Assembly (NCBI RefSeq): GCF_017875275.1
Contig: NZ_JAGGML010000001.1
Span: forward strand, 3,431,001-3,495,000
Direction: 5' to 3'
Source of the DNA: Xanthobacter flavus
GTDB taxonomy: Bacteria > Pseudomonadota > Alphaproteobacteria > Rhizobiales > Xanthobacteraceae
Length of the DNA: 64,000 nucleotides
The notes below the pieces were generated by a model. That model was not told the DNA's origin. It did not search any database and worked only from the letters and a program-made list of their open reading frames with translations. Positions 1-64,000 of this stretch are shown piece by piece. The number at the start of each line of letters is the position of its first letter. The first letter of the stretch is position 1. The translations under genes were made by a program, and so were the position numbers.

Positions 1-1927
1 CGATGACGTCACGCAGCGTGCCGTGGCGGGTGGCGTCGTCGGTGACGGAGCGGGGAAACAGCTCGTACCAGCTGGCGAATTGCGCGGCTTCGCGGTCGCA
101 TTCGATGGGGTAGGGCTGCTGCCCGCCGGTGGCGAAGGCGCGCGGCTCGGCCTCGGCCATGGCGGCGGCGAGGGCAGGCGAGAGCAGCGCCTCCACGGCG
201 GCGGCCTCGCTGCCCTTCAGCCGCTTGAGATGATCGCGGATCACGCTGCGCACGGCCTTCGGCGCACGCTCCTGCGCGGTCTCAAGCAAGTCTCGCCCTT
301 CGGCAACCTCCACCGCCAGAGCCTGACCGGCCTCGCGCTTCTTGCCGAGATCGCGGCGGAAGGTGCCGAAATGGTCCCACCACGCCTCCACGAGAAATTC
401 GTGGCGGCCGACGCGCAGAAGCGGAAAACGCGCCTGCCAGCGGTCGTTCACCGTGGGCACCATCGGCACGCGCTGCCACGTCTTCTCGTCCACCGCGCGC
501 CAGCGCAGTTCGGCGGCGAGCTTCTCGTGGCCGTCGGAGAAAATGTCCGCCTCCACCGTCACCACGTCGCCCACGCAGCGCTTTACCGCGAAGCGGCCGC
601 CGTCCACGCTCGGCGTCACCCGCTCGATGGCGATGCGCGGCGCGGCGATGAAGGGGGCAACCTCCTGGCGCGGAGCGAGGATCGGGGCGGTGGGGGAGAG
701 ATCCATGGCAGCCGTTCCGCCCGGGGGCAGTTCGTCGGCGACGGGGCCGGCGAGCGCGAGGCCGAGGCGTGCCGCAGTCTGTCGCGCGCTCAGGGGCGCG
801 GGTTGCGTCAGGTCGGCATTGAAGGCGAGGAGCCGGGCGCCGCCGGGGCCATCGGCCTTGACCAGCGTCGCCGGCGCGCCGGGCGCGGTGAGCTGGCGGA
901 GGCGGCGCACAGTGAACGACTGCGTGTTGAGCGCGGCGATCTCGGCGGAAAGGTCGAAGCTCTCAGCCGCGATTAAGTCTTCGTCAGCCAAGTCTTCGCC
1001 AGCCAAGTCTTCGCCAGCGTCGTGCGCCGCCATGAAGGGCGTGCGCGCGCCGTGCTCGAAGCCCATGGGCATGAGCCAGCCATCAGTAAGCTGCGCGGCG
1101 GCGGCCAGCGCAAGGCGGTGGCTCGCCTCCGCGGCCGCTTCCGGCACCCGCGCGGCGAGGCGCTGGCCGAAGGGATCGTCGCAGAAGGCGAGCAGCCGCG
1201 CGTAGGGGCGCAGCGCGTTGACTTCGTCCACCAGCCAGGGTGCGCGGCCATCCCACCAGGCGGTGGAAGAGGTGACGAAATCGAAGGCGGAGGCGAGATC
1301 GCGCACCCGCTCGCGCGGCAGCCCGGGCGTCCAGCCCACCGCCACCAGTCCCGCGTCGCGCGTCGGGCCGAGAAGGCGCCGCCAGATGTCGGCGGGCAGC
1401 GCGCCGGCATCGTGGCAGCGCACGCCGCTGATGCCGGCGCGCCGCCAGCGGTCGAGATGCCCGGACCAGAAGGCGATGAAGCGGTCGGCGTCCGCATCGT
1501 CGGAAAGCGTCACGGTGTGGCCGGCGGCGGCGGAAGAGACGCGCGGGTCGCCTTCGCGCGCATTGCCGCTCCAGCACTCCGGCAGGGCCGTGAGAAGGTC
1601 GCCATTGCCGGCGCGGGTGCAGGCAAGGTCGAGAAACAAGGCGAGGCCGTGGGCGGCAGCCGCTTCGGCGAGATCGGCGAAAGCCGCGTCCGGCGTCTCA
1701 CCATCGAAGGGCTGCGCGAGGCTGTCGAGCGTCCGGGTGGCGAACCAGCTGTGCGGCTCCACGGGGAAGGGCCAGCCGAGGAGCAGCGTGTCGAAGCCGA
1801 GCGCGGCGATGCGCTTCAGAAGGGCGTCCCGCGCCGCGCCGTCTGGCAGCGCCCGCGCAGGCACATGATACAGCCGAGGCCGCGTCTCGTCCGACACCCG
1901 GGGCATGCGCCCATATTCGCCCTCCAT
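1..1927 (-). CDS. glgE: GlgE-type alpha-1,4-glucan:maltose-1-phosphate maltosyltransferase, 3' end outside window
   Basis: GlgE extends alpha-glucan with maltose from maltose-1-phosphate in the cytoplasm. About 642 codons are present, starting at ATG 1927 (an in-frame ATG at 1906 is the alternative), and the frame runs open off the left edge. Residues 1 to about 340 resemble a partial amylase TIM-barrel (LLLGWPFPVEPHSW, GVRCHDAGALPADIW), an N-terminal extension seen in some rhizobial GlgE proteins. Around residue 440 the usual GlgE N-terminal domain begins (GGRFAVKRCVGDVVTVEADI, then WQRVPM, NDRWQARF, VEAWWDHFGTFRRDL) and continues to ASWYELFPRS, just before the catalytic barrel, which lies outside. 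It is divergent from the autotransporter gene. Family assignment is firm; activity cannot be judged without the catalytic half. Confidence 0.85.
   Translation of the reverse strand, partial: MEGEYGRMPRVSDETRPRLYHVPARALPDGAARDALLKRIAALGFDTLLLGWPFPVEPHSWFATRTLDSLAQPFDGETPDAAFADLAEAAAAHGLALFLDLACTRAGNGDLLTALPECWSGNAREGDPRVSSAAAGHTVTLSDDADADRFIAFWSGHLDRWRRAGISGVRCHDAGALPADIWRRLLGPTRDAGLVAVGWTPGLPRERVRDLASAFDFVTSSTAWWDGRAPWLVDEVNALRPYARLLAFCDDPFGQRLAARVPEAAAEASHRLALAAAAQLTDGWLMPMGFEHGARTPFMAAHDAGEDLAGEDLADEDLIAAESFDLSAEIAALNTQSFTVRRLRQLTAPGAPATLVKADGPGGARLLAFNADLTQPAPLSARQTAARLGLALAGPVADELPPGGTAAMDLSPTAPILAPRQEVAPFIAAPRIAIERVTPSVDGGRFAVKRCVGDVVTVEADIFSDGHEKLAAELRWRAVDEKTWQRVPMVPTVNDRWQARFPLLRVGRHEFLVEAWWDHFGTFRRDLGKKREAGQALAVEVAEGRDLLETAQERAPKAVRSVIRDHLKRLKGSEAAAVEALLSPALAAAMAEAEPRAFATGGQQPYPIECDREAAQFASWYELFPRSVTDDATRHGTLRDVI
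975..1019. repeat. Three in-frame 15-bp tandem repeats inside glgE
   Basis: Unit AAGTCTTCGCCAGCC occurs at 975-989 (one mismatch), 990-1004 and 1005-1019 (last base differs). On the minus strand it encodes an acidic GEDLA-type repeat in the linker after the N-terminal amylase-like region. Being 15 bp, copy-number changes would keep the reading frame. Confidence 0.8.
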
Positions 1928-2199
1928 CGCCTGATGGTGCACGTCTTGCCCTCGCCGATACCGTTTGCCTGCGGGGAGACAATGTCTTGGGCAGTGAGGG
2001 GTTCCGCCGAAAGGTCAAGAATGCTGGCGGATGCGCGGGAAATCTTGGGCCGCATTTGTTTCGCCGCGTAACTCAAGGTTAACCATGATGGGAAATTCTG
2101 GCGTCACCCGAAACGGCTGCTTCGCTGTCGCTGCCCGGTGCCCGCTCAAGCGGGCGGCTGGCGCGTGCGCACGCGTGCCGGGCTCTCGTGCCGTGCCAA

Positions 2200-2251
2200 G
2201 GGGGCGCGTCACGGGGGCGCGTCACGGGGGCGCATCGAGGGGGCGGATCAT
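2200..2251. repeat. Four 13-bp tandem repeats upstream of the autotransporter start
   Basis: GGGGGCGCGTCAC occurs exactly at 2200-2212 and 2213-2225, followed by degenerate copies at 2226-2238 (GGGGGCGCATCGA) and 2239-2251 (GGGGGCGGATCAT). The array ends 23 bases before the preferred ATG at 2275. An in-frame GTG lies upstream at 2188, and 13 is not a multiple of three. The remainder of the 1928-2274 divergent gap shows no gene and no clear sigma-70 promoter; it should hold the promoters of glgE and the autotransporter. Confidence 0.8.
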
Positions 2252-2274
2252 GGATCGGGCCGGAGAACGAGTGC

Positions 2275-5200
2275 ATGTCCAGCGCCACGCACAGGCTCAA
2301 GATGCGACCGTCAGGCCGGGCCGAGAGGCGCGCACCATGGCGCGCGCGCCTTGGCGGGACGCTTCTGTCCGGCTCGGCGCTGGCAACGGTTCTGGCGGGG
2401 CTGATGCCCGCGCCGGCGGCCTACGGCGCCTGCGTCACCTCGGGTCCCGCCGGCAATCCCACGGCGCTTGATTGCGCGGGCGCGAGTGCGCCGGCGGCTG
2501 TGGTCACCGGCAACACCATCACCGTGACGACCGCGGACGATACGATCATCACCGGGGCGGCGCCCATCTCCGTGGTCGTCGGCTCCGGCCTCGGCGGCGG
2601 CGACATCGTCCTGAACAACATCGGCGGCAGCTTCACCGCGACCACCGACGGCATCGTGCTGATTTCCAGCGGCGCCATCTCCCAGGCGTCCGGAACCGGC
2701 ATCGGCGCCACCGTGAGCGCGGACGGCTATGCCCTGGCTTTGCTTCCCGCCACGAACGCCAGCGTGCGGGTGCTGGCGGGCGCAAGCCTCACCGGCGGCG
2801 CGAGCGGCGTGCTGGCCTCGACCACCGGAAACATCGACATCGCGGCCGAGGGCGGCACCTTCAAGGGCACGACCTCGGACGGGCTCACCCTCATCGCCGG
2901 CGGCAACATCACGGTGAACGATTTCGCCGGCAGCGCCACCGGCGGTCAGAACGGCCTGTTCGCCCAGTCGAGCAACGGCACCATCACCATCGACCGCTTC
3001 ACCGGCACCGCCGAAGGCACCGGTGCCAGCGGCGTGTTTGCGCAGGTGACTGGGACGGGCGACGTCAACATCCGCAGTTTCGGCGGCGGCGCCACGGCGG
3101 GCCAGAACGCCATCTTCGCCCAGAGCAATGCCGGCAAGGTCGATCTCTCCGGCTTCAGCGGCACGGCGGAAAGCACCGGCGCCAACGCCATCTTCACCCA
3201 GGTGGTGACCACCGGCGACATCTCGCTCACCAGCTTCAGCGGCAGCGCCACGGGCAGCCAGAACGGCATCCTCGCCTTCGCCACCTCCGGCACCATCGAT
3301 GCCTCGGGCTTCAGCGGCACGGCGAAGGGCACGGCCGGCAGCGGCCTCCTGCTCTCGACCACGAGCGGTGCCATCACCGCCGACAATTTCACCGCCGGCA
3401 CGGGCAGCGGCCCGTTCATCACTGGCGGCGCGGGCGGCATCCAGGCGCTGTCCACGTCCGGCGCCATCAGCATCCGGAATTTCGGCTCCAGCGCTCAGGG
3501 CGGCCAATACGGCATCTTCGCCCAGACCGGAGCGGGCAGCGTCAACTTTTCCGGCTTCTCCGGATCGGCGACGGGCAACAGCGACTACGGCGTCTATGGC
3601 CGCACCATCGGCGGCGCCATCACCGCCGACAATTTCACCGGCGGTTCGGCCGGGTCGCCCAACGTCGTCGGCGGCGCCAACGGCGTGTTGCTGCTCACCG
3701 ACACCGGCGGCATCAGCGTGAAGAATTTCGCCGCCAGCGCCTCCGGCGGGCAGTACGGCATCTTCGTCCAGGCGGGCACGAGCGGGGACATCAATGTCTC
3801 CGGCTTCTCCGGCACGGCGACGGGCGGCACCGGGGCCGGCGTGTTCGCGCGGACGCTGGGCGGCGGCGTGACGGCGGACAATTTCAGCGGCAGCGCCTCG
3901 GGCGGGCAGTACGGCGCCTTCTTCAACGCCAAGGGCGGCGATCTCTCCATCCAGAATTTCTCCGGCACGGCGAAATCCACCGTGGCGGGCGGGTTCGGCC
4001 TCTATGGCGAGGCCACCGGCACCATCACGCTCACAACCTCCGGCAACGCGGCCATCGAGGGCACGCAGGACGGGGTGTTCCTGAAGCAGATGGGCGGCAA
4101 GGTCTCCGTGACCCTCGCCGACACCACGCAGGTGAAGGGCTCGACCGTCGGCCTGCGCGTCTCTTCGGACGCGGCGAGCACCGGAGACATCGTGGTTGAG
4201 ACGAAGGCCGGCACCTCGGTGTCGGGTGCGGTGGGCGGCATCCGCATCGACAAGGCTGGTACCTCCGGCAACGTAGATGTGACGACCGCCGGCACCGTCA
4301 CCAGCAGCGGCGGCGCGGCCATCGCCGCCGTCTCGGCGGTGGAGGGGACGACGCAGACGAAGATCGGCGTCACCGGCGCCGTCACCGGCGGGCTCGGCGG
4401 TATCGTCGCCGACGCCACCAGCACCAAGGGTAATGCGACCACGATCATCACCACCGACGCCACCGTGAAAGGCGGCACCGGCACGGCGGTGAAGGGGCTC
4501 GCCACCTCGGAGACGGGCGACGCCCTGAGCAGCTTCACCCTGCGCGGCGCCATCACCGACAGCGCCAGCGGCGCCGAGGCATCGGCGACCGCGGCCGGCA
4601 CGGCGACCACCGAGGTGAAGGTGGAAAATGCCATCACCGTCACGGGCTTCGGCGTGCGCGCGGTGGCCACCGGCGCCGGCGGCTCGGCCACGGTGACGAC
4701 GAGCGCGAACGGCGCCATCACCTCGGGCGCGCAGGGCATCGACGCCAGCGCCACCGGCAATGGCATGAGCGTCACCGTCACCACGGACGGCCTCGTGAAG
4801 GCGGGCGGCTCCGGCATCCTTGCCGCCCTCACGGGCGATGGCGGCACGGTCAACGTCACCACCAATGCCAAGGTCACGGCGGGCGGTACCGGCATCGATG
4901 CCGGCCTCTCCGGCGCCGGGGGCACGGTGACCGTCAAGACCACCGCGGAGATCGACGCGACGGGCTCCGGCATCCTCGCCCTCAACACCGGCGGTGCAAC
5001 GACTGTCACGGTCGCCGGCAAGATCACGGCGGGCGGCAGCTTCGGCGTGGGCGCGACCTCGGGCGGCGCGGGGGCGGCGCGTGTCGATGTGGGGGCGGAC
5101 ATCACCAGCGCGGGCACCGGCGTCGTCGCACAGACGGCCGGCAGCGGCGACGTTCAGGTGACGCTCGCGGACGGCGTGCGCATCCTCGCCGGCGGCACCG

Positions 5201-7251
5201 GCGTCCGCACGCTCGCGGGCGGCGGCGGTGCGGCGACGGTCACGCTCGGCACCGGCTCGCGCATCTATGCGGACTCGGGGCAAAGCGGCTCCGGCAACGG
5301 CATCCGCGCTGACGGGACGGGCACCGTCGCGGTGGCCATCGGCACCTTCAGCGTCGTCTCCGGCTCGGGCGCGTCCGAGGGCGAGGCGGTGATCCGCGTG
5401 TCGAGCGGCGACGGCACCGCCATCGACATCGGCAACGGCTCGCTCGTCAGCTCCTGGACCTATGCGGCCAACGGTGACCTCGCCACCGCCGCCGGGCGCG
5501 TGGCGATCCGAGCCGATGCGGGGTCCACCACCGTCACCAACGCCGGCACCGTCATCGGCCGGGTGAGCTTTTCCGACGGCAACGACATCGTCAGCAACCT
5601 CAGCTCCAACACCTGGATCACCGTGGGCGTCAACAGCTTCGGCGGCGGCACGGACCAGGTGAACAACACCGGCCTGACCGTCACCGCCCTCAACGGTGCG
5701 CAGGGCGAGACCACCACGTTCACGGGCCTCGAAACTTTCGTCAACGGCAGCCTCGTCTCGACCGACGCCGGCCTCCTCACCATGATCGACGAGACGCCGG
5801 GCCAGACCGCCTATAACGGCACCCGTGACGTCACCTACGTGAGCGGCGTGCTCGTCGGGCAGGGCAACAGCCGCCTCGGCATCGATGCGTATCTCGGCGG
5901 CCCCGGCACCACCGCCGACAGGCTCGTGATCGGCGGCCTCGATGCCAACGGCGATCTGCTGCCCGCCGGCACGGTGGCGACGCAGGGGCAGACCGCCATC
6001 GTCATCAACGACGTGAGCGGCAGCGCCGGGGGCTACAACCCCAAGGGCATGATGGTGGTGGAGGTGGTGAACCCCGATGCCGTCTCCTACGGCAAGCGCG
6101 GCGGCCAGGAGGCGAGCTTCGTCATCTCCGCCGAGTCGGCCGGCTACGATCCGCGCTTCGGCGGCGTCATCGACAAGGGCGTGGTCTTCTACGACCTCGT
6201 GACGCGCGGCAACGACACCTATCTCGTCGGCGTGCCGGACCGGGAGGCCTATGAGCTGCCGCGCCTCGTCACCGGCGCGCAAAGCATCTGGTACGAGACC
6301 AGCGGCGGCTGGCTGGACCGGCAGGCGGACCTGCGCACCTATCTCGACGGCGGCAACGGCGCGGACGTTGGCAAGGGCGGGCAGCAGGCCGTGACGCCCG
6401 GCGTGTGGGCGAAGGCGGTGGGCAGCTGGGGCCTGCGCAATTCCACCACCACCGCCACGGTGCCGGGCGCGGCCTACAGCTACGACACCGGCTATGCGCA
6501 GAACACCTACGGCTTCATCGCCGGCGCCGATTTCGGCAAGACCAACCCGTCCGCCTCCGGCAAAGACGCGGTGATGTTCGGCGTGATGGCCGGCTACGTG
6601 ACCTCCCAGCTCGGCTTCGATGCCTCGCCGACCTCCGCCAGCTATTCCGGCGGCACGGTGGGTGCCTATGCCACCTACCTCAACCGCAACTGGTTCGTGG
6701 ACGGCCTGTTCAAGGCTGACATCCTCTCCATGGACTACACCGCGCCCACCCTCGGCGGCGTCGCGGCCTATGGCCAGAGCGCGCGGGCGACGAGCCTCGG
6801 CTTCACCCTCGACACCGGGTACCGGGCGAAGCTCGGGGCCACCGGCTTCTTCGAGCCCATCGCCACGCTGAGCTACGTCTCCACCCGCATCAACAACGTC
6901 TTCCTGCTCGCGGGCACGGCGGCGGACTTCGGCAGCAACGACAGCCTGCGGGCGGGCCTTGGCGCCCGGGTCGGCGGGCCGATCCACGAGAACGCGGCGC
7001 TGCGCATCGAGGCCAATCTGAACGCGCGCCTGTGGTACGAATTCCTCGGCGACAACGCGGTGACCATCTTCAACCCCGGCCTGCCGCTGACCGTCGCCGA
7101 CGACTTCAACGGCGCCTTCGGCGAGGTCGGCGGCGGCTTCAACGTGTTCGCCAAGGCGAACGGCTGGAACGGCTTCACCACCGCCAGCGTCAAGTTCGGC
7201 GATGGCTACGCGGCGGCGAACGCCCGGGGCGGCATGCGCTACCAGTGGTAG
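2275..7251 (+). CDS. AIDA-type autotransporter outer-membrane protein
   Basis: This is a type Va secretion protein of 1,658 residues. The start ATG at 2275 has GGAG nine bases upstream; an upstream in-frame GTG at 2188 would add 29 residues that cross the 13-bp repeats. Residues 1-50 form a long basic signal peptide (MSSATHRLKMRPSG onward, core GSALATVLAGLMPAPAAYGA). The passenger (about 50-1370) is Gly/Ala/Thr/Ser-rich, with repeats of roughly 33 residues carrying GFSGTA, DNFTGGS, ASGGQYGIF and similar strands, as expected for a beta-helix. The last 285 or so residues, from TPGVWAKAVGSWGLR, fit the autotransporter beta-barrel and end in the aromatic terminus MRYQW. No protease or adhesin motif could be recognised in the passenger, so the target is unknown. 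Confidence 0.88.
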   Translation: MSSATHRLKMRPSGRAERRAPWRARLGGTLLSGSALATVLAGLMPAPAAYGACVTSGPAGNPTALDCAGASAPAAVVTGNTITVTTADDTIITGAAPISVVVGSGLGGGDIVLNNIGGSFTATTDGIVLISSGAISQASGTGIGATVSADGYALALLPATNASVRVLAGASLTGGASGVLASTTGNIDIAAEGGTFKGTTSDGLTLIAGGNITVNDFAGSATGGQNGLFAQSSNGTITIDRFTGTAEGTGASGVFAQVTGTGDVNIRSFGGGATAGQNAIFAQSNAGKVDLSGFSGTAESTGANAIFTQVVTTGDISLTSFSGSATGSQNGILAFATSGTIDASGFSGTAKGTAGSGLLLSTTSGAITADNFTAGTGSGPFITGGAGGIQALSTSGAISIRNFGSSAQGGQYGIFAQTGAGSVNFSGFSGSATGNSDYGVYGRTIGGAITADNFTGGSAGSPNVVGGANGVLLLTDTGGISVKNFAASASGGQYGIFVQAGTSGDINVSGFSGTATGGTGAGVFARTLGGGVTADNFSGSASGGQYGAFFNAKGGDLSIQNFSGTAKSTVAGGFGLYGEATGTITLTTSGNAAIEGTQDGVFLKQMGGKVSVTLADTTQVKGSTVGLRVSSDAASTGDIVVETKAGTSVSGAVGGIRIDKAGTSGNVDVTTAGTVTSSGGAAIAAVSAVEGTTQTKIGVTGAVTGGLGGIVADATSTKGNATTIITTDATVKGGTGTAVKGLATSETGDALSSFTLRGAITDSASGAEASATAAGTATTEVKVENAITVTGFGVRAVATGAGGSATVTTSANGAITSGAQGIDASATGNGMSVTVTTDGLVKAGGSGILAALTGDGGTVNVTTNAKVTAGGTGIDAGLSGAGGTVTVKTTAEIDATGSGILALNTGGATTVTVAGKITAGGSFGVGATSGGAGAARVDVGADITSAGTGVVAQTAGSGDVQVTLADGVRILAGGTGVRTLAGGGGAATVTLGTGSRIYADSGQSGSGNGIRADGTGTVAVAIGTFSVVSGSGASEGEAVIRVSSGDGTAIDIGNGSLVSSWTYAANGDLATAAGRVAIRADAGSTTVTNAGTVIGRVSFSDGNDIVSNLSSNTWITVGVNSFGGGTDQVNNTGLTVTALNGAQGETTTFTGLETFVNGSLVSTDAGLLTMIDETPGQTAYNGTRDVTYVSGVLVGQGNSRLGIDAYLGGPGTTADRLVIGGLDANGDLLPAGTVATQGQTAIVINDVSGSAGGYNPKGMMVVEVVNPDAVSYGKRGGQEASFVISAESAGYDPRFGGVIDKGVVFYDLVTRGNDTYLVGVPDREAYELPRLVTGAQSIWYETSGGWLDRQADLRTYLDGGNGADVGKGGQQAVTPGVWAKAVGSWGLRNSTTTATVPGAAYSYDTGYAQNTYGFIAGADFGKTNPSASGKDAVMFGVMAGYVTSQLGFDASPTSASYSGGTVGAYATYLNRNWFVDGLFKADILSMDYTAPTLGGVAAYGQSARATSLGFTLDTGYRAKLGATGFFEPIATLSYVSTRINNVFLLAGTAADFGSNDSLRAGLGARVGGPIHENAALRIEANLNARLWYEFLGDNAVTIFNPGLPLTVADDFNGAFGEVGGGFNVFAKANGWNGFTTASVKFGDGYAAANARGGMRYQW

Positions 7252-7364
7252 GGCGCCGCCCGCGTTGGCGAAGGGAAGGTCTTGGGGGCACCGCGTTCCG
7301 AAGGCCGGTTGAGTGGGCCGAAGGCACAGACTAAGCTTGCGCGCCTGATCTGGAAGGACATCTC

Positions 7365-7859
7365 ATGCGCGCCGCCGGACCGATCCTGATGCTCGGTTGT
7401 CTCGTCGTGCCGGTTTCAGGGGCGCGCGCCGACGACTGCCAGAACGTGGCCGATGCCTATGATCGCCTCAGCAAGGCGCCGGCCTACCGGCAGATGACAT
7501 CGCTCAACGGCAAGCTCCTGATGGAATCCGTCATCGTCGGCGACGACATGTACGTCAAGGATGGCGCGAAGTGGAACAAGCTGCCGCTTGGACCCGGCGA
7601 GCGTGTGCGGATGCAGAAGAGCGTCATTCCCGGCGCATCGAGCCTCAAGGACTGCCGTCGCGTGGGCCCGGAGACGGTCCAGGGCAAGAGCGCGGTGGCC
7701 TATGACTACACGCCCCCGCCCATGCCGGGGGTCGGCGCGCTGGACCCTCAGCGGGTCTGGATCGCGGCTGACAGCGGCCTGCCGATCCGCATGACCTCGC
7801 AGCAGCAGAAGACCGAGGTGGTCATCAGCTTCGACAACGTGGTCGCCCCCGCCCCATGA
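7365..7859 (+). CDS. Small exported protein, function unknown
   Basis: The protein has 164 residues. The ATG at 7365 follows a good Shine-Dalgarno (GGAAGG, about seven bases away). Residues 1-22 are a signal peptide (MRAAGPILMLGCLVVPVSGARA), so the product is periplasmic or outer-membrane associated. Two Cys (about 25 and 92) could form a disulphide. Segments such as VWIAADSGLPIRM resemble beta strands of LolA/LppX-like lipid-carrier folds, but this is only an impression and no lipobox is present. It lies downstream of the autotransporter and upstream of the GGDEF-EAL gene, with separate gaps on both sides. Confidence 0.7.
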   Translation: MRAAGPILMLGCLVVPVSGARADDCQNVADAYDRLSKAPAYRQMTSLNGKLLMESVIVGDDMYVKDGAKWNKLPLGPGERVRMQKSVIPGASSLKDCRRVGPETVQGKSAVAYDYTPPPMPGVGALDPQRVWIAADSGLPIRMTSQQQKTEVVISFDNVVAPAP

Positions 7860-8093
7860 CCCTCCCGGAGGTGGGAGCCTGCCCGGACGTGCAAGGAAAC
7901 GGCGCGCCCGACGCTGTGGCTTGAACGATGCCGTGGTCCGCTGCGCGCCCCGCGATCGCCTGTCCCAGCCACGAGCTTTACCGTATCCCCTTGAGCTGAA
8001 ATATTTTCTTGGGATGATCCGCAAACTCTCGTTTCGCTGCGCGTCCGCCCGGATGTAAGGTGCATTCGATCTCTGACTGTGAAAAGACGCGCG

Positions 8094-11051
8094 ATGATGA
8101 CCCGCAGGACGTACATCGCGAGCGTCACCATCGCCTATGCGGTCGGCGCCACCCTTTGGATCTACTTCTCCGACCGGTTCATCGAGGGCGTGGGCGGATC
8201 CATCGGCTTCGGCCTCTTCTCCACCCTCAAGGGCTTCGTCTTCGTGGCGGTGACGACGGCGCTTCTCTATCTCGCGCTCCACACCGCCGGGACGGAACGC
8301 ACGCGGCCGATGCCGAAGCTGCGCGCATGGCTTCTGTTCGTGAGCCTTGCGCTGGTGACCCTGCCGGCCGGTCTCATCAGCTATGCGGTGTTCCGCTCGG
8401 CCTCTGACACGCTGCTCGGCGAGCGCAGGGGTCAGCTCGAATTCATGACCGAGGCCGTGGCGCGCTCCATCGATGGGGAGGTGGCACGGCGGATGACGGA
8501 GGCGACGCCGGCCGCGCCGCAGGACACCCTCCTCTCCATCGTCACCGAGGGCGGTGCCGGCTTCAACCGGCTGGGATCCTTCGTCGGCCTGATGGGCGGC
8601 AGCGCCCGGGTGCTGATCGCCACCAGACCCGGCAGCGGTGACGCACGGTGGATGATCGTCGGGCGTCAGCAGGCCCTGCCCGAGGCCCTGACGCCCCTCG
8701 CGTCCGCAGGGGCCGGCGGCCTCGCGTCCGACGTCATCACGCCTGCGGACGGCACGCCGCTGCTGGTGGCGGCGGCAACCATCCCCGCGGCCAATGCGGT
8801 GCTCATCTCCAGCGTCGCCACCAGCGACGTGGTGGACGACGTGCGCGGCGTCGCCTTTCTCTCCGCCATCACCGCCGCCGCATGCCTGCTGGTGGCGGGG
8901 GTTCTCACCCTGCTCTTCATCCAGCACCAGCGGCTGCGCGCCGCCCTGGCGGAGGCGGACCAGAAGGCCGCGCTCCACGCGGCGGAGGAGCGCTTCCGGG
9001 CGACTTTCGAGCAGGCCGCCGAGGGCATCGCCCATCTCGACCTCGACGGACGCTTCCTGCGGGTCAACGAAGCGTTCTGCGCCCTCCTGGGGTATGAACG
9101 GGACGAACTGCTGGGGCGCAGCTATGCCGACGTGCGACCGGATATCCGCGCGCAGGCCACGGGTGCGGTGGTCCCCGTCGACGGCACGTCGCTTGCCTCG
9201 GGCACGGTCCTCGAGGAGCCGGGGGATCAGCCCCACCTCACCCGGGCCGGCACGGAGATCTGGCTGTCCTGCGTCCGGTCCATCGCCCGCGACAGCCTGG
9301 AGGACGAGGGCTATGTCATCCTCATGGCCTCCGACGCCACCGCCCGTCGCGCCGCCGAGCACCGGCTGACGCTGGCGCAGGCGGTGTTCACCAATACCCA
9401 GGAGGGGCTGGTGGTGACGGACCTCGCCGGGCGCATCACCGCCGTCAACAAGGCCTTCGTCGCCATCACCGGCTACGAGGAGGCGGAGGTGCTGGGCCAG
9501 AACATGCGGGTCCTCAACTCCGGCCGGCACGACGAGCTGTTCTATCAGCTGCTCTGGGGCACGCTGAAGGACACCGGCGTCTGGCGCGGCGAGATCTGGA
9601 ACCGCCGCAAGGGCGGACCCTATTATCTGCAGCAGACGGTCATCAGCACGGTCTACGGCCGCACCGGCGCGCCGGAGAGCTATGTGGGGGCGTTCAACGA
9701 CATCACCCAGGCGCGCCGCTCCGAGATCGAGGTGGACCGCCTCACGCGCTACGATTCCCTCACCGGCCTGCCCAACCGCACCCTGACCTATTCCCTCATC
9801 GAGCACGCCCTGACCCGCACCGACACCCGCTGCGCCGTGCTCTACATCGACATCGACCACCTCAAGACCATCAACGACAGCCTCGGCTTCGCCGCTGGAG
9901 ACGCGGTGCTGCGGGGCGCCGCCGAGCGTATCCGCAAGACGACGCCGGAAGACGCCACCCTCGGCCGCTACGGCGCCGACGAGTTCGTGGTGGTGATCGA
10001 CGTGGACAAGGGGCCGGAGGAGGCGGTGCGCCTGTCCGAACGTCTCATCAAGGCATTGGCAGAGCCGTTCGCGGCGGAGGACGTGAGCGATCTCTTCGTC
10101 AACGCCAGCATCGGCATCAGCCTGTTTCCCGAGGACGCCAGCGACCCCACCACCATGCTCCAGCACGCCCATTCGGCGGTCTACAAGGCCAAGAGCCGGG
10201 GCGGGCGCACCTATGCCTTCTACACCGACGCCCTGACCCGCGATGCACGGGCGCGCGTGCAACTCGTCGCCAACCTGAGGCGGGCGCTGACGGACGGGGA
10301 GTTCACCGTCCATTTCCAGCCCATCGTCCGTCTCGCCGACCAGACCATCGTCGGTGCCGAGGCGCTGGTGCGCTGGGTCACCCCCGAAGGCGAGATGATC
10401 GGCCCCGACCGCTTCATCCCCGTCGCCGAGGACACCGGCCTCATCGTCCCCCTGGGCGACTTCGTGCTGACGACCGCCTGCGCCCAGATGGCGGCCTGGC
10501 GGAGGGCGGGGCTGCCCTGCGGGTTTGTGGCGGTGAATATCTCTGCCGGGCAGCTCAATGCGACCGACATCGTCGCCCGCACCGAGGCGGCGCTCGCCGC
10601 CGCGGGGGTGCCGGCTGACAGCATCGAATTCGAAATCACCGAAAGCATGCTTTTCGATGCCGATTCCAGTGCCGAAACCACCCTGAACCGCATTGCCGGA
10701 CTGGGTATTCGGGTCGCCATCGACGATTTCGGCACGGGCTATTCCTCACTGGCCTACCTCAAGCGTTTCCCCATCTCCCGGCTCAAGATCGACCAGAGCT
10801 TCGTGCGCGACCTGCCCACGTCCGCGGTGGATGGCGAACTGGTGCGCGCCATGATCGCCATGGCCCGGGCGCTCGATATCGAGATCCTCGCCGAAGGGGT
10901 GGAGGAGGCGGGGCAGATGGCCTTCCTCGCTTCCCACGGCTGCACCTACGGCCAGGGCTATTACTGGAGCCGGCCGCTGCCGCCGGAGCGCTTCGAAGCC
11001 TTGTTCCCCAAAGTGCTAGGCGCCGTCAGCGGAAGTGCCGGGGTGCGGTGA
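8094..11051 (+). CDS. Membrane PAS-PAS-GGDEF-EAL protein, probable c-di-GMP phosphodiesterase
   Basis: About 985 residues. ATG 8094 is preferred because GAAAAGA lies just upstream; an in-frame GTG at 8079 is possible. Two N-terminal membrane segments and a third near residue 80-100 precede a periplasmic region (about 105-245) and a fourth segment (AITAAACLLVAGVLTLLFI). Two PAS domains follow (FRATFEQAAEGIAHLDLDG; NTQEGLVVTDLAG), then GGDEF and EAL. The GGDEF signature reads RYGADEF, with Ala for the second Gly, so cyclase activity is doubtful. The EAL domain keeps EALVRW, NISAGQL, EITES, DDFGTGYSS, KIDQSFV, EGVEE and QGYYWSRPLP, so hydrolysis of c-di-GMP is likely. GGDEF may serve as a GTP sensor. 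Confidence 0.9.
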   Translation: MMTRRTYIASVTIAYAVGATLWIYFSDRFIEGVGGSIGFGLFSTLKGFVFVAVTTALLYLALHTAGTERTRPMPKLRAWLLFVSLALVTLPAGLISYAVFRSASDTLLGERRGQLEFMTEAVARSIDGEVARRMTEATPAAPQDTLLSIVTEGGAGFNRLGSFVGLMGGSARVLIATRPGSGDARWMIVGRQQALPEALTPLASAGAGGLASDVITPADGTPLLVAAATIPAANAVLISSVATSDVVDDVRGVAFLSAITAAACLLVAGVLTLLFIQHQRLRAALAEADQKAALHAAEERFRATFEQAAEGIAHLDLDGRFLRVNEAFCALLGYERDELLGRSYADVRPDIRAQATGAVVPVDGTSLASGTVLEEPGDQPHLTRAGTEIWLSCVRSIARDSLEDEGYVILMASDATARRAAEHRLTLAQAVFTNTQEGLVVTDLAGRITAVNKAFVAITGYEEAEVLGQNMRVLNSGRHDELFYQLLWGTLKDTGVWRGEIWNRRKGGPYYLQQTVISTVYGRTGAPESYVGAFNDITQARRSEIEVDRLTRYDSLTGLPNRTLTYSLIEHALTRTDTRCAVLYIDIDHLKTINDSLGFAAGDAVLRGAAERIRKTTPEDATLGRYGADEFVVVIDVDKGPEEAVRLSERLIKALAEPFAAEDVSDLFVNASIGISLFPEDASDPTTMLQHAHSAVYKAKSRGGRTYAFYTDALTRDARARVQLVANLRRALTDGEFTVHFQPIVRLADQTIVGAEALVRWVTPEGEMIGPDRFIPVAEDTGLIVPLGDFVLTTACAQMAAWRRAGLPCGFVAVNISAGQLNATDIVARTEAALAAAGVPADSIEFEITESMLFDADSSAETTLNRIAGLGIRVAIDDFGTGYSSLAYLKRFPISRLKIDQSFVRDLPTSAVDGELVRAMIAMARALDIEILAEGVEEAGQMAFLASHGCTYGQGYYWSRPLPPERFEALFPKVLGAVSGSAGVR

Positions 11052-11071
11052 GGGCGGCGCGATAGCGCCCT
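11051..11071 (+). terminator. Weak hairpin after the GGDEF-EAL gene
   Basis: AGGGCG (11051-11056) pairs with CGCCCT (11066-11071), overlapping the end of the stop codon. There is no real T-run, so it may only be a 3' stabilising stem. Confidence 0.3.
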
Positions 11072-11156
11072 TGATCCCCATCGTCCACCTTGCGCATGGT
11101 ACATCCGTCCTCTGAGTCTCGGCGCGGGGGTCGGGGGATCACGCAGGGGGAGAGCC

Positions 11157-12428
11157 ATGGCGGCGACGCGATTCCACAGGGTGGTGATCTTCCTCCTGTT
11201 CGCCATCACGGTGGTGAACTACATCGACCGCGCGGCCATCTCCTACGCCATCCCCGAAATCGAGCAGCAGCTCGGCCTGTCCAAGGCCGCCGCCGGCACC
11301 ATCCTCGGCGCCTTCGGCCTCGGCTATGCGGTGACCACCCTCGTCGGCGGTTTCGCCGTGGACCGATACGGCGCGCGCATCGTGCTCACCGTGGCGGCGG
11401 TGCTGTGGAGCCTGTCCATCGGCCTCACCGGCCTCGCCTCCGGCTTCCTCACGCTCTATCTCGCCCGCACGCTGCTGGGCATGGCGGAGGGGCCGAACTT
11501 CTCCGCCGTCACCGGCGCGGTGGAGCGCTGGCTGCCGCCGGCCCGGCAGGCGAGCGCGCTCTCCTATGCCCTCGTGGCGGTGCCGGTGGCGCTGGCGTGC
11601 GGCGGGCCGATCGTGACGCAGCTTCTGGCGGCGCTTGGCTGGCGCGGCACCTTCGCCGTGCTGTTCGTGGTGTCGCTGGTCTGGGTGCCGCTGTGGTTCT
11701 TCCTGTTCCGGGACGATCCGGCGCAGTCCCGCCATGTAAATGCGCAGGAACTGGCGTTCATCCGCGAAGGACAGAAGGCGGAGGTCGCACCCGTTCGCCG
11801 CTGGCCGCGCATGAGCGAGGTGCGGGTGCTGCTCACCAACCGCACGTTGCTGGTGAATTACTGGGCCTTCTTCGTCTTCGGCTACTTCCTGTTCTTCTTC
11901 ATGGCGTGGCTGCCGAGTTATTTGCAACAGTCCTATGGGCTGAATCTTCCGGCCGTCGGCGTCTTCACCGTGCTGCCGTGGCTGTGCGCCGCCGGCGCGC
12001 TCTGGGCGCTGGGCCGGTGGTCCGATCACCTGCTGACGACGACGGGGCGCCTGCGCGTATCCCGCTCTTACCTCATCGCCGGAACGCAATTGGTGGCGGC
12101 GCTCGCGGTGGTGCCGGTGGCGTTCAGTGCCAGCCTTCCGGTGGCCATCACCTGCATCTCGCTGGCGGTCGCCGCCTCCATGGGGGCGAACGCGGCCTAT
12201 TTCGCGGTGAATGTGGACATCGTGCCGGAGAAGGCCGCCACCGCGCTCGGCATCATGGATTTCTGCTTCGCGCTGGCCGGCTTCGTCGCCCCTGTTGTTA
12301 CCGGATTCGTGCTATCGCTGCGCGGCTCGTTCGCCGACGGCTTCGCGCTGATGGCGGTGCTGGCGCTTTCATCCGTTGCACTGGTCCTCGCCTTCCACCG
12401 GCCGGACGAGGACCGGGCGGCGCCCTGA
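11157..12428 (+). CDS. MFS transporter, anion:cation symporter-like family
   Basis: The 423-residue protein has about twelve hydrophobic segments. The ATG at 11157 follows GGGGGAGAGCC. The first segments carry NYIDRAAISYAIPEIEQQLGLS and, after helix 2, VDRYGARIVLT, the A-type loop motif of the major facilitator superfamily. This arrangement is typical of the ACS (phthalate/hexuronate-type) group that takes up organic anions with protons. There are no adjacent catabolic genes on the same strand, so the substrate is not predictable. The gene is convergent with the lytic transglycosylase gene, with three bases between them. Confidence 0.85.
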   Translation: MAATRFHRVVIFLLFAITVVNYIDRAAISYAIPEIEQQLGLSKAAAGTILGAFGLGYAVTTLVGGFAVDRYGARIVLTVAAVLWSLSIGLTGLASGFLTLYLARTLLGMAEGPNFSAVTGAVERWLPPARQASALSYALVAVPVALACGGPIVTQLLAALGWRGTFAVLFVVSLVWVPLWFFLFRDDPAQSRHVNAQELAFIREGQKAEVAPVRRWPRMSEVRVLLTNRTLLVNYWAFFVFGYFLFFFMAWLPSYLQQSYGLNLPAVGVFTVLPWLCAAGALWALGRWSDHLLTTTGRLRVSRSYLIAGTQLVAALAVVPVAFSASLPVAITCISLAVAASMGANAAYFAVNVDIVPEKAATALGIMDFCFALAGFVAPVVTGFVLSLRGSFADGFALMAVLALSSVALVLAFHRPDEDRAAP

Positions 12429-12431
12429 GGG

Positions 12432-13679
12432 TCAGCGCCCGGCATTCATGGCGTTGAGCACCGCTTCGCTCGGCCAGCAGTCCACCTTGAGCCCGGCGGA
12501 TTTCTGGTAGGTGCCGAGCGCCGCGCGGGTCTGCATGCCCGCCTTGCCGTCGATCTTGTCGGAATAGAGCCCGCGCCGCGCGAGGTGCTTCTGCATGGCC
12601 TCCACCGATTTCGTCTTGAGCTGGGAGGAGGCCGACCACGGCGTGCGGAAGGGCGCGGGGTCCGTCATGCGGTCGGACAGATGGCCGACGAACAGAACGT
12701 AGAGGTCGGAAAAATTGTATTGCTTGATGACGAAATAATTCGCCGTCGTGAGGAAGGACGGGCCGTAGATGCCCTCCGGCTGGAGCAGCGAGGCCGGCTG
12801 CGTCACCTCGCTGCCGGAGAGGCGGCGGACGGGGGCGTAGCCGGCCCGGATCCACTCGGATATGGGCTGCTTCACCTCCGGCACGCCCATGGTGCAATCA
12901 GCATTCACCGGCGCCAGCACCTCATAGGCCCAGCGCACGCCCGGCTGCCATCCCTTGTCGGCGAGTTGCTTGGCGGCGGAGGCGAGGGCATCGGGCACCG
13001 AGCGCCAGATATCGGCGTGGCCGGTGCCATCGAGATCGACGCCGTGCTTCACATAATCGGAGGGCAGGAACTGGGCGAGGCCGGTCGCCCCGGCCCAGGA
13101 GGCGCGGAAATCCTTCCGGCTCACATCGCCGTCACTCAGCATCTTGAGGGCGAGGATGAACTCGGTGCGGTACTGCTCCTTGCGCCGGCCGGCATAGGCC
13201 TGCGTCGCCAGCACCTTGAGCGCGTCGTGGGGCGAGGTGTAGCGGCCGAAATCGGTCTCGCGGCCCCAGATGGCCAGCACCACGGGGGCGGGCACGCCGA
13301 ACATGGCCTCGATTCGGTCGAGGGGCGCCTTGTACTTCTGCATCAGCCGCTGCCCTTCGGCGGCGAGGCGGGCGATGGTGGCTTCCTTCACATAGGCCGC
13401 CGGCACCTGCACGAATTCGGCCTGTCCGCCCGCACCGGTGGAGGGTCGGCCGGGCAGAGCGAGATCCGGCAGCTTGTAGTCGGGTTCGAGGCCCGCCGTC
13501 TCCCGCTCGAAGGCGGCGCGCGACACGCCGGCTGCCTGCGCCTCCGGCCACAGGGAGGCGATGAATTGCGTGAAGGCCGCATCCGCCGCGCGGGCGGGCG
13601 CGGTGAGCGTGAGAACGGACATCCAGGCGACGAGCCCGGCAAAGAGGCAACGGTAACCGGCGGGCAAGGGGCGGCTCAT
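12432..13679 (-). CDS. MltB-family lytic murein transglycosylase with peptidoglycan-binding domain
   Basis: The 415-residue enzyme should cleave peptidoglycan glycan strands with formation of 1,6-anhydro-muramyl ends in the periplasm. ATG 13679 starts a signal peptide (core LFAGLVAWMSVLTLTAPARA); no strong Shine-Dalgarno is visible and the frame stays open upstream. The SLT domain contains VLAIWGRETDFGRY, whose Glu is the expected catalytic acid, followed by SWAGATGLAQFLPSDYV. The C-terminal 70 residues (SVEAMQKHLARRGLYSDKID, then AGMQTRAALGTYQKSAGL) form a PG_binding_1 domain. Cys occurs in DCTMGV and VDCWPS. No lipobox is seen, so it is probably soluble rather than a lipoprotein. Confidence 0.88.
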   Translation of the reverse strand: MSRPLPAGYRCLFAGLVAWMSVLTLTAPARAADAAFTQFIASLWPEAQAAGVSRAAFERETAGLEPDYKLPDLALPGRPSTGAGGQAEFVQVPAAYVKEATIARLAAEGQRLMQKYKAPLDRIEAMFGVPAPVVLAIWGRETDFGRYTSPHDALKVLATQAYAGRRKEQYRTEFILALKMLSDGDVSRKDFRASWAGATGLAQFLPSDYVKHGVDLDGTGHADIWRSVPDALASAAKQLADKGWQPGVRWAYEVLAPVNADCTMGVPEVKQPISEWIRAGYAPVRRLSGSEVTQPASLLQPEGIYGPSFLTTANYFVIKQYNFSDLYVLFVGHLSDRMTDPAPFRTPWSASSQLKTKSVEAMQKHLARRGLYSDKIDGKAGMQTRAALGTYQKSAGLKVDCWPSEAVLNAMNAGR

Positions 13680-13843
13680 CGATGGGAGAGGCACAGCCGG
13701 AGGGTAACATGGCCCGCCTCGCCGCCAAAGCGGCGGCTGGCACGGCGGGTGCTTGCCCCTCCCGGTAACCCGGACCGCGCGGAGGGGAGGGCCGTTCTGG
13801 CGGCTTCCCGACAATCGGATCCGGCTGAGGCAGAGGCGCATCC

Positions 13844-14521
13844 ATGGCCATAAAGGCGGTGCTGATGGACATCGAGGGCGTGCTCGGCCCCCTGTCCTTC
13901 CTGGAAGAAACACTGGTCCCACATACCCGCGAGCGGCTCGGCGCCTTCATCGCCGCGCATGGCGAGGAGGACGAGGAGATCGAGGCGGCGCTGGATGAGG
14001 CGGGACGGTTGATGGGTGGCTTCTCCCTCAAGTCCCACGAAGCGGAGGCGCTGCTGCTGCGCTGGATGAAGCAGGGCCGCAAGCCGACGCCGCTCAAGAT
14101 CATCCAGGGCCGAATCTGGCAGGAGGGCTATGCCGCCGGAGCCTTCAAGGCGGAGATCTATGACGATGCCGGACCGAGCCTTGCCGCCTGGAAGACCCAG
14201 GGGCTCAGGCTGTTCAGCTTCTCGTCCTCCTCGGAACTGGCGCAGAAGCTCTGGCTCTCGTCCGCCGGGTCGGACGCGGAGAGCCTTCTGGACGGCTTCT
14301 TCGACACCCGCATGGGCCAGAAGGTGGAGGAGGAGGCCTACAAGGCCATCGCCCAGGAGATTGGCATCGCCCCGGCGCAGATCCTCGTGCTCTCGGAAAA
14401 TGTGGACGAACTGGACGCGGCCGCATCCGCCGGCCTCGCTACGGTGCGGATCGCGCGGGCAGGCGGTGAAAGTGGACGGCACCCGGCGGCGGCGGACCTC
14501 GCGTCCGTCATCCTGCCGTGA
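13844..14521 (+). CDS. mtnC: Acireductone synthase (enolase-phosphatase E1) MtnC
   Basis: This HAD-superfamily enzyme of the methionine salvage pathway converts 2,3-diketo-5-methylthiopentyl-1-phosphate to the acireductone. The 225-residue length fits the family. ATG 13844 begins MAIKAVLMDIEGVLGP, with the nucleophile Asp in DIEG. Further family segments are LKIIQGRIWQEGYAAG, YDDAGPSLAAWKTQG, FSSSSELAQKLW, GFFDTRMGQKVE and VLSENVDELDAAASAGL. The last has SEN where SDI or SDV is usual, a small deviation at the Mg-binding motif. No other mtn gene is adjacent; a ferredoxin gene follows after 23 bases and may be co-transcribed. Confidence 0.85.
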   Translation: MAIKAVLMDIEGVLGPLSFLEETLVPHTRERLGAFIAAHGEEDEEIEAALDEAGRLMGGFSLKSHEAEALLLRWMKQGRKPTPLKIIQGRIWQEGYAAGAFKAEIYDDAGPSLAAWKTQGLRLFSFSSSSELAQKLWLSSAGSDAESLLDGFFDTRMGQKVEEEAYKAIAQEIGIAPAQILVLSENVDELDAAASAGLATVRIARAGGESGRHPAAADLASVILP

Positions 14522-14544
14522 GCCGGCGGGCGGGTGCTTGAGCC

Positions 14545-14874
14545 ATGGCCCGGTTCACCGTGGAAACCCGCAGCGGCGACCGGCAGGAGGTAAGCGGCCG
14601 CGATGGCGCCTCCCTCCTCAAGGCCATCCGCAAGGGCGGCATCGAAGAACTCACGGCCCAGTGCGGCGGCGGCTGCGCCTGCGCCACCTGCCATGTCTTC
14701 GTCACCTTTCCGGCCAGTGTGGCGGCGCCTCAGATCAGCCCCGGCGAGAGCCGCATGCTCGCCACCAGCGCGGCCCGCACGCTTGCGTCCCGGCTTGCCT
14801 GCCAGTTGAAGCTGGAGCCGGCCATGGAAGGCATGCTTGTGGTGATTGCGCCGGAGGAACCGGGCAGCTTCTAG
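14545..14874 (+). CDS. [2Fe-2S] ferredoxin, adrenodoxin/plant-type fold
   Basis: The 109-residue cytoplasmic electron carrier has cluster ligands in QCGGGCACATCHVF (pattern C-x5-C-x2-C; the extra Cys in GGGC is not needed) and the fourth Cys in RLACQLKL. After the cluster loop comes ISPGESRMLATSA, typical of adrenodoxin-type ferredoxins that serve P450s, Rieske oxygenases or biosynthetic enzymes. No obvious redox partner lies next to it; mtnC precedes by 23 bases. The stop is immediately followed by a palindromic repeat that may act as transcript terminator. Confidence 0.88.
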   Translation: MARFTVETRSGDRQEVSGRDGASLLKAIRKGGIEELTAQCGGGCACATCHVFVTFPASVAAPQISPGESRMLATSAARTLASRLACQLKLEPAMEGMLVVIAPEEPGSF

Positions 14875-14924
14875 AGCACGCGCCGACCTGATTGCGTCGC
14901 AATCAGATCGGATCACGCGTTCTC
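14874..14924. repeat. Palindromic intergenic repeat, copy 1
   Basis: An imperfect inverted repeat of about 51 bp: GAGCACGCG at one end and CGCGTTCTC at the other, with CTGATTGCG / CGCAATCAG around the centre. It follows the ferredoxin stop codon directly. Such GAGCAC...GATCACGC palindromes are dispersed in many Hyphomicrobiales genomes (recalled, not searched). Confidence 0.65.
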
Positions 14925-14937
14925 TTTCTTGAGCTTA

Positions 14938-14985
14938 GAGGGCGATCCACCGATCAAGTCGATTCAACTTGATCGGATCGCGCTC
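14938..14985. repeat. Palindromic intergenic repeat, copy 2
   Basis: A second inverted repeat of related design, with GCGATCC and GGATCGC flanking the arms CCGATCAAGT / ACTTGATCGG. The two copies are 13 bp apart in the gap between the ferredoxin gene and the convergent helicase, and could act as a bidirectional terminator. Confidence 0.65.
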
Positions 14986-15073
14986 CAGGGAAGGAGGGTG
15001 TGGCGGTCCACCCTCGGACATCTGCTCCCTTCGCTCCCGTTCGGGGCTCCAGCCCACTGGCGTCCGATCGCCG

Positions 15074-16943
15074 TCAGGAGCGTCTCGGCGGCTTACCTTT
15101 CGGTTTGCCCTCGGATGGGTGCGCGCGGCGGCTTTTCTGCTGACGCTCGCCTTTGCCCTGACCCACCTGCTTGGTCTCGCGCGGCTTCTCGAATGGGGCT
15201 TTGCCGTGCGCCGGCCTCTCGTGCTCCGCTCCACTGCGAAATGACTTGCCGCGAGACGGCTTCTCGGAGCGCGAGAGGTGGCGCTCGGTCTTGTCGCGCT
15301 CGGGCCTTGTTCGGCCGGGGCGCTTCGCGGGGGCGGCCGGCTGGCCGGGCATCGGCTCGATGACGACATCGTCGCCGTCGGCCTTGCGGGCGACCTTGCT
15401 GAAGCGCTCGGCGGCGGCGGGGCTCACCTCGAAGGCGGTCTCCTCATCGAAGATGCGGATGACGCCGATCTCCTTGCGCGTCACGTTCCCGCGCCGGCAG
15501 ATCAGGGGCAGCAGCCATTTGGGGTCGGCATTGTTGCGTCGTCCGACGTTGAGGCGGAACCAGACCCCGCCGACATTCGAGCCGCCGTCGAAGTCCCGCC
15601 CGGCCGCCCGGTCGCGGGCGGTGCGCGGCTCGCCCGGATCGGCGACTTCCTCGGGCGCCGGCAGGCCGGCCCGGTAGAGGCGCGCCAGCGCGGCGGCGAG
15701 GTGCTCGGGCGAGTGCGCGGCGAGCAGGGCAAGGCCCGCGCTGGCATCCTCTTCGCCCGGCTCATCGGTGATGAGGGCATCGTGCAGCATGCGGTCGTGG
15801 TCGAGCTTGCGGATGTCCTCGGACGTGGGCGGGCCGGACCAGGATGGCCGGATGCCGATTGCCCGCATCAGATCCTCGGCCCGGCGCCGGCGAAACGGCG
15901 GCACCAGAAGCACGCTCACCCCCTTGCGGCCCGCCCGGCCGGTGCGGCCGCTGCGGTGCTGGAGGCTTTCGCCGTCGTTCGGCAGGTCGGCGTGGATGAC
16001 GAGGCCGAGGTTCGGCAGGTCGATACCGCGCGCCGCCACATCGGTGGCGACGCAGACCCGCGCCCGCCCGTCCCGCAGGGCCTGCAAGGCGTGGTTGCGC
16101 TCGTTCTGGCTCAATTCGCCGGACAGGGCGACGGCCGCGAACTGCCGCTCCTGAAGCATGGCGTGCAGGCGCCGCACCGCCTCCCGCGTGTTGCAGAAGA
16201 CGATGGCGCTGGGGGTATCATAATAGCGGAGCACGTTGACGACCGCATGGTCGACCTCCGTCGGCGCGACGCGCATGGTGCGGTATTCGATATCGGCGTG
16301 CCCGCCTTCCGCCCCCGCCACCTCAATGCGCAGGGCGTCCCGCTGGTAGCGCTTGGCGAGCGTGATGATCCCGCGCGGCATGGTCGCGGAAAACAGCAGG
16401 CTGCGGCGCTCCGGCGGGGGTCGCGTCGAGAATGAACTCGAGATCCTCGCGGAAGCCGAGATCGAGCATCTCGTCGGCCTCGTCCAGCACGGCCACGCGC
16501 AGCGCCGAGAGGTCGAGGCGGCCGCGTTCCAGGTGGTCGCGCAGGCGGCCGGGCGTGCCGACGACGATATGGGCGCCTCGCGCCAAAAGGCGCTGCTCCT
16601 GCCGCGGGTCCATGCCGCCGACGCAGGAGACAATGCGGGAGCCGGTCTCCGCGTAGAGCCACGCGAATTCGCGCTGGACCTGCAGCGCCAGTTCCCGCGT
16701 CGGTGCCACCACGAGGGCCTGCGGCACGCTGGCGAACGCGAACCGCTCTTCGGTGCCCAGCAGCGTCCCGGCCATGGCGAGGCCATAGGCGACCGTCTTG
16801 CCGGACCCGGTCTGGGCGGACACCAGAAGGTCGCGGTCGGATGCCTCGGGTGCCAGCACGGCAAGCTGCACCGGCGTGGGGTTGTCATATTCCCGCTCGG
16901 CCAGGGCACGGGCGAGGGCCGGGTTCGTCGTCAGGAAGGGCAC
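15074..16943 (-). pseudogene. DEAD-box RNA helicase (DbpA/CsdA-like) interrupted by a +1 frameshift
   Basis: Two overlapping frames together make one helicase of about 620 residues. The N-terminal part (GTG 16943, or ATG 17048) has the Q motif NPTPVQ, AQTGSGKT, PTRELALQVQ, VGTPGRL, DEADEMLDLG. It then loses homology after EFILDATP and enters a wrong frame. The second frame continues exactly from there: RRSLLFSATMP, IVFCNTREAVRRLH, VCVATDVAARGIDLPNLGLV, HRSGRTGRAGRKG, then a DbpA-type RNA-binding domain (GGVWFRLNVGRRNNADPKWL) and a basic low-complexity tail. Removing one base from the run of five G at 16416-16420 (plus strand) restores a single frame. It is either a sequencing or assembly indel or a true recent inactivation. 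Confidence 0.85.
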
Positions 16944-17063
16944 GGCTGGGGTCCGCCTATGTCGCAGTATCGTCAGGCGTCGGAGGGGAGCCGTCGGAAC
17001 GTGTGGAGCCCCTTCATAATAGGCCTGTGGCCCGGATGCCATATCCACCTCCCGGACAGACCA

Positions 17064-17091
17064 AAGGCCGCCGGATCGCTCCGGCGGCCTT
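17064..17091 (-). terminator. Rho-independent-like terminator of the DUF4394 gene
   Basis: A perfect 11-bp stem AAGGCCGCCGG / CCGGCGGCCTT with a six-base loop lies 20 bases beyond the stop of the DUF4394 gene. Read on the minus strand it is followed by TTTGG, a short T-run. The remainder of 16944-17111 is the upstream region of the helicase. Confidence 0.7.
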
Positions 17092-17111
17092 GATCGTCAC
17101 GATACGAGGCG

Positions 17112-17894
17112 TCACATCGCCGGCATCACCGCGATGTCGTGGACCACGCCGCCGGCGCCCTTGATCTTGCCGACTTCGCTCGCCGTGCCCTTGGCGAGAT
17201 CGACGCGGTAGAGCGTGCCGTCCGCCAGCAGCCAGCCCTCACTCGCGCCGGCGTCGACCATCACGATGTCGAACGCGTAGCGCTTCGCCTTCACCCCGAG
17301 CTTGCCGACGGCGGCCAGAACGCCGTCATTGGGCGGCGCCTGCTTCACCAGCGCGCCGATGGTTGCGTCGATGTTGTAGAGCGTCGTCTCCTTGGCGCCC
17401 TTCACCGAATTGGTGTAGCTGCCGGCGACCACGTTGGGCGCCTCGCCCTTGTGCATGTCGGTCTCGGCGAACTTCAACGTGCCGTCGGTGGTGACCTTCC
17501 CGTCATCCACATTGGCGCGCAGGTTGGTGCCGTCGCTGCCGATGATGCGCAGCCGGTCGGCGACCGGGTTGAAATCGACGGTGGCGGCGACGCCGGGCGC
17601 CAGCGTGCTGCTGAGCCTGGACTTCATGGTCGCCTTGGCGGTCGCGGTGTCGATCACGGCGACCGTGCCATTGTCGAACAGGCCGTAGAGCATGCCGTCC
17701 GCCGGGCGCACGTCGATGCCGATGAGCTTGCCCTCGACGCCGCTCACCTTCATCGGCTTGCCGGCGGTCCAGGTCTTGGCATCGATGGGGGCGATCATGT
17801 TGCCGTCCATGAGCGCGATCACGGTCTGGCCCTGGGCGGCGCCGGCCCCGGCCAGGACGCCTGCGAGCGTCAGGGCGATCATCGAGACTTTCAT
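17112..17894 (-). CDS. Exported DUF4394 beta-propeller-like protein
   Basis: The 260-residue protein starts at ATG 17894, behind a strong GGAGG. Residues 1-23 are a signal peptide (MKVSMIALTLAGVLAGAGAAQG). The mature part shows the DUF4394 pattern: GIDVRPADGMLYGLFDNGTV, VDFNPVADRLRIIGSDGTNLR, GSYTNSVKGAKETTLYNID and FDIVMVDAGASEGWLLADGTLY. The role is unknown. It is divergent from the ECF sigma gene with 151 bases between starts, which suggests it belongs to that regulon. A good terminator follows. Confidence 0.8.
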   Translation of the reverse strand: MKVSMIALTLAGVLAGAGAAQGQTVIALMDGNMIAPIDAKTWTAGKPMKVSGVEGKLIGIDVRPADGMLYGLFDNGTVAVIDTATAKATMKSRLSSTLAPGVAATVDFNPVADRLRIIGSDGTNLRANVDDGKVTTDGTLKFAETDMHKGEAPNVVAGSYTNSVKGAKETTLYNIDATIGALVKQAPPNDGVLAAVGKLGVKAKRYAFDIVMVDAGASEGWLLADGTLYRVDLAKGTASEVGKIKGAGGVVHDIAVMPAM

Positions 17895-17992
17895 CTGTCT
17901 TCCTCCGTCCGAAGCCGAACGCATCGGCTGATACGGAGCGGTTACCCACGCCCTTGCCCGGCGGATGCAGCACAAATTTCTTTTTTGTCTTT

Positions 17993-18020
17993 GCATCCGA
18001 AGGCGCCGTCGGTGCGTATT
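17993..18020 (+). promoter_or_regulatory. Candidate ECF-type promoter of the sigma/anti-sigma pair
   Basis: GCATCC (17993-17998) and CGTATT (18015-18020) are 16 bases apart and resemble a -35/-10 pair for an ECF sigma factor, here perhaps autoregulated. The predicted start of transcription would be near 18027, leaving about 19 bases before ATG 18046. The assignment rests on spacing and on the CGT-containing -10 only. Confidence 0.35.
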
Positions 18021-18045
18021 CGTTCGAATGACGCGCGGAGCCGTG

Positions 18046-18606
18046 ATGACAGCGCTGGCGGGGGCCGTTTCGCGGGATGAGCTTGCCCGGGCGCTGGAAG
18101 GCTGCGCGCGCGGCGATCGCTCCAGCCTGCGCCGGCTGTACGATCAACTGGCACCGCAGATGATCGGCGTCGCCTTGCGGCTGCTGCGGCGCCGCGACCT
18201 CGCCGAGGAGGTGGTGCAGGACACCTTCCTGCGCATCTGGGAGAAAGCCGCGACATTCGATCCGGCGCGCGGTGAGCCGGCGACCTGGATGTTCGCCATC
18301 CTGCGGCACCGGGCGCTGAATGTGCTGCGCGGCGAAGGCCGGACCGAACTCGTCGACGATTTCGAGCCGATGGGGCTGGCGAGCGAGGATGCCGACGCCG
18401 AGCATGTCGTCATCGCCTTGTCGGAGAACGGGGCGCTGCGCCGCTGCCTTGAACGGCTTGAACCCTTGCGTCGCAACGCCATCATCCTCGCCTATGCGCG
18501 CGGGTTGAGCCATGGCGAGCTGGCGGGACGGCTCGGCATTCCGCTGGGTACCGCCAAATCCTGGATCCGCCGGGGCCTGCTCTCGCTCAGGCAGTGCATG
18601 GCATGA
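18046..18606 (+). CDS. ECF (sigma-70 family) RNA polymerase sigma factor
   Basis: The 186-residue protein has region 2 (YDQLAPQMIGVALRLLRRRD, then AEEVVQDTFLRIWEKA and TWMFAILRHRALN) and region 4 (LEPLRRNAIILAYARGLSHG, then LAGRLGIPLGTAKSWIRRGL). This is the RpoE/SigK type. ATG 18046 is chosen because GGAG precedes it by five bases; ATG 18028 in the same frame is the alternative. The stop codon overlaps the start of the anti-sigma gene (ATGA), so both are translated together and the sigma factor is probably held inactive by it. The divergent DUF4394 gene is the most likely nearby target. Confidence 0.88.
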   Translation: MTALAGAVSRDELARALEGCARGDRSSLRRLYDQLAPQMIGVALRLLRRRDLAEEVVQDTFLRIWEKAATFDPARGEPATWMFAILRHRALNVLRGEGRTELVDDFEPMGLASEDADAEHVVIALSENGALRRCLERLEPLRRNAIILAYARGLSHGELAGRLGIPLGTAKSWIRRGLLSLRQCMA

Positions 18607-19346
18607 CGGAAACCGAGAAAGAGGCCCTCGCGGCCGAGTTCGCGCTGGGCCTGCTCGATACGGCCCAGACGGCGCGGTGCGAAGCTCTGGCTGCGGAGGA
18701 TGCGGATTTCGCCGCGCGGGTCGAGGCCTGGCGCCGCAACCTCATCGAGATCGATATGGCCGCGATCCCGGAGCCGCCGCCGGAGACGCTGTGGCACCGG
18801 ATCGAAGCCGGGATGGCCGGCGCAGGGACCGGCGCAGGGGCGGCCACATCGCCCCGCTCCCGCACGACAACGACCACGAAATGGCTTTCCGGGCTGTGGA
18901 GCGACCTTCCCGCGTGGCGCGCCGCCGGGCTTGCGGCGATGGCGGCCTGCCTCGTGCTGGCGGTCGCGCTGACGGTGCAGATCCGCAGCATCGCCCGCAC
19001 GCCGGTACTGGTGGCGGTGATGATGTCGGACCAGAGCCGCCCCCTGGCGCTGGTGAACACCTTCCGCGACGGGCGCGCCGAACTCGTGCCGCTGGAAGCG
19101 CTCAGCGCGCCCGCCGGCAAATCACTGCAGGTGTGGACCTTGTGGGACCGCGCGCGGGGGCCGGTCTCGGTGGGCCTTCTGGAGGCCATGCGCAGCATGA
19201 AGCTGACGGTGGATGGCCTGCCGGCGCCCATTCCGGACCAGTTGTTTGAAGTCACGCTCGAGCCCGCCGGCGGGTCGCCCACGGGACGCCCGACGGGACC
19301 CATCCTGATGAAGGGAAATGCCTCCCGGACTGAATTCGGCATTTAG
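18603..19346 (+). CDS. Membrane anti-sigma factor, RskA-like
   Basis: The 247-residue protein has a cytoplasmic N-terminus (MTETEKEALAAEFALGLLDT onward), a single membrane helix (AAGLAAMAACLVLAVALTVQI, about residues 103-123) and a periplasmic domain with SLQVWTLWDRARGPVSVGLL, matching the RskA/anti-sigma-K family. Its start overlaps the sigma stop by four bases. Such proteins bind the sigma factor until released by regulated proteolysis; the inducing signal is not evident here. The C-terminus contains GSPTGRPTGPILMKGNA, as is usual for the family end. Confidence 0.82.
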   Translation: MTETEKEALAAEFALGLLDTAQTARCEALAAEDADFAARVEAWRRNLIEIDMAAIPEPPPETLWHRIEAGMAGAGTGAGAATSPRSRTTTTTKWLSGLWSDLPAWRAAGLAAMAACLVLAVALTVQIRSIARTPVLVAVMMSDQSRPLALVNTFRDGRAELVPLEALSAPAGKSLQVWTLWDRARGPVSVGLLEAMRSMKLTVDGLPAPIPDQLFEVTLEPAGGSPTGRPTGPILMKGNASRTEFGI

Positions 19347-19451
19347 ACGACGCGGCGGGTGGCGCAAACGGGGGCCGGTCTCCGAGCCCACCGATCAACT
19401 GGCGGGCGGCATGAGGGCGCAGGATCCCGGCGTTCCGGTCCTGCTCGCTCA

Positions 19452-19954
<503 letters not shown>

Positions 19955-20093
19955 ACGGGGCCGAGGTAGGCGGAGCCGGGTTCGGAAGCGCCTGCGGCTG
20001 GCCGTTGCGCTGGGCCCCGGCTCTCCTTTCCCTGCGCTACGCTCCGTTGCGGTGGGCCGGGGCGCGAGGGGGCCCGCCAGACGAGTTGTCACC

Positions 20094-21749
<1,656 letters not shown>

Positions 21750-21863
21750 GGGCCGCCGTCTCCTGAAAAGGGGTGCGGGAAAGTTGGCGCCGTTCTAGCC
21801 TCGCAGGCGAGGCGCGGCAAGGTTCGCGACGCCACAGCGGCCAACGCGCATGCGGAGGAAAAG

Positions 21864-22337
21864 ATGGGTTCCGACCACCACCACCACACCGACTGGCGCA
21901 CCGACGGCGTGCAGGTGATCCCCGGCGACAGCCTCGATCCTAACACCGCCCAGACCCCGGGCATGAACCGCGCCACAGCCATCAACCGCGCCCGCGCAGG
22001 CGCCGAGAAGATCTGGGCCGGCACCGTCCACATCTATCCGGATGCCAAGACCGGCGCCCACCACCACGGCGATCTGGAAAGCGTCATCTACGTGGTCAAG
22101 GGCCGCGCCCGCATGCGCTGGGGCGAGAATCTGGAGTTCGTGGCCGAGGCCGGGCCGGGCGACTTCATCTTCGTGCCGCCCTATGTGCCCCACCAGGAGA
22201 TCAATGCCTCCGCCGACGAGACGCTGGAATGCGTGCTGGTGCGCTCGGGCCAGGATCCGGTGGTGGTGAACCTCGACATCGAGCCGGTGGAGAAGCCGGA
22301 GCATGTGAAGTGGATCGACCCGATCCATCGGGAGTGA
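21864..22337 (+). CDS. Cupin-domain protein
   Basis: The 157-residue protein starts at ATG 21864 with GCGGAGGAAAAG before it. Cupin motif 1 is TGAHHHGDLESVIYVVKGRARM, and motif 2 lies around GDFIFVPPYVPHQEINASAD; His and Glu there should bind a metal. The N-terminus is His-rich (MGSDHHHHTDW). Proteins of this kind are annotated as cupins of unknown function, and nothing in the surroundings (divergent ettA, downstream tRNA) suggests a substrate. Confidence 0.82.
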   Translation: MGSDHHHHTDWRTDGVQVIPGDSLDPNTAQTPGMNRATAINRARAGAEKIWAGTVHIYPDAKTGAHHHGDLESVIYVVKGRARMRWGENLEFVAEAGPGDFIFVPPYVPHQEINASADETLECVLVRSGQDPVVVNLDIEPVEKPEHVKWIDPIHRE

Positions 22338-22425
22338 AGGCACGGGCGGCCTTCTGCTACAAGGCTTTGCGGCGGCGCTTCCACCGAACCATCCACAGGC
22401 CGGCGGAGAAAGAACGCAAAGGGTG

Positions 22426-22454
22426 TTGCATTCGCCCCCGGCATTTTCTATAGA
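22426..22454 (+). promoter_or_regulatory. Sigma-70 promoter of tRNA-Gly
   Basis: TTGCAT (22426-22431) and TATAGA (22449-22454) are separated by 17 bases. The expected start near 22461 leaves a 36-base 5' leader before the mature tRNA. Confidence 0.75.
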
Positions 22455-22496
22455 ACCGCACCCGCCGCCGAGACATTGTCTCGCCGGCAAATGGAT

Positions 22497-22571
22497 GCGG
22501 GTGTAGCTCAGGGGTAGAGCACAACCTTGCCAAGGTTGGGGTCGAGGGTTCGAATCCCTTCGCCCGCTCCA
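22497..22571 (+). tRNA. tRNA-Gly (anticodon GCC), CCA encoded
   Basis: The 75-nt gene has acceptor stem GCGGGTG / CGCCCGC with one G-T pair, D-arm TAGCTCAGGGGTAGAGCA, anticodon stem CAACC / GGTTG with loop TTGCCAA, T-arm GAGGGTTCGAATCCCTT and an encoded CCA end. It has its own promoter and a stable UUCG-type hairpin downstream. Confidence 0.97.
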
Positions 22572-22600
22572 GTTTTTCGTCTTAAAATCAGATGGTTGGC

Positions 22601-22620
22601 AAACGCCCTTCGGGGCGTTT
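22601..22620 (+). terminator. Hairpin downstream of tRNA-Gly
   Basis: AAACGCCC / GGGCGTTT with the loop TTCG, followed by one further T and then C. This is a likely terminator for the tRNA transcript. Confidence 0.65.
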
Positions 22621-23235
22621 TCAGCTTACCGGCCAAAGCTTTGGCATTCCGGTAAGCAGGCGGTAAGCACGTCAAGGGCGATCCTGGCGTGCCTTGGCGT
22701 AGGCGCCGCCCTGCTCGAAGTCGCCGAACGAGCCCGGGCCGGGGCGTGGTGGGCTTGTTCGGCGGACAGAAATCTACCGCCGGCCGAGCGGGCTTTGTCG
22801 CCCGGTCAGAGGAAGAGCGCGGGCGTCCCGTGACAGGTTGAGGGCTGAGAGAGGCTCCACGCAGTCCGCGTACCTGCATTGGATGCAGGGGTCCGTCAGG
22901 ACCATCCAAGAACGTCCCACCTCGTACTTCACAGCGGCGAGGCGCGGGATGACTCATGCCTGCCCCTCGAGTGCCCTCTCAGCGACGTCCGCTTTGCGCG
23001 CCCATCCCAGCCATTGATCTGTTAACGTCCGCGGCCCAAAAGCGGACATTGCCAGTCGAGGCACCTCGGCACTGACGTTGCCCCCAACTTCTATCCAGCT
23101 GTGAGTTCGTTCTGGCGGTTGGATTTGCCCTGTCGGGCGTGCTGGGCGGCGGGGGCAGATGCGGAGCCGTTCATGTTGCGGAGCGTCTGATCCCGCCGCG
23201 GGTGGAACGTTGAGGAAGTCCGCTACCTCGGCGGG
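22621..23235. other. Decayed non-coding stretch
   Basis: No convincing gene, RNA or promoter is visible over these roughly 600 bases. All open frames lack family features. It contains a 6-bp hairpin CTGCAT-TGG-ATGCAG near 22877 and an inverted repeat at 22987-23047, and it merges into the 5'-truncated lysR remnant, so it looks like eroded sequence beside the tRNA. Confidence 0.5.
22987..23047. repeat. Inverted repeat GTCCGCTTTG ... CAAAAGCGGAC
   Basis: Arms lie at 22987-22996 and 23037-23047. Sequence of this type, whose minus-strand reading gives MSAFGPR, recurs between genes in Bradyrhizobium and relatives according to memory; no search was possible. Confidence 0.45.
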
Positions 23236-23928
23236 AAGGCGTGCGGGCAGGTGTCGGTCGGCTTCCCGCCCTCCCTTGCACACGTGTTGAGCGTGCCTCT
23301 GGCCGAAACCGCGCAGGTCGACCATCCGAAGATGCGCCTGCGGATCGCGGAAGGCTTATCGGGTCATATTCTGTCGTGGATCATGCAGGAGACGTTGAGC
23401 CTTGGCGTCGTCTATCAGGGGCTCGATCTTTCCGGGTTCGACAGCAGCCTGCTCATGACCGAGGAGTTGTTCCTCGCGACTGCGCCCGACAACTGGGACT
23501 ATACGGATGACGACGCCAGCATCGTGCGGAAACCGGTGGGATTTGAATTCGTCGCCGGCCTGCCGCTCGTCCTGCCCAGCCGTACCCACGGCGCGCGCGA
23601 ACTCTATGAGCGCTACGCCAAGGCTGCGAGAATTCAGCTGAACGTCGTGCTGGAGCTGGATTCCCTGCGGGAGATCATCACCTTCACCTCACGGGCGAGC
23701 GCCTACACAATCCTGCCCCACGCTGCGGTGCTCGAGGAGGTCGCGCGCGGCGAACTGCTCCTCGTTCCCATCGTCGATCCCGTCATCCGACGCAATGCCT
23801 ATGTCGTTCGCAAGCAGGGGTAATCTGTGACCCAGGCGAGCCTGGAGGTGGAGGCGATGATCGCGTGCATCCTGCGCGAAGCGATGTGGCGTCACGATCT
23901 TCGCGCCCAGTTTCCGCCCCCCGAATAA
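23236..23928 (+). pseudogene. LysR-family regulator, N-terminus missing and internal stop
   Basis: From about 23236 the frame encodes a LysR effector-binding domain (VSVGFPPSLAHVLSVPL, LRIAEGLSGHILSWIM, LPLVLPSRTHGARELYE, ASAYTILPHAAVLEEVA). The DNA-binding helix-turn-helix of about 60-90 residues is absent and no start with Shine-Dalgarno is present. At 23821-23823 a TAA interrupts the frame; beyond it the same frame continues with VTQASLEVEAMIACILREAM, the usual LysR C-terminus, to a TAA at 23926. Two independent lesions make loss of function near certain. Confidence 0.8.
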
Positions 23929-23941
23929 GCGCCAGATTGGA

Positions 23942-24313
23942 TCAGCGCAGGTAGTACTGGAACTCGAGCAGGATGCAGCCTTCTTGGGAGATGAAGGGGC
24001 CGTGCGGTGTTCCGGGCGGCCGGCAGGAATAGGTCAGCGCCGCGTCGGCACCCTGCTGGGCACCGGCGGTCAGCGTGAGCGTGCCTCTCAGCAGGACCAC
24101 TTCCTCCCAATAGTCGTGAACCAGCGGGTGCGTGGTGAAGGCGCCCGGCATGAACCTGACGAGGCGCGTGCGGGCTCCGCTCTTGGCTTCCTCGTCAAGG
24201 TCATCGGCCAGGGTCTTGACCATCAGTCCCTCGGGAAAGCCCGGCAGCTCGGTCCATCCGGTCTCGAGATCGAACGGCTCCATCTCAATGGGGCCACGGC
24301 TGGTCTTCGGCAT
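23942..24313 (-). CDS. Small ChrR-like cupin protein
   Basis: The 123-residue single-domain cupin starts at ATG 24313, with GAGG five bases upstream. The core has RTRLVRFMPGAFTTHPLVHD, WEEVVLLRGTLTLTAG and the second motif PPGTPHGPFISQEGCILLEF. Metal-binding His/Glu positions are partly kept (H in TTHP and VHD, E in WEE). It lies downstream of the etfA end of the catabolic operon with 37 bases between and may be a last operon member. It is tail-to-tail with the lysR remnant. Substrate unknown. Confidence 0.75.
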   Translation of the reverse strand: MPKTSRGPIEMEPFDLETGWTELPGFPEGLMVKTLADDLDEEAKSGARTRLVRFMPGAFTTHPLVHDYWEEVVLLRGTLTLTAGAQQGADAALTYSCRPPGTPHGPFISQEGCILLEFQYYLR

Positions 24314-24350
24314 GAGGCCTCACGGGGTTTGAGGGGACGGCTGGGGGAGA

Positions 24351-25295
24351 TCATCCCTTGATCTTGGCAACTTCGGCCTTGAGCTCGGGGACGGCCTGGA
24401 AGATGTCCGCCGCCAGACCGTAGTCCGCCACCTGGAAGATGGGGGCTTCCTCGTCCTTGTTGACGGCGACGATGACCTTGGAATCCTTCATGCCGGCGAG
24501 ATGCTGGATGGCGCCGGAGATGCCGAGGGCGATGTACAGCTCGGGGGCGACGACCTTGCCGGTCTGGCCCACCTGCCAGTCGTTCGGGGCATAGCCCGCG
24601 TCCACCGCGGCGCGCGAGGCGCCCACCGCCGCGCCCAGCGCGTCGGCGAGGGGCTCGATCAGCTCGGCGAACTTCTCCCGCGAGCCCACCGCGCGACCGC
24701 CCGACACGATGATCTTCGCGGCGGTCAGCTCGGGACGGTCGGAGGCGGCGATGGCCTCGTCCACGAAGGTGGAGAGCGCCGGGTCGGACGCCGCGCCAAC
24801 GGTCTCGATGGCGGCCGAACCGCCCTCGCCGGTGGCGGCGAAGGAGGCGGTGCGCACCGTCACCACCTTCTTGGCGTCATTGGACTTCACGGTCTGGATG
24901 GCGTTGCCCGCATAGATGGGCCGCTCGAACGTGTCGGGCGAGACCACCTTGGTGATGTCCGACACCTGCATCACGTCCAGCAGCGCGGCGACGCGCGGCA
25001 GCACGTTCTTGGCGCTGGCGGTGGAGGGGCCGACGATGGCGTCGTAGCCGGGCGCCAGCGAGACGAGCAGCGCCGCCAGCGGCTCGGCGAGGCGGTGCGC
25101 ATAGAGCGCGTCGTCGGCGAGCAGCACCTTTTCGACGCCGGAGAGCTTCGCGGCGGCCTCGGCCACGCCCTTGGCGTTCTGGCCGGCGACCAGCACATGC
25201 ACCGGCGCGCCGAGCGCGGCGGCGGCGGTCAGCGCCTTGGCGGTGACGCCGTTGAGGGCCGAATTGTCGTGTTCGGCAATGAGCAGAACGGCCAT
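24351..25295 (-). CDS. etfA: Electron transfer flavoprotein alpha subunit
   Basis: The 314-residue FAD-binding subunit passes electrons from acyl-CoA dehydrogenases to ETF:ubiquinone oxidoreductase. The C-terminal FAD domain shows [42 protein letters not shown] and the end [32 protein letters not shown] (split here for length), all diagnostic. The start ATG overlaps the etfB stop (TGATG), so the pair is co-translated. It is the distal end of a 17-gene operon containing an acyl-CoA dehydrogenase, indicating a dedicated electron acceptor. Confidence 0.95.
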
Positions 25296-26044
25296 CAGAT
25301 CACCCCCGCCTCATCCTTGAGCTTCGCCACCAGCTCGGCGACCGAGCCCACCTTCACGCCCGCCTTGCGGCCGGCCGGCTCCTGGGTCTTCAGCACCTCC
25401 AGCCGCGGGGCGACGTCCACGCCGTAATCGGCCGGCGTCTTCTCGGCGATGGGCTTCTTCTTCGACTTCATGATGTTGGGCAGCGAGGCGTAGCGCGGCT
25501 CGTTGAGGCGCAGGTCCGTCGTGACGATGGCCGGGCCGTTGAGCTTGATGGTCTGCAGGCCGCCGTCGATCTCGCGGGTGACGACCACGCCGCCGTCTTC
25601 CACCACGACCTTGGACGCGAAGGTGGCCTGAGGCCAGCCCAGCAGCGCCGCCAGCATCTGGCCGGTCTGGTTGCAGTCGTCGTCGATGGCCTGCTTGCCG
25701 AGGATCACCAGGCCGGGGGCTTCCTCGCCCACCACGCCCTTGAGGATCTTGGCGACCGCGAGCGGCTCGACCACGCCGTCGGTCTTCACCAGAATGCCGC
25801 GGTCGGCACCCATGGCCAGCGCCGTGCGCAGCGTCTCGGACGCCTGGGCCGGGCCGATGGACACCGCCACCACCTCGGTCGCCTTGCCGGCTTCCTTGAG
25901 GCGGAGCGCCTCTTCCACCGCGATCTCGTCGAACGGGTTCATGGACATCTTGACGTTCGCGAGCTCGACGCCCGAACCGTCCGACTTCACCCGGACCTTC
26001 ACGTTGTAATCCACCACCCGCTTAACGGGCACCAGGATCTTCAT
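25295..26044 (-). CDS. etfB: Electron transfer flavoprotein beta subunit
   Basis: The 249-residue subunit starts at ATG 26044, with AAAGG upstream. Family segments are [39 protein letters not shown], the AMP-binding [20 protein letters not shown], and [12 protein letters not shown]. It forms a heterodimer with EtfA. The start overlaps the stop of the CoA lyase gene (ATGA), tying ETF expression to the catabolic operon. Confidence 0.95.
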
Positions 26045-26880
26045 GGCTGTCGCCTTTCGGAGGACCAAGAGACTGTGGCGCCGGCCTGCGGCGCGGCCAG
26101 CCGGCCGAGGAGCGCGCGGGCGCGGATGCGGACCGGTTCGTCCACCATGGTGCCGTCGACGGCCGCGGCTCCGTCGCCGCTGGCGAGCACCTTGCGTGCC
26201 CAGGCGATCTCGGCCTCGTCCGGGGCAAAGCCGTCCCGGATCGGCGCAACCTGTCGGGGATGGATGGCAAGCTTGCCGCCGAAGCCAAGGTCACGGGCAT
26301 GGCGCGCGTCGTCCACAATCGCCTCGCGATCGTCGATGGCCGTGGTGACGCCGTCGATCGGCGGCGCCAGTCCGGCGAGCCGCGAGGCGAGCACGAGCTC
26401 GCTGCGCGCCGCCAGCAGGGCGTCGCGCCCATGGGCGCAGCCGAGGTCGGCGCAGAAATCGATGCTGCCGAAGGCGAGACGCGCCACATGCGCCGTCTGC
26501 GCGATCCGGCGGGCATCGGCGAGCCCGCGCGCCGTCTCGATCAGAGCGATCACCGGGACGGGCGCGGCGGCGCACAGGGCTGCAAAGGCCTCCCCGACCT
26601 CGGCTTTGGGCACCATGACGGCGGCGAACGCGCGCCCGGCGAGGGCGGCCATGTCGGCGGCGTGCCACGGCGTTCCGAGGCCGTTGACGCGCACCAGCAC
26701 GGGCACCGTCGCGAAGTCCGCGCGCAGGGCGGCGCGCGCCGCATCCTTGGCGGGCGCCGCCACCGCGTCTTCCAGATCGAGGATCACCGCATCGGCCCCG
26801 GCATCCGCCGCCTTTGCGAAGCGCTCCGGGCGGTTGGCGGGCACGAACAAGGCAACGGTGAAAGCGAGCGGCGCACCCAT
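26041..26880 (-). CDS. HpcH/HpaI (CitE-like) CoA-ester lyase
   Basis: The 279-residue protein starts at ATG 26880. It carries the CitE-family pattern: [83 protein letters not shown] and [20 protein letters not shown]. Mg-binding Glu and Asp are present. Family members cleave malyl-, citramalyl- or citryl-CoA, usually giving acetyl-CoA. With the adjacent hydratase gene, whose stop overlaps its start, it could hydrate and then cleave an unsaturated CoA ester, as itaconyl-CoA hydratase plus citramalyl-CoA lyase do. That parallel is inference. Confidence 0.85.
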
Positions 26881-27734
26881 CACCAGGAAGCCTCCGCAGC
26901 CATGCACACCGGGCCGCCCTCGCGCGCGGTCCACAGCTTCAGCCCCTCCCCATCGGCCGTCGCATGCAGAGAGAAGGTGTCGGTGTCGAACAGCGGCGAG
27001 AGACCGCGGAAAGCGAAGCGGCGGGGCGGCGCGCCCCGGATCTCGGCGGCATAGGTGCACAGGAGCGCCGCCTGCATCGGCCCCTGCACGACGAGGGCCG
27101 GATAGCCCTCCACCTCGGTGGCGTAGGGCCGGTCGTAGTGGATGCGATGGGCGTTGAAGGTCAAGGCGGAGTAGCGGAACAGCAGCGGCGTGCCGGCCGT
27201 CATGGGCTTCACGAATGCGCCCCTCTCGGCAGCCGGTGGCACCTTTCCCGCCGCTCCGGCATCGGCACCGCGATAGACGATGTCCTGCCGCTCCTCGATC
27301 ACCAGCGCGTCGTTCGCCTCCACCCGGTGCGCGACGGTGACGAAGCACAGCGGGCCGGTGCGCCCCTCCTTCAGCGCCACGTCGGCGATGCGGGACACCC
27401 GCCGCACCGCATCGCCCACCTTCAGGTCGCCGTGAAAGGTCAGCGCGCCGCCGGCCCACATGCGCCGGGGCAGCGGCACCGGCGGCAGGAAGCCGCCGCG
27501 GGCGGGATGGCCGTCCGCACCAAGGCCCGCGGTGGGAACGGCCGGCTGCGCGAGGCAGAAATGGATGAGCTGCGGGACCGCCGCGCCATGGGTCGGCGGT
27601 GCGCCGGGCAGGTCGAACATGGCGTGGTATTTGCGCGCGAGATCCTCGCTGAGGACTTCGGCGCCGGTATCCTCGCGGCCGATCCAGGATCTGAGGTGAT
27701 CCATGTCGATCACAGCGGAGTCGGGCGCGGCCAT
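26880..27734 (-). CDS. MaoC/HTD2-type (FAS1-like) acyl-CoA hydratase
   Basis: The 284-residue protein resembles mesaconyl-C4-CoA and itaconyl-CoA hydratases with two hot-dog repeats. It shows GGFLPPVPLPRRMWAGGALT, RVSRIADVALKEGRTGPLCF, LLFRYSALTFNAHRIHYDRP (catalytic Asp/His type motif, N-x-H-R-I-H-Y-D) and YPALVVQGPMQAALL. The FRYSALTFNxHRIHYD motif is diagnostic of this family. It is translationally coupled upstream to an acyl-CoA dehydrogenase and downstream to the CitE-like lyase by 1-base overlaps. The natural substrate is not known. Confidence 0.82.
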   Translation of the reverse strand: MAAPDSAVIDMDHLRSWIGREDTGAEVLSEDLARKYHAMFDLPGAPPTHGAAVPQLIHFCLAQPAVPTAGLGADGHPARGGFLPPVPLPRRMWAGGALTFHGDLKVGDAVRRVSRIADVALKEGRTGPLCFVTVAHRVEANDALVIEERQDIVYRGADAGAAGKVPPAAERGAFVKPMTAGTPLLFRYSALTFNAHRIHYDRPYATEVEGYPALVVQGPMQAALLCTYAAEIRGAPPRRFAFRGLSPLFDTDTFSLHATADGEGLKLWTAREGGPVCMAAEASW

Positions 27735-28888
27735 CAGTAGGACCTCGGCATGCCGAGCACATGCTCGGCCAGATAGGACAGGATGAGGTTCGTGGAGATC
27801 GGCGCCACCTGGTAGAGCCGCGTCTCGCGGAACTTGCGCTCCACGTCGTACTCCTCCGCAAAGCCGAACCCGCCATGGGTCTGGATGCAGGCGTTGGCCG
27901 CCTCGAAGGACGCGTCGGCGGCCAGCATCTTGGCCATGTTGGCCTCGGCGCCGGGATTCTCCCCGGCCTCATAGAGCCGGATCGCCTCCCGCACCATCAG
28001 TTCGGCGGCGCGCATGTTGGCGTAGGCCTTGGCGATGGGGAACTGGATGCCCTGGTTCTGGCCGATGGGACGGCCGAACACGTGCCGCTCCTTCGCATAG
28101 GCAGACGCCTTGTCGATGAACCATTTGGCATCGCCGACGCACTCGGAGGCGATGAGGATGCGCTCGGCATTCATGCCGGAGAGGATGTAGCGGAAGCCGT
28201 TGCCCTCCTCGCCCACCAAATTCTCCGCCGGCACCCGCACATTGTCGAAGAACACCTCGGTGGTGGCGTGGTTCATCATGGTGCGGATGGGGCGGATGGT
28301 GAGCCCCGCCTTCAGCGCCTCCTGCATGTCGAGGATGAACACGGAAAGCCCCTCGGTGCGCTTCGCCACCTGGTCGCGCGGCGTCGTGCGGGCGAGCAGC
28401 AGCATCAGGTCGGATTGCGCCGCACGGCTGGTCCAGATCTTCTGGCCGTTCACCACATAATGGTCGCCCTCGCGGCGGGCGGTGGTGCGCAGCGCCGTGG
28501 TGTCGGTGCCGCTGGTGGGCTCGGTCACGCCGAACGCCTGCAGGCGCAGCTCGCCCGAGGCCACCTTGGGCAGGTAGCGCGCCTTCTGCTCCGGCGAGCC
28601 GTGCCGCAGCACCGTGCCCATCACATACATCTGGGCATGGCAGGCCGCGCCGTTGCAGCCCTGCCGCTGGATCTCCTCCATGATGACCGCGGCTGCCGAC
28701 AGCGGCAGGCCGGCGCCGCCGTATTCCTCGGGGATCAGCGCCGAGAGGAAGCCGCTCTCGGTCAGCGCCGTCACGAACTCGGTCGGATAGGCCATCTCGC
28801 GATCGAGCTTGCGCCAGTATTCGCCGGGAAAGCCGGCGCACAGCTTGGCGACGGCGTCGCGGATGTCGGAATGGTCTTGCTGCTGCAT
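27734..28888 (-). CDS. Acyl-CoA dehydrogenase with IVD/LCAD-type catalytic Glu position
   Basis: The 384-residue FAD enzyme introduces a double bond in an acyl-CoA and feeds EtfAB. ATG 28888 has TGAGG upstream. Motifs: LIPEEYGGAGLPLSAAA, FGVTEPTSGTDTTALRTTA, WTSRAAQSDLMLLLART, FGRPIGQNQGIQFPIA and IQTHGGFGFAEEYDVERKFR. At the usual C-terminal position the catalytic Glu of YEGTS is replaced (LYQVAPIST). Instead Glu242 lies in GMNAERILIAS, matching the alternative base of isovaleryl- and long-chain acyl-CoA dehydrogenases. This favours a branched or bulky acyl chain. Confidence 0.88.
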   Translation of the reverse strand: MQQQDHSDIRDAVAKLCAGFPGEYWRKLDREMAYPTEFVTALTESGFLSALIPEEYGGAGLPLSAAAVIMEEIQRQGCNGAACHAQMYVMGTVLRHGSPEQKARYLPKVASGELRLQAFGVTEPTSGTDTTALRTTARREGDHYVVNGQKIWTSRAAQSDLMLLLARTTPRDQVAKRTEGLSVFILDMQEALKAGLTIRPIRTMMNHATTEVFFDNVRVPAENLVGEEGNGFRYILSGMNAERILIASECVGDAKWFIDKASAYAKERHVFGRPIGQNQGIQFPIAKAYANMRAAELMVREAIRLYEAGENPGAEANMAKMLAADASFEAANACIQTHGGFGFAEEYDVERKFRETRLYQVAPISTNLILSYLAEHVLGMPRSY

Positions 28889-28895
28889 CAGGGCC

Positions 28896-29774
28896 TCAGG
28901 ACTGCCGGGGCGCGGCCGCAACGGCGCGCCAGGTTTCGAAGGTGTCGTCGCCGACGGTGTCGAGCAGGGCACGCAGCGCCCTGGTGAAGGGCAGGTCGCC
29001 GGAACCAGCGCCGATGGTGAGCGCGAGGTCGATGTCCTTGCGCAGGATGGACTGGAGGTTGTCGAATTCGGCGCGCGTGGCGGTCCAGGCCGTGTAGGCT
29101 TCCGGCGCGTCCTTCGGATGGGCGGTGAAGAAGTTGCGGCCGGAGCCGGCCTCGAACACCGGAATGGCGTCGGGCAAATGGATGCCATTGTCGCCGGCGA
29201 TGCGATAGGCCTCGGCTGCCACCATCAGCGTGGTGATGCCAACCAGATTGTTGACGATCTTGGTGGCCTGCCCGGTGCCAAGCGGCCCGCAATGGAAGAT
29301 GTTGGTGCCTATGGCCTGCATGAGCGGACGCAGGCGGTCCACGTCCTCGGCGGCCCCGCCCATCATGATGGCGAGGGTTCCGGCCTTCGCCTTCACCGGG
29401 CCGCCGCTGACCGGCGCATCGACGATGCGCAGGCCGGTCGGTTCCAGCTCCTGCGCCAGCTCGCGCACGGTGTCGGGCGCGACGGTGCCCATCATCACCA
29501 GCAGCGGCTCGCGGCCGTCGATCCCCGCGCGCAGCCCCTGCTCGCCCAGCACCACGGAACGGGCCTGCTGCGGCGTGGCGACCAGTACGATCACGGCATC
29601 GCAGCCGGCGCAGGCCCGCGCCTCCTGGACGCAGCGCACGCCGAGGGCTGCGAAGGGGGCAAGGGCGTCCGGATTGCGGTCGCAGACGGTGAGGTCGAAC
29701 CCCGCCTTGTGGATGTTCATGGCCATCGGCGCGCCCATGGCGCCGACCCCGATGACGGCAACGGTTCTGATCAT
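28896..29774 (-). CDS. 3-Hydroxyisobutyrate dehydrogenase-family oxidoreductase
   Basis: The 292-residue NAD(P)-dependent beta-hydroxyacid dehydrogenase has nucleotide-binding VAVIGVGAMGAPMAMNI, substrate-binding VDAPVSGGPVKAKAGTLAIM and the catalytic Lys in GTGQATKIVNNLVGI. The family oxidises 3-hydroxyisobutyrate, tartronate semialdehyde or related acids. Inside this operon it could oxidise a hydroxylated intermediate released from CoA. Gaps are 7 bases to the acyl-CoA dehydrogenase downstream and 9 bases to the SDR upstream. Confidence 0.85.
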   Translation of the reverse strand: MIRTVAVIGVGAMGAPMAMNIHKAGFDLTVCDRNPDALAPFAALGVRCVQEARACAGCDAVIVLVATPQQARSVVLGEQGLRAGIDGREPLLVMMGTVAPDTVRELAQELEPTGLRIVDAPVSGGPVKAKAGTLAIMMGGAAEDVDRLRPLMQAIGTNIFHCGPLGTGQATKIVNNLVGITTLMVAAEAYRIAGDNGIHLPDAIPVFEAGSGRNFFTAHPKDAPEAYTAWTATRAEFDNLQSILRKDIDLALTIGAGSGDLPFTRALRALLDTVGDDTFETWRAVAAAPRQS

Positions 29775-29783
29775 GGTTCAGCC

Positions 29784-30536
29784 TCAGGAAATGGTGACGC
29801 CGCTGTCGACGGACAGGACCTGTCCGGTGACCACGCGGGCGTCGTCGCTGCCGAGATAGACCGCCATGCCGGCGATATCCCCCGGCCGGCAGGGGCCGAG
29901 AAGGTGCTGGCCGGCCAGCCGCCGCAGCTCCTCGCGCGTTTCCATCAATCCCTCGACGCGGGGCGTGAGCACGAGGCCGGGGGCGATGGCGTTCACCCGG
30001 ATGCGGTCGGGCGCATATTCGACAGCCATGGACCGCGTCATGGCCGCCACCCCGCCCTTGGCGGCGGTGTAGCAGTCGCGCTCGGGCAGGGCCATCAGCG
30101 CCACCATGGAGGAGAGGTTGATGACCGAGCCGCCGCCGGCGCGCGCCATTTCGGGGATGGCATGCTTGCAGCACAGGAACGTTCCGTAGAGGTCGAGGCG
30201 GATCACCCGCCAGAATTCCTCGTCCGGCGCCTCCGTCACGCGGGCGTCGGCCGCGCTCGATCCGCCGGCAATGTTGCACAGCACGTCGAGACGGCCGAAC
30301 CGCCCGACGGTCTGCGCGATCGCGGCCTTGACCTGCTGCGGCTCGGTGATGTCACAGACGATGCCGAGGCCATGCTCGGCGGAGCCTGCCGCCCGCAGCG
30401 TGTCGTCGAGCGCCTCGGCGCCGATATCCACCGCCGCCACCCGCGCGCCTTCGGCGATATAGCGCGCGCAGGTCTCGCGGCCGATGCCGCCCGCGGCGCC
30501 GGTGATGAATGCGACCTTGCCGTCAAGCCTTGCCAT
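29784..30536 (-). CDS. Short-chain dehydrogenase/reductase (classical, intact)
   Basis: The 250-residue SDR has TGAAGGIG near the N-terminus, NIAGGSS, NLSSMVAL and the catalytic YTAAKGG (Tyr-x-x-x-Lys), ending in QVLSVDSGVTIS. It probably oxidises a 3-hydroxyacyl-CoA or cyclic alcohol. Family members cannot be told apart by sequence alone. It lies 11 bases downstream of the OYE-like gene in the same operon. Confidence 0.88.
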   Translation of the reverse strand: MARLDGKVAFITGAAGGIGRETCARYIAEGARVAAVDIGAEALDDTLRAAGSAEHGLGIVCDITEPQQVKAAIAQTVGRFGRLDVLCNIAGGSSAADARVTEAPDEEFWRVIRLDLYGTFLCCKHAIPEMARAGGGSVINLSSMVALMALPERDCYTAAKGGVAAMTRSMAVEYAPDRIRVNAIAPGLVLTPRVEGLMETREELRRLAGQHLLGPCRPGDIAGMAVYLGSDDARVVTGQVLSVDSGVTIS

Positions 30537-30547
30537 TCCGGTCTCCT

Positions 30548-32581
30548 TCAGAGCATCCAGCCGGCGCGCTCGCCGTCGAGGATCGCCATATCCGCCTGCC
30601 GGGGCGCCAGGGCGTCGCCGACCACATGGAGTTCGACGCCGCTGCCGGCGAAGGCGCGCGCCAGCGCGTCTTCGGCCCGGTTGCCCATGGCCAGGATGAC
30701 CTCGCCGGCATGGGCGATCTGCCGCCTCGTCCCGCCGAACCGGCCTTCGTACAGGAGGTGACCGGGCCGGATGGCGGTGACGAAAGTGGCGGGAACCACC
30801 TCGACTCCGAGGGCGGCGAGCTTGCGGTAGAGGGACGGGGCATGGTGCACGGGCAGGTCGGCGCCGGCGTGCATGTGCGGCGTGACGATGGTGACCTTCA
30901 GCCCCCGCGCGGCCAGCATTTCGGCGGCGGCGGTGCCGGAAAGATGGGGATCGTCTTCAACGACCACGACTGGCCCGGTCAAGCGCTCCGGCGTCTGGAA
31001 CGCATCCCACACGGTGCGGACATGGGGCAAGTCCGCACCGGCGATGCCGTCCGCCCCCGGCCGCAGCGAGGTGTAGCCGTCCCGCCGCGGAACCGAGCCG
31101 GTGGCAACCACCAAAGCGTCGAAGCCCTCGCGCTCGATCAGGGCGCTGTCGGCCGCGGTGGAGAGGCGGATATCCACGGGAAGGCGCGCCAGCATCTCGA
31201 TCTGCCAGCGATGGATCTCGGCGAAGCCGCGGCGCGAAGCGACAGCGCTGGTCATCAGGTTCTGGCCGCCGAGGCGGGCGCTCCGCTCGAACAGGGTCAC
31301 GCGGTGGCCGCGCTCGGCCGCGATGCGGGCCGCGGCGAGGCCTGCCGGGCCGCCGCCGACCACGGCCACCCTTTTTCCCCGATCCGCGGGCCGCATCCGT
31401 CCGATGCCGATCTGTGCCTCTCGCCCCACCGCCGGATTGTGGATGCAGCCGACGCCCCGCCCGCGATCGAGGCCGACGATGCAGGACTGGTTGGAGTATG
31501 TGCAGATGCGGATGGCCTTCGCGTCACCTCGGGCTGCCTTCAGCGGCAGCTCGGGATCGGAGATGAGGGCACGGGCCATGCCGATGAAATCCGCCTGTCC
31601 GGCCGCCAGAACGGCCTCCGCCGCCTCGGGCGTGGCGATGCGCGAGCTGACGCAGACCGGCAGGCCGGAAACGGCGGTCCGGATCGCGCCGGCCTCGTGC
31701 GCGAACTGGGCGTCCGGGGCGGTGATGTCGGCGATCCAGCCGGGATAGTGCAGGGAGGTGAGGCCGCTCACATTCAGATAGCTGATCCCCTCGTTCCCGA
31801 GCCGAATAGCGATGGCGGTCGCCTCCTCGGGCGTCAGGCCGCCGGGTACGTCGTCGCGGCCGTTGATGCGGGCGCCGATGAGGAAATCCGGACCCACGGC
31901 GGCGCGGATGGCGGCGAGGCCCTCCAGCAGGAAGCGCATGCGGTTGTCCAGCGGGCCGCCATAGCGGTCCTCGCGCCTGTTGGTGGCGGGGGAGAGGAAT
32001 TCGTGCAGCAGATAGCCCTGCGCGGCGAACAGTTCGACCCCGTCGGCGCCCGCCGCCTTCAGGTTCAGCGCCGCCTCCACCATGGTCCCGACATACTCGG
32101 CGATGTCCCCCTCGGTCATTTCCTTCGGGATCTCGCCGGTGCGCGGGCAGGGCAGGGGGGAGGGCGCCAGCAGCGGCACGCCGTATTGGGTCGTGCCGGG
32201 CGAGCGCAACTGCCGCCCGCTCATGTTGAGCTGGGAGACGAAGCAGGCCCCTTCCGCCTTGATGGCGTCGATCATCCGCCGGTAGTGGGGCTGCAGCGAC
32301 GCGTCATTGGCAAGGTCGAGGCCGCCCAAAGGCGAGGTTTCAAGCGCCCCGCCCCAGGTGGCGAGCCGGCGCCAGGACGCCGGCATCAGGAAGTTGGACA
32401 TCACGATGAGGCCCGCCCCGCCCTTCGCCCGCTCCACGTGATAGGCAATGGTGCGGTCGATGGCCGAGCCGTAGCCGCCCCCGAACATCACCGCGTGCGG
32501 CATCATGGCGATGCGGTTGCGCAGGGTGACGTGGCCGATGGCGAGCGGGCTGAGAAGCCGCTCGTAGGGGGCGGGCGCCAT
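30548..32581 (-). CDS. 2,4-Dienoyl-CoA-reductase-like NADH:flavin oxidoreductase, one Fe-S ligand missing
   Basis: The 677-residue two-part enzyme has an OYE barrel ([54 protein letters not shown]) followed by an FAD/NADH domain ([40 protein letters not shown]). The family includes FadH, trimethylamine dehydrogenase and BaiCD-like reductases. The [4Fe-4S] motif, normally C-x2-C-x3-C-x11-C, reads [12 protein letters not shown] then [11 protein letters not shown]: the second Cys is Ser (codon at 31493-31495). A 3Cys-1Ser cluster or an altered one is possible. Its stop is 11 bases from the SDR start. Confidence 0.87.
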
Positions 32582-32582
32582 T

Positions 32583-33395
32583 TCAGAATGGCGCCTTGCG
32601 CGGGAAGGCCGGGGGCCGCTTCTCGCGGAACGAGGCGAGCCCTTCCTGCGGGTCCGGCCCCGAGAAGCCGAGCATTTCCAGCGCCAGCGAGGCGTCGAAG
32701 GTCGGTCCCATCATGCGCAGCCAGTTGTTGAGCGAATATTTGGTCCACTGGATGGCGGCGGGCGCCCCCTCGGCGAGGCGGATGGCGATGCCGAGGGCCT
32801 TCTCCTGAAGCTCGTCCTCTTCCACCGCGAGGGCGACAAGGCCCATCCGCTCGGCCATCTCGCCGGTCACCGGCTCGTTGAGCAGCAGGTGGTACTTGGC
32901 CTTGGCCATGCCGCACAGGAGCGGCCAGATGATCGCCGCATGGTCGCCGGCAGCGACGCCGAGGCGCACATGGCCGTCCACCAGCCTGGCGGTCTTGGTG
33001 ACGACGGGAATATCGCAGATGAGCGCCGCGGCGAGGCCGGCGCCCACCGCCGCGCCCTGCACGGCCGAGACGATGGGCTTCGAGCAGTTGATGATGTTGT
33101 AGACGAGGTCGCGCGCCTCCCGCCACATGTTGGCGCGCTCCTCGAAGCTGCGCGTCAGGGCATCCACCATCTCGAACGAGCCGCCAGCCGAGAAGGAGCG
33201 GCCATTGGCGCAGAGCAGGACGGCGAGGGTGTCGCGGTCGCGATCCACCACGCGCCAGATGTCCACCAGTTCGCGGTGGGCGTCCGCGCCGAGGGCGTTC
33301 AGCGTTTCCGGCTGGTTCAGGGTCAGCCGCAGTACGCCGGCGGCCGGCCGGTCCACGAGGAGGGAGGGGAAGGCGGAATAGGCTTCGAGTGTCAT
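32583..33395 (-). CDS. Crotonase-fold (enoyl-CoA hydratase/isomerase) protein without both canonical Glu
   Basis: The 270-residue protein has the crotonase fold: [35 protein letters not shown] and [20 protein letters not shown]. Rat mitochondrial hydratase uses Glu144 and Glu164. Aligned by eye, the first falls on Ala in GAGLAAAL and the second in LVDGHVRLG, where Gly-His replaces Pro-Glu. It may therefore be a dehalogenase-, isomerase- or hydrolase-like member. It starts one base from the OYE-like gene and 22 bases after the SDR gene, within the operon. Confidence 0.82.
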
Positions 33396-33417
33396 GGTAT
33401 CTCCGGGCGCGCGGATG

Positions 33418-34197
33418 TCAGATGGATCGGCGGGAGGTGAGCCCGCCGTCGATCGTCATGATCGTTCCCGAGGTGTAGGCGGATCTTGGCGAGGCGAGGA
33501 AGGCGAAAAGGTCCGCCACCTCGCGCACATGGGCGGCGCGGCCGAGCGGGTAGGCGGCGAGAAGCTCGGTGTAGCGGCTCTCGTCACCCCACTGCTCGTG
33601 GGCGCGCTTCTTCATGATGTTGAAGATGCGGTCGGTCGCCACCGGGCCGGGATTGATGCCGAGCACGCGGATGCCGTCATCGAGGCTGCGGCCGCCCAGC
33701 GCCCGCGTGAAGGCCATGAGCGCCGCATTCCCGGTGGAGCCGGCGATGTAGCGGAAGTCGAAATTCTCGCCGCCATTGCCGATGTTATTGAGGATGATGC
33801 CGCCGCCGGCCGCTTTCATCCGAGCGTAGAAGGCCCGGCACAGGTCGATATAGCCGAGGACCTTCACCTCCCAGCCGGCGCGCCAGCGGTCCGCATCCAC
33901 GTCCCACAAGTCGCCGCCGGGAATGGCGCCGGCGTTGTTTACCAGCACGTCGATGTCGCCTGCCGCGGCCGCAATCCTTTCCGCCGCGCCGGGGGCGGCA
34001 ATATCTTGCTCGTGGACGGCGACGGTGACGCCGTGCGCCGCGCGCAGGCGATCGGCCAGCGCCGCCATCTTCTCTCCGGAGCGGGCGACGAGGTGGAGAT
34101 TGCAGCCCTCCTCGGCGAACACCTCGGCCAGTCCCTCGCCGATCCCTTGCGAGGCGCCGGTGATCAGCACGGTCTTTCCGCGCAGCTGAAGGTCCAT
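33418..34197 (-). CDS. SDR-fold protein lacking the catalytic lysine
   Basis: The 259-residue protein has the cofactor motif TGASQGIG and NNAGAIPGG. At the active site, the expected Tyr-x-x-x-Lys reads RYIAGSTGNAALMAF, so the Tyr stays but no Lys follows at +4. The preceding segment LNNIGNGGENFDF lacks a normal catalytic Ser. After it comes GIRVLGINPGPVATDRI, the usual SDR continuation. It may be an atypical reductase or a non-redox SDR. It is followed by the CoA-ligase gene with a 78-base gap. Confidence 0.8.
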   Translation of the reverse strand: MDLQLRGKTVLITGASQGIGEGLAEVFAEEGCNLHLVARSGEKMAALADRLRAAHGVTVAVHEQDIAAPGAAERIAAAAGDIDVLVNNAGAIPGGDLWDVDADRWRAGWEVKVLGYIDLCRAFYARMKAAGGGIILNNIGNGGENFDFRYIAGSTGNAALMAFTRALGGRSLDDGIRVLGINPGPVATDRIFNIMKKRAHEQWGDESRYTELLAAYPLGRAAHVREVADLFAFLASPRSAYTSGTIMTIDGGLTSRRSI

Positions 34198-34275
34198 GTC
34201 CGTTCTCTCCCTTCGGCTCTCGCCGGTGCTGACCGGCGGATGCCTTGTTTTCGTGTCTTTGGGTCCGCGCCGGGC

Positions 34276-36204
34276 TCAGGCCTCGCGCAGGATCTGCTCG
34301 ATGTCCGTAATGGCCTCGGGATTGACCAGCGAGGAGAGGTCGCCCACCGGCGCTCCGGAATAGACCGAGCGGATCACCCGCCGCATGATCTTCGAACTGC
34401 GGGTCTTGGGCAGTTGCGGCACCACGAAGACGGCGCGCGGCGCGAAGGGACGGCCGAGCCTCTCCTGGATCCGCGCCGACGCCACCGCGCGGATGTCGTC
34501 CGCGGCGCCGTCGCAGGTGAGGAAGGCGACGATGGCCTGCCCCTTCACCGGGTCGCTCGCACCGATGACGGCGGCTTCCACCACGCCGTCGATCTCGACG
34601 AGGATTTCCTCCACTTCGGCCGGGCCGACGCGCTTGCCCGCCACTTTGATGGTGTCGTCCGAGCGACCAAGGAGGAAGAAGTGGCCATCGGGCGTCCGCA
34701 TGGCGAGGTCGCCGTGGATCCACACGCCCGGGACCGTGTTCCAGTAGGCTTCGAGATAGCGCTCGTCATCCTGCCAGAAGCTCGCCGTCATCCCGACGAA
34801 GGGGGCGAGGATGGCGAGTTCGCCCACGGTGCCCGTGACGGGATTTCCGGCCGTGTCCAGCACGTCCAGCGCCACCCCCGGCGACCTTGTATTGAAGCCG
34901 GCCGGGATGATCGGCCGCGTGACGACGCTGGAGAGCAGGCCGCCGGAGACCTCGGTGCCGCCCGTATAATTGATAAGCGGGCACACGCCGCGGCCGAACG
35001 TGCGCTCGAACCAGACGAAATGCTCCGGCGCGATGCTTTCGCCAGCCGTGATGAGCAGGTGCAGGGAGGACAGATCGGGTGCGGTGCTGACCTCATCATT
35101 GGCGGCGAGGCCGCGAATGAGCGTCGGCGCTGAGCCAAAGTGGGTGACACGGTGCCGTTCGACGAGGCGGCCCATCCGCGACCAATCCGGATAGTCCGGT
35201 GCACCGTCGTAGCAGACCAGCGTCGCGCCTCTGAGCAAAGCCGATCCGAGGATCAGCGAGCCCGCGATCCACCCCATGTCCGCCGGCCAGCAGAAGACGT
35301 CGCCGGGGGCCACGTCGAAATGCACGGCAGCGTCGTGGGCGATCTTGATGGGGAAGCCGCCGTGCACGTGCACGGCGCCCTTGGGCTTGCCCGTGGTGCC
35401 CGAGGTGAAGATCACCATGAACGGATCGTTGGCGGACATCCGCGCGGATGGGGGCGTTGCGTGCGCCCGGGTCGCCAGCGCATGCCAGTCGTGCACGTCG
35501 GGGACTGCGGGTGCGTCATCCTCCGGTGCGCGCTTCAGGATGAGGCACGCGAGCTCCGGCAACGCGCTGCGGGCGGCGGCAAGCGTCGCGGCCGTGGAGA
35601 CGAAGCGGCCGCGCCGCAGGAAGCCCGACGTGGCAATGAGTGCCCGTGCCCCGCAGGGTTCGAGCCGGGCGACGATGGCGTCCGTGCCGAAGCCGCTGAA
35701 CAACGGCACCGCGATGGCACCGATATAGGCGATGGCGAGCAGCGAGACCGAGGCCTCGATGCCGTTCTCCATCAACAGCCCGATGCGGTCGCCGCGCTCG
35801 ATTCCAAGGCTCAGCAGGCCCGCCGCAAAGCCGCGGACCTCGCCGGCCAGCTCGCGATAGGTCACCGCGCGCACGCTTCCGTCCTCCCGCTCCGCGATGA
35901 TTGCGGGACGGTCAGCGGCCTCGGCATTGTCGAGGATGGTATCCACCCAGTTCAACTCTCCACCCACGAACCAGGATGGAAAGGGCGCGCCCCGCGACAT
36001 GTCGCAATAGCGGGCATAGGGCCGGCTCCAGCGGATGCCGCAGAAGTCGTTCACGGTGCGCCAGTAGCGCTCGGGCTCGGCCAGCGAAAGGTCGTACAGC
36101 GCTTCGATACCCTCGACGCCGAGCCGCCACGATAGGGCCGTGACCTGCGCGCGCTCGATATACTCGGCGGTTGGCTGCCAGATGTCGTCGGTGTCGATGG
36201 CCAT
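34276..36204 (-). CDS. AMP-forming acyl-CoA synthetase
   Basis: The 642-residue adenylate-forming enzyme activates a carboxylic acid to its CoA thioester using ATP. The N-terminal ACAS-type segment (AEPERYWRTVNDFCGIRWSR) precedes the core with FTSGTTGKPKGAVHVHGG, NYTGGTEVSGG, GDLAMRTPDGHFFLLGRSDD and the hinge IKVAGKRVGPAEVEEI; the C-terminal catalytic Lys lies in LPKTRSSKIMRR. Length and the ACAS-N region place it near acetyl/propionyl-CoA synthetases and medium-chain relatives. It is two bases from the transporter ATPase gene, so the imported acid is probably its substrate. Confidence 0.9.
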   Translation of the reverse strand: MAIDTDDIWQPTAEYIERAQVTALSWRLGVEGIEALYDLSLAEPERYWRTVNDFCGIRWSRPYARYCDMSRGAPFPSWFVGGELNWVDTILDNAEAADRPAIIAEREDGSVRAVTYRELAGEVRGFAAGLLSLGIERGDRIGLLMENGIEASVSLLAIAYIGAIAVPLFSGFGTDAIVARLEPCGARALIATSGFLRRGRFVSTAATLAAARSALPELACLILKRAPEDDAPAVPDVHDWHALATRAHATPPSARMSANDPFMVIFTSGTTGKPKGAVHVHGGFPIKIAHDAAVHFDVAPGDVFCWPADMGWIAGSLILGSALLRGATLVCYDGAPDYPDWSRMGRLVERHRVTHFGSAPTLIRGLAANDEVSTAPDLSSLHLLITAGESIAPEHFVWFERTFGRGVCPLINYTGGTEVSGGLLSSVVTRPIIPAGFNTRSPGVALDVLDTAGNPVTGTVGELAILAPFVGMTASFWQDDERYLEAYWNTVPGVWIHGDLAMRTPDGHFFLLGRSDDTIKVAGKRVGPAEVEEILVEIDGVVEAAVIGASDPVKGQAIVAFLTCDGAADDIRAVASARIQERLGRPFAPRAVFVVPQLPKTRSSKIMRRVIRSVYSGAPVGDLSSLVNPEAITDIEQILREA

Positions 36205-36206
36205 GA

Positions 36207-36938
36207 TCAGATTCCCAGATAGGCGCGCTGCACGTCGGGGCTGGCGGCGAGGGTGCGCGCATCGTCGTCGGCGGTGATGGCCCCGCCTTCGAGGATGTAG
36301 GCGCGGTCGGCGATGGCGAGGGCGGTCTCGGCATTCTGCTCGACGAGCAGGATGTTTACCCCGGAATGCGCGATCTGGGTGACGATGTCGGCGATGCGGT
36401 CCACCACCGCGGGGGCGAGGCCGATGGTCGGCTCGTCGAGGAGGAGCACCCGTGGCGCACTCATCAGGGCGCGGGCGACGGCGATCATCTGCTGCTGCCC
36501 GCCGCTGAAGGTGCCGGCATGGGTGCCGAGGCGGTCCTTGAGTTCCGGGAACAGGGAGATCACGCGGTCGAGGTCACGCTTCACCGCTGCTGCGTCGTGC
36601 CGTGCGAACGCTCCGAGCTCCAGGTTCTCGAGCATGGTCATTTCGGGAAACAGCCGCCGGCCTTCCGGCACGACGCTCAGGCCCTTGCGCACCATCCGGT
36701 CCGGCGAGAGACCGGTCACCTCCTCACCGAACAGGCGCACGCTGCCGCCGCTCGGCCGCACCAGGCCGCAGATAGCCTTGATAAGCGTGGACTTGCCCGC
36801 GCCGTTGGCGCCGATCAGGGTGACGATCTCGCCCGATCTCAGCACCAGATCCACGTCCCGCAACGCCGGAACAACGCCGTACCGCGCCGACAGGCCGCGA
36901 ACTTCCAGGGGAAGGATGGCCGGGCTTTCAATGGTCAT
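36207..36938 (-). CDS. livF: Branched-chain-type ABC transporter ATPase, LivF-like
   Basis: The 243-residue ATPase has Walker A GANGAGKST, signature FSGGQQQMIAVARAL and Walker [14 protein letters not shown], with GLSPDRMVRKGLSVVPEGRRLFPEM typical of LivF. It forms the ATPase pair with LivG. It overlaps the livG gene by 11 bases and is followed two bases later by the acyl-CoA synthetase gene. Confidence 0.93.
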   Translation of the reverse strand: MTIESPAILPLEVRGLSARYGVVPALRDVDLVLRSGEIVTLIGANGAGKSTLIKAICGLVRPSGGSVRLFGEEVTGLSPDRMVRKGLSVVPEGRRLFPEMTMLENLELGAFARHDAAAVKRDLDRVISLFPELKDRLGTHAGTFSGGQQQMIAVARALMSAPRVLLLDEPTIGLAPAVVDRIADIVTQIAHSGVNILLVEQNAETALAIADRAYILEGGAITADDDARTLAASPDVQRAYLGI

Positions 36939-37668
36939 GGCGGTGCCCCAAATAGGCGTCGATCACACGACGATCGGCGCGGATCTCCGCCGGCGTGCCG
37001 GTGGCGAGATGCTGCCCGTGGTGCAGCACCACAATCCGGTCGCAGACCCGCATCACCGCCTTCATGTTGTGCTCGACCAGCAGCACCGAGCAGCCGAACG
37101 CGTCGCGGATGCGCTCCAGCATGGCGAGGGTATTGGCGACCTCGGTCTGGTTGAGGCCGGTCAGCGGCTCATCCAGGCACAGGAGACGCGGGCGGGCGGC
37201 GAAGGCAATGGCGATGGAGACGAGGCGCTGCAAACCGTGCGGCAGGTTGCCCGCCTGTTCGGGAAGGTAGGGCGTGAGGCCGAGCATTTCCGCCGTCTCC
37301 GCCACCCGGGCGCGGCGCGCGGCGGCGCCCTTCACCCCGTGGATGGTGCCGAGCAGGATATTGTCGGCAACGGTCATGGTGCGCATGAAGCTGCCGTGCT
37401 GGAACGTGCGCACCAGTCCACGGCGGCTGATCTCCAGCGCGGAGCGCCCCGTGCAGTTCTCGCCGAACACGAACAATTCGCCCGCCGAGGGCTTGTAGAA
37501 GCCGCTGATGAGGTTGAACGTCGTGCTCTTGCCGGCGCCGTTGGGCCCGATGAGGCCGAGGATTTCCTTCGGCCTGATCTCCAGGTCCAGGTTGGAGACT
37601 GCAACGAGGCCGCCGAAGCGGCGCGTGAGGCCGCGGGTTGCGAGAAGCGGCTGCTGGCTCTGGTCCAT
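36928..37668 (-). CDS. livG: Branched-chain-type ABC transporter ATPase, LivG-like
   Basis: The 246-residue ATPase has GPNGAGKST, RTFQHGSFMRTMTVADNILLG, LPHGLQRLVSIAIAFAARP and LLCLDEPLTGLNQTE. The signature motif reads LPHGLQR instead of LSGGQ, an unusual deviation also reported to be tolerated in LivG-type subunits. ATG 37668 lies one base after the livM stop; the upstream extension of the frame overlaps livM and is not used. Confidence 0.9.
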   Translation of the reverse strand: MDQSQQPLLATRGLTRRFGGLVAVSNLDLEIRPKEILGLIGPNGAGKSTTFNLISGFYKPSAGELFVFGENCTGRSALEISRRGLVRTFQHGSFMRTMTVADNILLGTIHGVKGAAARRARVAETAEMLGLTPYLPEQAGNLPHGLQRLVSIAIAFAARPRLLCLDEPLTGLNQTEVANTLAMLERIRDAFGCSVLLVEHNMKAVMRVCDRIVVLHHGQHLATGTPAEIRADRRVIDAYLGHRHDH

Positions 37669-37669
37669 C

Positions 37670-38593
37670 TCAGTGCCCCTTCGCCACGGAAGGCTTGCGC
37701 CGCCCGGAGAGAAGGCCGGTGATGCCATTGGGGAGCAGCAGCACGGCGAGGGTGATGGCGGCGCCGTAGAAGATGTGCTCGTCGCCGCCCAGACCGAGGG
37801 CGTAGCTGCCCAGAACGACCAGCAGGACCGAACCCACCAGAGGCCCGACGATGTTGTCCTCGCCGCCGACCTTCACATAAGCGAGGGCGAAGGCGGCGAC
37901 GAGAAAGCTGAAGTCTCCGGGGCTGATCACGTTGTTGGCGAAGGCGTGCAGGCTCCCGGCGACGCCGGCCGCGACCGAGGCCGCCGCGAAGCAGGCGATC
38001 TTCACGAGCAGGATGTTCAGGCCGACCGTACGCGCGACGTTCTCGTTGTCCCGGATGGCGGTCAGAATCTTGCCGAAATCCGATCGCTCGAGAACGTAGA
38101 GCGCGAAGATGAGGGCGCAGGACGTGCCGACGATGACGGTCGGCATCCAGGCATCCAGCGCGACCGGCGGGAAGATGCCGATCATTCCCGACGTTCCGCC
38201 AAGCGCCGTGCTTTTCGAATAGAGGATCCGCACCGCCTCGGTGAAGGCAAAGCCGATGAGGAGGAAATAGGGCCCCTTGGTGCGCAGCGTCACGTAGCCG
38301 AAGGCAACAGCGACCACGCCAGCCATCAGTCCTCCCGCGAGGATGGCGACGAGGAACGGCCATTGGAGGATGGTGACGACCGCCCCCGTCGTGTAGGCGC
38401 CGATGCCGACGAAAGCGGCGGTGGCGAAGTTGAGTTCTCCCATCAGCATCACGAAACGCAGGCTCACGGCGGTGAGGGCGGCGACGGCGATGAGGTTGAT
38501 CACGCTGGCGATGTAGGCATCGCGCACCATGAGGGTCGCGACCAGCACGAGGGCGACGCCCGCAGCCCAGTAGGGCAGCTTCAGATCATCCAT
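37670..38593 (-). CDS. livM: Branched-chain-type ABC transporter permease, LivM-like
   Basis: The 307-residue permease has 8-9 hydrophobic segments and the LivM pattern MLMGELNFATAAFVGIGAYT, TLRTKGPYFLLIGFAFTEAV and YVKVGGEDNIVGPLVGSVLL. Start ATG 38593 overlaps the end of livH by 8 bases. Confidence 0.92.
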   Translation of the reverse strand: MDDLKLPYWAAGVALVLVATLMVRDAYIASVINLIAVAALTAVSLRFVMLMGELNFATAAFVGIGAYTTGAVVTILQWPFLVAILAGGLMAGVVAVAFGYVTLRTKGPYFLLIGFAFTEAVRILYSKSTALGGTSGMIGIFPPVALDAWMPTVIVGTSCALIFALYVLERSDFGKILTAIRDNENVARTVGLNILLVKIACFAAASVAAGVAGSLHAFANNVISPGDFSFLVAAFALAYVKVGGEDNIVGPLVGSVLLVVLGSYALGLGGDEHIFYGAAITLAVLLLPNGITGLLSGRRKPSVAKGH

Positions 38594-39461
38594 GACCGAG
38601 AAGTCCCTTCGGCCGTACCAGCAGCACGGCGATGACAAGAATGAAGATGGCGATGGTCGCGGAGCTGGGATCGAAATAGAATCCGCCGACGGTCTCGATA
38701 GCGGCAACGAACAGCCCGCCGAGGATGGCGCCCGGGACGCTGCCAAGCCCGCCCACGATGACCGCGATGAAGCCCTTGATGAGATAGTCCGCGCCTATCA
38801 CCGGCGAGACGATCGTGACCGGCGCGATCAGCGCCCCGGCCAATGCGGCCAGCCCGGCGGCAATCATGAAGCCGGAGAGCGCCATGCGATTGTACGGAAT
38901 GCCCTGGAGCATCGCCGCCTCGTGATCGATGGAAACCGCCCTCAGCGCTTTGCCGAGCTTGGTCCGGGTCAGCGCCCAGTAGAGCACTCCGGTGACCGCG
39001 ACGGCCGCCACGCACAGTGCAAGACGCTGGCCGGTAATGGCGGCGCCGAATACGGAGAGCGTTCCGGGAATGATGTCCGGCACCGGCCGCACCGCGCCGC
39101 CGAAGATCTTCATCAAGATGCCGTCCAGCAGCAGCACGAGGCCGATGGAGAGAATGAAGGAGCCGACGAGGTCGCGCTGAAAGAAGCGGAATCCGCCCAC
39201 ATACATGGCGAAGCCGAGCGCAAGCGATGCGACGACGCCCGCGAGAGCGCCGACGAGATAGGCGGCGAGGACGGGGAACCCCGCCGTAGACAGCCAGGGA
39301 ACGATGGCGGCCACCACCAGCGCCGAAACGGCAAAGAGGTGGCCGTGGGCGAAGTTCACGATGCGCATGACGCCGAAGATTAGCGTCAGGCCGAGCGAGA
39401 ACAGGATATAGACGGCGCCGATCTGCAGGCTCGTCAGGGTGAGCTGTATTGCGGTTTGCAT
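38586..39461 (-). CDS. livH: Branched-chain-type ABC transporter permease, LivH-like
   Basis: The 291-residue permease starts MQTAIQLTLTSLQIGAVYIL and shows GLTLIFGVMRIVNFAHGHLF, GKALRAVSIDHEAAMLQGIP and GFIAVIVGGLGSVPGAILGG, the conserved cytoplasmic loop contacting the ATPases. It lies 105 bases after livK; this gap contains a hairpin (39529-39559). Confidence 0.93.
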   Translation of the reverse strand: MQTAIQLTLTSLQIGAVYILFSLGLTLIFGVMRIVNFAHGHLFAVSALVVAAIVPWLSTAGFPVLAAYLVGALAGVVASLALGFAMYVGGFRFFQRDLVGSFILSIGLVLLLDGILMKIFGGAVRPVPDIIPGTLSVFGAAITGQRLALCVAAVAVTGVLYWALTRTKLGKALRAVSIDHEAAMLQGIPYNRMALSGFMIAAGLAALAGALIAPVTIVSPVIGADYLIKGFIAVIVGGLGSVPGAILGGLFVAAIETVGGFYFDPSSATIAIFILVIAVLLVRPKGLLGHG

Positions 39462-39528
39462 CTGCGGGGCGTGCTTTCGTCGGGGCAGAGCCTCGTCCCG
39501 GAACGGATCAACGTCCCGGGAGCCGATG

Positions 39529-39559
39529 CCGCGTCCACCACGCCGGGCGGAGGACGCGG
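39529..39559 (-). promoter_or_regulatory. Intercistronic hairpin between livK and livH
   Basis: Stem CCGCGTCC (39529-39536) / GGACGCGG (39552-39559) without a T-run. Placed directly behind the binding-protein gene, it could stabilise the upstream message and so favour livK over permease synthesis, as known for binding-protein operons. Confidence 0.4.
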
Positions 39560-39566
39560 CTGCGCA

Positions 39567-40781
39567 TCACTTCGTGGTGGGCACGATGCGGGATTTCTCC
39601 ACCAGTTTGCCGTCCTGGACCTGCGTGATGATCACCGGGAGGCGCATCTGCTGGCGCGAGCCATAGGTATCGAGCCCGTAGAAATCGACAGGCGTGCCAT
39701 AGAAAGAGGTGAACGTAACGTCCGGCATCGCGGCGCCGACGGTCTTGGCGTCCACCGACTTCGCCTTCTCCATGCCGGCCTTCAGCGCGTAGACCGCATC
39801 ATAGAAGCCGATCTGGATGGCGTTGAGAGACTCTCCGGTGGCCGCCCGAACTTCCTCGTTCACGGCCTTCTGCTTGGCGGTGGCGGTGTCTCCGTCCAAC
39901 GATACGGCAGCGCCCATGTAGACGCCCTCGATGGCATTTCCGCCGGTGGCCTTGAGTCCGTCGATCCCGGTTCCGACCTCGACCACCTTGACGCCCTTCC
40001 AGCCCAGCACGTCCAGCTCCTTCCACACGGCGCCGGCGTCGGCCGGTGGCATTCCGCCAAGGTCCACGATGTCGGGCTTGAGGGAGGCGATGCGTGCGGC
40101 GATCGGCTGGAATTCGGTGGTGCCGCGCTCATAGAAGTCGCTGGACAGGACCTTTACTCCGGTTTCCGTCCAGACCTTCTTCGCCACGCCCTCGGTGTCG
40201 CGTCCGGTGGCGTCGTTGGGGTTGAGCATGACGATCGATTTGGCCTGCGGATTGGCCTCATGGATGTAGCGGATGAGGGGCGGCAGAATTTCGAACGGCG
40301 TGTTCATCTGCGTGAACGTCAGCGGGAACTTCGGCCCCTTGATGCTGGGGCCCCAGGCCGTGGTGAAGAGCACGACGCCCTGGCGTTCGCTGAGGGACTG
40401 GAGCGCCTGCACCGGCGCCGTTCCGAGGCTGCCGGCGATGAACTTGACTCCTTCGCGGTTGAGCAGAGTTTGAGCCACCTTGGTGCCTTCGGCGGCGTTG
40501 TACTTGTTGTCATAGGCGACGCATTCGAAATTGTAGGTCTTGCCGTCGACCTTGACGCCGCCCGCCTGCGCGATCTCCTGCGCAGCCTTCTTGCACATGA
40601 ACTCCGAGCCCTTGCCCCAGATGGCACCGGTGCCGGACAGCGGAATGGAAAGGCCGAGCTTGATGGTTTCCTGGGCTCCGGCCGCGCCGGCTCCGGAAAC
40701 GAGGCCCAGGGCGGCAAGCATTGCCGTGCCCGCTGCTGTACCAAGGGCACGTGACCTGATCGACCTGATCCTGCACGCCAT
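39567..40781 (-). CDS. livK: Periplasmic substrate-binding protein, LivK/amide-binding family
   Basis: The 404-residue precursor starts behind GGGAGGAAGACATC. Its signal peptide ends near AGAAGAQE (residues 1-36). The mature protein has IKLGLSIPLSGTGAIWGKGS, VAYDNKYNAAEGTKVAQTLL and AGSLGTAPVQALQSLSERQG, the Peripla_BP_6 fold. A Cys pair (CKKAAQ and FECVAY) could form a disulphide. The segment FTTAWGPSIKGPKFP lies in the binding cleft and differs from leucine-binding proteins, so another acid is likely transported. It is the only solute-binding protein of the cluster. Confidence 0.9.
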   Translation of the reverse strand: MACRIRSIRSRALGTAAGTAMLAALGLVSGAGAAGAQETIKLGLSIPLSGTGAIWGKGSEFMCKKAAQEIAQAGGVKVDGKTYNFECVAYDNKYNAAEGTKVAQTLLNREGVKFIAGSLGTAPVQALQSLSERQGVVLFTTAWGPSIKGPKFPLTFTQMNTPFEILPPLIRYIHEANPQAKSIVMLNPNDATGRDTEGVAKKVWTETGVKVLSSDFYERGTTEFQPIAARIASLKPDIVDLGGMPPADAGAVWKELDVLGWKGVKVVEVGTGIDGLKATGGNAIEGVYMGAAVSLDGDTATAKQKAVNEEVRAATGESLNAIQIGFYDAVYALKAGMEKAKSVDAKTVGAAMPDVTFTSFYGTPVDFYGLDTYGSRQQMRLPVIITQVQDGKLVEKSRIVPTTK

Positions 40782-40828
40782 GATGTCTTCCTCCCGTTAT
40801 TGCGGCGCATTTGAAGGAGCGCCCGTTC

Positions 40829-42076
40829 TTAGCTTTCGGCCTTGGTCTGCCCCTGGCCCGCGAGGCGCCCGATCTCGTCGGCGTCGTACCCCAGCGATGC
40901 GAGAAGTTCTTCTGTATGGGCGCCCAGCTCGGGCGCGGGACGCCCCTGCGCCAGCCGGCCGGCTGCGGTGCGCACCAGATTCGTGACGACCGGGGCGTTG
41001 CCGGCGGGCAGGGCCATCTCCTCGAAGAAGCCGCCGTCCCTGTTTTCGGGTGCGGCGAGCGCTTCGGCCGGAGAGAGGGCCTTGCAGGCGGGAATCCTGG
41101 CGGCCGCGAGTTCGGCGAGACATTCCTGCGAGGATCGCGCGGCGCACCACTGCGCCATCACCGCGCTCAGGGCCTCGCCGTTCTCGCCACGCAGAATGTC
41201 CGAGGAAAAGCGCGGATCCGCGGCCAGCTCCGGCTGCCCCACGAAGCTGGCCCAGCGGCGGAACATGCCGTCACCGATGACCTGCACCATCACCCAGCCG
41301 TCGCGGGTGCGGAACAGATCGGACGGGCCGGCGATGGGGCTGCGATTGCCCATGGCGGCGCGGCTGCGCGCGCCCAGCGCTTCCTCGATGAGCATCGGAT
41401 TGGTCATGGCGAGCGCGGTGCCGAGGAGGGAGGCCTCCACTTGCTGCCCACGTCCGGTTGCCATGCGCTCGTGGAGGGCGGCGAGGGTTGCGAAGGCGGC
41501 CGCGATTCCGGTGGCGTAATCCACATAGGACACCGCGGCGCGTAGCGGTCGCTCGCCGGTCCCCGTCAGGCACATGGCGCCGGAGAGGGCCTGTCCGGTG
41601 CCATCGAAGCCGATCCGGTCACGGCTTTCGCCTTGCGTGCCGAAGGCGCTGATGGTGGTGAGGACGATATCCGGCCGGATGGCGCGAAGGCTGTCGTAGT
41701 CCAGCCCGGCGCGCTTCAAGGCTGCCGGCGGCAGGTTCACCACCACCGCGTCGCAGGTGGCCACGAGCCGTTCGAAAGCGGCGCGCCCTGCGGGCTGGTC
41801 GATGTCGAGGGCGAGCGACTTCTTGTTGCGATTGACCTGAAGATAGAGCGCGCCGCGTCCGGCAACGCCGACCGGCATGACTTCGCGATCCGGTGCGCCC
41901 GATGTCGGCTCGATCCGGATGACCTCCGCGCCCTGTTCCGCGAGCAAGGCGGTGCAAAAGGGGGCCGCGATGTAGCGGCCGAGATCGAGGACACGCACGC
42001 CACGAAGGCCGCGCGGCGCACCTCCCCCCTCATCCGACACAGCCGCCTTCGCGTTGGTCTGCTTCTCTTTTTTCAC
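40829..42076 (-). CDS. Family III (CaiB/BaiF) CoA-transferase
   Basis: The 415-residue protein starts at GTG 42076, behind GAGGAAAC; ATG codons farther upstream lie in the iclR control region. Motifs: GVRVLDLGRYIAAPFCTALL, EQGAEVIRIEP, LYLQVNRNKKSLALDID, SAFGTQGE, the catalytic Asp in SYVDYATGI, and GRGQQVEASLLG. Enzymes of this family transfer CoA between acids (for example succinyl-CoA to itaconate, or formyl-CoA to oxalate). It is the first gene of the leftward operon, 47 bases before livK, and gives a second possible activation step besides the AMP-forming ligase. Confidence 0.88.
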   Translation of the reverse strand: MKKEKQTNAKAAVSDEGGGAPRGLRGVRVLDLGRYIAAPFCTALLAEQGAEVIRIEPTSGAPDREVMPVGVAGRGALYLQVNRNKKSLALDIDQPAGRAAFERLVATCDAVVVNLPPAALKRAGLDYDSLRAIRPDIVLTTISAFGTQGESRDRIGFDGTGQALSGAMCLTGTGERPLRAAVSYVDYATGIAAAFATLAALHERMATGRGQQVEASLLGTALAMTNPMLIEEALGARSRAAMGNRSPIAGPSDLFRTRDGWVMVQVIGDGMFRRWASFVGQPELAADPRFSSDILRGENGEALSAVMAQWCAARSSQECLAELAAARIPACKALSPAEALAAPENRDGGFFEEMALPAGNAPVVTNLVRTAAGRLAQGRPAPELGAHTEELLASLGYDADEIGRLAGQGQTKAES

Positions 42077-42134
42077 GTTTCCTCGCCTTTGATTTCTGCG
42101 GAAGGGGCTTCCCATCGCCGGCTTCGTTGTGTTA

Positions 42135-42160
42135 GTCATTCTCCATCTTGAATGACATTC
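42135..42160. promoter_or_regulatory. Probable IclR operator in the divergent control region
   Basis: GTCATTC (42135-42141) and GAATGAC (42150-42156) are inverted arms separated by 8 bases. GAATGACATTC (42150-42160) is itself a perfect palindrome. A further CCATTCAT follows near 42176. These half-sites lie between the divergent starts at 42076 and 42186, as expected for autoregulation by IclR. Confidence 0.6.
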
Positions 42161-42185
42161 ACAAAATTCTGAAAGCCATTCATAC

Positions 42186-43034
42186 ATGAGCGACCCAGCC
42201 GATCAAGACCCTTCGCCAAAAATCGTCGGAGCCGTGGCCAACGCCGTTTCGATCCTGAGAAGCCTGGCGCAATCGAGCGGCCCGGCCGGCGTAAATGTGA
42301 TAGCGCGTGATGCCGGCGTCAGCGTCAGCACCTGCTTCAATATCCTGCGCACGCTCTCGAGCGAGCGCCTGGTGGATTTCGATCCCGAGGCGAAGACCTA
42401 TGCCATCGGCATGGGTGTTCTGGAGCTGTCCCTGCCGCTGCTGGGCGCAAACCAGGCCAATCTCATCCGGCCCGAGCTCGCCCGGCTTTCGGCGGAGCAC
42501 AAGTGCCTGATGTGCCTGTGGCAGATCACCGACGGCGAGCGCATCGTGTTGATCGATCGCGTTTCCACGGCAAAGACGGTGCGCGTGGACATGTCGGACG
42601 GCTCGCGCCTGCCGACCTTCGTGGGCGCGATCGGGCGCTGTTATGCGGCGCTGCGCGACCTGCCCCGTGACGAACTGAAGGCCCGGTTCGACGCGCTGCA
42701 ATGGCAGTCGCCGCCGAGCTTCGAAGAATACGTGAAGGACGTGGAGCAGGCCCGCCGCGACGGCTATGCCTTCGATCTCGGCCAGTTGTTCCGCGGCCTC
42801 GAGATTGCCGCAGCGGTCGTGACCGACCCGTCCGGCAAGCCGCGGCTCGGCATCAGCGGAATTTCCATCGCCGGCCAACTGACCCGGCCGGAAATCGAGC
42901 AGCTGGGGGCCGCGCTCAGGGATTCCGCGGATTTCATCAGCGAGTCCCTGTTCGGGGTTTCGAGCGGGCTGCGCCAGAGCGAGCGCCGGCTAGCGGCCGG
43001 GCCGGGCCGCCGTGCGCGGGGAGGAAAGGCCTGA
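42186..43034 (+). CDS. IclR-family transcriptional regulator
   Basis: The 282-residue regulator has an N-terminal winged helix-turn-helix (AVANAVSILRSLAQSSGPAG, VNVIARDAGVSVSTCFNILR, LVDFDPEAKTYAIG) and the IclR effector domain (IVLIDRVSTAKTVRVDM, FVGAIGRCYAAL, GLEIAAAVVTDPSGKPRLGI). It is the first gene of the rightward operon and divergent from the leftward one, so it most likely controls both and is tuned by a CoA-cluster metabolite. Its stop overlaps the next start (TGATG). Confidence 0.9.
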   Translation: MSDPADQDPSPKIVGAVANAVSILRSLAQSSGPAGVNVIARDAGVSVSTCFNILRTLSSERLVDFDPEAKTYAIGMGVLELSLPLLGANQANLIRPELARLSAEHKCLMCLWQITDGERIVLIDRVSTAKTVRVDMSDGSRLPTFVGAIGRCYAALRDLPRDELKARFDALQWQSPPSFEEYVKDVEQARRDGYAFDLGQLFRGLEIAAAVVTDPSGKPRLGISGISIAGQLTRPEIEQLGAALRDSADFISESLFGVSSGLRQSERRLAAGPGRRARGGKA

Positions 43035-43429
43035 TGAGCGAAGGGAGCCCGGTCTGGGTTTTCGACAGTTTCCGGCCTGGCGAGCTTCTCGGCCACCATG
43101 CCATCGCGCTGGACGACGCCCGTCTCGCGGATTGGGAGGCGATCTATGGCGCCGTCGCGGCCGGTCGCTTGCCCTCCGGCATTCTCGTGGCGGCAATGAT
43201 GGAAGCCTACCTCAAGGCCTTCTCCCCCCGGCCTCCCGGCAATGTCCACGCCTCGCAGACGTTGGCCTTCGGAGACCCCGTGCAGCCGGGAGACCAGCTT
43301 GAGGCCGAGGTCTCCTGCCTGTGGAAGGAACTGCGCAAGGCCCGCCGCTGGGTCGGTTTCGGGGTGGTCCTCAAAAAGGGGGATCGCGAGGTCCTCGCGG
43401 GCGAGATCCGGACGATCTGGGCCAAGTAA
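43034..43429 (+). CDS. Hot-dog-fold MaoC-like protein without catalytic motif
   Basis: The 131-residue protein starts at ATG 43034 behind GAGGAAAGGCCTG. It shows VFDSFRPGELLGHHAIALDD and FGDPVQPGDQLEAEVSCLWK, typical of MaoC-like hydratases. The hydratase signature with Asp and His (D-x-N-P-x-H) is absent; the corresponding segment is LADWEAIYGAVAAGRLPSG. It precedes a second hot-dog gene that has the motif, so the two may make a mixed dimer in which only one chain is catalytic. Confidence 0.72.
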   Translation: MSEGSPVWVFDSFRPGELLGHHAIALDDARLADWEAIYGAVAAGRLPSGILVAAMMEAYLKAFSPRPPGNVHASQTLAFGDPVQPGDQLEAEVSCLWKELRKARRWVGFGVVLKKGDREVLAGEIRTIWAK

Positions 43430-43487
43430 ACAGGCGGCCCCGAAAGGTGTACGGGCGCCGCGAGAGCGCCGACGAAGGAAACAGCCG

Positions 43488-43916
43488 ATGGAAATGCCAC
43501 AAGACGCCGCGCTGCCGCGCGAGCTCGCCTGCGTGAGCCTCGTCGCCGACCAGGATGCAGTCGCCCGTTACGCGGAGCTGACACGGGACTTCAACCCCAT
43601 CCACCTCAACGCGGAATTCGCGGCCGGAACCAGTTTCGGACGGCCCATCGCCCACGGGACGCTGGGCCTCAACCTCGTGATCGAGGCACTGGAGCGCACC
43701 TTCGGTGCGGTCCCCGAGGATGCGCGTCTTGAAGTGCGTTTCATCGCCCCGGTGCCTGTTGGCGCGACGATCCGCGCCGGGGGCCACCTGACCGACGAAG
43801 CGACGGGCTCCTACGAGATTTTCGTTGAAACTGCCTCCGGCGAACGGGCCGTCGCAGGCACCTGCACCATCGGCGCCGCGCCAGAGATCCGGAACACGGG
43901 AGCAAGCAAGATATGA
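43488..43916 (+). CDS. MaoC-like (R)-specific enoyl-CoA hydratase
   Basis: The 142-residue protein starts at ATG 43488, with GAAGGAAACAGCCG before it. The hydratase 2 motif is complete: ARYAELTRDFNPIHLNAEFA, with Asp and His in DFNPIH, then GRPIAHGTLGLNLV. It should hydrate a 2-enoyl-CoA to the (R)-3-hydroxyacyl-CoA. The stop overlaps the start of the acyl-CoA dehydrogenase gene. Confidence 0.85.
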   Translation: MEMPQDAALPRELACVSLVADQDAVARYAELTRDFNPIHLNAEFAAGTSFGRPIAHGTLGLNLVIEALERTFGAVPEDARLEVRFIAPVPVGATIRAGGHLTDEATGSYEIFVETASGERAVAGTCTIGAAPEIRNTGASKI

Positions 43917-45070
43917 CAATGCCCGCCGTCGATGACGAAACCTTCGGCCAGCTGAAGGATGCGGTCGAACGCTTCGTCGCGGAGCGCCTCGTCCCCAATG
44001 AGATGCGCGTCGAGATCGAGGACGAGATTCCCGAGGAAATTGTTGACGAGATGCGCGAACTCGGGCTGTTCGGCCTCACCATTCCGCCGGAATACGGCGG
44101 CATCGGGCTCAATGCCCGCCAGGAAACACAGCTCGCCCAGATCTTTGGCGGCACGGCGCTAGCCTTCCGCTCGCTGCTGGCAACCAATATCGGCATCGGT
44201 GCGCGCGGCCTGATCTTCGAGGGGACCGAAGAGCAAAAGCAGGCCTATCTGCCGAAGCTCGCCAGCGGCGAACTGATGTCCGCCTTCGCCCTCACCGAGC
44301 CGGACACCGGCTCCGATCCCGCGAACCTCACCACCCGCGCCGAGCGGGACGGCGACGACTACGTGATCAACGGCACGAAGCGCTACATCACCAATGCCCA
44401 GCGCGCCGGGCTGTTCACGGTGATGGCCCGGACCGAGTTCGACAAGCCCGGTGCCGACGCCATCACCGCCTTCCTTGTGCCTCGCGATACGCCGGGCCTC
44501 ACCATCGGCAAGAAGGACCGCAAGATGGGTCAGCGCGGCACCACCACATCGGACGTGATGTTCGACAATGTGCGGGTACCGGCGAGTGCCATCATCGGCC
44601 AGACGCCGGGGCGCGGTTTCCGCCTCGCCATGCGGGTCCTCGATCGCGGGCGCATCCACATCGCCGCCCTCGCCACCGGCGCCTGCAAGCGGCTGATCGC
44701 GGAGATGATCGCCTTCGCGCGCGAGCGCAGGCAGTTCGGCAAGCCGATTGCCGAGTACCAGCTGATCCAGGCGATGATCGCCGACAGCCACACGGACTAC
44801 CTCGCCTCCAAGGCCCTCGTGGAGCAGACGGCGACGCTCTACGACCGGGACGGCGCCGCGCGCACCGAGGCGTCGGCGGCCAAGTATTTCGCCACCGAGG
44901 CGGTCGGCCGCGTCGCAGACCGGGCGGTCCAGGTACACGGCGGCGCCGGCTACATGAGCGAATATGCGGTGGAGCGCTTCTATCGCGATGTCCGCCTGAT
45001 GCGGATCTACGAGGGCACCAGCCAGATCCAGCAATTGCTGATCGCCCGCCAGTTGCTGAAGGGAGCATGA
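43913..45070 (+). CDS. Acyl-CoA dehydrogenase with normal C-terminal catalytic Glu
   Basis: The 385-residue FAD enzyme contains LTIPPEYGGIGLNARQETQL, FALTEPDTGSDPANLTTRAE, KRYITNAQRAGLF, QRGTTTSDVMFDNVRVP and VHGGAGYMSEYAVERFYRDV. The catalytic base is the Glu of RIYEGTSQIQQL, and the alternative position reads DRGRIH. It thus differs from the dehydrogenase at 27734 and probably handles another intermediate. Electrons should pass to the EtfAB encoded in the opposite operon. It overlaps both neighbours by four bases. Confidence 0.92.
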   Translation: MTMPAVDDETFGQLKDAVERFVAERLVPNEMRVEIEDEIPEEIVDEMRELGLFGLTIPPEYGGIGLNARQETQLAQIFGGTALAFRSLLATNIGIGARGLIFEGTEEQKQAYLPKLASGELMSAFALTEPDTGSDPANLTTRAERDGDDYVINGTKRYITNAQRAGLFTVMARTEFDKPGADAITAFLVPRDTPGLTIGKKDRKMGQRGTTTSDVMFDNVRVPASAIIGQTPGRGFRLAMRVLDRGRIHIAALATGACKRLIAEMIAFARERRQFGKPIAEYQLIQAMIADSHTDYLASKALVEQTATLYDRDGAARTEASAAKYFATEAVGRVADRAVQVHGGAGYMSEYAVERFYRDVRLMRIYEGTSQIQQLLIARQLLKGA

Positions 45071-45993
45071 CCATGGCCGATACACGGATGCTGGACGGCA
45101 AGGTCGTCGTCGTCACCGGCGCGGGGGGCGGCATCGGCCGCGATATCGCGCTGATGGCCGGGGCCCACGGCGCGAAGGTGGTGGTCAACGATATCGGCAC
45201 GAGCCTCGACGGGCAGGGGCGGGACGATGGTCCCGCCGCGCGCGTCGTCGCCGAGATCCGCGCCGCCGGCGGCGAGGCGGTGGCGAGCCTGGAGAGCGTC
45301 ACCGAAACCGCTGGCGCGGAGCGCATCGTGGCCCAGGCGGTCGATGCGTTCGGCCGGCTCGACGGCGTCGTGAACAACGCGGGCATCCTGCGCGACGCCT
45401 TCTTCCACAAGATGTCGGAAGACGAATGGGACAAGGTGCTGAAGGTCCATCTCTACGGCAGCTTCAACATCAGCCGGGCCGCGGCGCCGCTGTTCAAGGA
45501 ACAGCAGGCGGGCAGCCTCGTGCACATGACCTCCACATCCGGCCTCATCGGCAACCGGGCGCAGGCCAACTATTCGGCCGCCAAGCTCGGCGTGGTGGGC
45601 CTGTCAAAGTCCATCGCGCTGGACATGGAGCGCTTCGGGGTGCGCTCCAACTGCATCGCCCCATTCGCCTGGAGCCGGATGATCTCGTCCATCAAGGTGG
45701 ATACGCCCGAGCAGGAGGCCCGCGTCGCACGACTGCAGCAGATGACGCCAGCGAAGGTCGCACCCCTCGCCGTCTATCTCCTCAGCGACAAGGCCGGGCA
45801 GGTCAGCGGGCAGATATTCTGCGTGCGCAACAACGAGATCTTCCTCTTCAGCCAGCCCCGGCCGGTGCGCTCGGTGCAGCGCGACGGCGGATGGACGCCG
45901 GAGGAGATCGCCGACCACGCCATGCCCGCGCTGGCCGCCAGCTTCCATCGCCTCGATGTCTCCGCCGAGGTGTTCACCTGGGACCCGGTCTGA
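45067..45993 (+). CDS. SDR-type 3-hydroxyacyl-CoA dehydrogenase, MFE-like
   Basis: The 308-residue SDR has TGAGGGIG, NDIGTSLDGQGRDDGPAARV, NNAGILRDAFFHKMSEDEWD, MTSTSGLIGNRAQANYSAAKLG (Ser and Tyr-x-x-x-Lys intact) and a long C-terminal extension. The DIG and NNAGILRD-F segments resemble the dehydrogenase half of peroxisomal multifunctional enzyme type 2, which oxidises (R)-3-hydroxyacyl-CoA. That fits the preceding (R)-specific hydratase. The product would be the thiolase substrate. ATG 45067 or 45073 are both possible. Confidence 0.88.
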   Translation: MTMADTRMLDGKVVVVTGAGGGIGRDIALMAGAHGAKVVVNDIGTSLDGQGRDDGPAARVVAEIRAAGGEAVASLESVTETAGAERIVAQAVDAFGRLDGVVNNAGILRDAFFHKMSEDEWDKVLKVHLYGSFNISRAAAPLFKEQQAGSLVHMTSTSGLIGNRAQANYSAAKLGVVGLSKSIALDMERFGVRSNCIAPFAWSRMISSIKVDTPEQEARVARLQQMTPAKVAPLAVYLLSDKAGQVSGQIFCVRNNEIFLFSQPRPVRSVQRDGGWTPEEIADHAMPALAASFHRLDVSAEVFTWDPV

Positions 45994-46018
45994 GCCCGCA
46001 GAGCAAGGAGTTTCCGCG

Positions 46019-47215
46019 ATGCGTCGCGCTGCCATCGTTTCCCCCCTTCGCACGCCGGTCGGCCGCTTCGGAGGAGCCCTGAAGGATGTGCCCGTCGAGC
46101 GGCTGGGCGCCATTGTCGTCAATGCCATTCTCGACCGCACGGGTCTAGATCCAATGCGCGTTGACGATGTGGTCTTCGCCCAGTCCTACGCCAATTCCGA
46201 GACGCCCTGCGTCGGCCGCTGGATCGCGCTGGAGGCGGGGCTTCCGGTGGAGGTGCCGGGGATGCAGCTCGACCGCCGTTGCGGCGGCGGGCTCCAATCC
46301 ATCGCCACGGCCGCGATGATGGTGCAGACGGGCGCCTGCGACGTGGTGATCGCCGGCGGCGTCGAAAGCATGAGTGCCATCGAACACTACACCACCGGTG
46401 TGCGCTGGGGTACGCGCTCCGGCTCGCCCGTCCTGTACGACAGGCTTGATCGCGGCCGCGAGCGTTCCCAGCCCGAGCATCGCTTCGGACCCATTTCCGG
46501 CATGATCGAGACGGCCGAGAACCTTGCCCGCAAGTATCAGATCTCCCGCGAGGCGGCCGATGCCTATGCCGCGCGCAGCCAGCAGCGCGCCGCCGCGGCC
46601 TGGGGCGACGGGCGCATGGCGGCCGAGGTGGTGCACGTCGGCGTGCCGCAGAAGAAGGGGGAGGCGGTCGTCATCGATCGCGACGAGGGCGTCCGCGGCG
46701 ACACCACGGCCGATTCCCTTGGCAAGCTGCGCGCCATCCAGAAGGGCGGCACGGTGACGGCCGGCAACGCCGCCCAGCAGAACGACGCGGCCGCCGCATG
46801 TCTCATCGTGGCCGAGGACAAGCTCGCGTCCCTTGGCCTCGTGCCCGATGCCTTCCTTGTCGGCTGGGCGGCGGCAGGGTGCGAGCCGGCGGAGATGGGC
46901 ATCGGCCCCGTACCCGCCACCGCGCGGCTCATGGGGCGTGTGGGCCTCTCGCTGGACGACATGGACCTCATCGAGATCAACGAGGCCTTCGCCTGCCAGG
47001 TGCTGTCCGTGCTCAAGCAATGGCCGGGCGTGGATCCGGAGCGGGTGAACGTAAACGGCTCGGGCATCTCTCTCGGCCATCCCATCGGCGCCACCGGCGT
47101 GCGCATCCTCACCACCCTTGTCCACGAGATGAAGAGGCGCGGTGCCCGCTACGGGCTGGAGACCATGTGCATCGGCGGTGGCCAGGGCGCCGCCGCGATC
47201 ATTGAGCGCGCGTGA
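46019..47215 (+). CDS. Acetyl-CoA acetyltransferase-type thiolase
   Basis: The 398-residue thiolase starts at ATG 46019, behind AAGGAG. Nucleophilic Cys is in QLDRRCGGGLQSIATAA; the C-terminal pair is GSGISLGHPIGATG (His) and ETMCIGGGQG (Cys); NEAFACQ is also present. It cleaves a 3-ketoacyl-CoA with CoA. It follows the SDR by 25 bases and is followed four bases later by the CoA-transferase gene, which could be the last beta-oxidation step of the rightward operon. Confidence 0.93.
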   Translation: MRRAAIVSPLRTPVGRFGGALKDVPVERLGAIVVNAILDRTGLDPMRVDDVVFAQSYANSETPCVGRWIALEAGLPVEVPGMQLDRRCGGGLQSIATAAMMVQTGACDVVIAGGVESMSAIEHYTTGVRWGTRSGSPVLYDRLDRGRERSQPEHRFGPISGMIETAENLARKYQISREAADAYAARSQQRAAAAWGDGRMAAEVVHVGVPQKKGEAVVIDRDEGVRGDTTADSLGKLRAIQKGGTVTAGNAAQQNDAAAACLIVAEDKLASLGLVPDAFLVGWAAAGCEPAEMGIGPVPATARLMGRVGLSLDDMDLIEINEAFACQVLSVLKQWPGVDPERVNVNGSGISLGHPIGATGVRILTTLVHEMKRRGARYGLETMCIGGGQGAAAIIERA

Positions 47216-47220
47216 GGGCC

Positions 47221-48474
47221 ATGACGCGAGCGATCGAACTCGAGGCGCTGGAGTTCGCCGACGTCATCCTCCCGGGTGATCTCGTGTGCTGGGGGCAGGC
47301 GGCGGCGGAGCCTTTGCCGCTGACCGCCCGCCTGATGGCGCAACGCGGCCGGCTCGGCGGCTTTTCCGCCTTCATCGGCATCGGCCTCGGCGACACGCCG
47401 GACCCCGCCTATACGGACCGCGTCCGCTTCTCCTCGTTCTGCGGCACCGGGACGAACCGTCGACTCGCGGCAGCCGGCGCGCTCGACATCCTGCCGGTCC
47501 ACTATTCGGATCTTCCGGCCCTGCTCGCCAGCCGGGTGGACGTCCTTCTGCTGCAGGTGGCGGAGCACCCTGACGGCGGACGCTTCAGCCTGTCCTGCGC
47601 CTGCGACTACATTGCGCCCCTGGTGCGGGCGGCGCGGGTGGTGATTTGCGAAGTGAACCGGCAGGCGCCGTTCACCTCGGCGGAGATCGCGGCCGCCGAC
47701 ATCGACGTGCTGGTCGCCACCGACCGGGCGCTACCCGAACAGGCGCGGGCGGTTCCGACCGCGGCCGAGCAGGCCATCGGGGCCCATGTGGCCTCGCTCA
47801 TTCGGGATGGGGCGACGTTGCAGTTCGGCCTCGGTGCCGTCCCCGACTGCGTCGCCGGACTGCTCAAGCATCACCGCGATCTCGGTTTGCACACCGGCAT
47901 CCTGAGCGACGGCGCCGTGGGGCTGATCGAGGCGGGTGCCGTGACCAACGCGCTTAAGCCCATCCACCGCGGCGTGACGGTGGCGGGCACGCTGCTCGGC
48001 AGCCGCGCGCTGCTTGATTTCGCCCATCTCAATCGGGCGATCGCTTTGGAGCCGGTCAGCGTCACCCATTCGCACGCGTTGATCGCGCAAATGCCGGCCT
48101 TCACCGCCATCAATTCGGCGCTGGAAGTGGACCTTTCGGGACAGGCGAACACCGAGACCGTGGGCGGGCGCTATGTGGGCACGATCGGCGGTGCGCTGGA
48201 CTTCCTGCGGGGCGCGCGGGCGTCCGCCGGTGGGCTGCCCATCATCGCCTTGCCTTCGACGGTCGAGGCAAAGGGCGAGCGCCGGAGCCGCATCACTGCG
48301 CGTCTCTCCGGCCCCGCGACCATCGGTCGGGCCGATGCCGCCATCATCGTGACGGAACACGGCATCGCAGATCTGCGCCCGCTCACGCTCGCGGAACGGG
48401 CCGAAGCCTTGATTGCCATCGCCGATCCCGCCTTTCGCGATGACCTGCGCGAAAGGGCGCGCTCGGGCGCCTAA
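47221..48474 (+). CDS. Acetyl-CoA hydrolase/4-hydroxybutyrate CoA-transferase family protein
   Basis: The 417-residue protein starts at ATG 47221 (GTG at 47212 is in the same frame). It shows the Cat1/family I-like pattern: QFGLGAVPDCVAGLLKHHRD, TGILSDGAVGLIEAGAV, INSALEVDLSGQANTETVGG (catalytic Glu) and ITEHG-like VTEHGIADLRPLTLAERAE. The enzyme either hydrolyses acetyl-CoA or transfers CoA to another acid. At the end of a degradation operon it could recycle CoA from the final product to the incoming acid. Confidence 0.87.
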   Translation: MTRAIELEALEFADVILPGDLVCWGQAAAEPLPLTARLMAQRGRLGGFSAFIGIGLGDTPDPAYTDRVRFSSFCGTGTNRRLAAAGALDILPVHYSDLPALLASRVDVLLLQVAEHPDGGRFSLSCACDYIAPLVRAARVVICEVNRQAPFTSAEIAAADIDVLVATDRALPEQARAVPTAAEQAIGAHVASLIRDGATLQFGLGAVPDCVAGLLKHHRDLGLHTGILSDGAVGLIEAGAVTNALKPIHRGVTVAGTLLGSRALLDFAHLNRAIALEPVSVTHSHALIAQMPAFTAINSALEVDLSGQANTETVGGRYVGTIGGALDFLRGARASAGGLPIIALPSTVEAKGERRSRITARLSGPATIGRADAAIIVTEHGIADLRPLTLAERAEALIAIADPAFRDDLRERARSGA

Positions 48475-48503
48475 CCTTCGACGAGAGCCGGGACAATTGC
48501 GGC

Positions 48504-48944
48504 TTAATCGTGTGACTCGACGTCGAAACGCGCACGGGCGGCCCTGAACTTTTCGGCGTTGTCGATCACCCAGCCCCAGAGTGGGATCATTCCCTCCAGC
48601 AATCCGCGCCCGAGTTCGGTCAGCGCGTAGTCCACATGCGGCGGCACGGTGCCATGATCGTGCCGCGTGACAAGTCCGTCGCGCTCCAGTTGGCGAAGCG
48701 TGCGGGTGAGCATGCGTTGCGTGATGCCCTTCAACCTCCTGGAGATCTGGGCGTGGCGGAGCGTTCCCTCGGCGCCCAGCGCGTAGACGACGCCCAGCGA
48801 CCAGCGATTGCCCGCGTGGGTCAGGATCTCTCGCTTGAGTCCGTCGTCCGCGTCGCTGAGAGCCTGGCAGGCGGCCCGCGAACGCTCGATCGTCGCAAGA
48901 AATTCGGAATCCCCAGACCGTATCATTCGTGTGCCTGCTTCCAT
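48504..48944 (-). CDS. HxlR-family transcriptional regulator
   Basis: The 146-residue protein has a winged helix core: ILTHAGNRWSLGVVYALGAE, RHAQISRRLKGITQRMLTRTLRQLERDGLV and YALTELGRGLLEGMIPL. ATG 48944 or ATG 48926 could start it; neither has a strong Shine-Dalgarno. HxlR proteins often respond to aldehydes or redox via a Cys near the N-terminus; here Cys occurs in RAACQALSD. It is divergent from the NmrA-like gene with a 48-base gap, so it probably represses that gene. Confidence 0.85.
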   Translation of the reverse strand: MEAGTRMIRSGDSEFLATIERSRAACQALSDADDGLKREILTHAGNRWSLGVVYALGAEGTLRHAQISRRLKGITQRMLTRTLRQLERDGLVTRHDHGTVPPHVDYALTELGRGLLEGMIPLWGWVIDNAEKFRAARARFDVESHD

Positions 48945-48992
48945 CGCGTCAGGACATTCTCCATGTATTTGGCGCCTCAACAGGAGATGTCC

Positions 48993-49937
48993 ATGACTGT
49001 TCCCCCGATTCTTGGCGATCATATCCTGGTCCTTGGCGCAGGAGAGCTTGGGCTTGAGGTGCTGAATGGCCTGACGGGCGTAATTTACCAGGGCCGCAAC
49101 CTTCACCTGTCGGCATTGCTTCGTCCCGTTCCTGCCAACGGAATGGATGACCGCCCTGGGAAAATCTCCGAAACTCTCACCGCATTAAATGTGGATATCG
49201 TCCGGATAGACATCGCGACCGCCAGCCAGGACGAGCTTGCTCATGTGTTCTCGCGGTTTTCCACCGTCATCTGCTGTACTGGTTTCGTCGGCGGAAGCGG
49301 CACGCAGCTGAAGATCACCTCCGCAGTCTTGCAAGCCGGCGTCAAGCTCTACGTCCCCTGGCAGTTCGGCGTGGATTATGATGTCGTTGGGCGCGGCAGC
49401 GGCCAGGATGTATGGGATGAGCAACTCGACGTCCGCGACATGTTGCGGGCGCAATCGCGCACACATTGGATCATCATCTCGACCGGCATGTTCATTAGCT
49501 TCTTGTTCGAGCCTTCGTTCGGCCTCGTCGATCTGGACCGAAACCGCGTCCATGCGCTGGGGAACTGGGACTATCGGCTCACGGTCACAACGCCGCACGA
49601 CATCGGCCGGTTGGTCGCCGCTATCCTGACCGCCGTCCCGTCTCCAATAGATCAAGTGGTCTATGTCGGTGGCGACACAATCTCCTACCGGGAGCTCGCC
49701 GATACAGTGGACCGCGTCCTTTCTCGCTCTGTCGAGCGTGTCCTGTGGACGGTCTCGGATCTGCGAGCAGATCTTAAGGCTCATCCGGACGATCCGATCC
49801 GCAAATACCGCCTCGCCTTCGCGCGCAGCGACGGGGTGGCCTGGCCCTTGGAGCAAACCTTCAATGCTCTGCACGATATCCCCGTGACGAGCGTTGCGGC
49901 GTGGCTAGAGGCCCGAGGTGCGGAAGACAACTCTTAG
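48993..49937 (+). CDS. NmrA-like NAD(P)-binding protein
   Basis: The 314-residue protein starts at ATG 48993, with AGGAG seven bases upstream (another ATG at 48987 overlaps it). The dinucleotide motif is ILVLGAGELGLEVL; further segments are VICCTGFVGGSGTQLKITSA, WQFGVDYDVVGRGSGQ and IIISTGMFISFLFEPSFGLV, as in NmrA/isoflavone-reductase-type proteins. These act as redox sensors or quinone/aldehyde reductases. Base composition is a little lower in GC than surrounding genes, so transfer is possible. The divergent HxlR gene is the likely regulator. Confidence 0.75.
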   Translation: MTVPPILGDHILVLGAGELGLEVLNGLTGVIYQGRNLHLSALLRPVPANGMDDRPGKISETLTALNVDIVRIDIATASQDELAHVFSRFSTVICCTGFVGGSGTQLKITSAVLQAGVKLYVPWQFGVDYDVVGRGSGQDVWDEQLDVRDMLRAQSRTHWIIISTGMFISFLFEPSFGLVDLDRNRVHALGNWDYRLTVTTPHDIGRLVAAILTAVPSPIDQVVYVGGDTISYRELADTVDRVLSRSVERVLWTVSDLRADLKAHPDDPIRKYRLAFARSDGVAWPLEQTFNALHDIPVTSVAAWLEARGAEDNS

Positions 49938-50125
49938 GCTGCGCAGGGCTGACCGCGTTGTCCAACGACACCAGCCTACTCGAAACTGTTCCACCTGAGA
50001 GCAAAATCGGAGGCCGGTTAAGCCACTCTCCGAACAAGCGCCAACCGCGCTTTCGGCGCGGCGCGCGCCGGGTTGCGCGATACGGGAACAGAGTTCCCGC
50101 GCCGCCAACCTTGTCCGGCGCTCCT

Positions 50126-51145
50126 CTACCTTTCCGTCAGCTTCAACTCGATGCGGCGATTGCGGGCGCGGGCCTCGTCGGAAGTGCCGGCGTCGAGGGG
50201 CTGGAATTCGCCGAAGCCGGCGGCGATGAGGTGGTTGGGGCTCACGCCTTTGGCGATGAGATACTGCACCACCGCGATGGCGCGCGCCGCCGAGAGTTCC
50301 CAGTTGGAGGGGAACTGGGCGGTCGAGATGGGCCTGTTGTCCGTGTGGCCGTCGATGCGCAGGGCCCAGGAGATGTCCGGCGGGATGGACTTCTCGAGGT
50401 CGAGGATGGCGCCCGCCAGCTTGTCGAGGGAGGCAATGGCCTCCGGCTTCATCACCGCCGAGCCGGCGTCGAAGAAGACTTCCGACTGGAACACGAAGCG
50501 GTCGCCCACCACCCGGATGTCCGGTCGGTTGCCGAGGATGTCGCGCAGGCGGCCGAAGAATTCGGAGCGGAAGCGCGTCAGTTCCTGAACCCGCTGCGCC
50601 AGCGCCACGTTAAGGCGGCGGCCGAGATCGGTGATCTTGGCCTGGCTCTCGGCGTCGCGCTTCTCGGAGATGTTGAGTGCCTCTTCCAGCGCCGCCATCT
50701 GCCGGCGCAGGGCCGCGATCTGCTGGTTCAGAAGCTCGATCTGCGCGGCGGCGCGGGCGGCGAGGTCCTTCTGGCTGTCGAGTTCGCGCGACAGCGCGTT
50801 CGCGCGGCCGGTGTCGGACGGGGCGGGGATGGCGGCGGCCTGTCCACGCAGCCGCTCGCGCTCGCTCTCGCTTGCTTCCAGCGAGGCGCGCACCGAGGCG
50901 AGATCGCTTTCGGTGGACTGGATGTTCGCCCGCTCCAGAGAGAGCAGGTCGGTCAGCTGGCGGATCTGCGCCTGCAGGCGCTGCATCACGTCGTCCTTGC
51001 CCGCAATCTCTTGGGTCAGGAAGAATTGGGTGAGGATGAACGTGGAGAGCAGAAAGGTGAAGACGAGGAGCAGCGTGGACAGAGCGTCCACGAAGCCGGG
51101 CCAGTAGTCGATTTGGCGGTCGCGCCCGCGCCGGCCGAGGGCCAT
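50126..51145 (-). CDS. MotB/OmpA-like envelope protein with coiled coil
   Basis: The 339-residue protein has one N-terminal membrane helix (GFVDALSTLLLVFTFLLSTF, with Asp20 where MotB/TolR-like channel subunits carry the proton-binding Asp). A long coiled coil follows (about 45-190), then a C-terminal OmpA domain: FVFQSEVFFDAGSAVMKPEA, IDGHTDNRPISTAQFPSNWE and LSAARAIAVVQYL, which binds peptidoglycan. It is downstream of the MotA/TolQ-like gene by 15 bases and likely forms an ion-driven complex with it. Confidence 0.87.
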   Translation of the reverse strand: MALGRRGRDRQIDYWPGFVDALSTLLLVFTFLLSTFILTQFFLTQEIAGKDDVMQRLQAQIRQLTDLLSLERANIQSTESDLASVRASLEASESERERLRGQAAAIPAPSDTGRANALSRELDSQKDLAARAAAQIELLNQQIAALRRQMAALEEALNISEKRDAESQAKITDLGRRLNVALAQRVQELTRFRSEFFGRLRDILGNRPDIRVVGDRFVFQSEVFFDAGSAVMKPEAIASLDKLAGAILDLEKSIPPDISWALRIDGHTDNRPISTAQFPSNWELSAARAIAVVQYLIAKGVSPNHLIAAGFGEFQPLDAGTSDEARARNRRIELKLTER

Positions 51146-51160
51146 GGGTTCTGCCTCCGC

Positions 51161-52234
51161 TCAGTTGCGCCGCGGACCGGCGTCGTCCTCGATCCGGGAG
51201 AGCAGGCGCTTCATCTGCTCCTGCTGGGCCTGCTGCTGCTCGATCATCTGCTTCAGTAGCGCCTGTTCCGAGCGCATGTGGGTGACGAGCCCTTGCAGGC
51301 TCTCGGCAAGCTGCGCCAGCGCCGAGGTGACGCGCTGGGAGCCGGCCTCTGTCATGGTCTTCTCCAGCCGACCCATGGCGGAGACGAGCGGATCGAGGTC
51401 CAGCACGGGCGGAGGTAGTGCCATCGGCGCGGCGGCCGGAACCTTTGCCGGGGCGGCGGGCACGCGGGGCGCGGCCTCGCGGTCGGCGGCGAGCGCCCGG
51501 TCGCGCGGGGCGTCGTCGAGGTCACGCACGGTGGTGGAGAGCCAGTCCTCCAGGTCCGTATAGAAGCGGTTCTGCGCCTGGCCCGCCTGCAAGTCGAGGA
51601 AGCCCAGCACCAGCGAGCCGGAGAGGCCGAACAGCGAGGAGGAGAAGGCCGTGCCCATGCCGCCGAGCGGGGCGGCGAGGCCGCTCTTCATGTCCTCCAA
51701 GATGGAGCCCACGTCCGGCCCCACCTGCAATGCGCCAATGACCGAGCCGATGGAGGAGACCGTCTCCAGAAGGCCCCAGAAGGTCCCGAGCAGGCCCAGG
51801 AAGACGAGAAGGCCGGTGAGGTAGCGCCCCATGTCCCGGCTCTCGTCGAGGCGGGTGCCGATGGAATCGAGGATGGAGCGCATGGTGGCCTGCGAGATCG
51901 TCATCCGCCCCAGCCGCTCGCCGAGAAGCGCGGCCATGGGCGCGAGCAGGGTAGGGGGGCGGGCCACTGCGAGGCCGGGGTCGGCGAGGCGGAAGGAATT
52001 CACCCAGTCCACTTCCGGGAAGAGGCGCGCTACCTGCCGGATGGACAGGATGGTGCCCACCGCCAGCACGCCGAATATGACGCCGTTGAGCCCCGGATTG
52101 TTGAGGAACGCCGCCACGATCTGCTTGTGCAGCACCGCCGCCAGCGCCGCGCACAGGGCCAGGAACACCAGCATCCGCACCAGAAAGATGCGAGGCGACG
52201 AGAGTTTGATGAACGGATCGACGACGCGCGCCAT
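51161..52234 (-). CDS. MotA/TolQ/ExbB-like proton channel protein with C-terminal coiled coil
   Basis: The 357-residue protein has an N-terminal pair of helices (VRMLVFLALCAALAAVL; GVIFGVLAVGTILSI), a cytoplasmic region, and the MotA/TolQ-type helices YLTGLLVFLGLLGTFWGLLE and GLAAPLGGMGTAFSSSLFGL. A Pro/Ala-rich linker and a Gln-rich coiled coil follow (LLKQMIEQQQAQQEQMKRLL). With the OmpA-like partner it could use ion flow to work on the envelope. No flagellar, tol or exb genes accompany them. The pair is not the Zorya system. Confidence 0.85.
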   Translation of the reverse strand: MARVVDPFIKLSSPRIFLVRMLVFLALCAALAAVLHKQIVAAFLNNPGLNGVIFGVLAVGTILSIRQVARLFPEVDWVNSFRLADPGLAVARPPTLLAPMAALLGERLGRMTISQATMRSILDSIGTRLDESRDMGRYLTGLLVFLGLLGTFWGLLETVSSIGSVIGALQVGPDVGSILEDMKSGLAAPLGGMGTAFSSSLFGLSGSLVLGFLDLQAGQAQNRFYTDLEDWLSTTVRDLDDAPRDRALAADREAAPRVPAAPAKVPAAAPMALPPPVLDLDPLVSAMGRLEKTMTEAGSQRVTSALAQLAESLQGLVTHMRSEQALLKQMIEQQQAQQEQMKRLLSRIEDDAGPRRN

Positions 52235-52360
52235 GTTTCTCCCCGAGCGAGTGTGTCCCTCGAACGCTGAAGGCCCCCTTGAAGGCCGCCGCGGGGGAGG
52301 CCTCGCACAGGGACATCGGCCGGAGAATCAGGCCCGACCTGTGGCAAGCGCCGGAGCCGA

Positions 52361-53008
52361 CTATGGCACAGGGACACCACGCGGCGAAACAGTCGCGACC
52401 TTCCGGAAGATCAGCGAAAGATTGTTCGCCGGCATCTCCTCCACCCGAGCCAGAGCGAGGCCGTTTCTGGCCGCCTCCGCCGCCACATCCGCGAGATGCC
52501 GCAGGCCGAAGCGCGGATCCTGCCGCCGCAGGTCCGCGTCGAAGGCGACGTTGCTGGGTGCCGTCTCCACGCCATCGCGCAGATAGGCGCCGTAGGTGAA
52601 GAGGATGCCGTCCGCCGGCAGGCGCGCGCCGGCGCCGCGCATCAGGCCCACGGTGGCCTCCCACGGGCTGATGTGGATCATGTTGATGCAGACGACGGCA
52701 TCCACCTTGCCGACCGGCCAGTCCTCGCCCGCAGCATCAAGGGGGAGAGGTTCGCGCACGTTGGCAAGGCCCTCGGCGGCGGCCCAGGCGGCGATGGAGG
52801 CGCGGGCGAAAGGGGAGGGGTCGGACGGCAGGAACACGAGGTGGGGCGCGCGGCGGGCGAAATGCACCACATGCTCGCCGGTGCCGCTGGCGATCTCCAG
52901 CACGGTGCCGGAGCGGGGCAGCAGAGGCAGCAGCAGATCGCCGATGGGGCCGCGGTTCTTGAGCGTGGCGGGCGCGGAGCGGCGGGCGTCGAGGTCGGGG
53001 GCAGTCAA
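52361..53008 (-). CDS. DUF938-family SAM-dependent methyltransferase-like protein
   Basis: The 215-residue protein starts at TTG 53008, where GGAG lies eight bases upstream; no ATG fits the family N-terminus. The start segment DARRSAPATLKNRGPIGDLL, the SAM-binding GTVLEIASGTGEHVVHFARR, CINMIHISPWEATVGLM and LPADGILFTYGAYLRDG are diagnostic of DUF938. Substrate unknown; the C-terminus ends NNLSLIFRKV plus a short tail. Confidence 0.82.
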   Translation of the reverse strand: MTAPDLDARRSAPATLKNRGPIGDLLLPLLPRSGTVLEIASGTGEHVVHFARRAPHLVFLPSDPSPFARASIAAWAAAEGLANVREPLPLDAAGEDWPVGKVDAVVCINMIHISPWEATVGLMRGAGARLPADGILFTYGAYLRDGVETAPSNVAFDADLRRQDPRFGLRHLADVAAEAARNGLALARVEEMPANNLSLIFRKVATVSPRGVPVP

Positions 53009-53189
53009 GCGGAGGTCTCCGGCGGCGGGGAGGGGCGTGCGGCGATCTTGGCCCGGCGGACGCGGGGGCTCAATGGGCGTCGGGAACCAAGGCCGGCCCG
53101 TTCGCACGCCACCGAGGACTTCAAGCCATGCAAGTCTGCCCGCCGGGAACCGTAAGCCCGCCGGGAATCGTAAGCCTACCGGAGACCGC

Positions 53190-54185
53190 CTACTGCACCG
53201 GCAGGATGCGCTTTCCCGTCCTCGCGGCCTCGTCATAGATGCGGGTGTCGCCGGGCTTCAGGGAATAGCAGGTCTGCGCGATCACCGGCGTGCCCGCGGC
53301 CAGCAGCTGGCCCACGGTGGCGAAGCGGTAGCCCTTCGCCCGGAGCGCGGGGATGAGAATCTTGAGGGCCTCGGCCGTGTGCTTGCCTCGCCCGTTGGCG
53401 TGCATCAGCACGATGGAGCCGGGCCGGATGCCGCGCAGCATGTCCTCCGCCATGCCCTTTGCGCCGATGAAGGCGGGGTCGCCGGAATCCACGTCCCACT
53501 GGATGGCGAGATGGCCGGTGTCGTTGACGTAGTTCAGGGATTCCGCGCTGCAGGAGCCGTAGGGAAAGCGGAACAGGCTGAGCGCCTGCGGCTTCGGCAG
53601 CATGCAGCCCCTGGCCTCCGCCTGCCGGCGGCCGAACGCGAGGCCGATATCGGCATCGTCCACCTGCCGACGCATGGCCTCGCCGGTCTTCACGGTGAGA
53701 TTGGCGTGGGACCAGGTGTGGTTGCCCATCTCGAATCCGGGATCGGCCGTGAGCTGCCCGCCGCGTTCGGGATGGCTCACCATCCATTTGCCGCCGGCAA
53801 AGAAGGTGGCGGCGACGCCCTCCGCCCTGAGGTAATCGACGATGGCCCCGTCATAGCCCGAGGTCTCGCTGGAGGCCTCGCAGAGGTCGAAGGTGAGGGC
53901 CACCATCTTCACGCCCGGCGGCAGGTCCACCCGGCGGATCGAGCCGCGCAGCGCCGCCGGCACCGGTGCGGCGGCGGTTATCGAAATATCGGGCAACTGC
54001 CCCGGCCCGCCCGTATGCGGCCGCACGATCTCCTCTCCCGGCTTCGCCGCCAGCACCTGGGGCGGATAGCAGGCCGGGCCGGCCGCCTGGGCGGGCAGCG
54101 CCAGCGAAGCAAGCGCGAGCGCGGCGAGGTGGGCACGGAGCAGTCGGATGGAGGGCAAGGCGTCACCGGCACAAAGCGTCGCCAT
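53190..54185 (-). CDS. Exported polysaccharide deacetylase-family protein
   Basis: The 331-residue precursor starts at ATG 54185 with a signal peptide ending in LPAQA (about residue 34). The NodB homology domain begins at KMVALTFDLCEASSETSGYD: the Asp catalytic base is there, but TFDDG is TFDLCE, so the second metal-binding Asp is replaced. The His pair is in MGNHTWSHANL, and FRFPYGSCSAES and HANGRGKHTAEAL follow. A TFDLCE variant with Glu nearby is found in a rhizobial subgroup (recalled). It likely acts on an envelope glycan. Confidence 0.82.
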   Translation of the reverse strand: MATLCAGDALPSIRLLRAHLAALALASLALPAQAAGPACYPPQVLAAKPGEEIVRPHTGGPGQLPDISITAAAPVPAALRGSIRRVDLPPGVKMVALTFDLCEASSETSGYDGAIVDYLRAEGVAATFFAGGKWMVSHPERGGQLTADPGFEMGNHTWSHANLTVKTGEAMRRQVDDADIGLAFGRRQAEARGCMLPKPQALSLFRFPYGSCSAESLNYVNDTGHLAIQWDVDSGDPAFIGAKGMAEDMLRGIRPGSIVLMHANGRGKHTAEALKILIPALRAKGYRFATVGQLLAAGTPVIAQTCYSLKPGDTRIYDEAARTGKRILPVQ

Positions 54186-54373
54186 CTGACGGCGGCGCTT
54201 CGGCTTAGTCTGCCGCGCGGCGCTTTTCCAGTAGCCCAACGGCGAGGTTCCGGTCACTTGCTGTTGCGCGGGGAAACATCAGCGTGGCCGGGGGGCGGCA
54301 TCAACAGATTCCATTTGTCGGCGGTCGCCGCATCGGGTTAACCCCCAGTCCAGCGCCCCCCCGGAACCGCCCC

Positions 54374-55222
54374 ATGAACATCCTCTCCATTCAGTCGCAC
54401 GTCGCTTACGGCCATGTGGGCAACGCCTCCGCCGTGTTCACGCTCCAGCGGCTGGGCGTGGAGGTGTGGCCCATCAACACGGTGCAGTTCTCCAACCACA
54501 CCGGCTATGGCGCGTGGCGGGGGCAGGTGTTCGAGGCGTCCGTCATCGGCGATCTGGTCGAGGGCATCGCCGAGCGCGGCGTGCTGTCGCGCTGCGATGG
54601 CGTGCTCTCGGGCTACATGGGCTCGGCGGACATCGGCGCCGCCATTCTCGATGCGGTGGCGCGGGTGCGGGCGGCGAACCGCAATGCTGCTTACTGCTGC
54701 GATCCGGTGATCGGTGATGTGGGCCGCGGCATCTTCGTGCGGCCGGGCATTCCGGACTTCATGCGCGAGCAGGCGGTGCCCGCCGCCGACGTCATAACCC
54801 CCAACCAGTTCGAGCTGGAGCTGCTCACCGGCCGCGCCTGCCCGACCTTGCCCGAGGCCATCGCCGCCTGCGACGCGCTGCATGCGCGCGGGCCGAAGGT
54901 GATCCTCGTCACCAGCCTGCATGTTGGTGAGACGCCGCCCGATTCGATCGACCTGCTCGCCTCCGGCCCGGACGGGCGGTTCCTGGTGCGCACGCCGCGC
55001 CTCGCCGTGTCGCTCAACGGCGCGGGCGATGCCATCGCCGCCTTGTTCTTCTTCCACGTGCTGCGCACGGGCTCCACGGCGCAGGCGGTTTCCCTTGCCG
55101 CATCCTCCATTTACGGGGTGCTGAGCCGGACCGAAAAAGCACAGTCTCGGGAATTGCTGCTGGTGGAGGCGCAGGAGGAGTTCGTGACCCCCTCCCGGCT
55201 CTTCCCGGCCTCGTCGATCTGA
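54374..55222 (+). CDS. pdxY: Pyridoxal kinase PdxY
   Basis: The 282-residue kinase phosphorylates pyridoxal in the vitamin B6 salvage route. N-terminus MNILSIQSHVAYGHVGNASA is diagnostic. Also present: INTVQFSNHTGYGAWRGQ, CDPVIGDVGRGIFV, VITPNQFELELLTGR and the anion-hole loop NGAGDAIAALFF, with Asn where GTGD is usual. It stands alone, divergent from the deacetylase. Confidence 0.93.
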   Translation: MNILSIQSHVAYGHVGNASAVFTLQRLGVEVWPINTVQFSNHTGYGAWRGQVFEASVIGDLVEGIAERGVLSRCDGVLSGYMGSADIGAAILDAVARVRAANRNAAYCCDPVIGDVGRGIFVRPGIPDFMREQAVPAADVITPNQFELELLTGRACPTLPEAIAACDALHARGPKVILVTSLHVGETPPDSIDLLASGPDGRFLVRTPRLAVSLNGAGDAIAALFFFHVLRTGSTAQAVSLAASSIYGVLSRTEKAQSRELLLVEAQEEFVTPSRLFPASSI

Positions 55223-55294
55223 GGCTAAATTGTGGCAGTGAGTAAAGAGGCCGGCGTGGGGGCGCGGGTGCTCTTGTAGTGTTCGAGAGCTGAA

Positions 55295-56200
55295 ATGCCG
55301 CGCCGGTACGTGACCCTGGACGTGTTCACCACCCGCCCCTTCGGCGGCAATCCGCTCGCCGTGGTGCTCGATGCCCAGGGGCTCGACGACGCGGCCATGC
55401 AGCAGATCGCGAGGGAGTTCAACGTCTCCGAGACGGTCTTTGTGCTGCCGCCGAAGAACAAGGCGAACCGCGCCCGCATCCGCATCTTCACCGTTGCCCA
55501 CGAGATGCCGTTCGCCGGCCATCCCACCGTCGGCGCCGCCGTGCTGCTCGCGCTGGAGGACAAGCTCGCCTCGGGCACCCTGCGGATCGAGGAGACCATC
55601 GGCACCATCACCTGCGAGGTGGCGGCGCAGGGCGCCACGGCGGCCGGGGCGCGCAAGGGCTCGGCGGTGTTCACCGCGCCGCGCAAGGGCGAGATCGAGG
55701 AGGTGGACATCTCCCGGGCCGCCTGCGCCGAGGCGCTGAACCTCGACGAGGGGGACATCGGATTCGACGCCCACCGGCCCATCGTGGCCAACGCCGGCGT
55801 GCCCTTCCTGTTCGTGCCGCTGGCCGATCTGACGGCCCTCGCTCGCGCCCGGCCGGACGAGGCGGCCTTCATCGCTTCCCTCGGCGGCTTTGGCGAGGCG
55901 CTCTACCTCTACACGCTGGACGAGGAGGGCGACGCCGACTTCCGCGCCCGCATGTTCTCCCCCGGCCTCGGCACGGAGGAGGACCCCGCCACCGGCGCCG
56001 CTGCCGCCGCCTTCCCCTGGGTGCTGCTCGATGCTGAAAACCGGGTGGACGGCCACCACAAGGTGCGCATCGACCAGGGCTTCGAGATGGGCCGGCCGAG
56101 CCGGGTCGATCTCGGCTTCACCGTGAAAGGCGGCCAGGTCACCGGCGCCACCATTGGCGGCGGGGCGGTGGTGATCGCCGAGGGCGTGCTGCATATTTGA
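55295..56200 (+). CDS. PhzF-family isomerase-like protein
   Basis: The 301-residue protein starts at ATG 55295. It has VTLDVFTTRPFGGNPLAVVL, the catalytic Glu in REFNVSETVFVLPP, and RIFTVAHEMPFAGHPTVGAA, then GTEEDPATGAAAAAF, the complete PhzF signature. Most such proteins have unknown substrates and are not for phenazines. An imperfect 31-bp-period direct repeat begins at its stop codon. Confidence 0.9.
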   Translation: MPRRYVTLDVFTTRPFGGNPLAVVLDAQGLDDAAMQQIAREFNVSETVFVLPPKNKANRARIRIFTVAHEMPFAGHPTVGAAVLLALEDKLASGTLRIEETIGTITCEVAAQGATAAGARKGSAVFTAPRKGEIEEVDISRAACAEALNLDEGDIGFDAHRPIVANAGVPFLFVPLADLTALARARPDEAAFIASLGGFGEALYLYTLDEEGDADFRARMFSPGLGTEEDPATGAAAAAFPWVLLDAENRVDGHHKVRIDQGFEMGRPSRVDLGFTVKGGQVTGATIGGGAVVIAEGVLHI

Positions 56201-56245
56201 AAGACGCCAATGGGTAAGGCGCCATATTTGAGCATCGCCAATAGG
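56192..56245. repeat. Imperfect direct repeat between the PhzF-like and nemA-like genes
   Basis: CATATTTGAAAGACGCCAAT (56192) and CATATTTGAGCATCGCCAAT (56223) are repeated with a period of 31 bases; the first overlaps the upstream stop codon. Located about 120-170 bases before nemA, it could be an operator. Confidence 0.6.
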
Positions 56246-56359
56246 TGGCATTGAAACAATTCACGATGCCGACCGGCGCCCCGGGCTTGGCTGTGGCTTC
56301 ATCGCGCCTATGTCTGCCGCATCGCAGCACCCCGGCCCCAAGCCAGAGGACTTTCCTTC

Positions 56360-57454
56360 ATGAGCGCGACATCCCTGTTCGACACCTTCCGCCTTGGCGA
56401 CCTGACGCTGCCCAACCGCATCGTCATGGCGCCGCTGACGCGCAACCGCGCCGCCGCCGGCTTCGTGCCGAGCGAGCTTGCCCCGCAATATTATTCCATG
56501 CGGGCTGACGCCGGCCTCCTCATCACCGAGGCCTCGCAGATTTCCCAGCAGGGACAGGGCTATCAGGATACCCCCGGCATCTATACCGACGCCCAGGTCG
56601 AAGGCTGGAAGAAAGTGACCGATGCGGTCCACGCCAAGGGCGGGCGCATCTTCATCCAGCTGTGGCACGTGGGCCGCGTCTCCCACACCTCGCTGCAGCC
56701 CAACGGCGGCGCACCCGTGGCGCCGTCCGCCCTCACCGCGGCCACCAAAACCTTCGTGAACAACGGTTTCGCCGAGACCTCGGCGCCGCGCGCGCTGGAG
56801 CTGTCCGAGATCCCCGGCATCATCGAGGATTACCGTCGCGCCGCCGCCAACGCCATCAAGGCCGGCTTTGACGGCGTGGAGGTACATGGCGCCAACGGCT
56901 ACCTCATCGACCAGTTCCTGAAGGACGGCGCCAACCAGCGCACCGACGCCTATGGCGGCTCCATCGAGAACCGCACCCGCTTCCTGCTGGAGGTGATGGA
57001 CGCCATCATCGCCGAGATCGGCGCCGCCCGCACCGGCCTGCGCCTCTCCCCCGTCTCGCCGGCCAACGGCGTCTCGGAGAGCAGCCCGCAGGCCCTCTTC
57101 AATTACGTGATCGACGAGCTGGAGAAGCGCCACCCGGTCTATATCCACGTGGTGGAGGGCGCCACCGGCGGCCCGCGCGACGTGGCGCCGGACTTCTCCT
57201 TCGAGGAGCTGCGCAAGCGCTACAGCGGCGCCTGGATGGTGAACAACGGCTACGACCTCGCCCTCGCCAACAGCGTGCTGGCGGATGGCAAGGCCGACCT
57301 CGTCGCCTTCGGCAAGCCCTTCATCGCCAATCCCGACCTCGTGGAGCGCCTGCGCCGCGACGCGTCGCTCAACGAGGTGGACCGTGACACGCTCTATGGC
57401 GGCGGCGCCAAGGGCTATATCGACTACCCGACACTGAAAGACGCGGCCGCGTGA
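56360..57454 (+). CDS. nemA: Old yellow enzyme-type alkene reductase, NemA-like
   Basis: The 364-residue FMN enzyme reduces activated C=C bonds (N-ethylmaleimide, enones, nitrate esters) with NAD(P)H. Motifs: [60 protein letters not shown] and [16 protein letters not shown]. It is intact, in contrast to the OYE remnant at 19462. The following NUDIX gene overlaps its stop. Confidence 0.9.
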
Positions 57455-58185
57455 GCGGCGGCTGGGGGCAGGACTGGACCGAGGGCCGGCGCATCGCGCC
57501 GGTCCATCGGCTGGATTTGGTGTTCGAGCCCGGCGGCTGGAGCGAGATGGAGCCGCGTCGGGCCGAGATCGAGGCGCATTTCGCCCGCCGGGCGGCCGAT
57601 AATCCCCATCTGTGGAACGGGCCGATCCTGCTGCTCTCCCGCCATGGATTTTCGGACGGTGTGCTCTCGGGTGCTTTCCGCCAGAGCGATTTTGCCGCCT
57701 TCACCTTCTGGCGCGATCAGGGCTGGAAGGACGAGGGCATGGTCAACGCCTTCGCCCTTGCCGCCATCGAAGGCTCGGACGGCGGCTTCGTGCTGGGCGT
57801 CATGGGGCCGCACACGGCGTCCGCCGGCCGCATCTATTTTCCCGGCGGCACGCCCGACCCGTCCGACATCACGCCGGACAGTCGCGTGGACCTCCACGCC
57901 TCCATGCTGCGCGAGCTGACCGAGGAAACCGGGCTCTCGCCCGCGGATATCCTGCGTGACGAGGGCTTCACCGGCCTGTTCGACGGGCCGCGCATCGCCC
58001 TCATGGGCCGCCTCGTCTTCGACGCCCCGGCCGAGGAACTGGCCCGGCACATCCGCGCCTTCCTCGCCCGCGAGGCACAGCCGGAACTCGCGGATGTGGC
58101 TGTTGTGAAAAGCGAAGCCGACCTCACCCCCGCCATGGCGCCCTTCGCGGTGGACTACATGCGCTGGCGCTGGGGCGGAAACTGA
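57451..58185 (+). CDS. NUDIX hydrolase
   Basis: The 244-residue protein starts at GTG 57451, overlapping the nemA stop (GTGA). Its NUDIX box reads [15 protein letters not shown] then [17 protein letters not shown]: the G-x5-E spacing is stretched but RELTEETG is intact. Substrate preference cannot be told. Co-translation with nemA suggests joint response to reactive compounds, which is inference. Confidence 0.82.
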
Positions 58186-58209
58186 GGGCTGCTGCCCGCG
58201 CGCGGCGTC

Positions 58210-58485
58210 TCAGCGCCCTCGGGCGAGCCGGGCCGCCTTGCGCTTCGCCATGGTGGCGAGAAGGTCCGACGCGGTGAGGACGACGAGCGCGGTCATCGCC
58301 AGCGCGGTCGCCGTCAGCGCGTAGATGATGATGAAGGCGTAGCCGAAGAAATAGGTCAGGTAGCCGAAGGCGAACACCATGTTCGCGATGAAGAAATACT
58401 TGGCGTCGGGCAGGCCGTAAATGGCATCGCGCAGAAGCCAGCCGAAAAGGGGAACATGAAGCACGGCGCGCGTGGCGGTTCGCAT
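58210..58485 (-). CDS. Small membrane protein, possibly FixK/FNR controlled
   Basis: The 91-residue protein has two hydrophobic stretches (about 33-52 and 55-75) and a basic C-terminus (MAKRKAARLARGR). No family recognised. A perfect TTGAT-N4-ATCAA box lies 71-85 bases upstream of ATG 58485, which supports it as a real gene expressed at low oxygen. Shine-Dalgarno weak. Confidence 0.6.
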   Translation of the reverse strand: MRTATRAVLHVPLFGWLLRDAIYGLPDAKYFFIANMVFAFGYLTYFFGYAFIIIYALTATALAMTALVVLTASDLLATMAKRKAARLARGR

Positions 58486-58556
58486 GGGGCAGGGTCCGGT
58501 GACGTGTATCCAGGCTCGTCCCGCACTGCGGAACGGGCCGAACCTTCACCGGACCT

Positions 58557-58570
58557 TTGATCTGGATCAA
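58557..58570. promoter_or_regulatory. FNR/FixK binding box
   Basis: TTGATCTGGATCAA matches the rhizobial anaerobox consensus exactly. Centre is 78 bases upstream of the small membrane protein gene and 230 bases upstream of the MFS gene. The rest of the 58486-58792 gap shows no gene. Confidence 0.7.
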
Positions 58571-58792
58571 TATTCCCATTCGCCGCAGGCGGTGCGGCCT
58601 CGCGCCGCGTCGGCAATGCTTCGGACTTTCAGATGCGGCCTGGCCGCTGGAGCGCCGCTTGCGGCTGCGGTGGGGAGACGGGCGCGAACTGGCCCCATCG
58701 CGCGGCGCACCCTGTCGCTCGTGCCCCCTCCGCCCCGCGGTTGACGCCCGCGCCGCCCGCCCCCACAAACCGCACAAAGGCGGGGGAGATGG

Positions 58793-60133
58793 GTGGTGGC
58801 GCAGCAGCAGACAGTGGAGGCGCGCGCCTTCGCCAAGGCGGTCCGGCGGCTCATCCCGCTGATGATGGTGCTCTATGTGGTCAGCTTCCTCGACCGGGTG
58901 AATGTCGGTTTCGCGGCCCTGACCATGAATGCCGACCTCGGCTTCTCGCCGGAGGTCTATGGCTGGGGCGCGGGCATCTTCTTCCTCGGCTATTTCCTGT
59001 TCGAGGTGCCGAGCAACCTCGTGCTGCAGAAGGTCGGCGCGCGCCTGTGGATCTGCCGCATCATGGTCACCTGGGGCCTGATCTCGGCGGCCACCGCGTT
59101 CGTGACGGGTGCGACCGGCTTCTTCATCGCCCGCTTCCTGCTCGGGGCAGCCGAGGCGGGCTTCCTGCCGGGCATGATCCTCTATCTCGGCTACTGGTTC
59201 CCGCTCTCGGTCCGGGCGCGTTACGTCGCCCTGTTCATGGCGGCGGTCCCCATCTCCAGCGCGCTCGGGGCACCGCTCTCGGCCTGGATTCTGGATACGC
59301 ACGGCCTGCTCGGCCTTGCCGGCTGGCAGTGGCTGTTCATCATCGAGGGCCTCCCGGCAGTCGTGCTCGGCCTCGTGGTGCTGGCCCTGCTGCCGGATGG
59401 ACCGGGCGACGCCCGCTGGCTGACGACGGAGGAGAAGGCCGCTATCGCCGCGCGCCTTGCCGCCGACCATGCGATCCACGATGCGGCGCATCTGGCGGCC
59501 CATCCCGCCGGCACCCACGAGGCGTGGCTGCCGGCGCTGAAGGACGGGCGGGTCGTCGTGCTCTGCCTTGTCTATCTCGGGCTGGTGGTGGGGCTCTATG
59601 GCATCGGGCTCTGGCTGCCGCAGATCGTCCGCGCCATGGGCTATTCCACCCATGAGGTGGGGCTGATCCTCATCATCCCCTATGCCCTGAGCGCGGTCGC
59701 CATGCTCGCCGTGGGACGGCACAGCGACTGGCGTGGGGAACGGGTGCTGCATGTCGCGGTGCCGGCCCTTGTCGGCGCAGCGGGCCTCGCCGCGAGCGTC
59801 GTCGCGCCCAGCCACATGACCGCCATCGCCGCCATCTCGCTGGCCTCCATGGGCATCTATGCGGCGCTGGGGCCGTTCTGGTCGGTGCCGCCGCAATTCC
59901 TGCGCGGCACAGCGGCTGCCGCCGGCATCGCGCTGATCAATTCGGTGGGTAACCTCGGCGGCTTCGCGGGGCCCTATCTGGTGGGGTTCGTGCGCGAGGC
60001 CACGGGGCGGTTCGATGCCGGCTTCCTGGCGCTGGCCGGCATCGTGCTCGCTGCCGGCGTATTGGTGCTCACTTTCCGGTCACATCTTGCCCCTTCGCTG
60101 CAGTGCAATGACGATAAGGCGAGAAAAAATTAG
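58793..60133 (+). CDS. MFS transporter, ACS family
   Basis: The 446-residue protein has twelve predicted helices. GTG 58793 (or GTG 58796) lies behind GGGGGAGAT. MVLYVVSFLDRVNVGFAALT and VLQKVGARLWICRIMVTWGL, RFLLGAAEAGFLPGMILYLG are the ACS-family pattern of organic-anion:proton symporters such as tartrate and phthalate permeases. It is alone; substrate unknown. Confidence 0.87.
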   Translation: MVAQQQTVEARAFAKAVRRLIPLMMVLYVVSFLDRVNVGFAALTMNADLGFSPEVYGWGAGIFFLGYFLFEVPSNLVLQKVGARLWICRIMVTWGLISAATAFVTGATGFFIARFLLGAAEAGFLPGMILYLGYWFPLSVRARYVALFMAAVPISSALGAPLSAWILDTHGLLGLAGWQWLFIIEGLPAVVLGLVVLALLPDGPGDARWLTTEEKAAIAARLAADHAIHDAAHLAAHPAGTHEAWLPALKDGRVVVLCLVYLGLVVGLYGIGLWLPQIVRAMGYSTHEVGLILIIPYALSAVAMLAVGRHSDWRGERVLHVAVPALVGAAGLAASVVAPSHMTAIAAISLASMGIYAALGPFWSVPPQFLRGTAAAAGIALINSVGNLGGFAGPYLVGFVREATGRFDAGFLALAGIVLAAGVLVLTFRSHLAPSLQCNDDKARKN

Positions 60134-60228
60134 CCAGCAGCGCTTCCGCCTGATGAAGAGACGAAGCTTTTCTGCTTTACTCTCGTTTCAAATGACCGCC
60201 GGACAGTCGGCGGCGCGGGAGGAATATC

Positions 60229-60327
60229 GTGGGATTTCAAATGAGGGGCCGGTCGCGCCCGCCCTCTGTCGGCCCTGCGGGGGGGCTCGATCGGGCAATT
60301 CGCGACACACGGCATGGCGGCGGCTGA
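60229..60327 (+). CDS. Possible 32-codon leader peptide
   Basis: GTG 60229 has GGGAGGAATATC directly before it, the best ribosome site in this gap. The 32-residue basic product (MGFQMRGRSRPPSVGPAG...) ends at 60327, overlapping the start of the next frame at 60314. It may couple translation of the small membrane protein, or be chance. Confidence 0.3.
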   Translation: MGFQMRGRSRPPSVGPAGGLDRAIRDTRHGGG

Positions 60328-60532
60328 TGCCGGCGCCCGGGAGCGCGCCGCGGTCATGATCGTGGCCATGGGCTGTTCGTTCTCCGGCCTGCTGGTGGGG
60401 CTGTGCCTCGCCGCGGCCCATTGGCCGGCATTGGCCTTTCTTGCTGGCGCTGCGATCGCCGGCACGGGCGCCTGGTTCGCGCGAGGCCTTGCCTTCGACC
60501 TCTCGCGGGAAACCACGGACGGCGGCCAGTAG
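60314..60532 (+). CDS. Small putative membrane protein
   Basis: The 72-residue product has two hydrophobic stretches (VMIVAMGCSFSGLLVGLCLA; ALAFLAGAAIAGTGAWFA) and an acidic tail. No Shine-Dalgarno of its own is visible, and a short frame with a good one overlaps it upstream. No family recognised; it could be a chance frame. Confidence 0.4.
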   Translation: MAAADAGARERAAVMIVAMGCSFSGLLVGLCLAAAHWPALAFLAGAAIAGTGAWFARGLAFDLSRETTDGGQ

Positions 60533-60579
60533 CGCGCCGCCGGCTGCGCTCCGGCCTTTCGAGCGCTGCCCTGTGGCGC

Positions 60580-61089
60580 TCAGTCCACCGCCAGCGGATG
60601 ACGCGCCGTGTCGCGGCGCGTCACGGCCTCCACTGGGCTCGGCGTGCCGCCGATGGCCCGGGTGATGGCGAGGCGGGTCGCCTCGTGGTTGAAGGCCTGG
60701 ATGCGCGCATCGTCGCTGGCATCCCAGTGGATGAAGACTCCCACGCAGATGAAGATGTCGTCGGCCTCCTCCATGGGGATGAGGCCGTCCGCCACGCAAT
60801 CGGCCACCGCCTTGGCGACGGCATATTGCGCCGGCCCGAACATCTGGACCGCCTGGCGGGCATCCTTGATCGTCACCTTGTTGAACAGAACGGTGGCGGG
60901 CTTCACCATCAGATTGGGCTCGACGACGGCGAGCAGGCCGGTGAAGCCGTCCTTGTTGTTGGTGAGGGCGTTGACGAAGGCGATCTCGGCCGAGGAGCCG
61001 CGCGGCCCCATGATGAGGTCGATGTGGGCCACCTCGTTGCCGTCGCCCACCAGGGCCTCTCCCACCAGAAGACGATCGATCCTGGGCAT
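60580..61089 (-). CDS. fae: Formaldehyde-activating enzyme
   Basis: The 169-residue enzyme condenses formaldehyde with tetrahydromethanopterin. ATG 61089 follows GGAGG. Diagnostic sequence: [20 protein letters not shown] (catalytic His22), [40 protein letters not shown] and [20 protein letters not shown]. It indicates the H4MPT-linked C1 pathway of methylotrophic or formate/methanol-using bacteria. No other C1 genes are in the window, so it may be a second copy. Confidence 0.93.
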
Positions 61090-61138
61090 GAAATCCTCCG
61101 CAAAATGCCGTGCTGAAAAGGCGTGATGAAAAAATGCG

Positions 61139-62416
61139 CTACTGGACCTCGAAAGGGATGTTTCCGGTGGCCGCCGCGCCGCGCCCGTCGCGCAGGGTGA
61201 CGAACACGCGGTAGCGGCCGGGCGGCAGGCCGAAGATGCGCACGCCAGTGGGCGCGGGATCGTGCAGCCCCTGCGGGAAGCTCGGCGGCACCGGCTCGGG
61301 ATCGCCGCCGACGCTGCGGGCGGTGGTCTCGGTCATGATCTGCCATTCGGCCTTCAGCGGGTCGCCATCGGGATCGGTGGCGGAGAGGCGCACGAGGGTC
61401 TGCCCATCGGTCGGGAAGCGGGCGGGGCCGACGAGGGAGAGCCCGAGGATGCGCGGCGCCCGGTTGGGACCGCCGGGCACCTTCCCGCCCCATAGATCGG
61501 ACATCACTTCCACCGTCTCGGTCCACTCGCCGCTGGGCAGCAGCAACGAATAATAGGAGGGCGTCACCTCCTGTTTCTGGCCCCACAGGAAGGGCATGGC
61601 GCCGACGCCGGCCTGCTTGGCTGCCATCAGGTAGCGGCGCACGCGGGTCGCCTTCTCTGAGGAGGTCGGCTCCATGGGCGCGCCCCACGGCGCCTTCGGT
61701 GCGTCCCAATGGCCCTGCGCGCCCAGTTCGGTGAGGATGATCGGGCCGGTCCAGCCCTGCGCCCGTGCCCGGCCGGCCGAGGTGAGCAGGCCGTCGCCAT
61801 AGCCGTTGATGCCGAGCACATCGATGCTCGGCGCATGGCGCTTCAGGATCGCCGCCTTGTCCTGGCCGACCTCGGCAAGCGCGGCCATGGTCGGGTGCTG
61901 GCTATCCAGCGTCTTCACCAGCCTGGCCGCCTCCTCGATGGCAGGCCACACAGCCTGCGCCTCTTCCGGGGAAAGCTCGACCTCCACCTCGTTGCCGATG
62001 CCCCACATCAGCAGCGCGGGGTGGGTGCGATAGCGCTCCACCATATGGCGCAGCGCCTCCAGCTGGGCCGTCACGGCCGCCCTGTCGGCATAATTGAAGC
62101 CGAGGCGCGGATGGGCGAGCCAGAAGCCCACGATCACCTTCAGCCCCGCCCGCTGCGCGGCATCGAGAATTTCGCCCGGCTCCTGCCCGTAGGTGCGGAT
62201 GGTGTTGGCGCCCAGTGCCTTCAGCTCGGAAAAGCGCGTCTCGCCGCTGGCGCCGAGGGGCATGAAGGGCTTGCCATCCACCAGGATATCGGCACCGCGC
62301 ACCGCCACCTGGGCGGCATGGGCCCGCCGCACGAGGGCGGGGGACAGGACGAGCACGACAAGCAGAAGGACAAAGACGTGACGCACGGACGAAACTCGCG
62401 ATTGGCCTGAGGACAT
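61139..62416 (-). CDS. Exported glycoside hydrolase-like (GH2 TIM-barrel) protein
   Basis: The 425-residue precursor starts at ATG 62416; the signal peptide core is [16 protein letters not shown], ending near HAAQ. The barrel shows [20 protein letters not shown], the acid/base candidate in [11 protein letters not shown] and nucleophile candidate in [12 protein letters not shown], as in clan GH-A. The C-terminal 110 residues, from [18 protein letters not shown], form an Ig-like domain ([18 protein letters not shown]). Substrate unknown. It is divergent from the metallophosphoesterase. Confidence 0.78.
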
Positions 62417-62589
62417 CGACGCATTGCAGCATGCAGGGTGCGGGATGCCTTCGGCAACATCAACCGGCCGCGGCCTGCGCGCCTTGCCGCATCGCAAACG
62501 GGAACCGGCGCGGTTGCGGCGCGATCTGCTATAAGCGCCGCGTTCCTGCCGCACCCCTGCTGCTTCCCCGCCGCATCAAGGTCCGCTCC

Positions 62590-63510
62590 ATGCCCGTGAT
62601 TGCCCATCTCTCCGACCCGCACCTCGGCCCGATTCCGGAGGCCCGCGTCTCCGAGCTTCTGGGCAAGCGCTTCTTCGGGATGATGAACTGGATCGGCGCG
62701 CGGCGGCGCAATTTCGGAGCCTCGACGCTGGCCCCGCTGACCGCCGATCTCCTGGCCCAGCAGCCGGACCACATCTGCGTCACCGGCGACCTCGTGAACG
62801 TGAGCCTGCCGGCCGAGTTCGACACCGGCGCCACCTTCCTCTCCTCCCTGGGAACGCCCGACCGGGTGAGCGTGGTGCCGGGCAATCACGATGCCTACGT
62901 GCGCTCGGCCATGCACTATCACCTGGAGCATTGGGCGCCCTTCCTCGCCGGCGACGACAGCCATCCCCACACGCCGGTGGACGTGGATTCGTTTCCCTAT
63001 GTCCGGCGGCGGGGCGAATTGGCGATCGTGGGCGTTTCCACCGCCATACCCACGGCGGTGTTCCTCGCCAGCGGCAAGGCGGGGCGGGCCCAGCTCGGCC
63101 GGCTCTCGGCGCTGCTGCAGAAACTGAAGGCGGAAGGGCTGTTCCGGGTGGTGATGATCCACCATCCGCCCGTCGGCGAACGCCCCTTCCACCGCGACCT
63201 GCGCGATGCGGAAGAGGTGCGCGCGGTGCTGGCGCAGGCGGGGGCGGAACTGGTGCTGCACGGCCACGACCACCGCGCATCGCTGGGCTATATCCCGTCC
63301 GCCGTCGGCCGTATTCCCGTGGTGGGCGTGCCCTCCGCCTCGGCCGGTCCGCAGGATGATCGCGGCGCGGGCGGCTATTGCCTCTATCGCATCTCGGGGG
63401 GACCCGGCGCATGGCGGTGCGAAATGGAACGGCGCGGCTATGCGCGCGATGTGTCAGATATTTCAAGTCTTGAGGCAAAAATACTTTCGGGGCCGGAAGG
63501 CGTTGCCTAA
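62590..63510 (+). CDS. Calcineurin-like metallophosphoesterase
   Basis: The 306-residue protein starts at ATG 62590. All metal motifs are present: IAHLSDPHLG (D-x-H), CVTGDLVN, VVPGNHDA, MIHHPP and LHGHDHRAS. It could hydrolyse phosphodiesters such as cyclic nucleotides or phospholipid head groups; the exact type cannot be told. No signal peptide. The gap up to 63663 is relatively AT-rich and shows no gene. Confidence 0.9.
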   Translation: MPVIAHLSDPHLGPIPEARVSELLGKRFFGMMNWIGARRRNFGASTLAPLTADLLAQQPDHICVTGDLVNVSLPAEFDTGATFLSSLGTPDRVSVVPGNHDAYVRSAMHYHLEHWAPFLAGDDSHPHTPVDVDSFPYVRRRGELAIVGVSTAIPTAVFLASGKAGRAQLGRLSALLQKLKAEGLFRVVMIHHPPVGERPFHRDLRDAEEVRAVLAQAGAELVLHGHDHRASLGYIPSAVGRIPVVGVPSASAGPQDDRGAGGYCLYRISGGPGAWRCEMERRGYARDVSDISSLEAKILSGPEGVA

Positions 63511-63663
63511 AAGTCGTGGCATGATATGGGTGTCGTTGCGGCGGTGTAGCGCGAAATATCTATTTGCAACGAGTTGTATCAAGATGTCTATTACCGAAGT
63601 TTAAGTTGCTGGGAGTGGGGTCCGGGGGGATGCTTTGCTCGTCCCTGAAGGAGGACCCACGAC

Positions 63664-64000
63664 ATGAAACGTGCTCTTTTCGCCGCAACCGCCGCTGCCC
63701 TGATCGCCGGTTCCGCGGCAACCTATGCCGCCAACACCGCGCCGGCGGGGGACGCGCCGCACCGCTGGCAGCCGACCGCCGAGGATCGCGCCATCCTCAC
63801 CGATGCCCGCATCGTCGCGCTCAAGACCGCGCTGAAGCTGACGCCGGACCAGGAGAAGCTGTGGCCGGGCGTCGAGCAGACCCTGAAGTCCGTGGCCAAG
63901 GACGCGGCCCAGCGCCGCGAGCAGATGGGCGCCGACCGCAAGGCCGCCCGCGAGGCGCGGCAGGCCGGCACGCCCGTCGATCCCATCGCCCGCATGCGCA
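63664..64000 (+). CDS. LTXXQ/Spy-like periplasmic protein, 3' end outside window
   Basis: ATG 63664 follows a good GGAGG. A signal peptide (MKRALFAATAAALIAGSAATYA) is followed by DARIVALKTALKLTPDQEKL and an Arg/Ala-rich helix (AQRREQMGADRKAAREARQA). LTPDQ is the LTxxQ signature of the Spy/CpxP family, which are periplasmic chaperone or stress proteins. About 112 codons are visible and the frame runs off the right edge. Confidence 0.78.
   Translation, partial: MKRALFAATAAALIAGSAATYAANTAPAGDAPHRWQPTAEDRAILTDARIVALKTALKLTPDQEKLWPGVEQTLKSVAKDAAQRREQMGADRKAAREARQAGTPVDPIARMR

Follow-up and report, generated by a model that had tools for sequence, protein, structure and literature searches.

Parts of several described systems recur at the locus presented here. 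The itaconate/methylsuccinate cluster of Cupriavidus necator and Pseudomonas aeruginosa shares with it an acyl-CoA dehydrogenase, an itaconyl-CoA hydratase-like enzyme and a CitE-type lyase (PMC12290011). In that cluster the dehydrogenase acts on methylsuccinyl-C4-CoA, the C1 ester being described as a dead end (PMC12290011). The saprophytes' cluster also has an MmgE/PrpD isomerase (PMC12290011), whereas no Pfam match to a methylsuccinate isomerase of this family is found in the cluster reported here, in which the cassette is joined to an importer, a ligase, an OYE, SDRs, a beta-oxidation set, a thiolase and act. The modified 3-oxoadipate (mml) pathway shares the thiolase that yields methylsuccinyl-CoA and acetyl-CoA (PMC6449761). 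Its methylmuconolactone isomerases and 3-oxoacid CoA-transferase A/B are absent from the Pfam/NCBIfam matches of our cluster, and the available part of PMC6449761 does not name act. The thn operon of anaerobic naphthalene degradation, from a sulfate-reducing culture, shares acyl-CoA dehydrogenases and a Cat1 CoA-transferase, ThnP, an intramolecular CoA-transferase with Gly for Glu238; ThnP has an alternative Glu269 (PMC11659651), where act has Thr or Gly, as counted by hand on alignments. Aryl-CoA reductases of the naphthalene field are OYE-type (PMC11659651); NCR is only distantly related to the OYE of our cluster. In the HIP pathway for the last steroid rings (EchA20, IpdAB, IpdC, IpdF, FadA6), crotonase and CoA-transferase-fold proteins act as C-C hydrolases before a thiolase; EchA20 groups with MenB (PMC5380842), whereas our ech is EchA15-like. 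Finally, the crotonase superfamily includes beta-diketone hydrolases (ABDH, PDB 2j5s; 3q1t by reassignment; PMC3584854), whose Asp/His/Glu/His set is conserved in ech.

In this study, we describe a divergent gene cluster within the window, i.e. the whole stretch of 64,000 nucleotides of Xanthobacter flavus DNA that was analysed (Table 1). ORF listing, composition-based gene choice and Pfam/NCBIfam scans bear out the 17 leftward and seven rightward ORFs predicted at 24351-48474. The leftward genes are etfA, etfB, citE, fas1DH, acd1, hibadh, sdr1, OYE, ech, sdr2, acs, livF, livG, livM, livH, sbp and caiB; the rightward genes are iclR, X, maoC, acd2, sdr3, thl and act. The original prediction had placed iclR between the two groups as an extra gene; its counts hold, but iclR is one of the seven. 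Spacing of the chosen ORFs ranges from -161 to +105 bases, in agreement with the predicted gaps under 110 bases, and the biggest overlaps are probably due to start codons called too far upstream. All gene families originally listed are present, and the FadH/OYE-type flavoenzyme and the 3-hydroxyisobutyrate-dehydrogenase-like enzyme have to be added to them. Moreover, a 123-aa cupin gene beyond the range first delimited belongs to the cluster, since its homologue comes after act in three relatives; homologues are found in L168 and L211, too. The cluster thus comprises 25 genes.

Table 1. Features of the cluster, with positions in the window.
Feature	Position	Strand	Basis
cupin (Cupin_7)	23942..24313	-	Pfam 29.3 bits, cut-off 27; homologue after act in L124, L125, L126
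etfA, electron-transfer flavoprotein alpha	24351..25295	-	Pfam
etfB	25295..26068	-	Pfam
citE, CitE/RipC-type CoA-ester lyase, start inferred	26041..26880	-	Pfam HpcH_HpaI
fas1DH	26880..27734	-	PDB 8khg itaconyl-CoA hydratase, 201.9 bits
acd1, acyl-CoA dehydrogenase, start inferred	27734..28888	-	Pfam
hibadh, beta-hydroxyacid dehydrogenase family	28896..29774	-	Pfam; NCBIfam HIBADH 162.7, below cut-off
sdr1	29784..30536	-	Pfam
OYE, FadH-type flavoenzyme, 3/4 Fe-S cysteines	30548..32581	-	best PDB NCR 6qkg, 254.9 bits
ech, EchA15-like crotonase	32583..33395	-	alignments, PDB 3q1t
sdr2	33418..34197	-	NCBIfam PRK06125, 414.2 bits, cut-off 261
acs, AMP-forming acyl-CoA ligase, acetyl/acetoacetyl-CoA synthetase-like	34276..36204	-	NCBIfam matches below cut-offs
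livF-type ATPase	36207..36938	-	Pfam/NCBIfam scans
livG-type ATPase	36928..37728	-	Pfam/NCBIfam scans
livM-type permease, start probably further in	37670..38746	-	Pfam/NCBIfam scans
livH-type permease	38586..39461	-	Pfam/NCBIfam scans
sbp, periplasmic binding protein	39567..40781	-	family match
caiB, family III CoA-transferase	40829..42187	-	Pfam CoA_transf_3, 370.3 bits
predicted IclR operator, TGAATGACATTCA (42149-42161) and TGAAAGCCATTCA (42170-42182), spacing 21 bases	42149..42182		conserved palindrome
iclR regulator	42186..43034	+	family scan
X, small protein ahead of maoC, start inferred	43034..43429	+	homologue in 5 relatives, 7/21 matrix rows
maoC hydratase, start inferred from homologue comparison	43488..43916	+	family scan
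acd2, canonical acyl-CoA dehydrogenase, YEGT kept	43913..45070	+	family scan and alignment
sdr3	45067..45993	+	family scans
thl, thiolase	45956..47215	+	NCBIfam PRK06205, 651.2 bits, cut-off 551
act, Cat1-type CoA-transferase homologue	47212..48474	+	alignment, family match

A synteny search found the gene order kept in five other genomes at 43-93% protein identity, with not every gene seen in each; for this reason the grouping of the genes is more than chance. Near-identical order is seen in Bosea lathyri, a Rhizobiaceae MAG, Pseudohoeflea and the distant Roseovarius pacificus, and divergent or partial versions of the cluster lie on plasmids. The palindromic site ahead of iclR agrees in six of seven cases, Antarctobacter being the exception; the sole other exact site in the genome, at 1918591, has no obviously related neighbour gene by eye. 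The N-terminal extension of the caiB ORF overlies this conserved operator, and the true start of caiB probably lies well inside the called ORF. Gene content, conserved order and palindrome support the claim of a self-contained cluster for uptake and CoA-dependent degradation. The claim that it matches no known cluster stands only in part: the literature searched held no substrate assignment for this gene order, but acd1-fas1DH-citE(-etfBA) resembles the itaconate/methylsuccinate cassette, often with thl-act nearby. The cluster is a combination of known modules.

Comparison loci comprised 46 rows that were not chosen at random, namely a 21-row matrix and 25 other loci, nine of which have act and no thl. 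Homologues were counted from 38% identity and 60% coverage (45% for maoC, acd1 and iclR), weaker ones remaining uncounted. On this basis act is present in 21 of 46 rows, accompanied by thl in 12 and not in the other nine, and by acd1, fas1DH or citE within the fetched stretch in 16. The fetched stretches of the five close relatives hold acd1 in two cases, fas1DH in two, citE in one and neither etfA nor etfB in any; acd1-fas1DH-citE is complete in one, and the B. lathyri contig ends within acd1. Elsewhere etfA lies close to citE (L163, L209). Neither thl nor act was found in the G011 stretch or in Antarctobacter, which has a different thiolase and no OYE in its stretch, and L149 shares only sdr2-acs at >60%.

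Concerning the upper half of the cluster, ech differs from canonical paralogues in that both hydratase catalytic glutamates are replaced, by Ala and His. Sequence mapping shows D151, H142, E240, D140 and H40 to correspond to the residues used in reassigning the homologue 3q1t as a beta-diketone hydrolase (PMC3584854), through which the Asp/His/Glu/His catalytic set of ABDH is found in ech. All 10 of the sequences aligned keep these residues unchanged. Since the hydratase glutamates are absent and the residues of the 3q1t reassignment present, ech probably cuts a C-C bond as a beta-diketone hydrolase rather than acting as a hydratase. An ech homologue at E<=1e-70 occurs in 38 of 289 class genomes, our own included, and His and Asp are shared in all five checked. 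Should the hydrolase reading of ech be right, many proteins at present annotated as enoyl-CoA hydratase, a sizeable family, carry the wrong name. The predicted hydratases of three folds are doubtful, as the crotonase lacks the hydratase glutamates and MaoC and FAS1_DH both have the hot-dog fold. X, a probable partner subunit encoded ahead of maoC, has no Pfam match. The AlphaFold models of ech (mean pLDDT 40.5) and sbp (43.3) are too poor for use, and the PDB neighbours of sbp point to no substrate.

OYE departs from the four-cysteine Fe-S site of FadH/OYE 2,4-dienoyl-CoA reductases: Ser or Gly replaces the second Cys both in the window and in its 10 closest distinct homologues, which carry the motif CTY[S/G]N. 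This loss is not unique to the cluster, since many distant homologues also lack the cysteine. An OYE at 52-57% is encoded at four further loci that lack the remainder of the cluster, and the P. hospita homologue is a single-domain protein of 394 aa.

In the lower half, acd1 is 62-73% identical to dehydrogenases near itaconate/methylsuccinate-type cassettes. It is predicted to be a methylsuccinyl-C4-CoA dehydrogenase. A dead enzyme was considered and dropped, as a Glu is present at an alternative position, the one used in isovaleryl/long-chain dehydrogenases. The claim that key members lack standard residues is thus right for ech, act and OYE, and for acd1 only as regards the usual Glu. By sequence, fas1DH corresponds to the itaconyl-CoA hydratase of the itaconate cluster and is predicted to be an itaconyl-/mesaconyl-C4-CoA hydratase; citE, with RipC_Ccl as best NCBIfam match (162.8 bits, below the cut-off of 375), is a predicted citramalyl-CoA lyase. 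The genes thl, act, acd1, fas1DH and citE recur as a group at several loci, though not at every one. A second locus in the same genome has thl-act-acd1-fas1DH-citE contiguous and divergent from a CoA-transferase A/B pair, Paracoccus MC1862 has 3-oxoacid CoA-transferase, thiolase, act, ACAD, MaoC and lyase in a single run, and P. luteola has act, thl and 3-oxoacid CoA-transferase together with catC.

The sequence of act places it in the Cat1 family I CoA-transferases (240.7 bits to the 4HB CoA-transferase 3d3u), with Gly in place of the catalytic Glu238 of 3gk7, as in four close orthologues aligned. Among 30 class loci that have an act homologue, 28 carry this Gly; being common in the subfamily, it was rejected as a marker for the methylsuccinate route. 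A thl homologue adjoins act in only two of the 30 loci within flanks of 1.5 kb, namely our own and one at 36%. After thiolysis of 4-methyl-3-oxoadipyl-CoA, the CoA should sit on a carboxyl for which no use by the itaconate-type dehydrogenase is reported; act is a candidate for the missing C1-to-C4 shuttle of methylsuccinyl-CoA. In the literature searched, exact terms for intramolecular CoA transfer or for methylsuccinyl-C1/C4-CoA esters occur in three papers.

We tentatively read the locus, at slightly less than even confidence, as an IclR-controlled divergent operon pair serving a carboxylic acid with a methyl branch and probably an alicyclic ring; the branched or cyclic substrate first suggested is supported only indirectly. 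The acid, probably methyl-branched and perhaps alicyclic, would be imported by sbp/liv and converted to its CoA thioester by acs. Before or after this activation, OYE, the SDRs and hibadh would set the oxidation state and ech, judged by its active-site residues, would hydrolyse the C-C bond of a beta-diketone, opening the ring if the diketone is cyclic. One round of beta-oxidation by acd2, X/MaoC, sdr3 and thl would then end with a 4-methyl-3-oxoadipyl-CoA-like ester, from which thiolysis would release acetyl-CoA and methylsuccinyl-C1-CoA. The Cat1 protein act, devoid of the catalytic Glu, may shift CoA from C1 to C4; acd1 with EtfAB would yield mesaconyl-C4-CoA, fas1DH citramalyl-CoA, and citE acetyl-CoA and pyruvate. 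Each of these chemical steps we infer from sequence. That they form an aerobic pathway new to the literature, with a CoA-independent crotonase opening a cyclic beta-diketone from a methylated alicyclic acid and a Glu-less Cat1 protein as the missing methylsuccinyl-CoA shuttle, is possible but rather doubtful. If true, the shuttle gives methyl-branched 3-oxoadipyl routes access to acetyl-CoA and pyruvate.

Alternatively, act might be a C-C hydrolase like IpdAB, a bicyclic substrate being opened twice, by ech and then by act, with thiolysis to follow, as happens to the last steroid rings. In IpdAB, too, the catalytic Glu is replaced by Gly, and a thiolase takes over directly after it (PMC5380842); ech resembles a C-C hydrolase, and ligase, SDRs, flavin reductase, crotonase, CoA-transferase fold, ACADs and thiolase make up a steroid-ring-like inventory. 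Yet IpdAB is of a two-subunit kind (PMC5380842) and act a single chain of the Cat1 kind like ThnP, and both Paracoccus MC1862 and the second locus of our own genome show act within a simple 3-oxoacid-type route with no ring enzymes seen, so that we regard this alternative as unlikely. Ordinary oxidation of branched-chain fatty acids or amino-acid-derived acyl-CoA, which would suit the BCAA-type importer, two ACADs, EtfAB, thiolase and the HIBADH-like enzyme, appears quite improbable: neither a methylcrotonyl-CoA carboxylase nor an HMG-CoA lyase family is among the cluster matches, hibadh stays below its cut-off, and ech and act lack standard catalytic residues. A C5 branched dicarboxylate, itaconate or methylsuccinate, as true substrate with accessory remaining enzymes would agree with the likeness of acd1-fas1DH-citE to the itaconate/methylsuccinate cassette and with the NCBIfam matches of caiB (succinate-glutarate CoA-transferase at the top, followed by CoA-transferases for formyl-CoA and mesaconate, none of which reaches its cut-off). 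It leaves ligase, OYE, three SDRs, ech, thiolase and MaoC without a role, however; no MmgE/PrpD gene lies in the cluster, and the MAG keeps the upper genes with no cassette found in its fetched stretch, which makes such a substrate very unlikely. Degradation of 4-methylaromatics via the modified 3-oxoadipate pathway is more improbable still, even though thiolysis there gives methylsuccinyl-CoA (PMC6449761) and P. luteola groups act and thl with 3-oxoacid CoA-transferase and catC, because muconolactone isomerase, catechol dioxygenase and a CoA-transferase A/B pair are missing among the Pfam matches of the cluster and our second locus with its CoA-transferase pair fits better.

A simple island with an empty site did not emerge for the cluster: the blocks that flank it are less than 3 kb apart in G001 and G009, but their order is permuted, and exact direct repeats between the junctions were found at a length of 12 bases only. 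G011 and Pseudohoeflea have HpaBC-like cassettes next to the cluster; these were not counted as members, being 38-47% alike as compared to 50-93% for most core genes relative to the window. CoA-transferase A/B pairs in L211-L213 were rejected as IpdAB-like, since they retain SENG, the Glu of which we take to be catalytic. At these same three loci a hibadh homologue directly follows ech.

The cluster lies in a 5.35-Mb genome assembled as a single contig and comprises 17 leftward and seven rightward genes, with distances of -161 to +105 bases between the chosen open reading frames (ORFs). This bears out the original prediction of 17 and seven genes with overlaps or gaps below 110 bases; its counts stand, but not its placing of the IclR regulator apart from the seven rightward genes, as iclR is the first of them. 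Pfam and NCBIfam assign the products to EtfAB, a CitE-type lyase, a FAS1_DH hydratase (fas1DH), two acyl-CoA dehydrogenases (acd1, acd2), a 3-hydroxyisobutyrate-dehydrogenase-like enzyme (hibadh), three SDRs, a FadH/OYE flavoenzyme (OYE), a crotonase (ech), an AMP-forming ligase (acs), a branched-chain-type ABC importer, a family III CoA-transferase (caiB), IclR, MaoC, a thiolase (thl) and a Cat1-type CoA-transferase (act). A cupin gene is to be counted with the cluster, since in three relatives its homologue comes after act. The cluster combines an upper module around ech, OYE and acs with a lower module, thl-act-acd1-fas1DH-citE. It has features in common with the HIP, thn, mml and itaconate systems, yet differs from each.

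Coordinates of the features discussed (positions in the window unless a locus is named)
Feature	Position	Strand	Remark
Flanking block	20092-22627
tRNA-Gly	22497-22571
LysR-like piece	23251-23823		190 aa; match limited to the C-terminal part of LysR regulators; possibly a truncated regulator
Cupin gene	23942-24313	-
Cluster	24351-48474
Repeated site, TGAATGACATTCA	42149-42161
Repeated site, TGAAAGCCATTCA	42170-42182
X	43034-43429	+	small ORF 5' of maoC; kept in five relatives and 7 of 21 matrix rows
NmrA-like protein gene	48636-49937		433 aa; immediately after act; GC at third positions 0.70, below its neighbours
OmpA-type gene and neighbour	50126-52234
Flanking block	50126-53073
Second own locus (L203)	G000:C1:3934000-3953900		thl-act-acd1-fas1DH-citE in a row; ISL3-type transposase piece close by
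Transketolase/pyruvate-dehydrogenase-E1-like gene with Lrp-type regulator	L038:13796-16219; L124:10348-12801		named by eye

The lower module is best read as a methylsuccinyl-CoA route. Its fas1DH aligns with the itaconyl-CoA hydratase 8khg at 201.9 bits, and acd1 is 62-73% identical to dehydrogenases encoded near a fas1DH homologue, a citE homologue or both, on plasmids of Bosea F3-2, Paracoccus MC1862, Sulfitobacter THAF37, P. luteola and Limimaricola. In the itaconate cluster paper, the assayed dehydrogenase converts methylsuccinyl-C4-CoA to mesaconyl-C4-CoA, and the methylsuccinyl C1 ester is described as a dead end (PMC12290011). Thiolysis of 4-methyl-3-oxoadipyl-CoA would place CoA on the carboxyl adjacent to the methyl-bearing carbon, so that a C1-to-C4 CoA shift would be required ahead of an itaconate-type dehydrogenase. 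In the alignment act carries Gly where 3gk7 has Glu238, as do four orthologues, all 12 plasmid homologues examined (21 records found) and 28 of 30 class loci (30 sequenced of 54 places, own included); in view of the class loci this Gly is not specific. An act paralogue in another fetched locus (L149) keeps Glu. ThnP, the intramolecular CoA-transferase of anaerobic naphthalene degradation, has Gly238 too (PMC11659651), and IpdAB has a Gly at its own site (PMC5380842).

The same genes recur together at several loci, though not at all of them. At about 3.94 Mb of the own genome, homologues of thl (74%), act (50%), acd1 (67%), fas1DH (61%) and citE (64%) are contiguous and transcribed divergently from genes for a CoA-transferase A/B pair and for a binding protein. 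In Paracoccus MC1862 a similar combination forms a single run that also includes a 3-oxoacid CoA-transferase and a few further genes, and in Acinetobacter LoGeW2-3 one adjoins genes for a DcaP porin and for another set of beta-oxidation enzymes. Among 46 comparison rows, picked partly via act, OYE, ech, sdr2 or fas1DH, act is present at 38% or above in 21, of which 12 have thl and 16 have acd1, fas1DH or citE. Among 12 act loci retrieved from plasmids, seven contain thl (L159, L160, L162, L164, L165, L166, L168) and five lack it.

In the upper module, the best alignments of ech are to EchA15 (7m3w) and to M. avium 3q1t, at 315 bits apiece. Compared with two canonical hydratases, both glutamates are replaced, by Ala and His, and an Asp lies nine residues downstream of that His. 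A published active-site comparison (PMC3584854) made the case for 3q1t being a beta-diketone hydrolase and matched its D155, H146, E244, D144 and H44 to the crotonase-type hydrolase ABDH. Mapped through the ech-3q1t alignment, the equivalents are D151, H142, E240, D140 and H40 of ech, invariant in 10 of 10 sequences. The OYE step would be an enone reduction. Plasmids of Achromobacter A8, Paraburkholderia fungorum and Cupriavidus basilensis carry ech with hibadh directly behind it, together with a SENG-keeping CoA-transferase A/B pair; sdr1 and the importer are also present on the first two, and an NADH:flavin oxidoreductase is encoded on those of Achromobacter and C. basilensis. These three plasmid loci have the transferase pair and no acs homologue was seen on them, a pattern suggesting that acs activates a keto acid. 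P. hospita retains acs, sdr2, ech, caiB, cupin, sdr3, acd1, acd2, thl, act, citE, fas1DH and etfBA, with a single-domain OYE homologue of 394 aa.

A synteny search, proposed as a check on the original prediction, recovered near-full gene order in Bosea lathyri, a Rhizobiaceae MAG, Roseovarius pacificus and Pseudohoeflea: all four keep both iclR with X-maoC-acd2-sdr3-thl-act and the run caiB-sbp-livHMGF-acs-sdr2-ech-OYE-sdr1-hibadh. Bosea sp. ASV33 retains acs, sdr2, ech, OYE and etfBA with a fas1DH homologue. In the literature searched, which took in few subscription papers, we found no substrate tied to the gene order, nor the prior assignment of this order to a defined substrate that would have told against the prediction. 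An OYE profile scan of named species genomes gave 177 relatives; among the best 80, which were kept, identity is at least 52% in nine and at most 38% in the remainder, and five of the nine loci hold more of the cluster. The other four of the nine, L041, L043, L044 and L045, share OYE, the rest of the cluster not being seen within the stretches fetched. A close OYE occurs in two of 14 genomes of the genus, the own genome and its relative G011 (83%), three others having matches at only 34-38%; in a sample of 385 genomes from the class, two reach E<=1e-140, the own and one at 52%. The G011 cluster is shorter: acd1 is represented by an 83-residue match, and thl, act, citE, fas1DH and etf were not seen in the stretch fetched. 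Across the fetched stretches of G011 and the four near-full relatives, acd1 is found in two, fas1DH in two, citE in one and etfAB in none (in B. lathyri the contig breaks off within acd1), and only Roseovarius has the complete cassette, without etf. This cassette is therefore a variable part of the cluster.

Immediately 5' of iclR stand two copies of a repeated site spaced 21 bases; two matches at no more than one mismatch were reached in one of 100 shuffles. The block TGAAAGCCATTCATACATGA is identical in six of seven aligned genomes, the exception being Antarctobacter. This block falls within the stretch of the longest caiB ORF that encodes its N-terminal extension, so caiB probably starts further in.

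In the close relatives G001 and G009 the two flanking blocks are neighbours in the reverse order and the cluster is missing between them, which suggests a rearrangement with cluster gain or loss. All but one of 14 genomes in the genus have the OmpA-type gene, which lies beside a gene with a very weak ZorA-like match of 23 bits, below cut-off. Adjoining the cluster in G011 (L034) and Pseudohoeflea (L124) are genes named by eye as an HpaBC-like monooxygenase, a flavin reductase and MarR, which are only 38-47% alike. The transketolase/pyruvate-dehydrogenase-E1-like gene is 64% conserved and stands at opposite cluster ends in L038 and L124.
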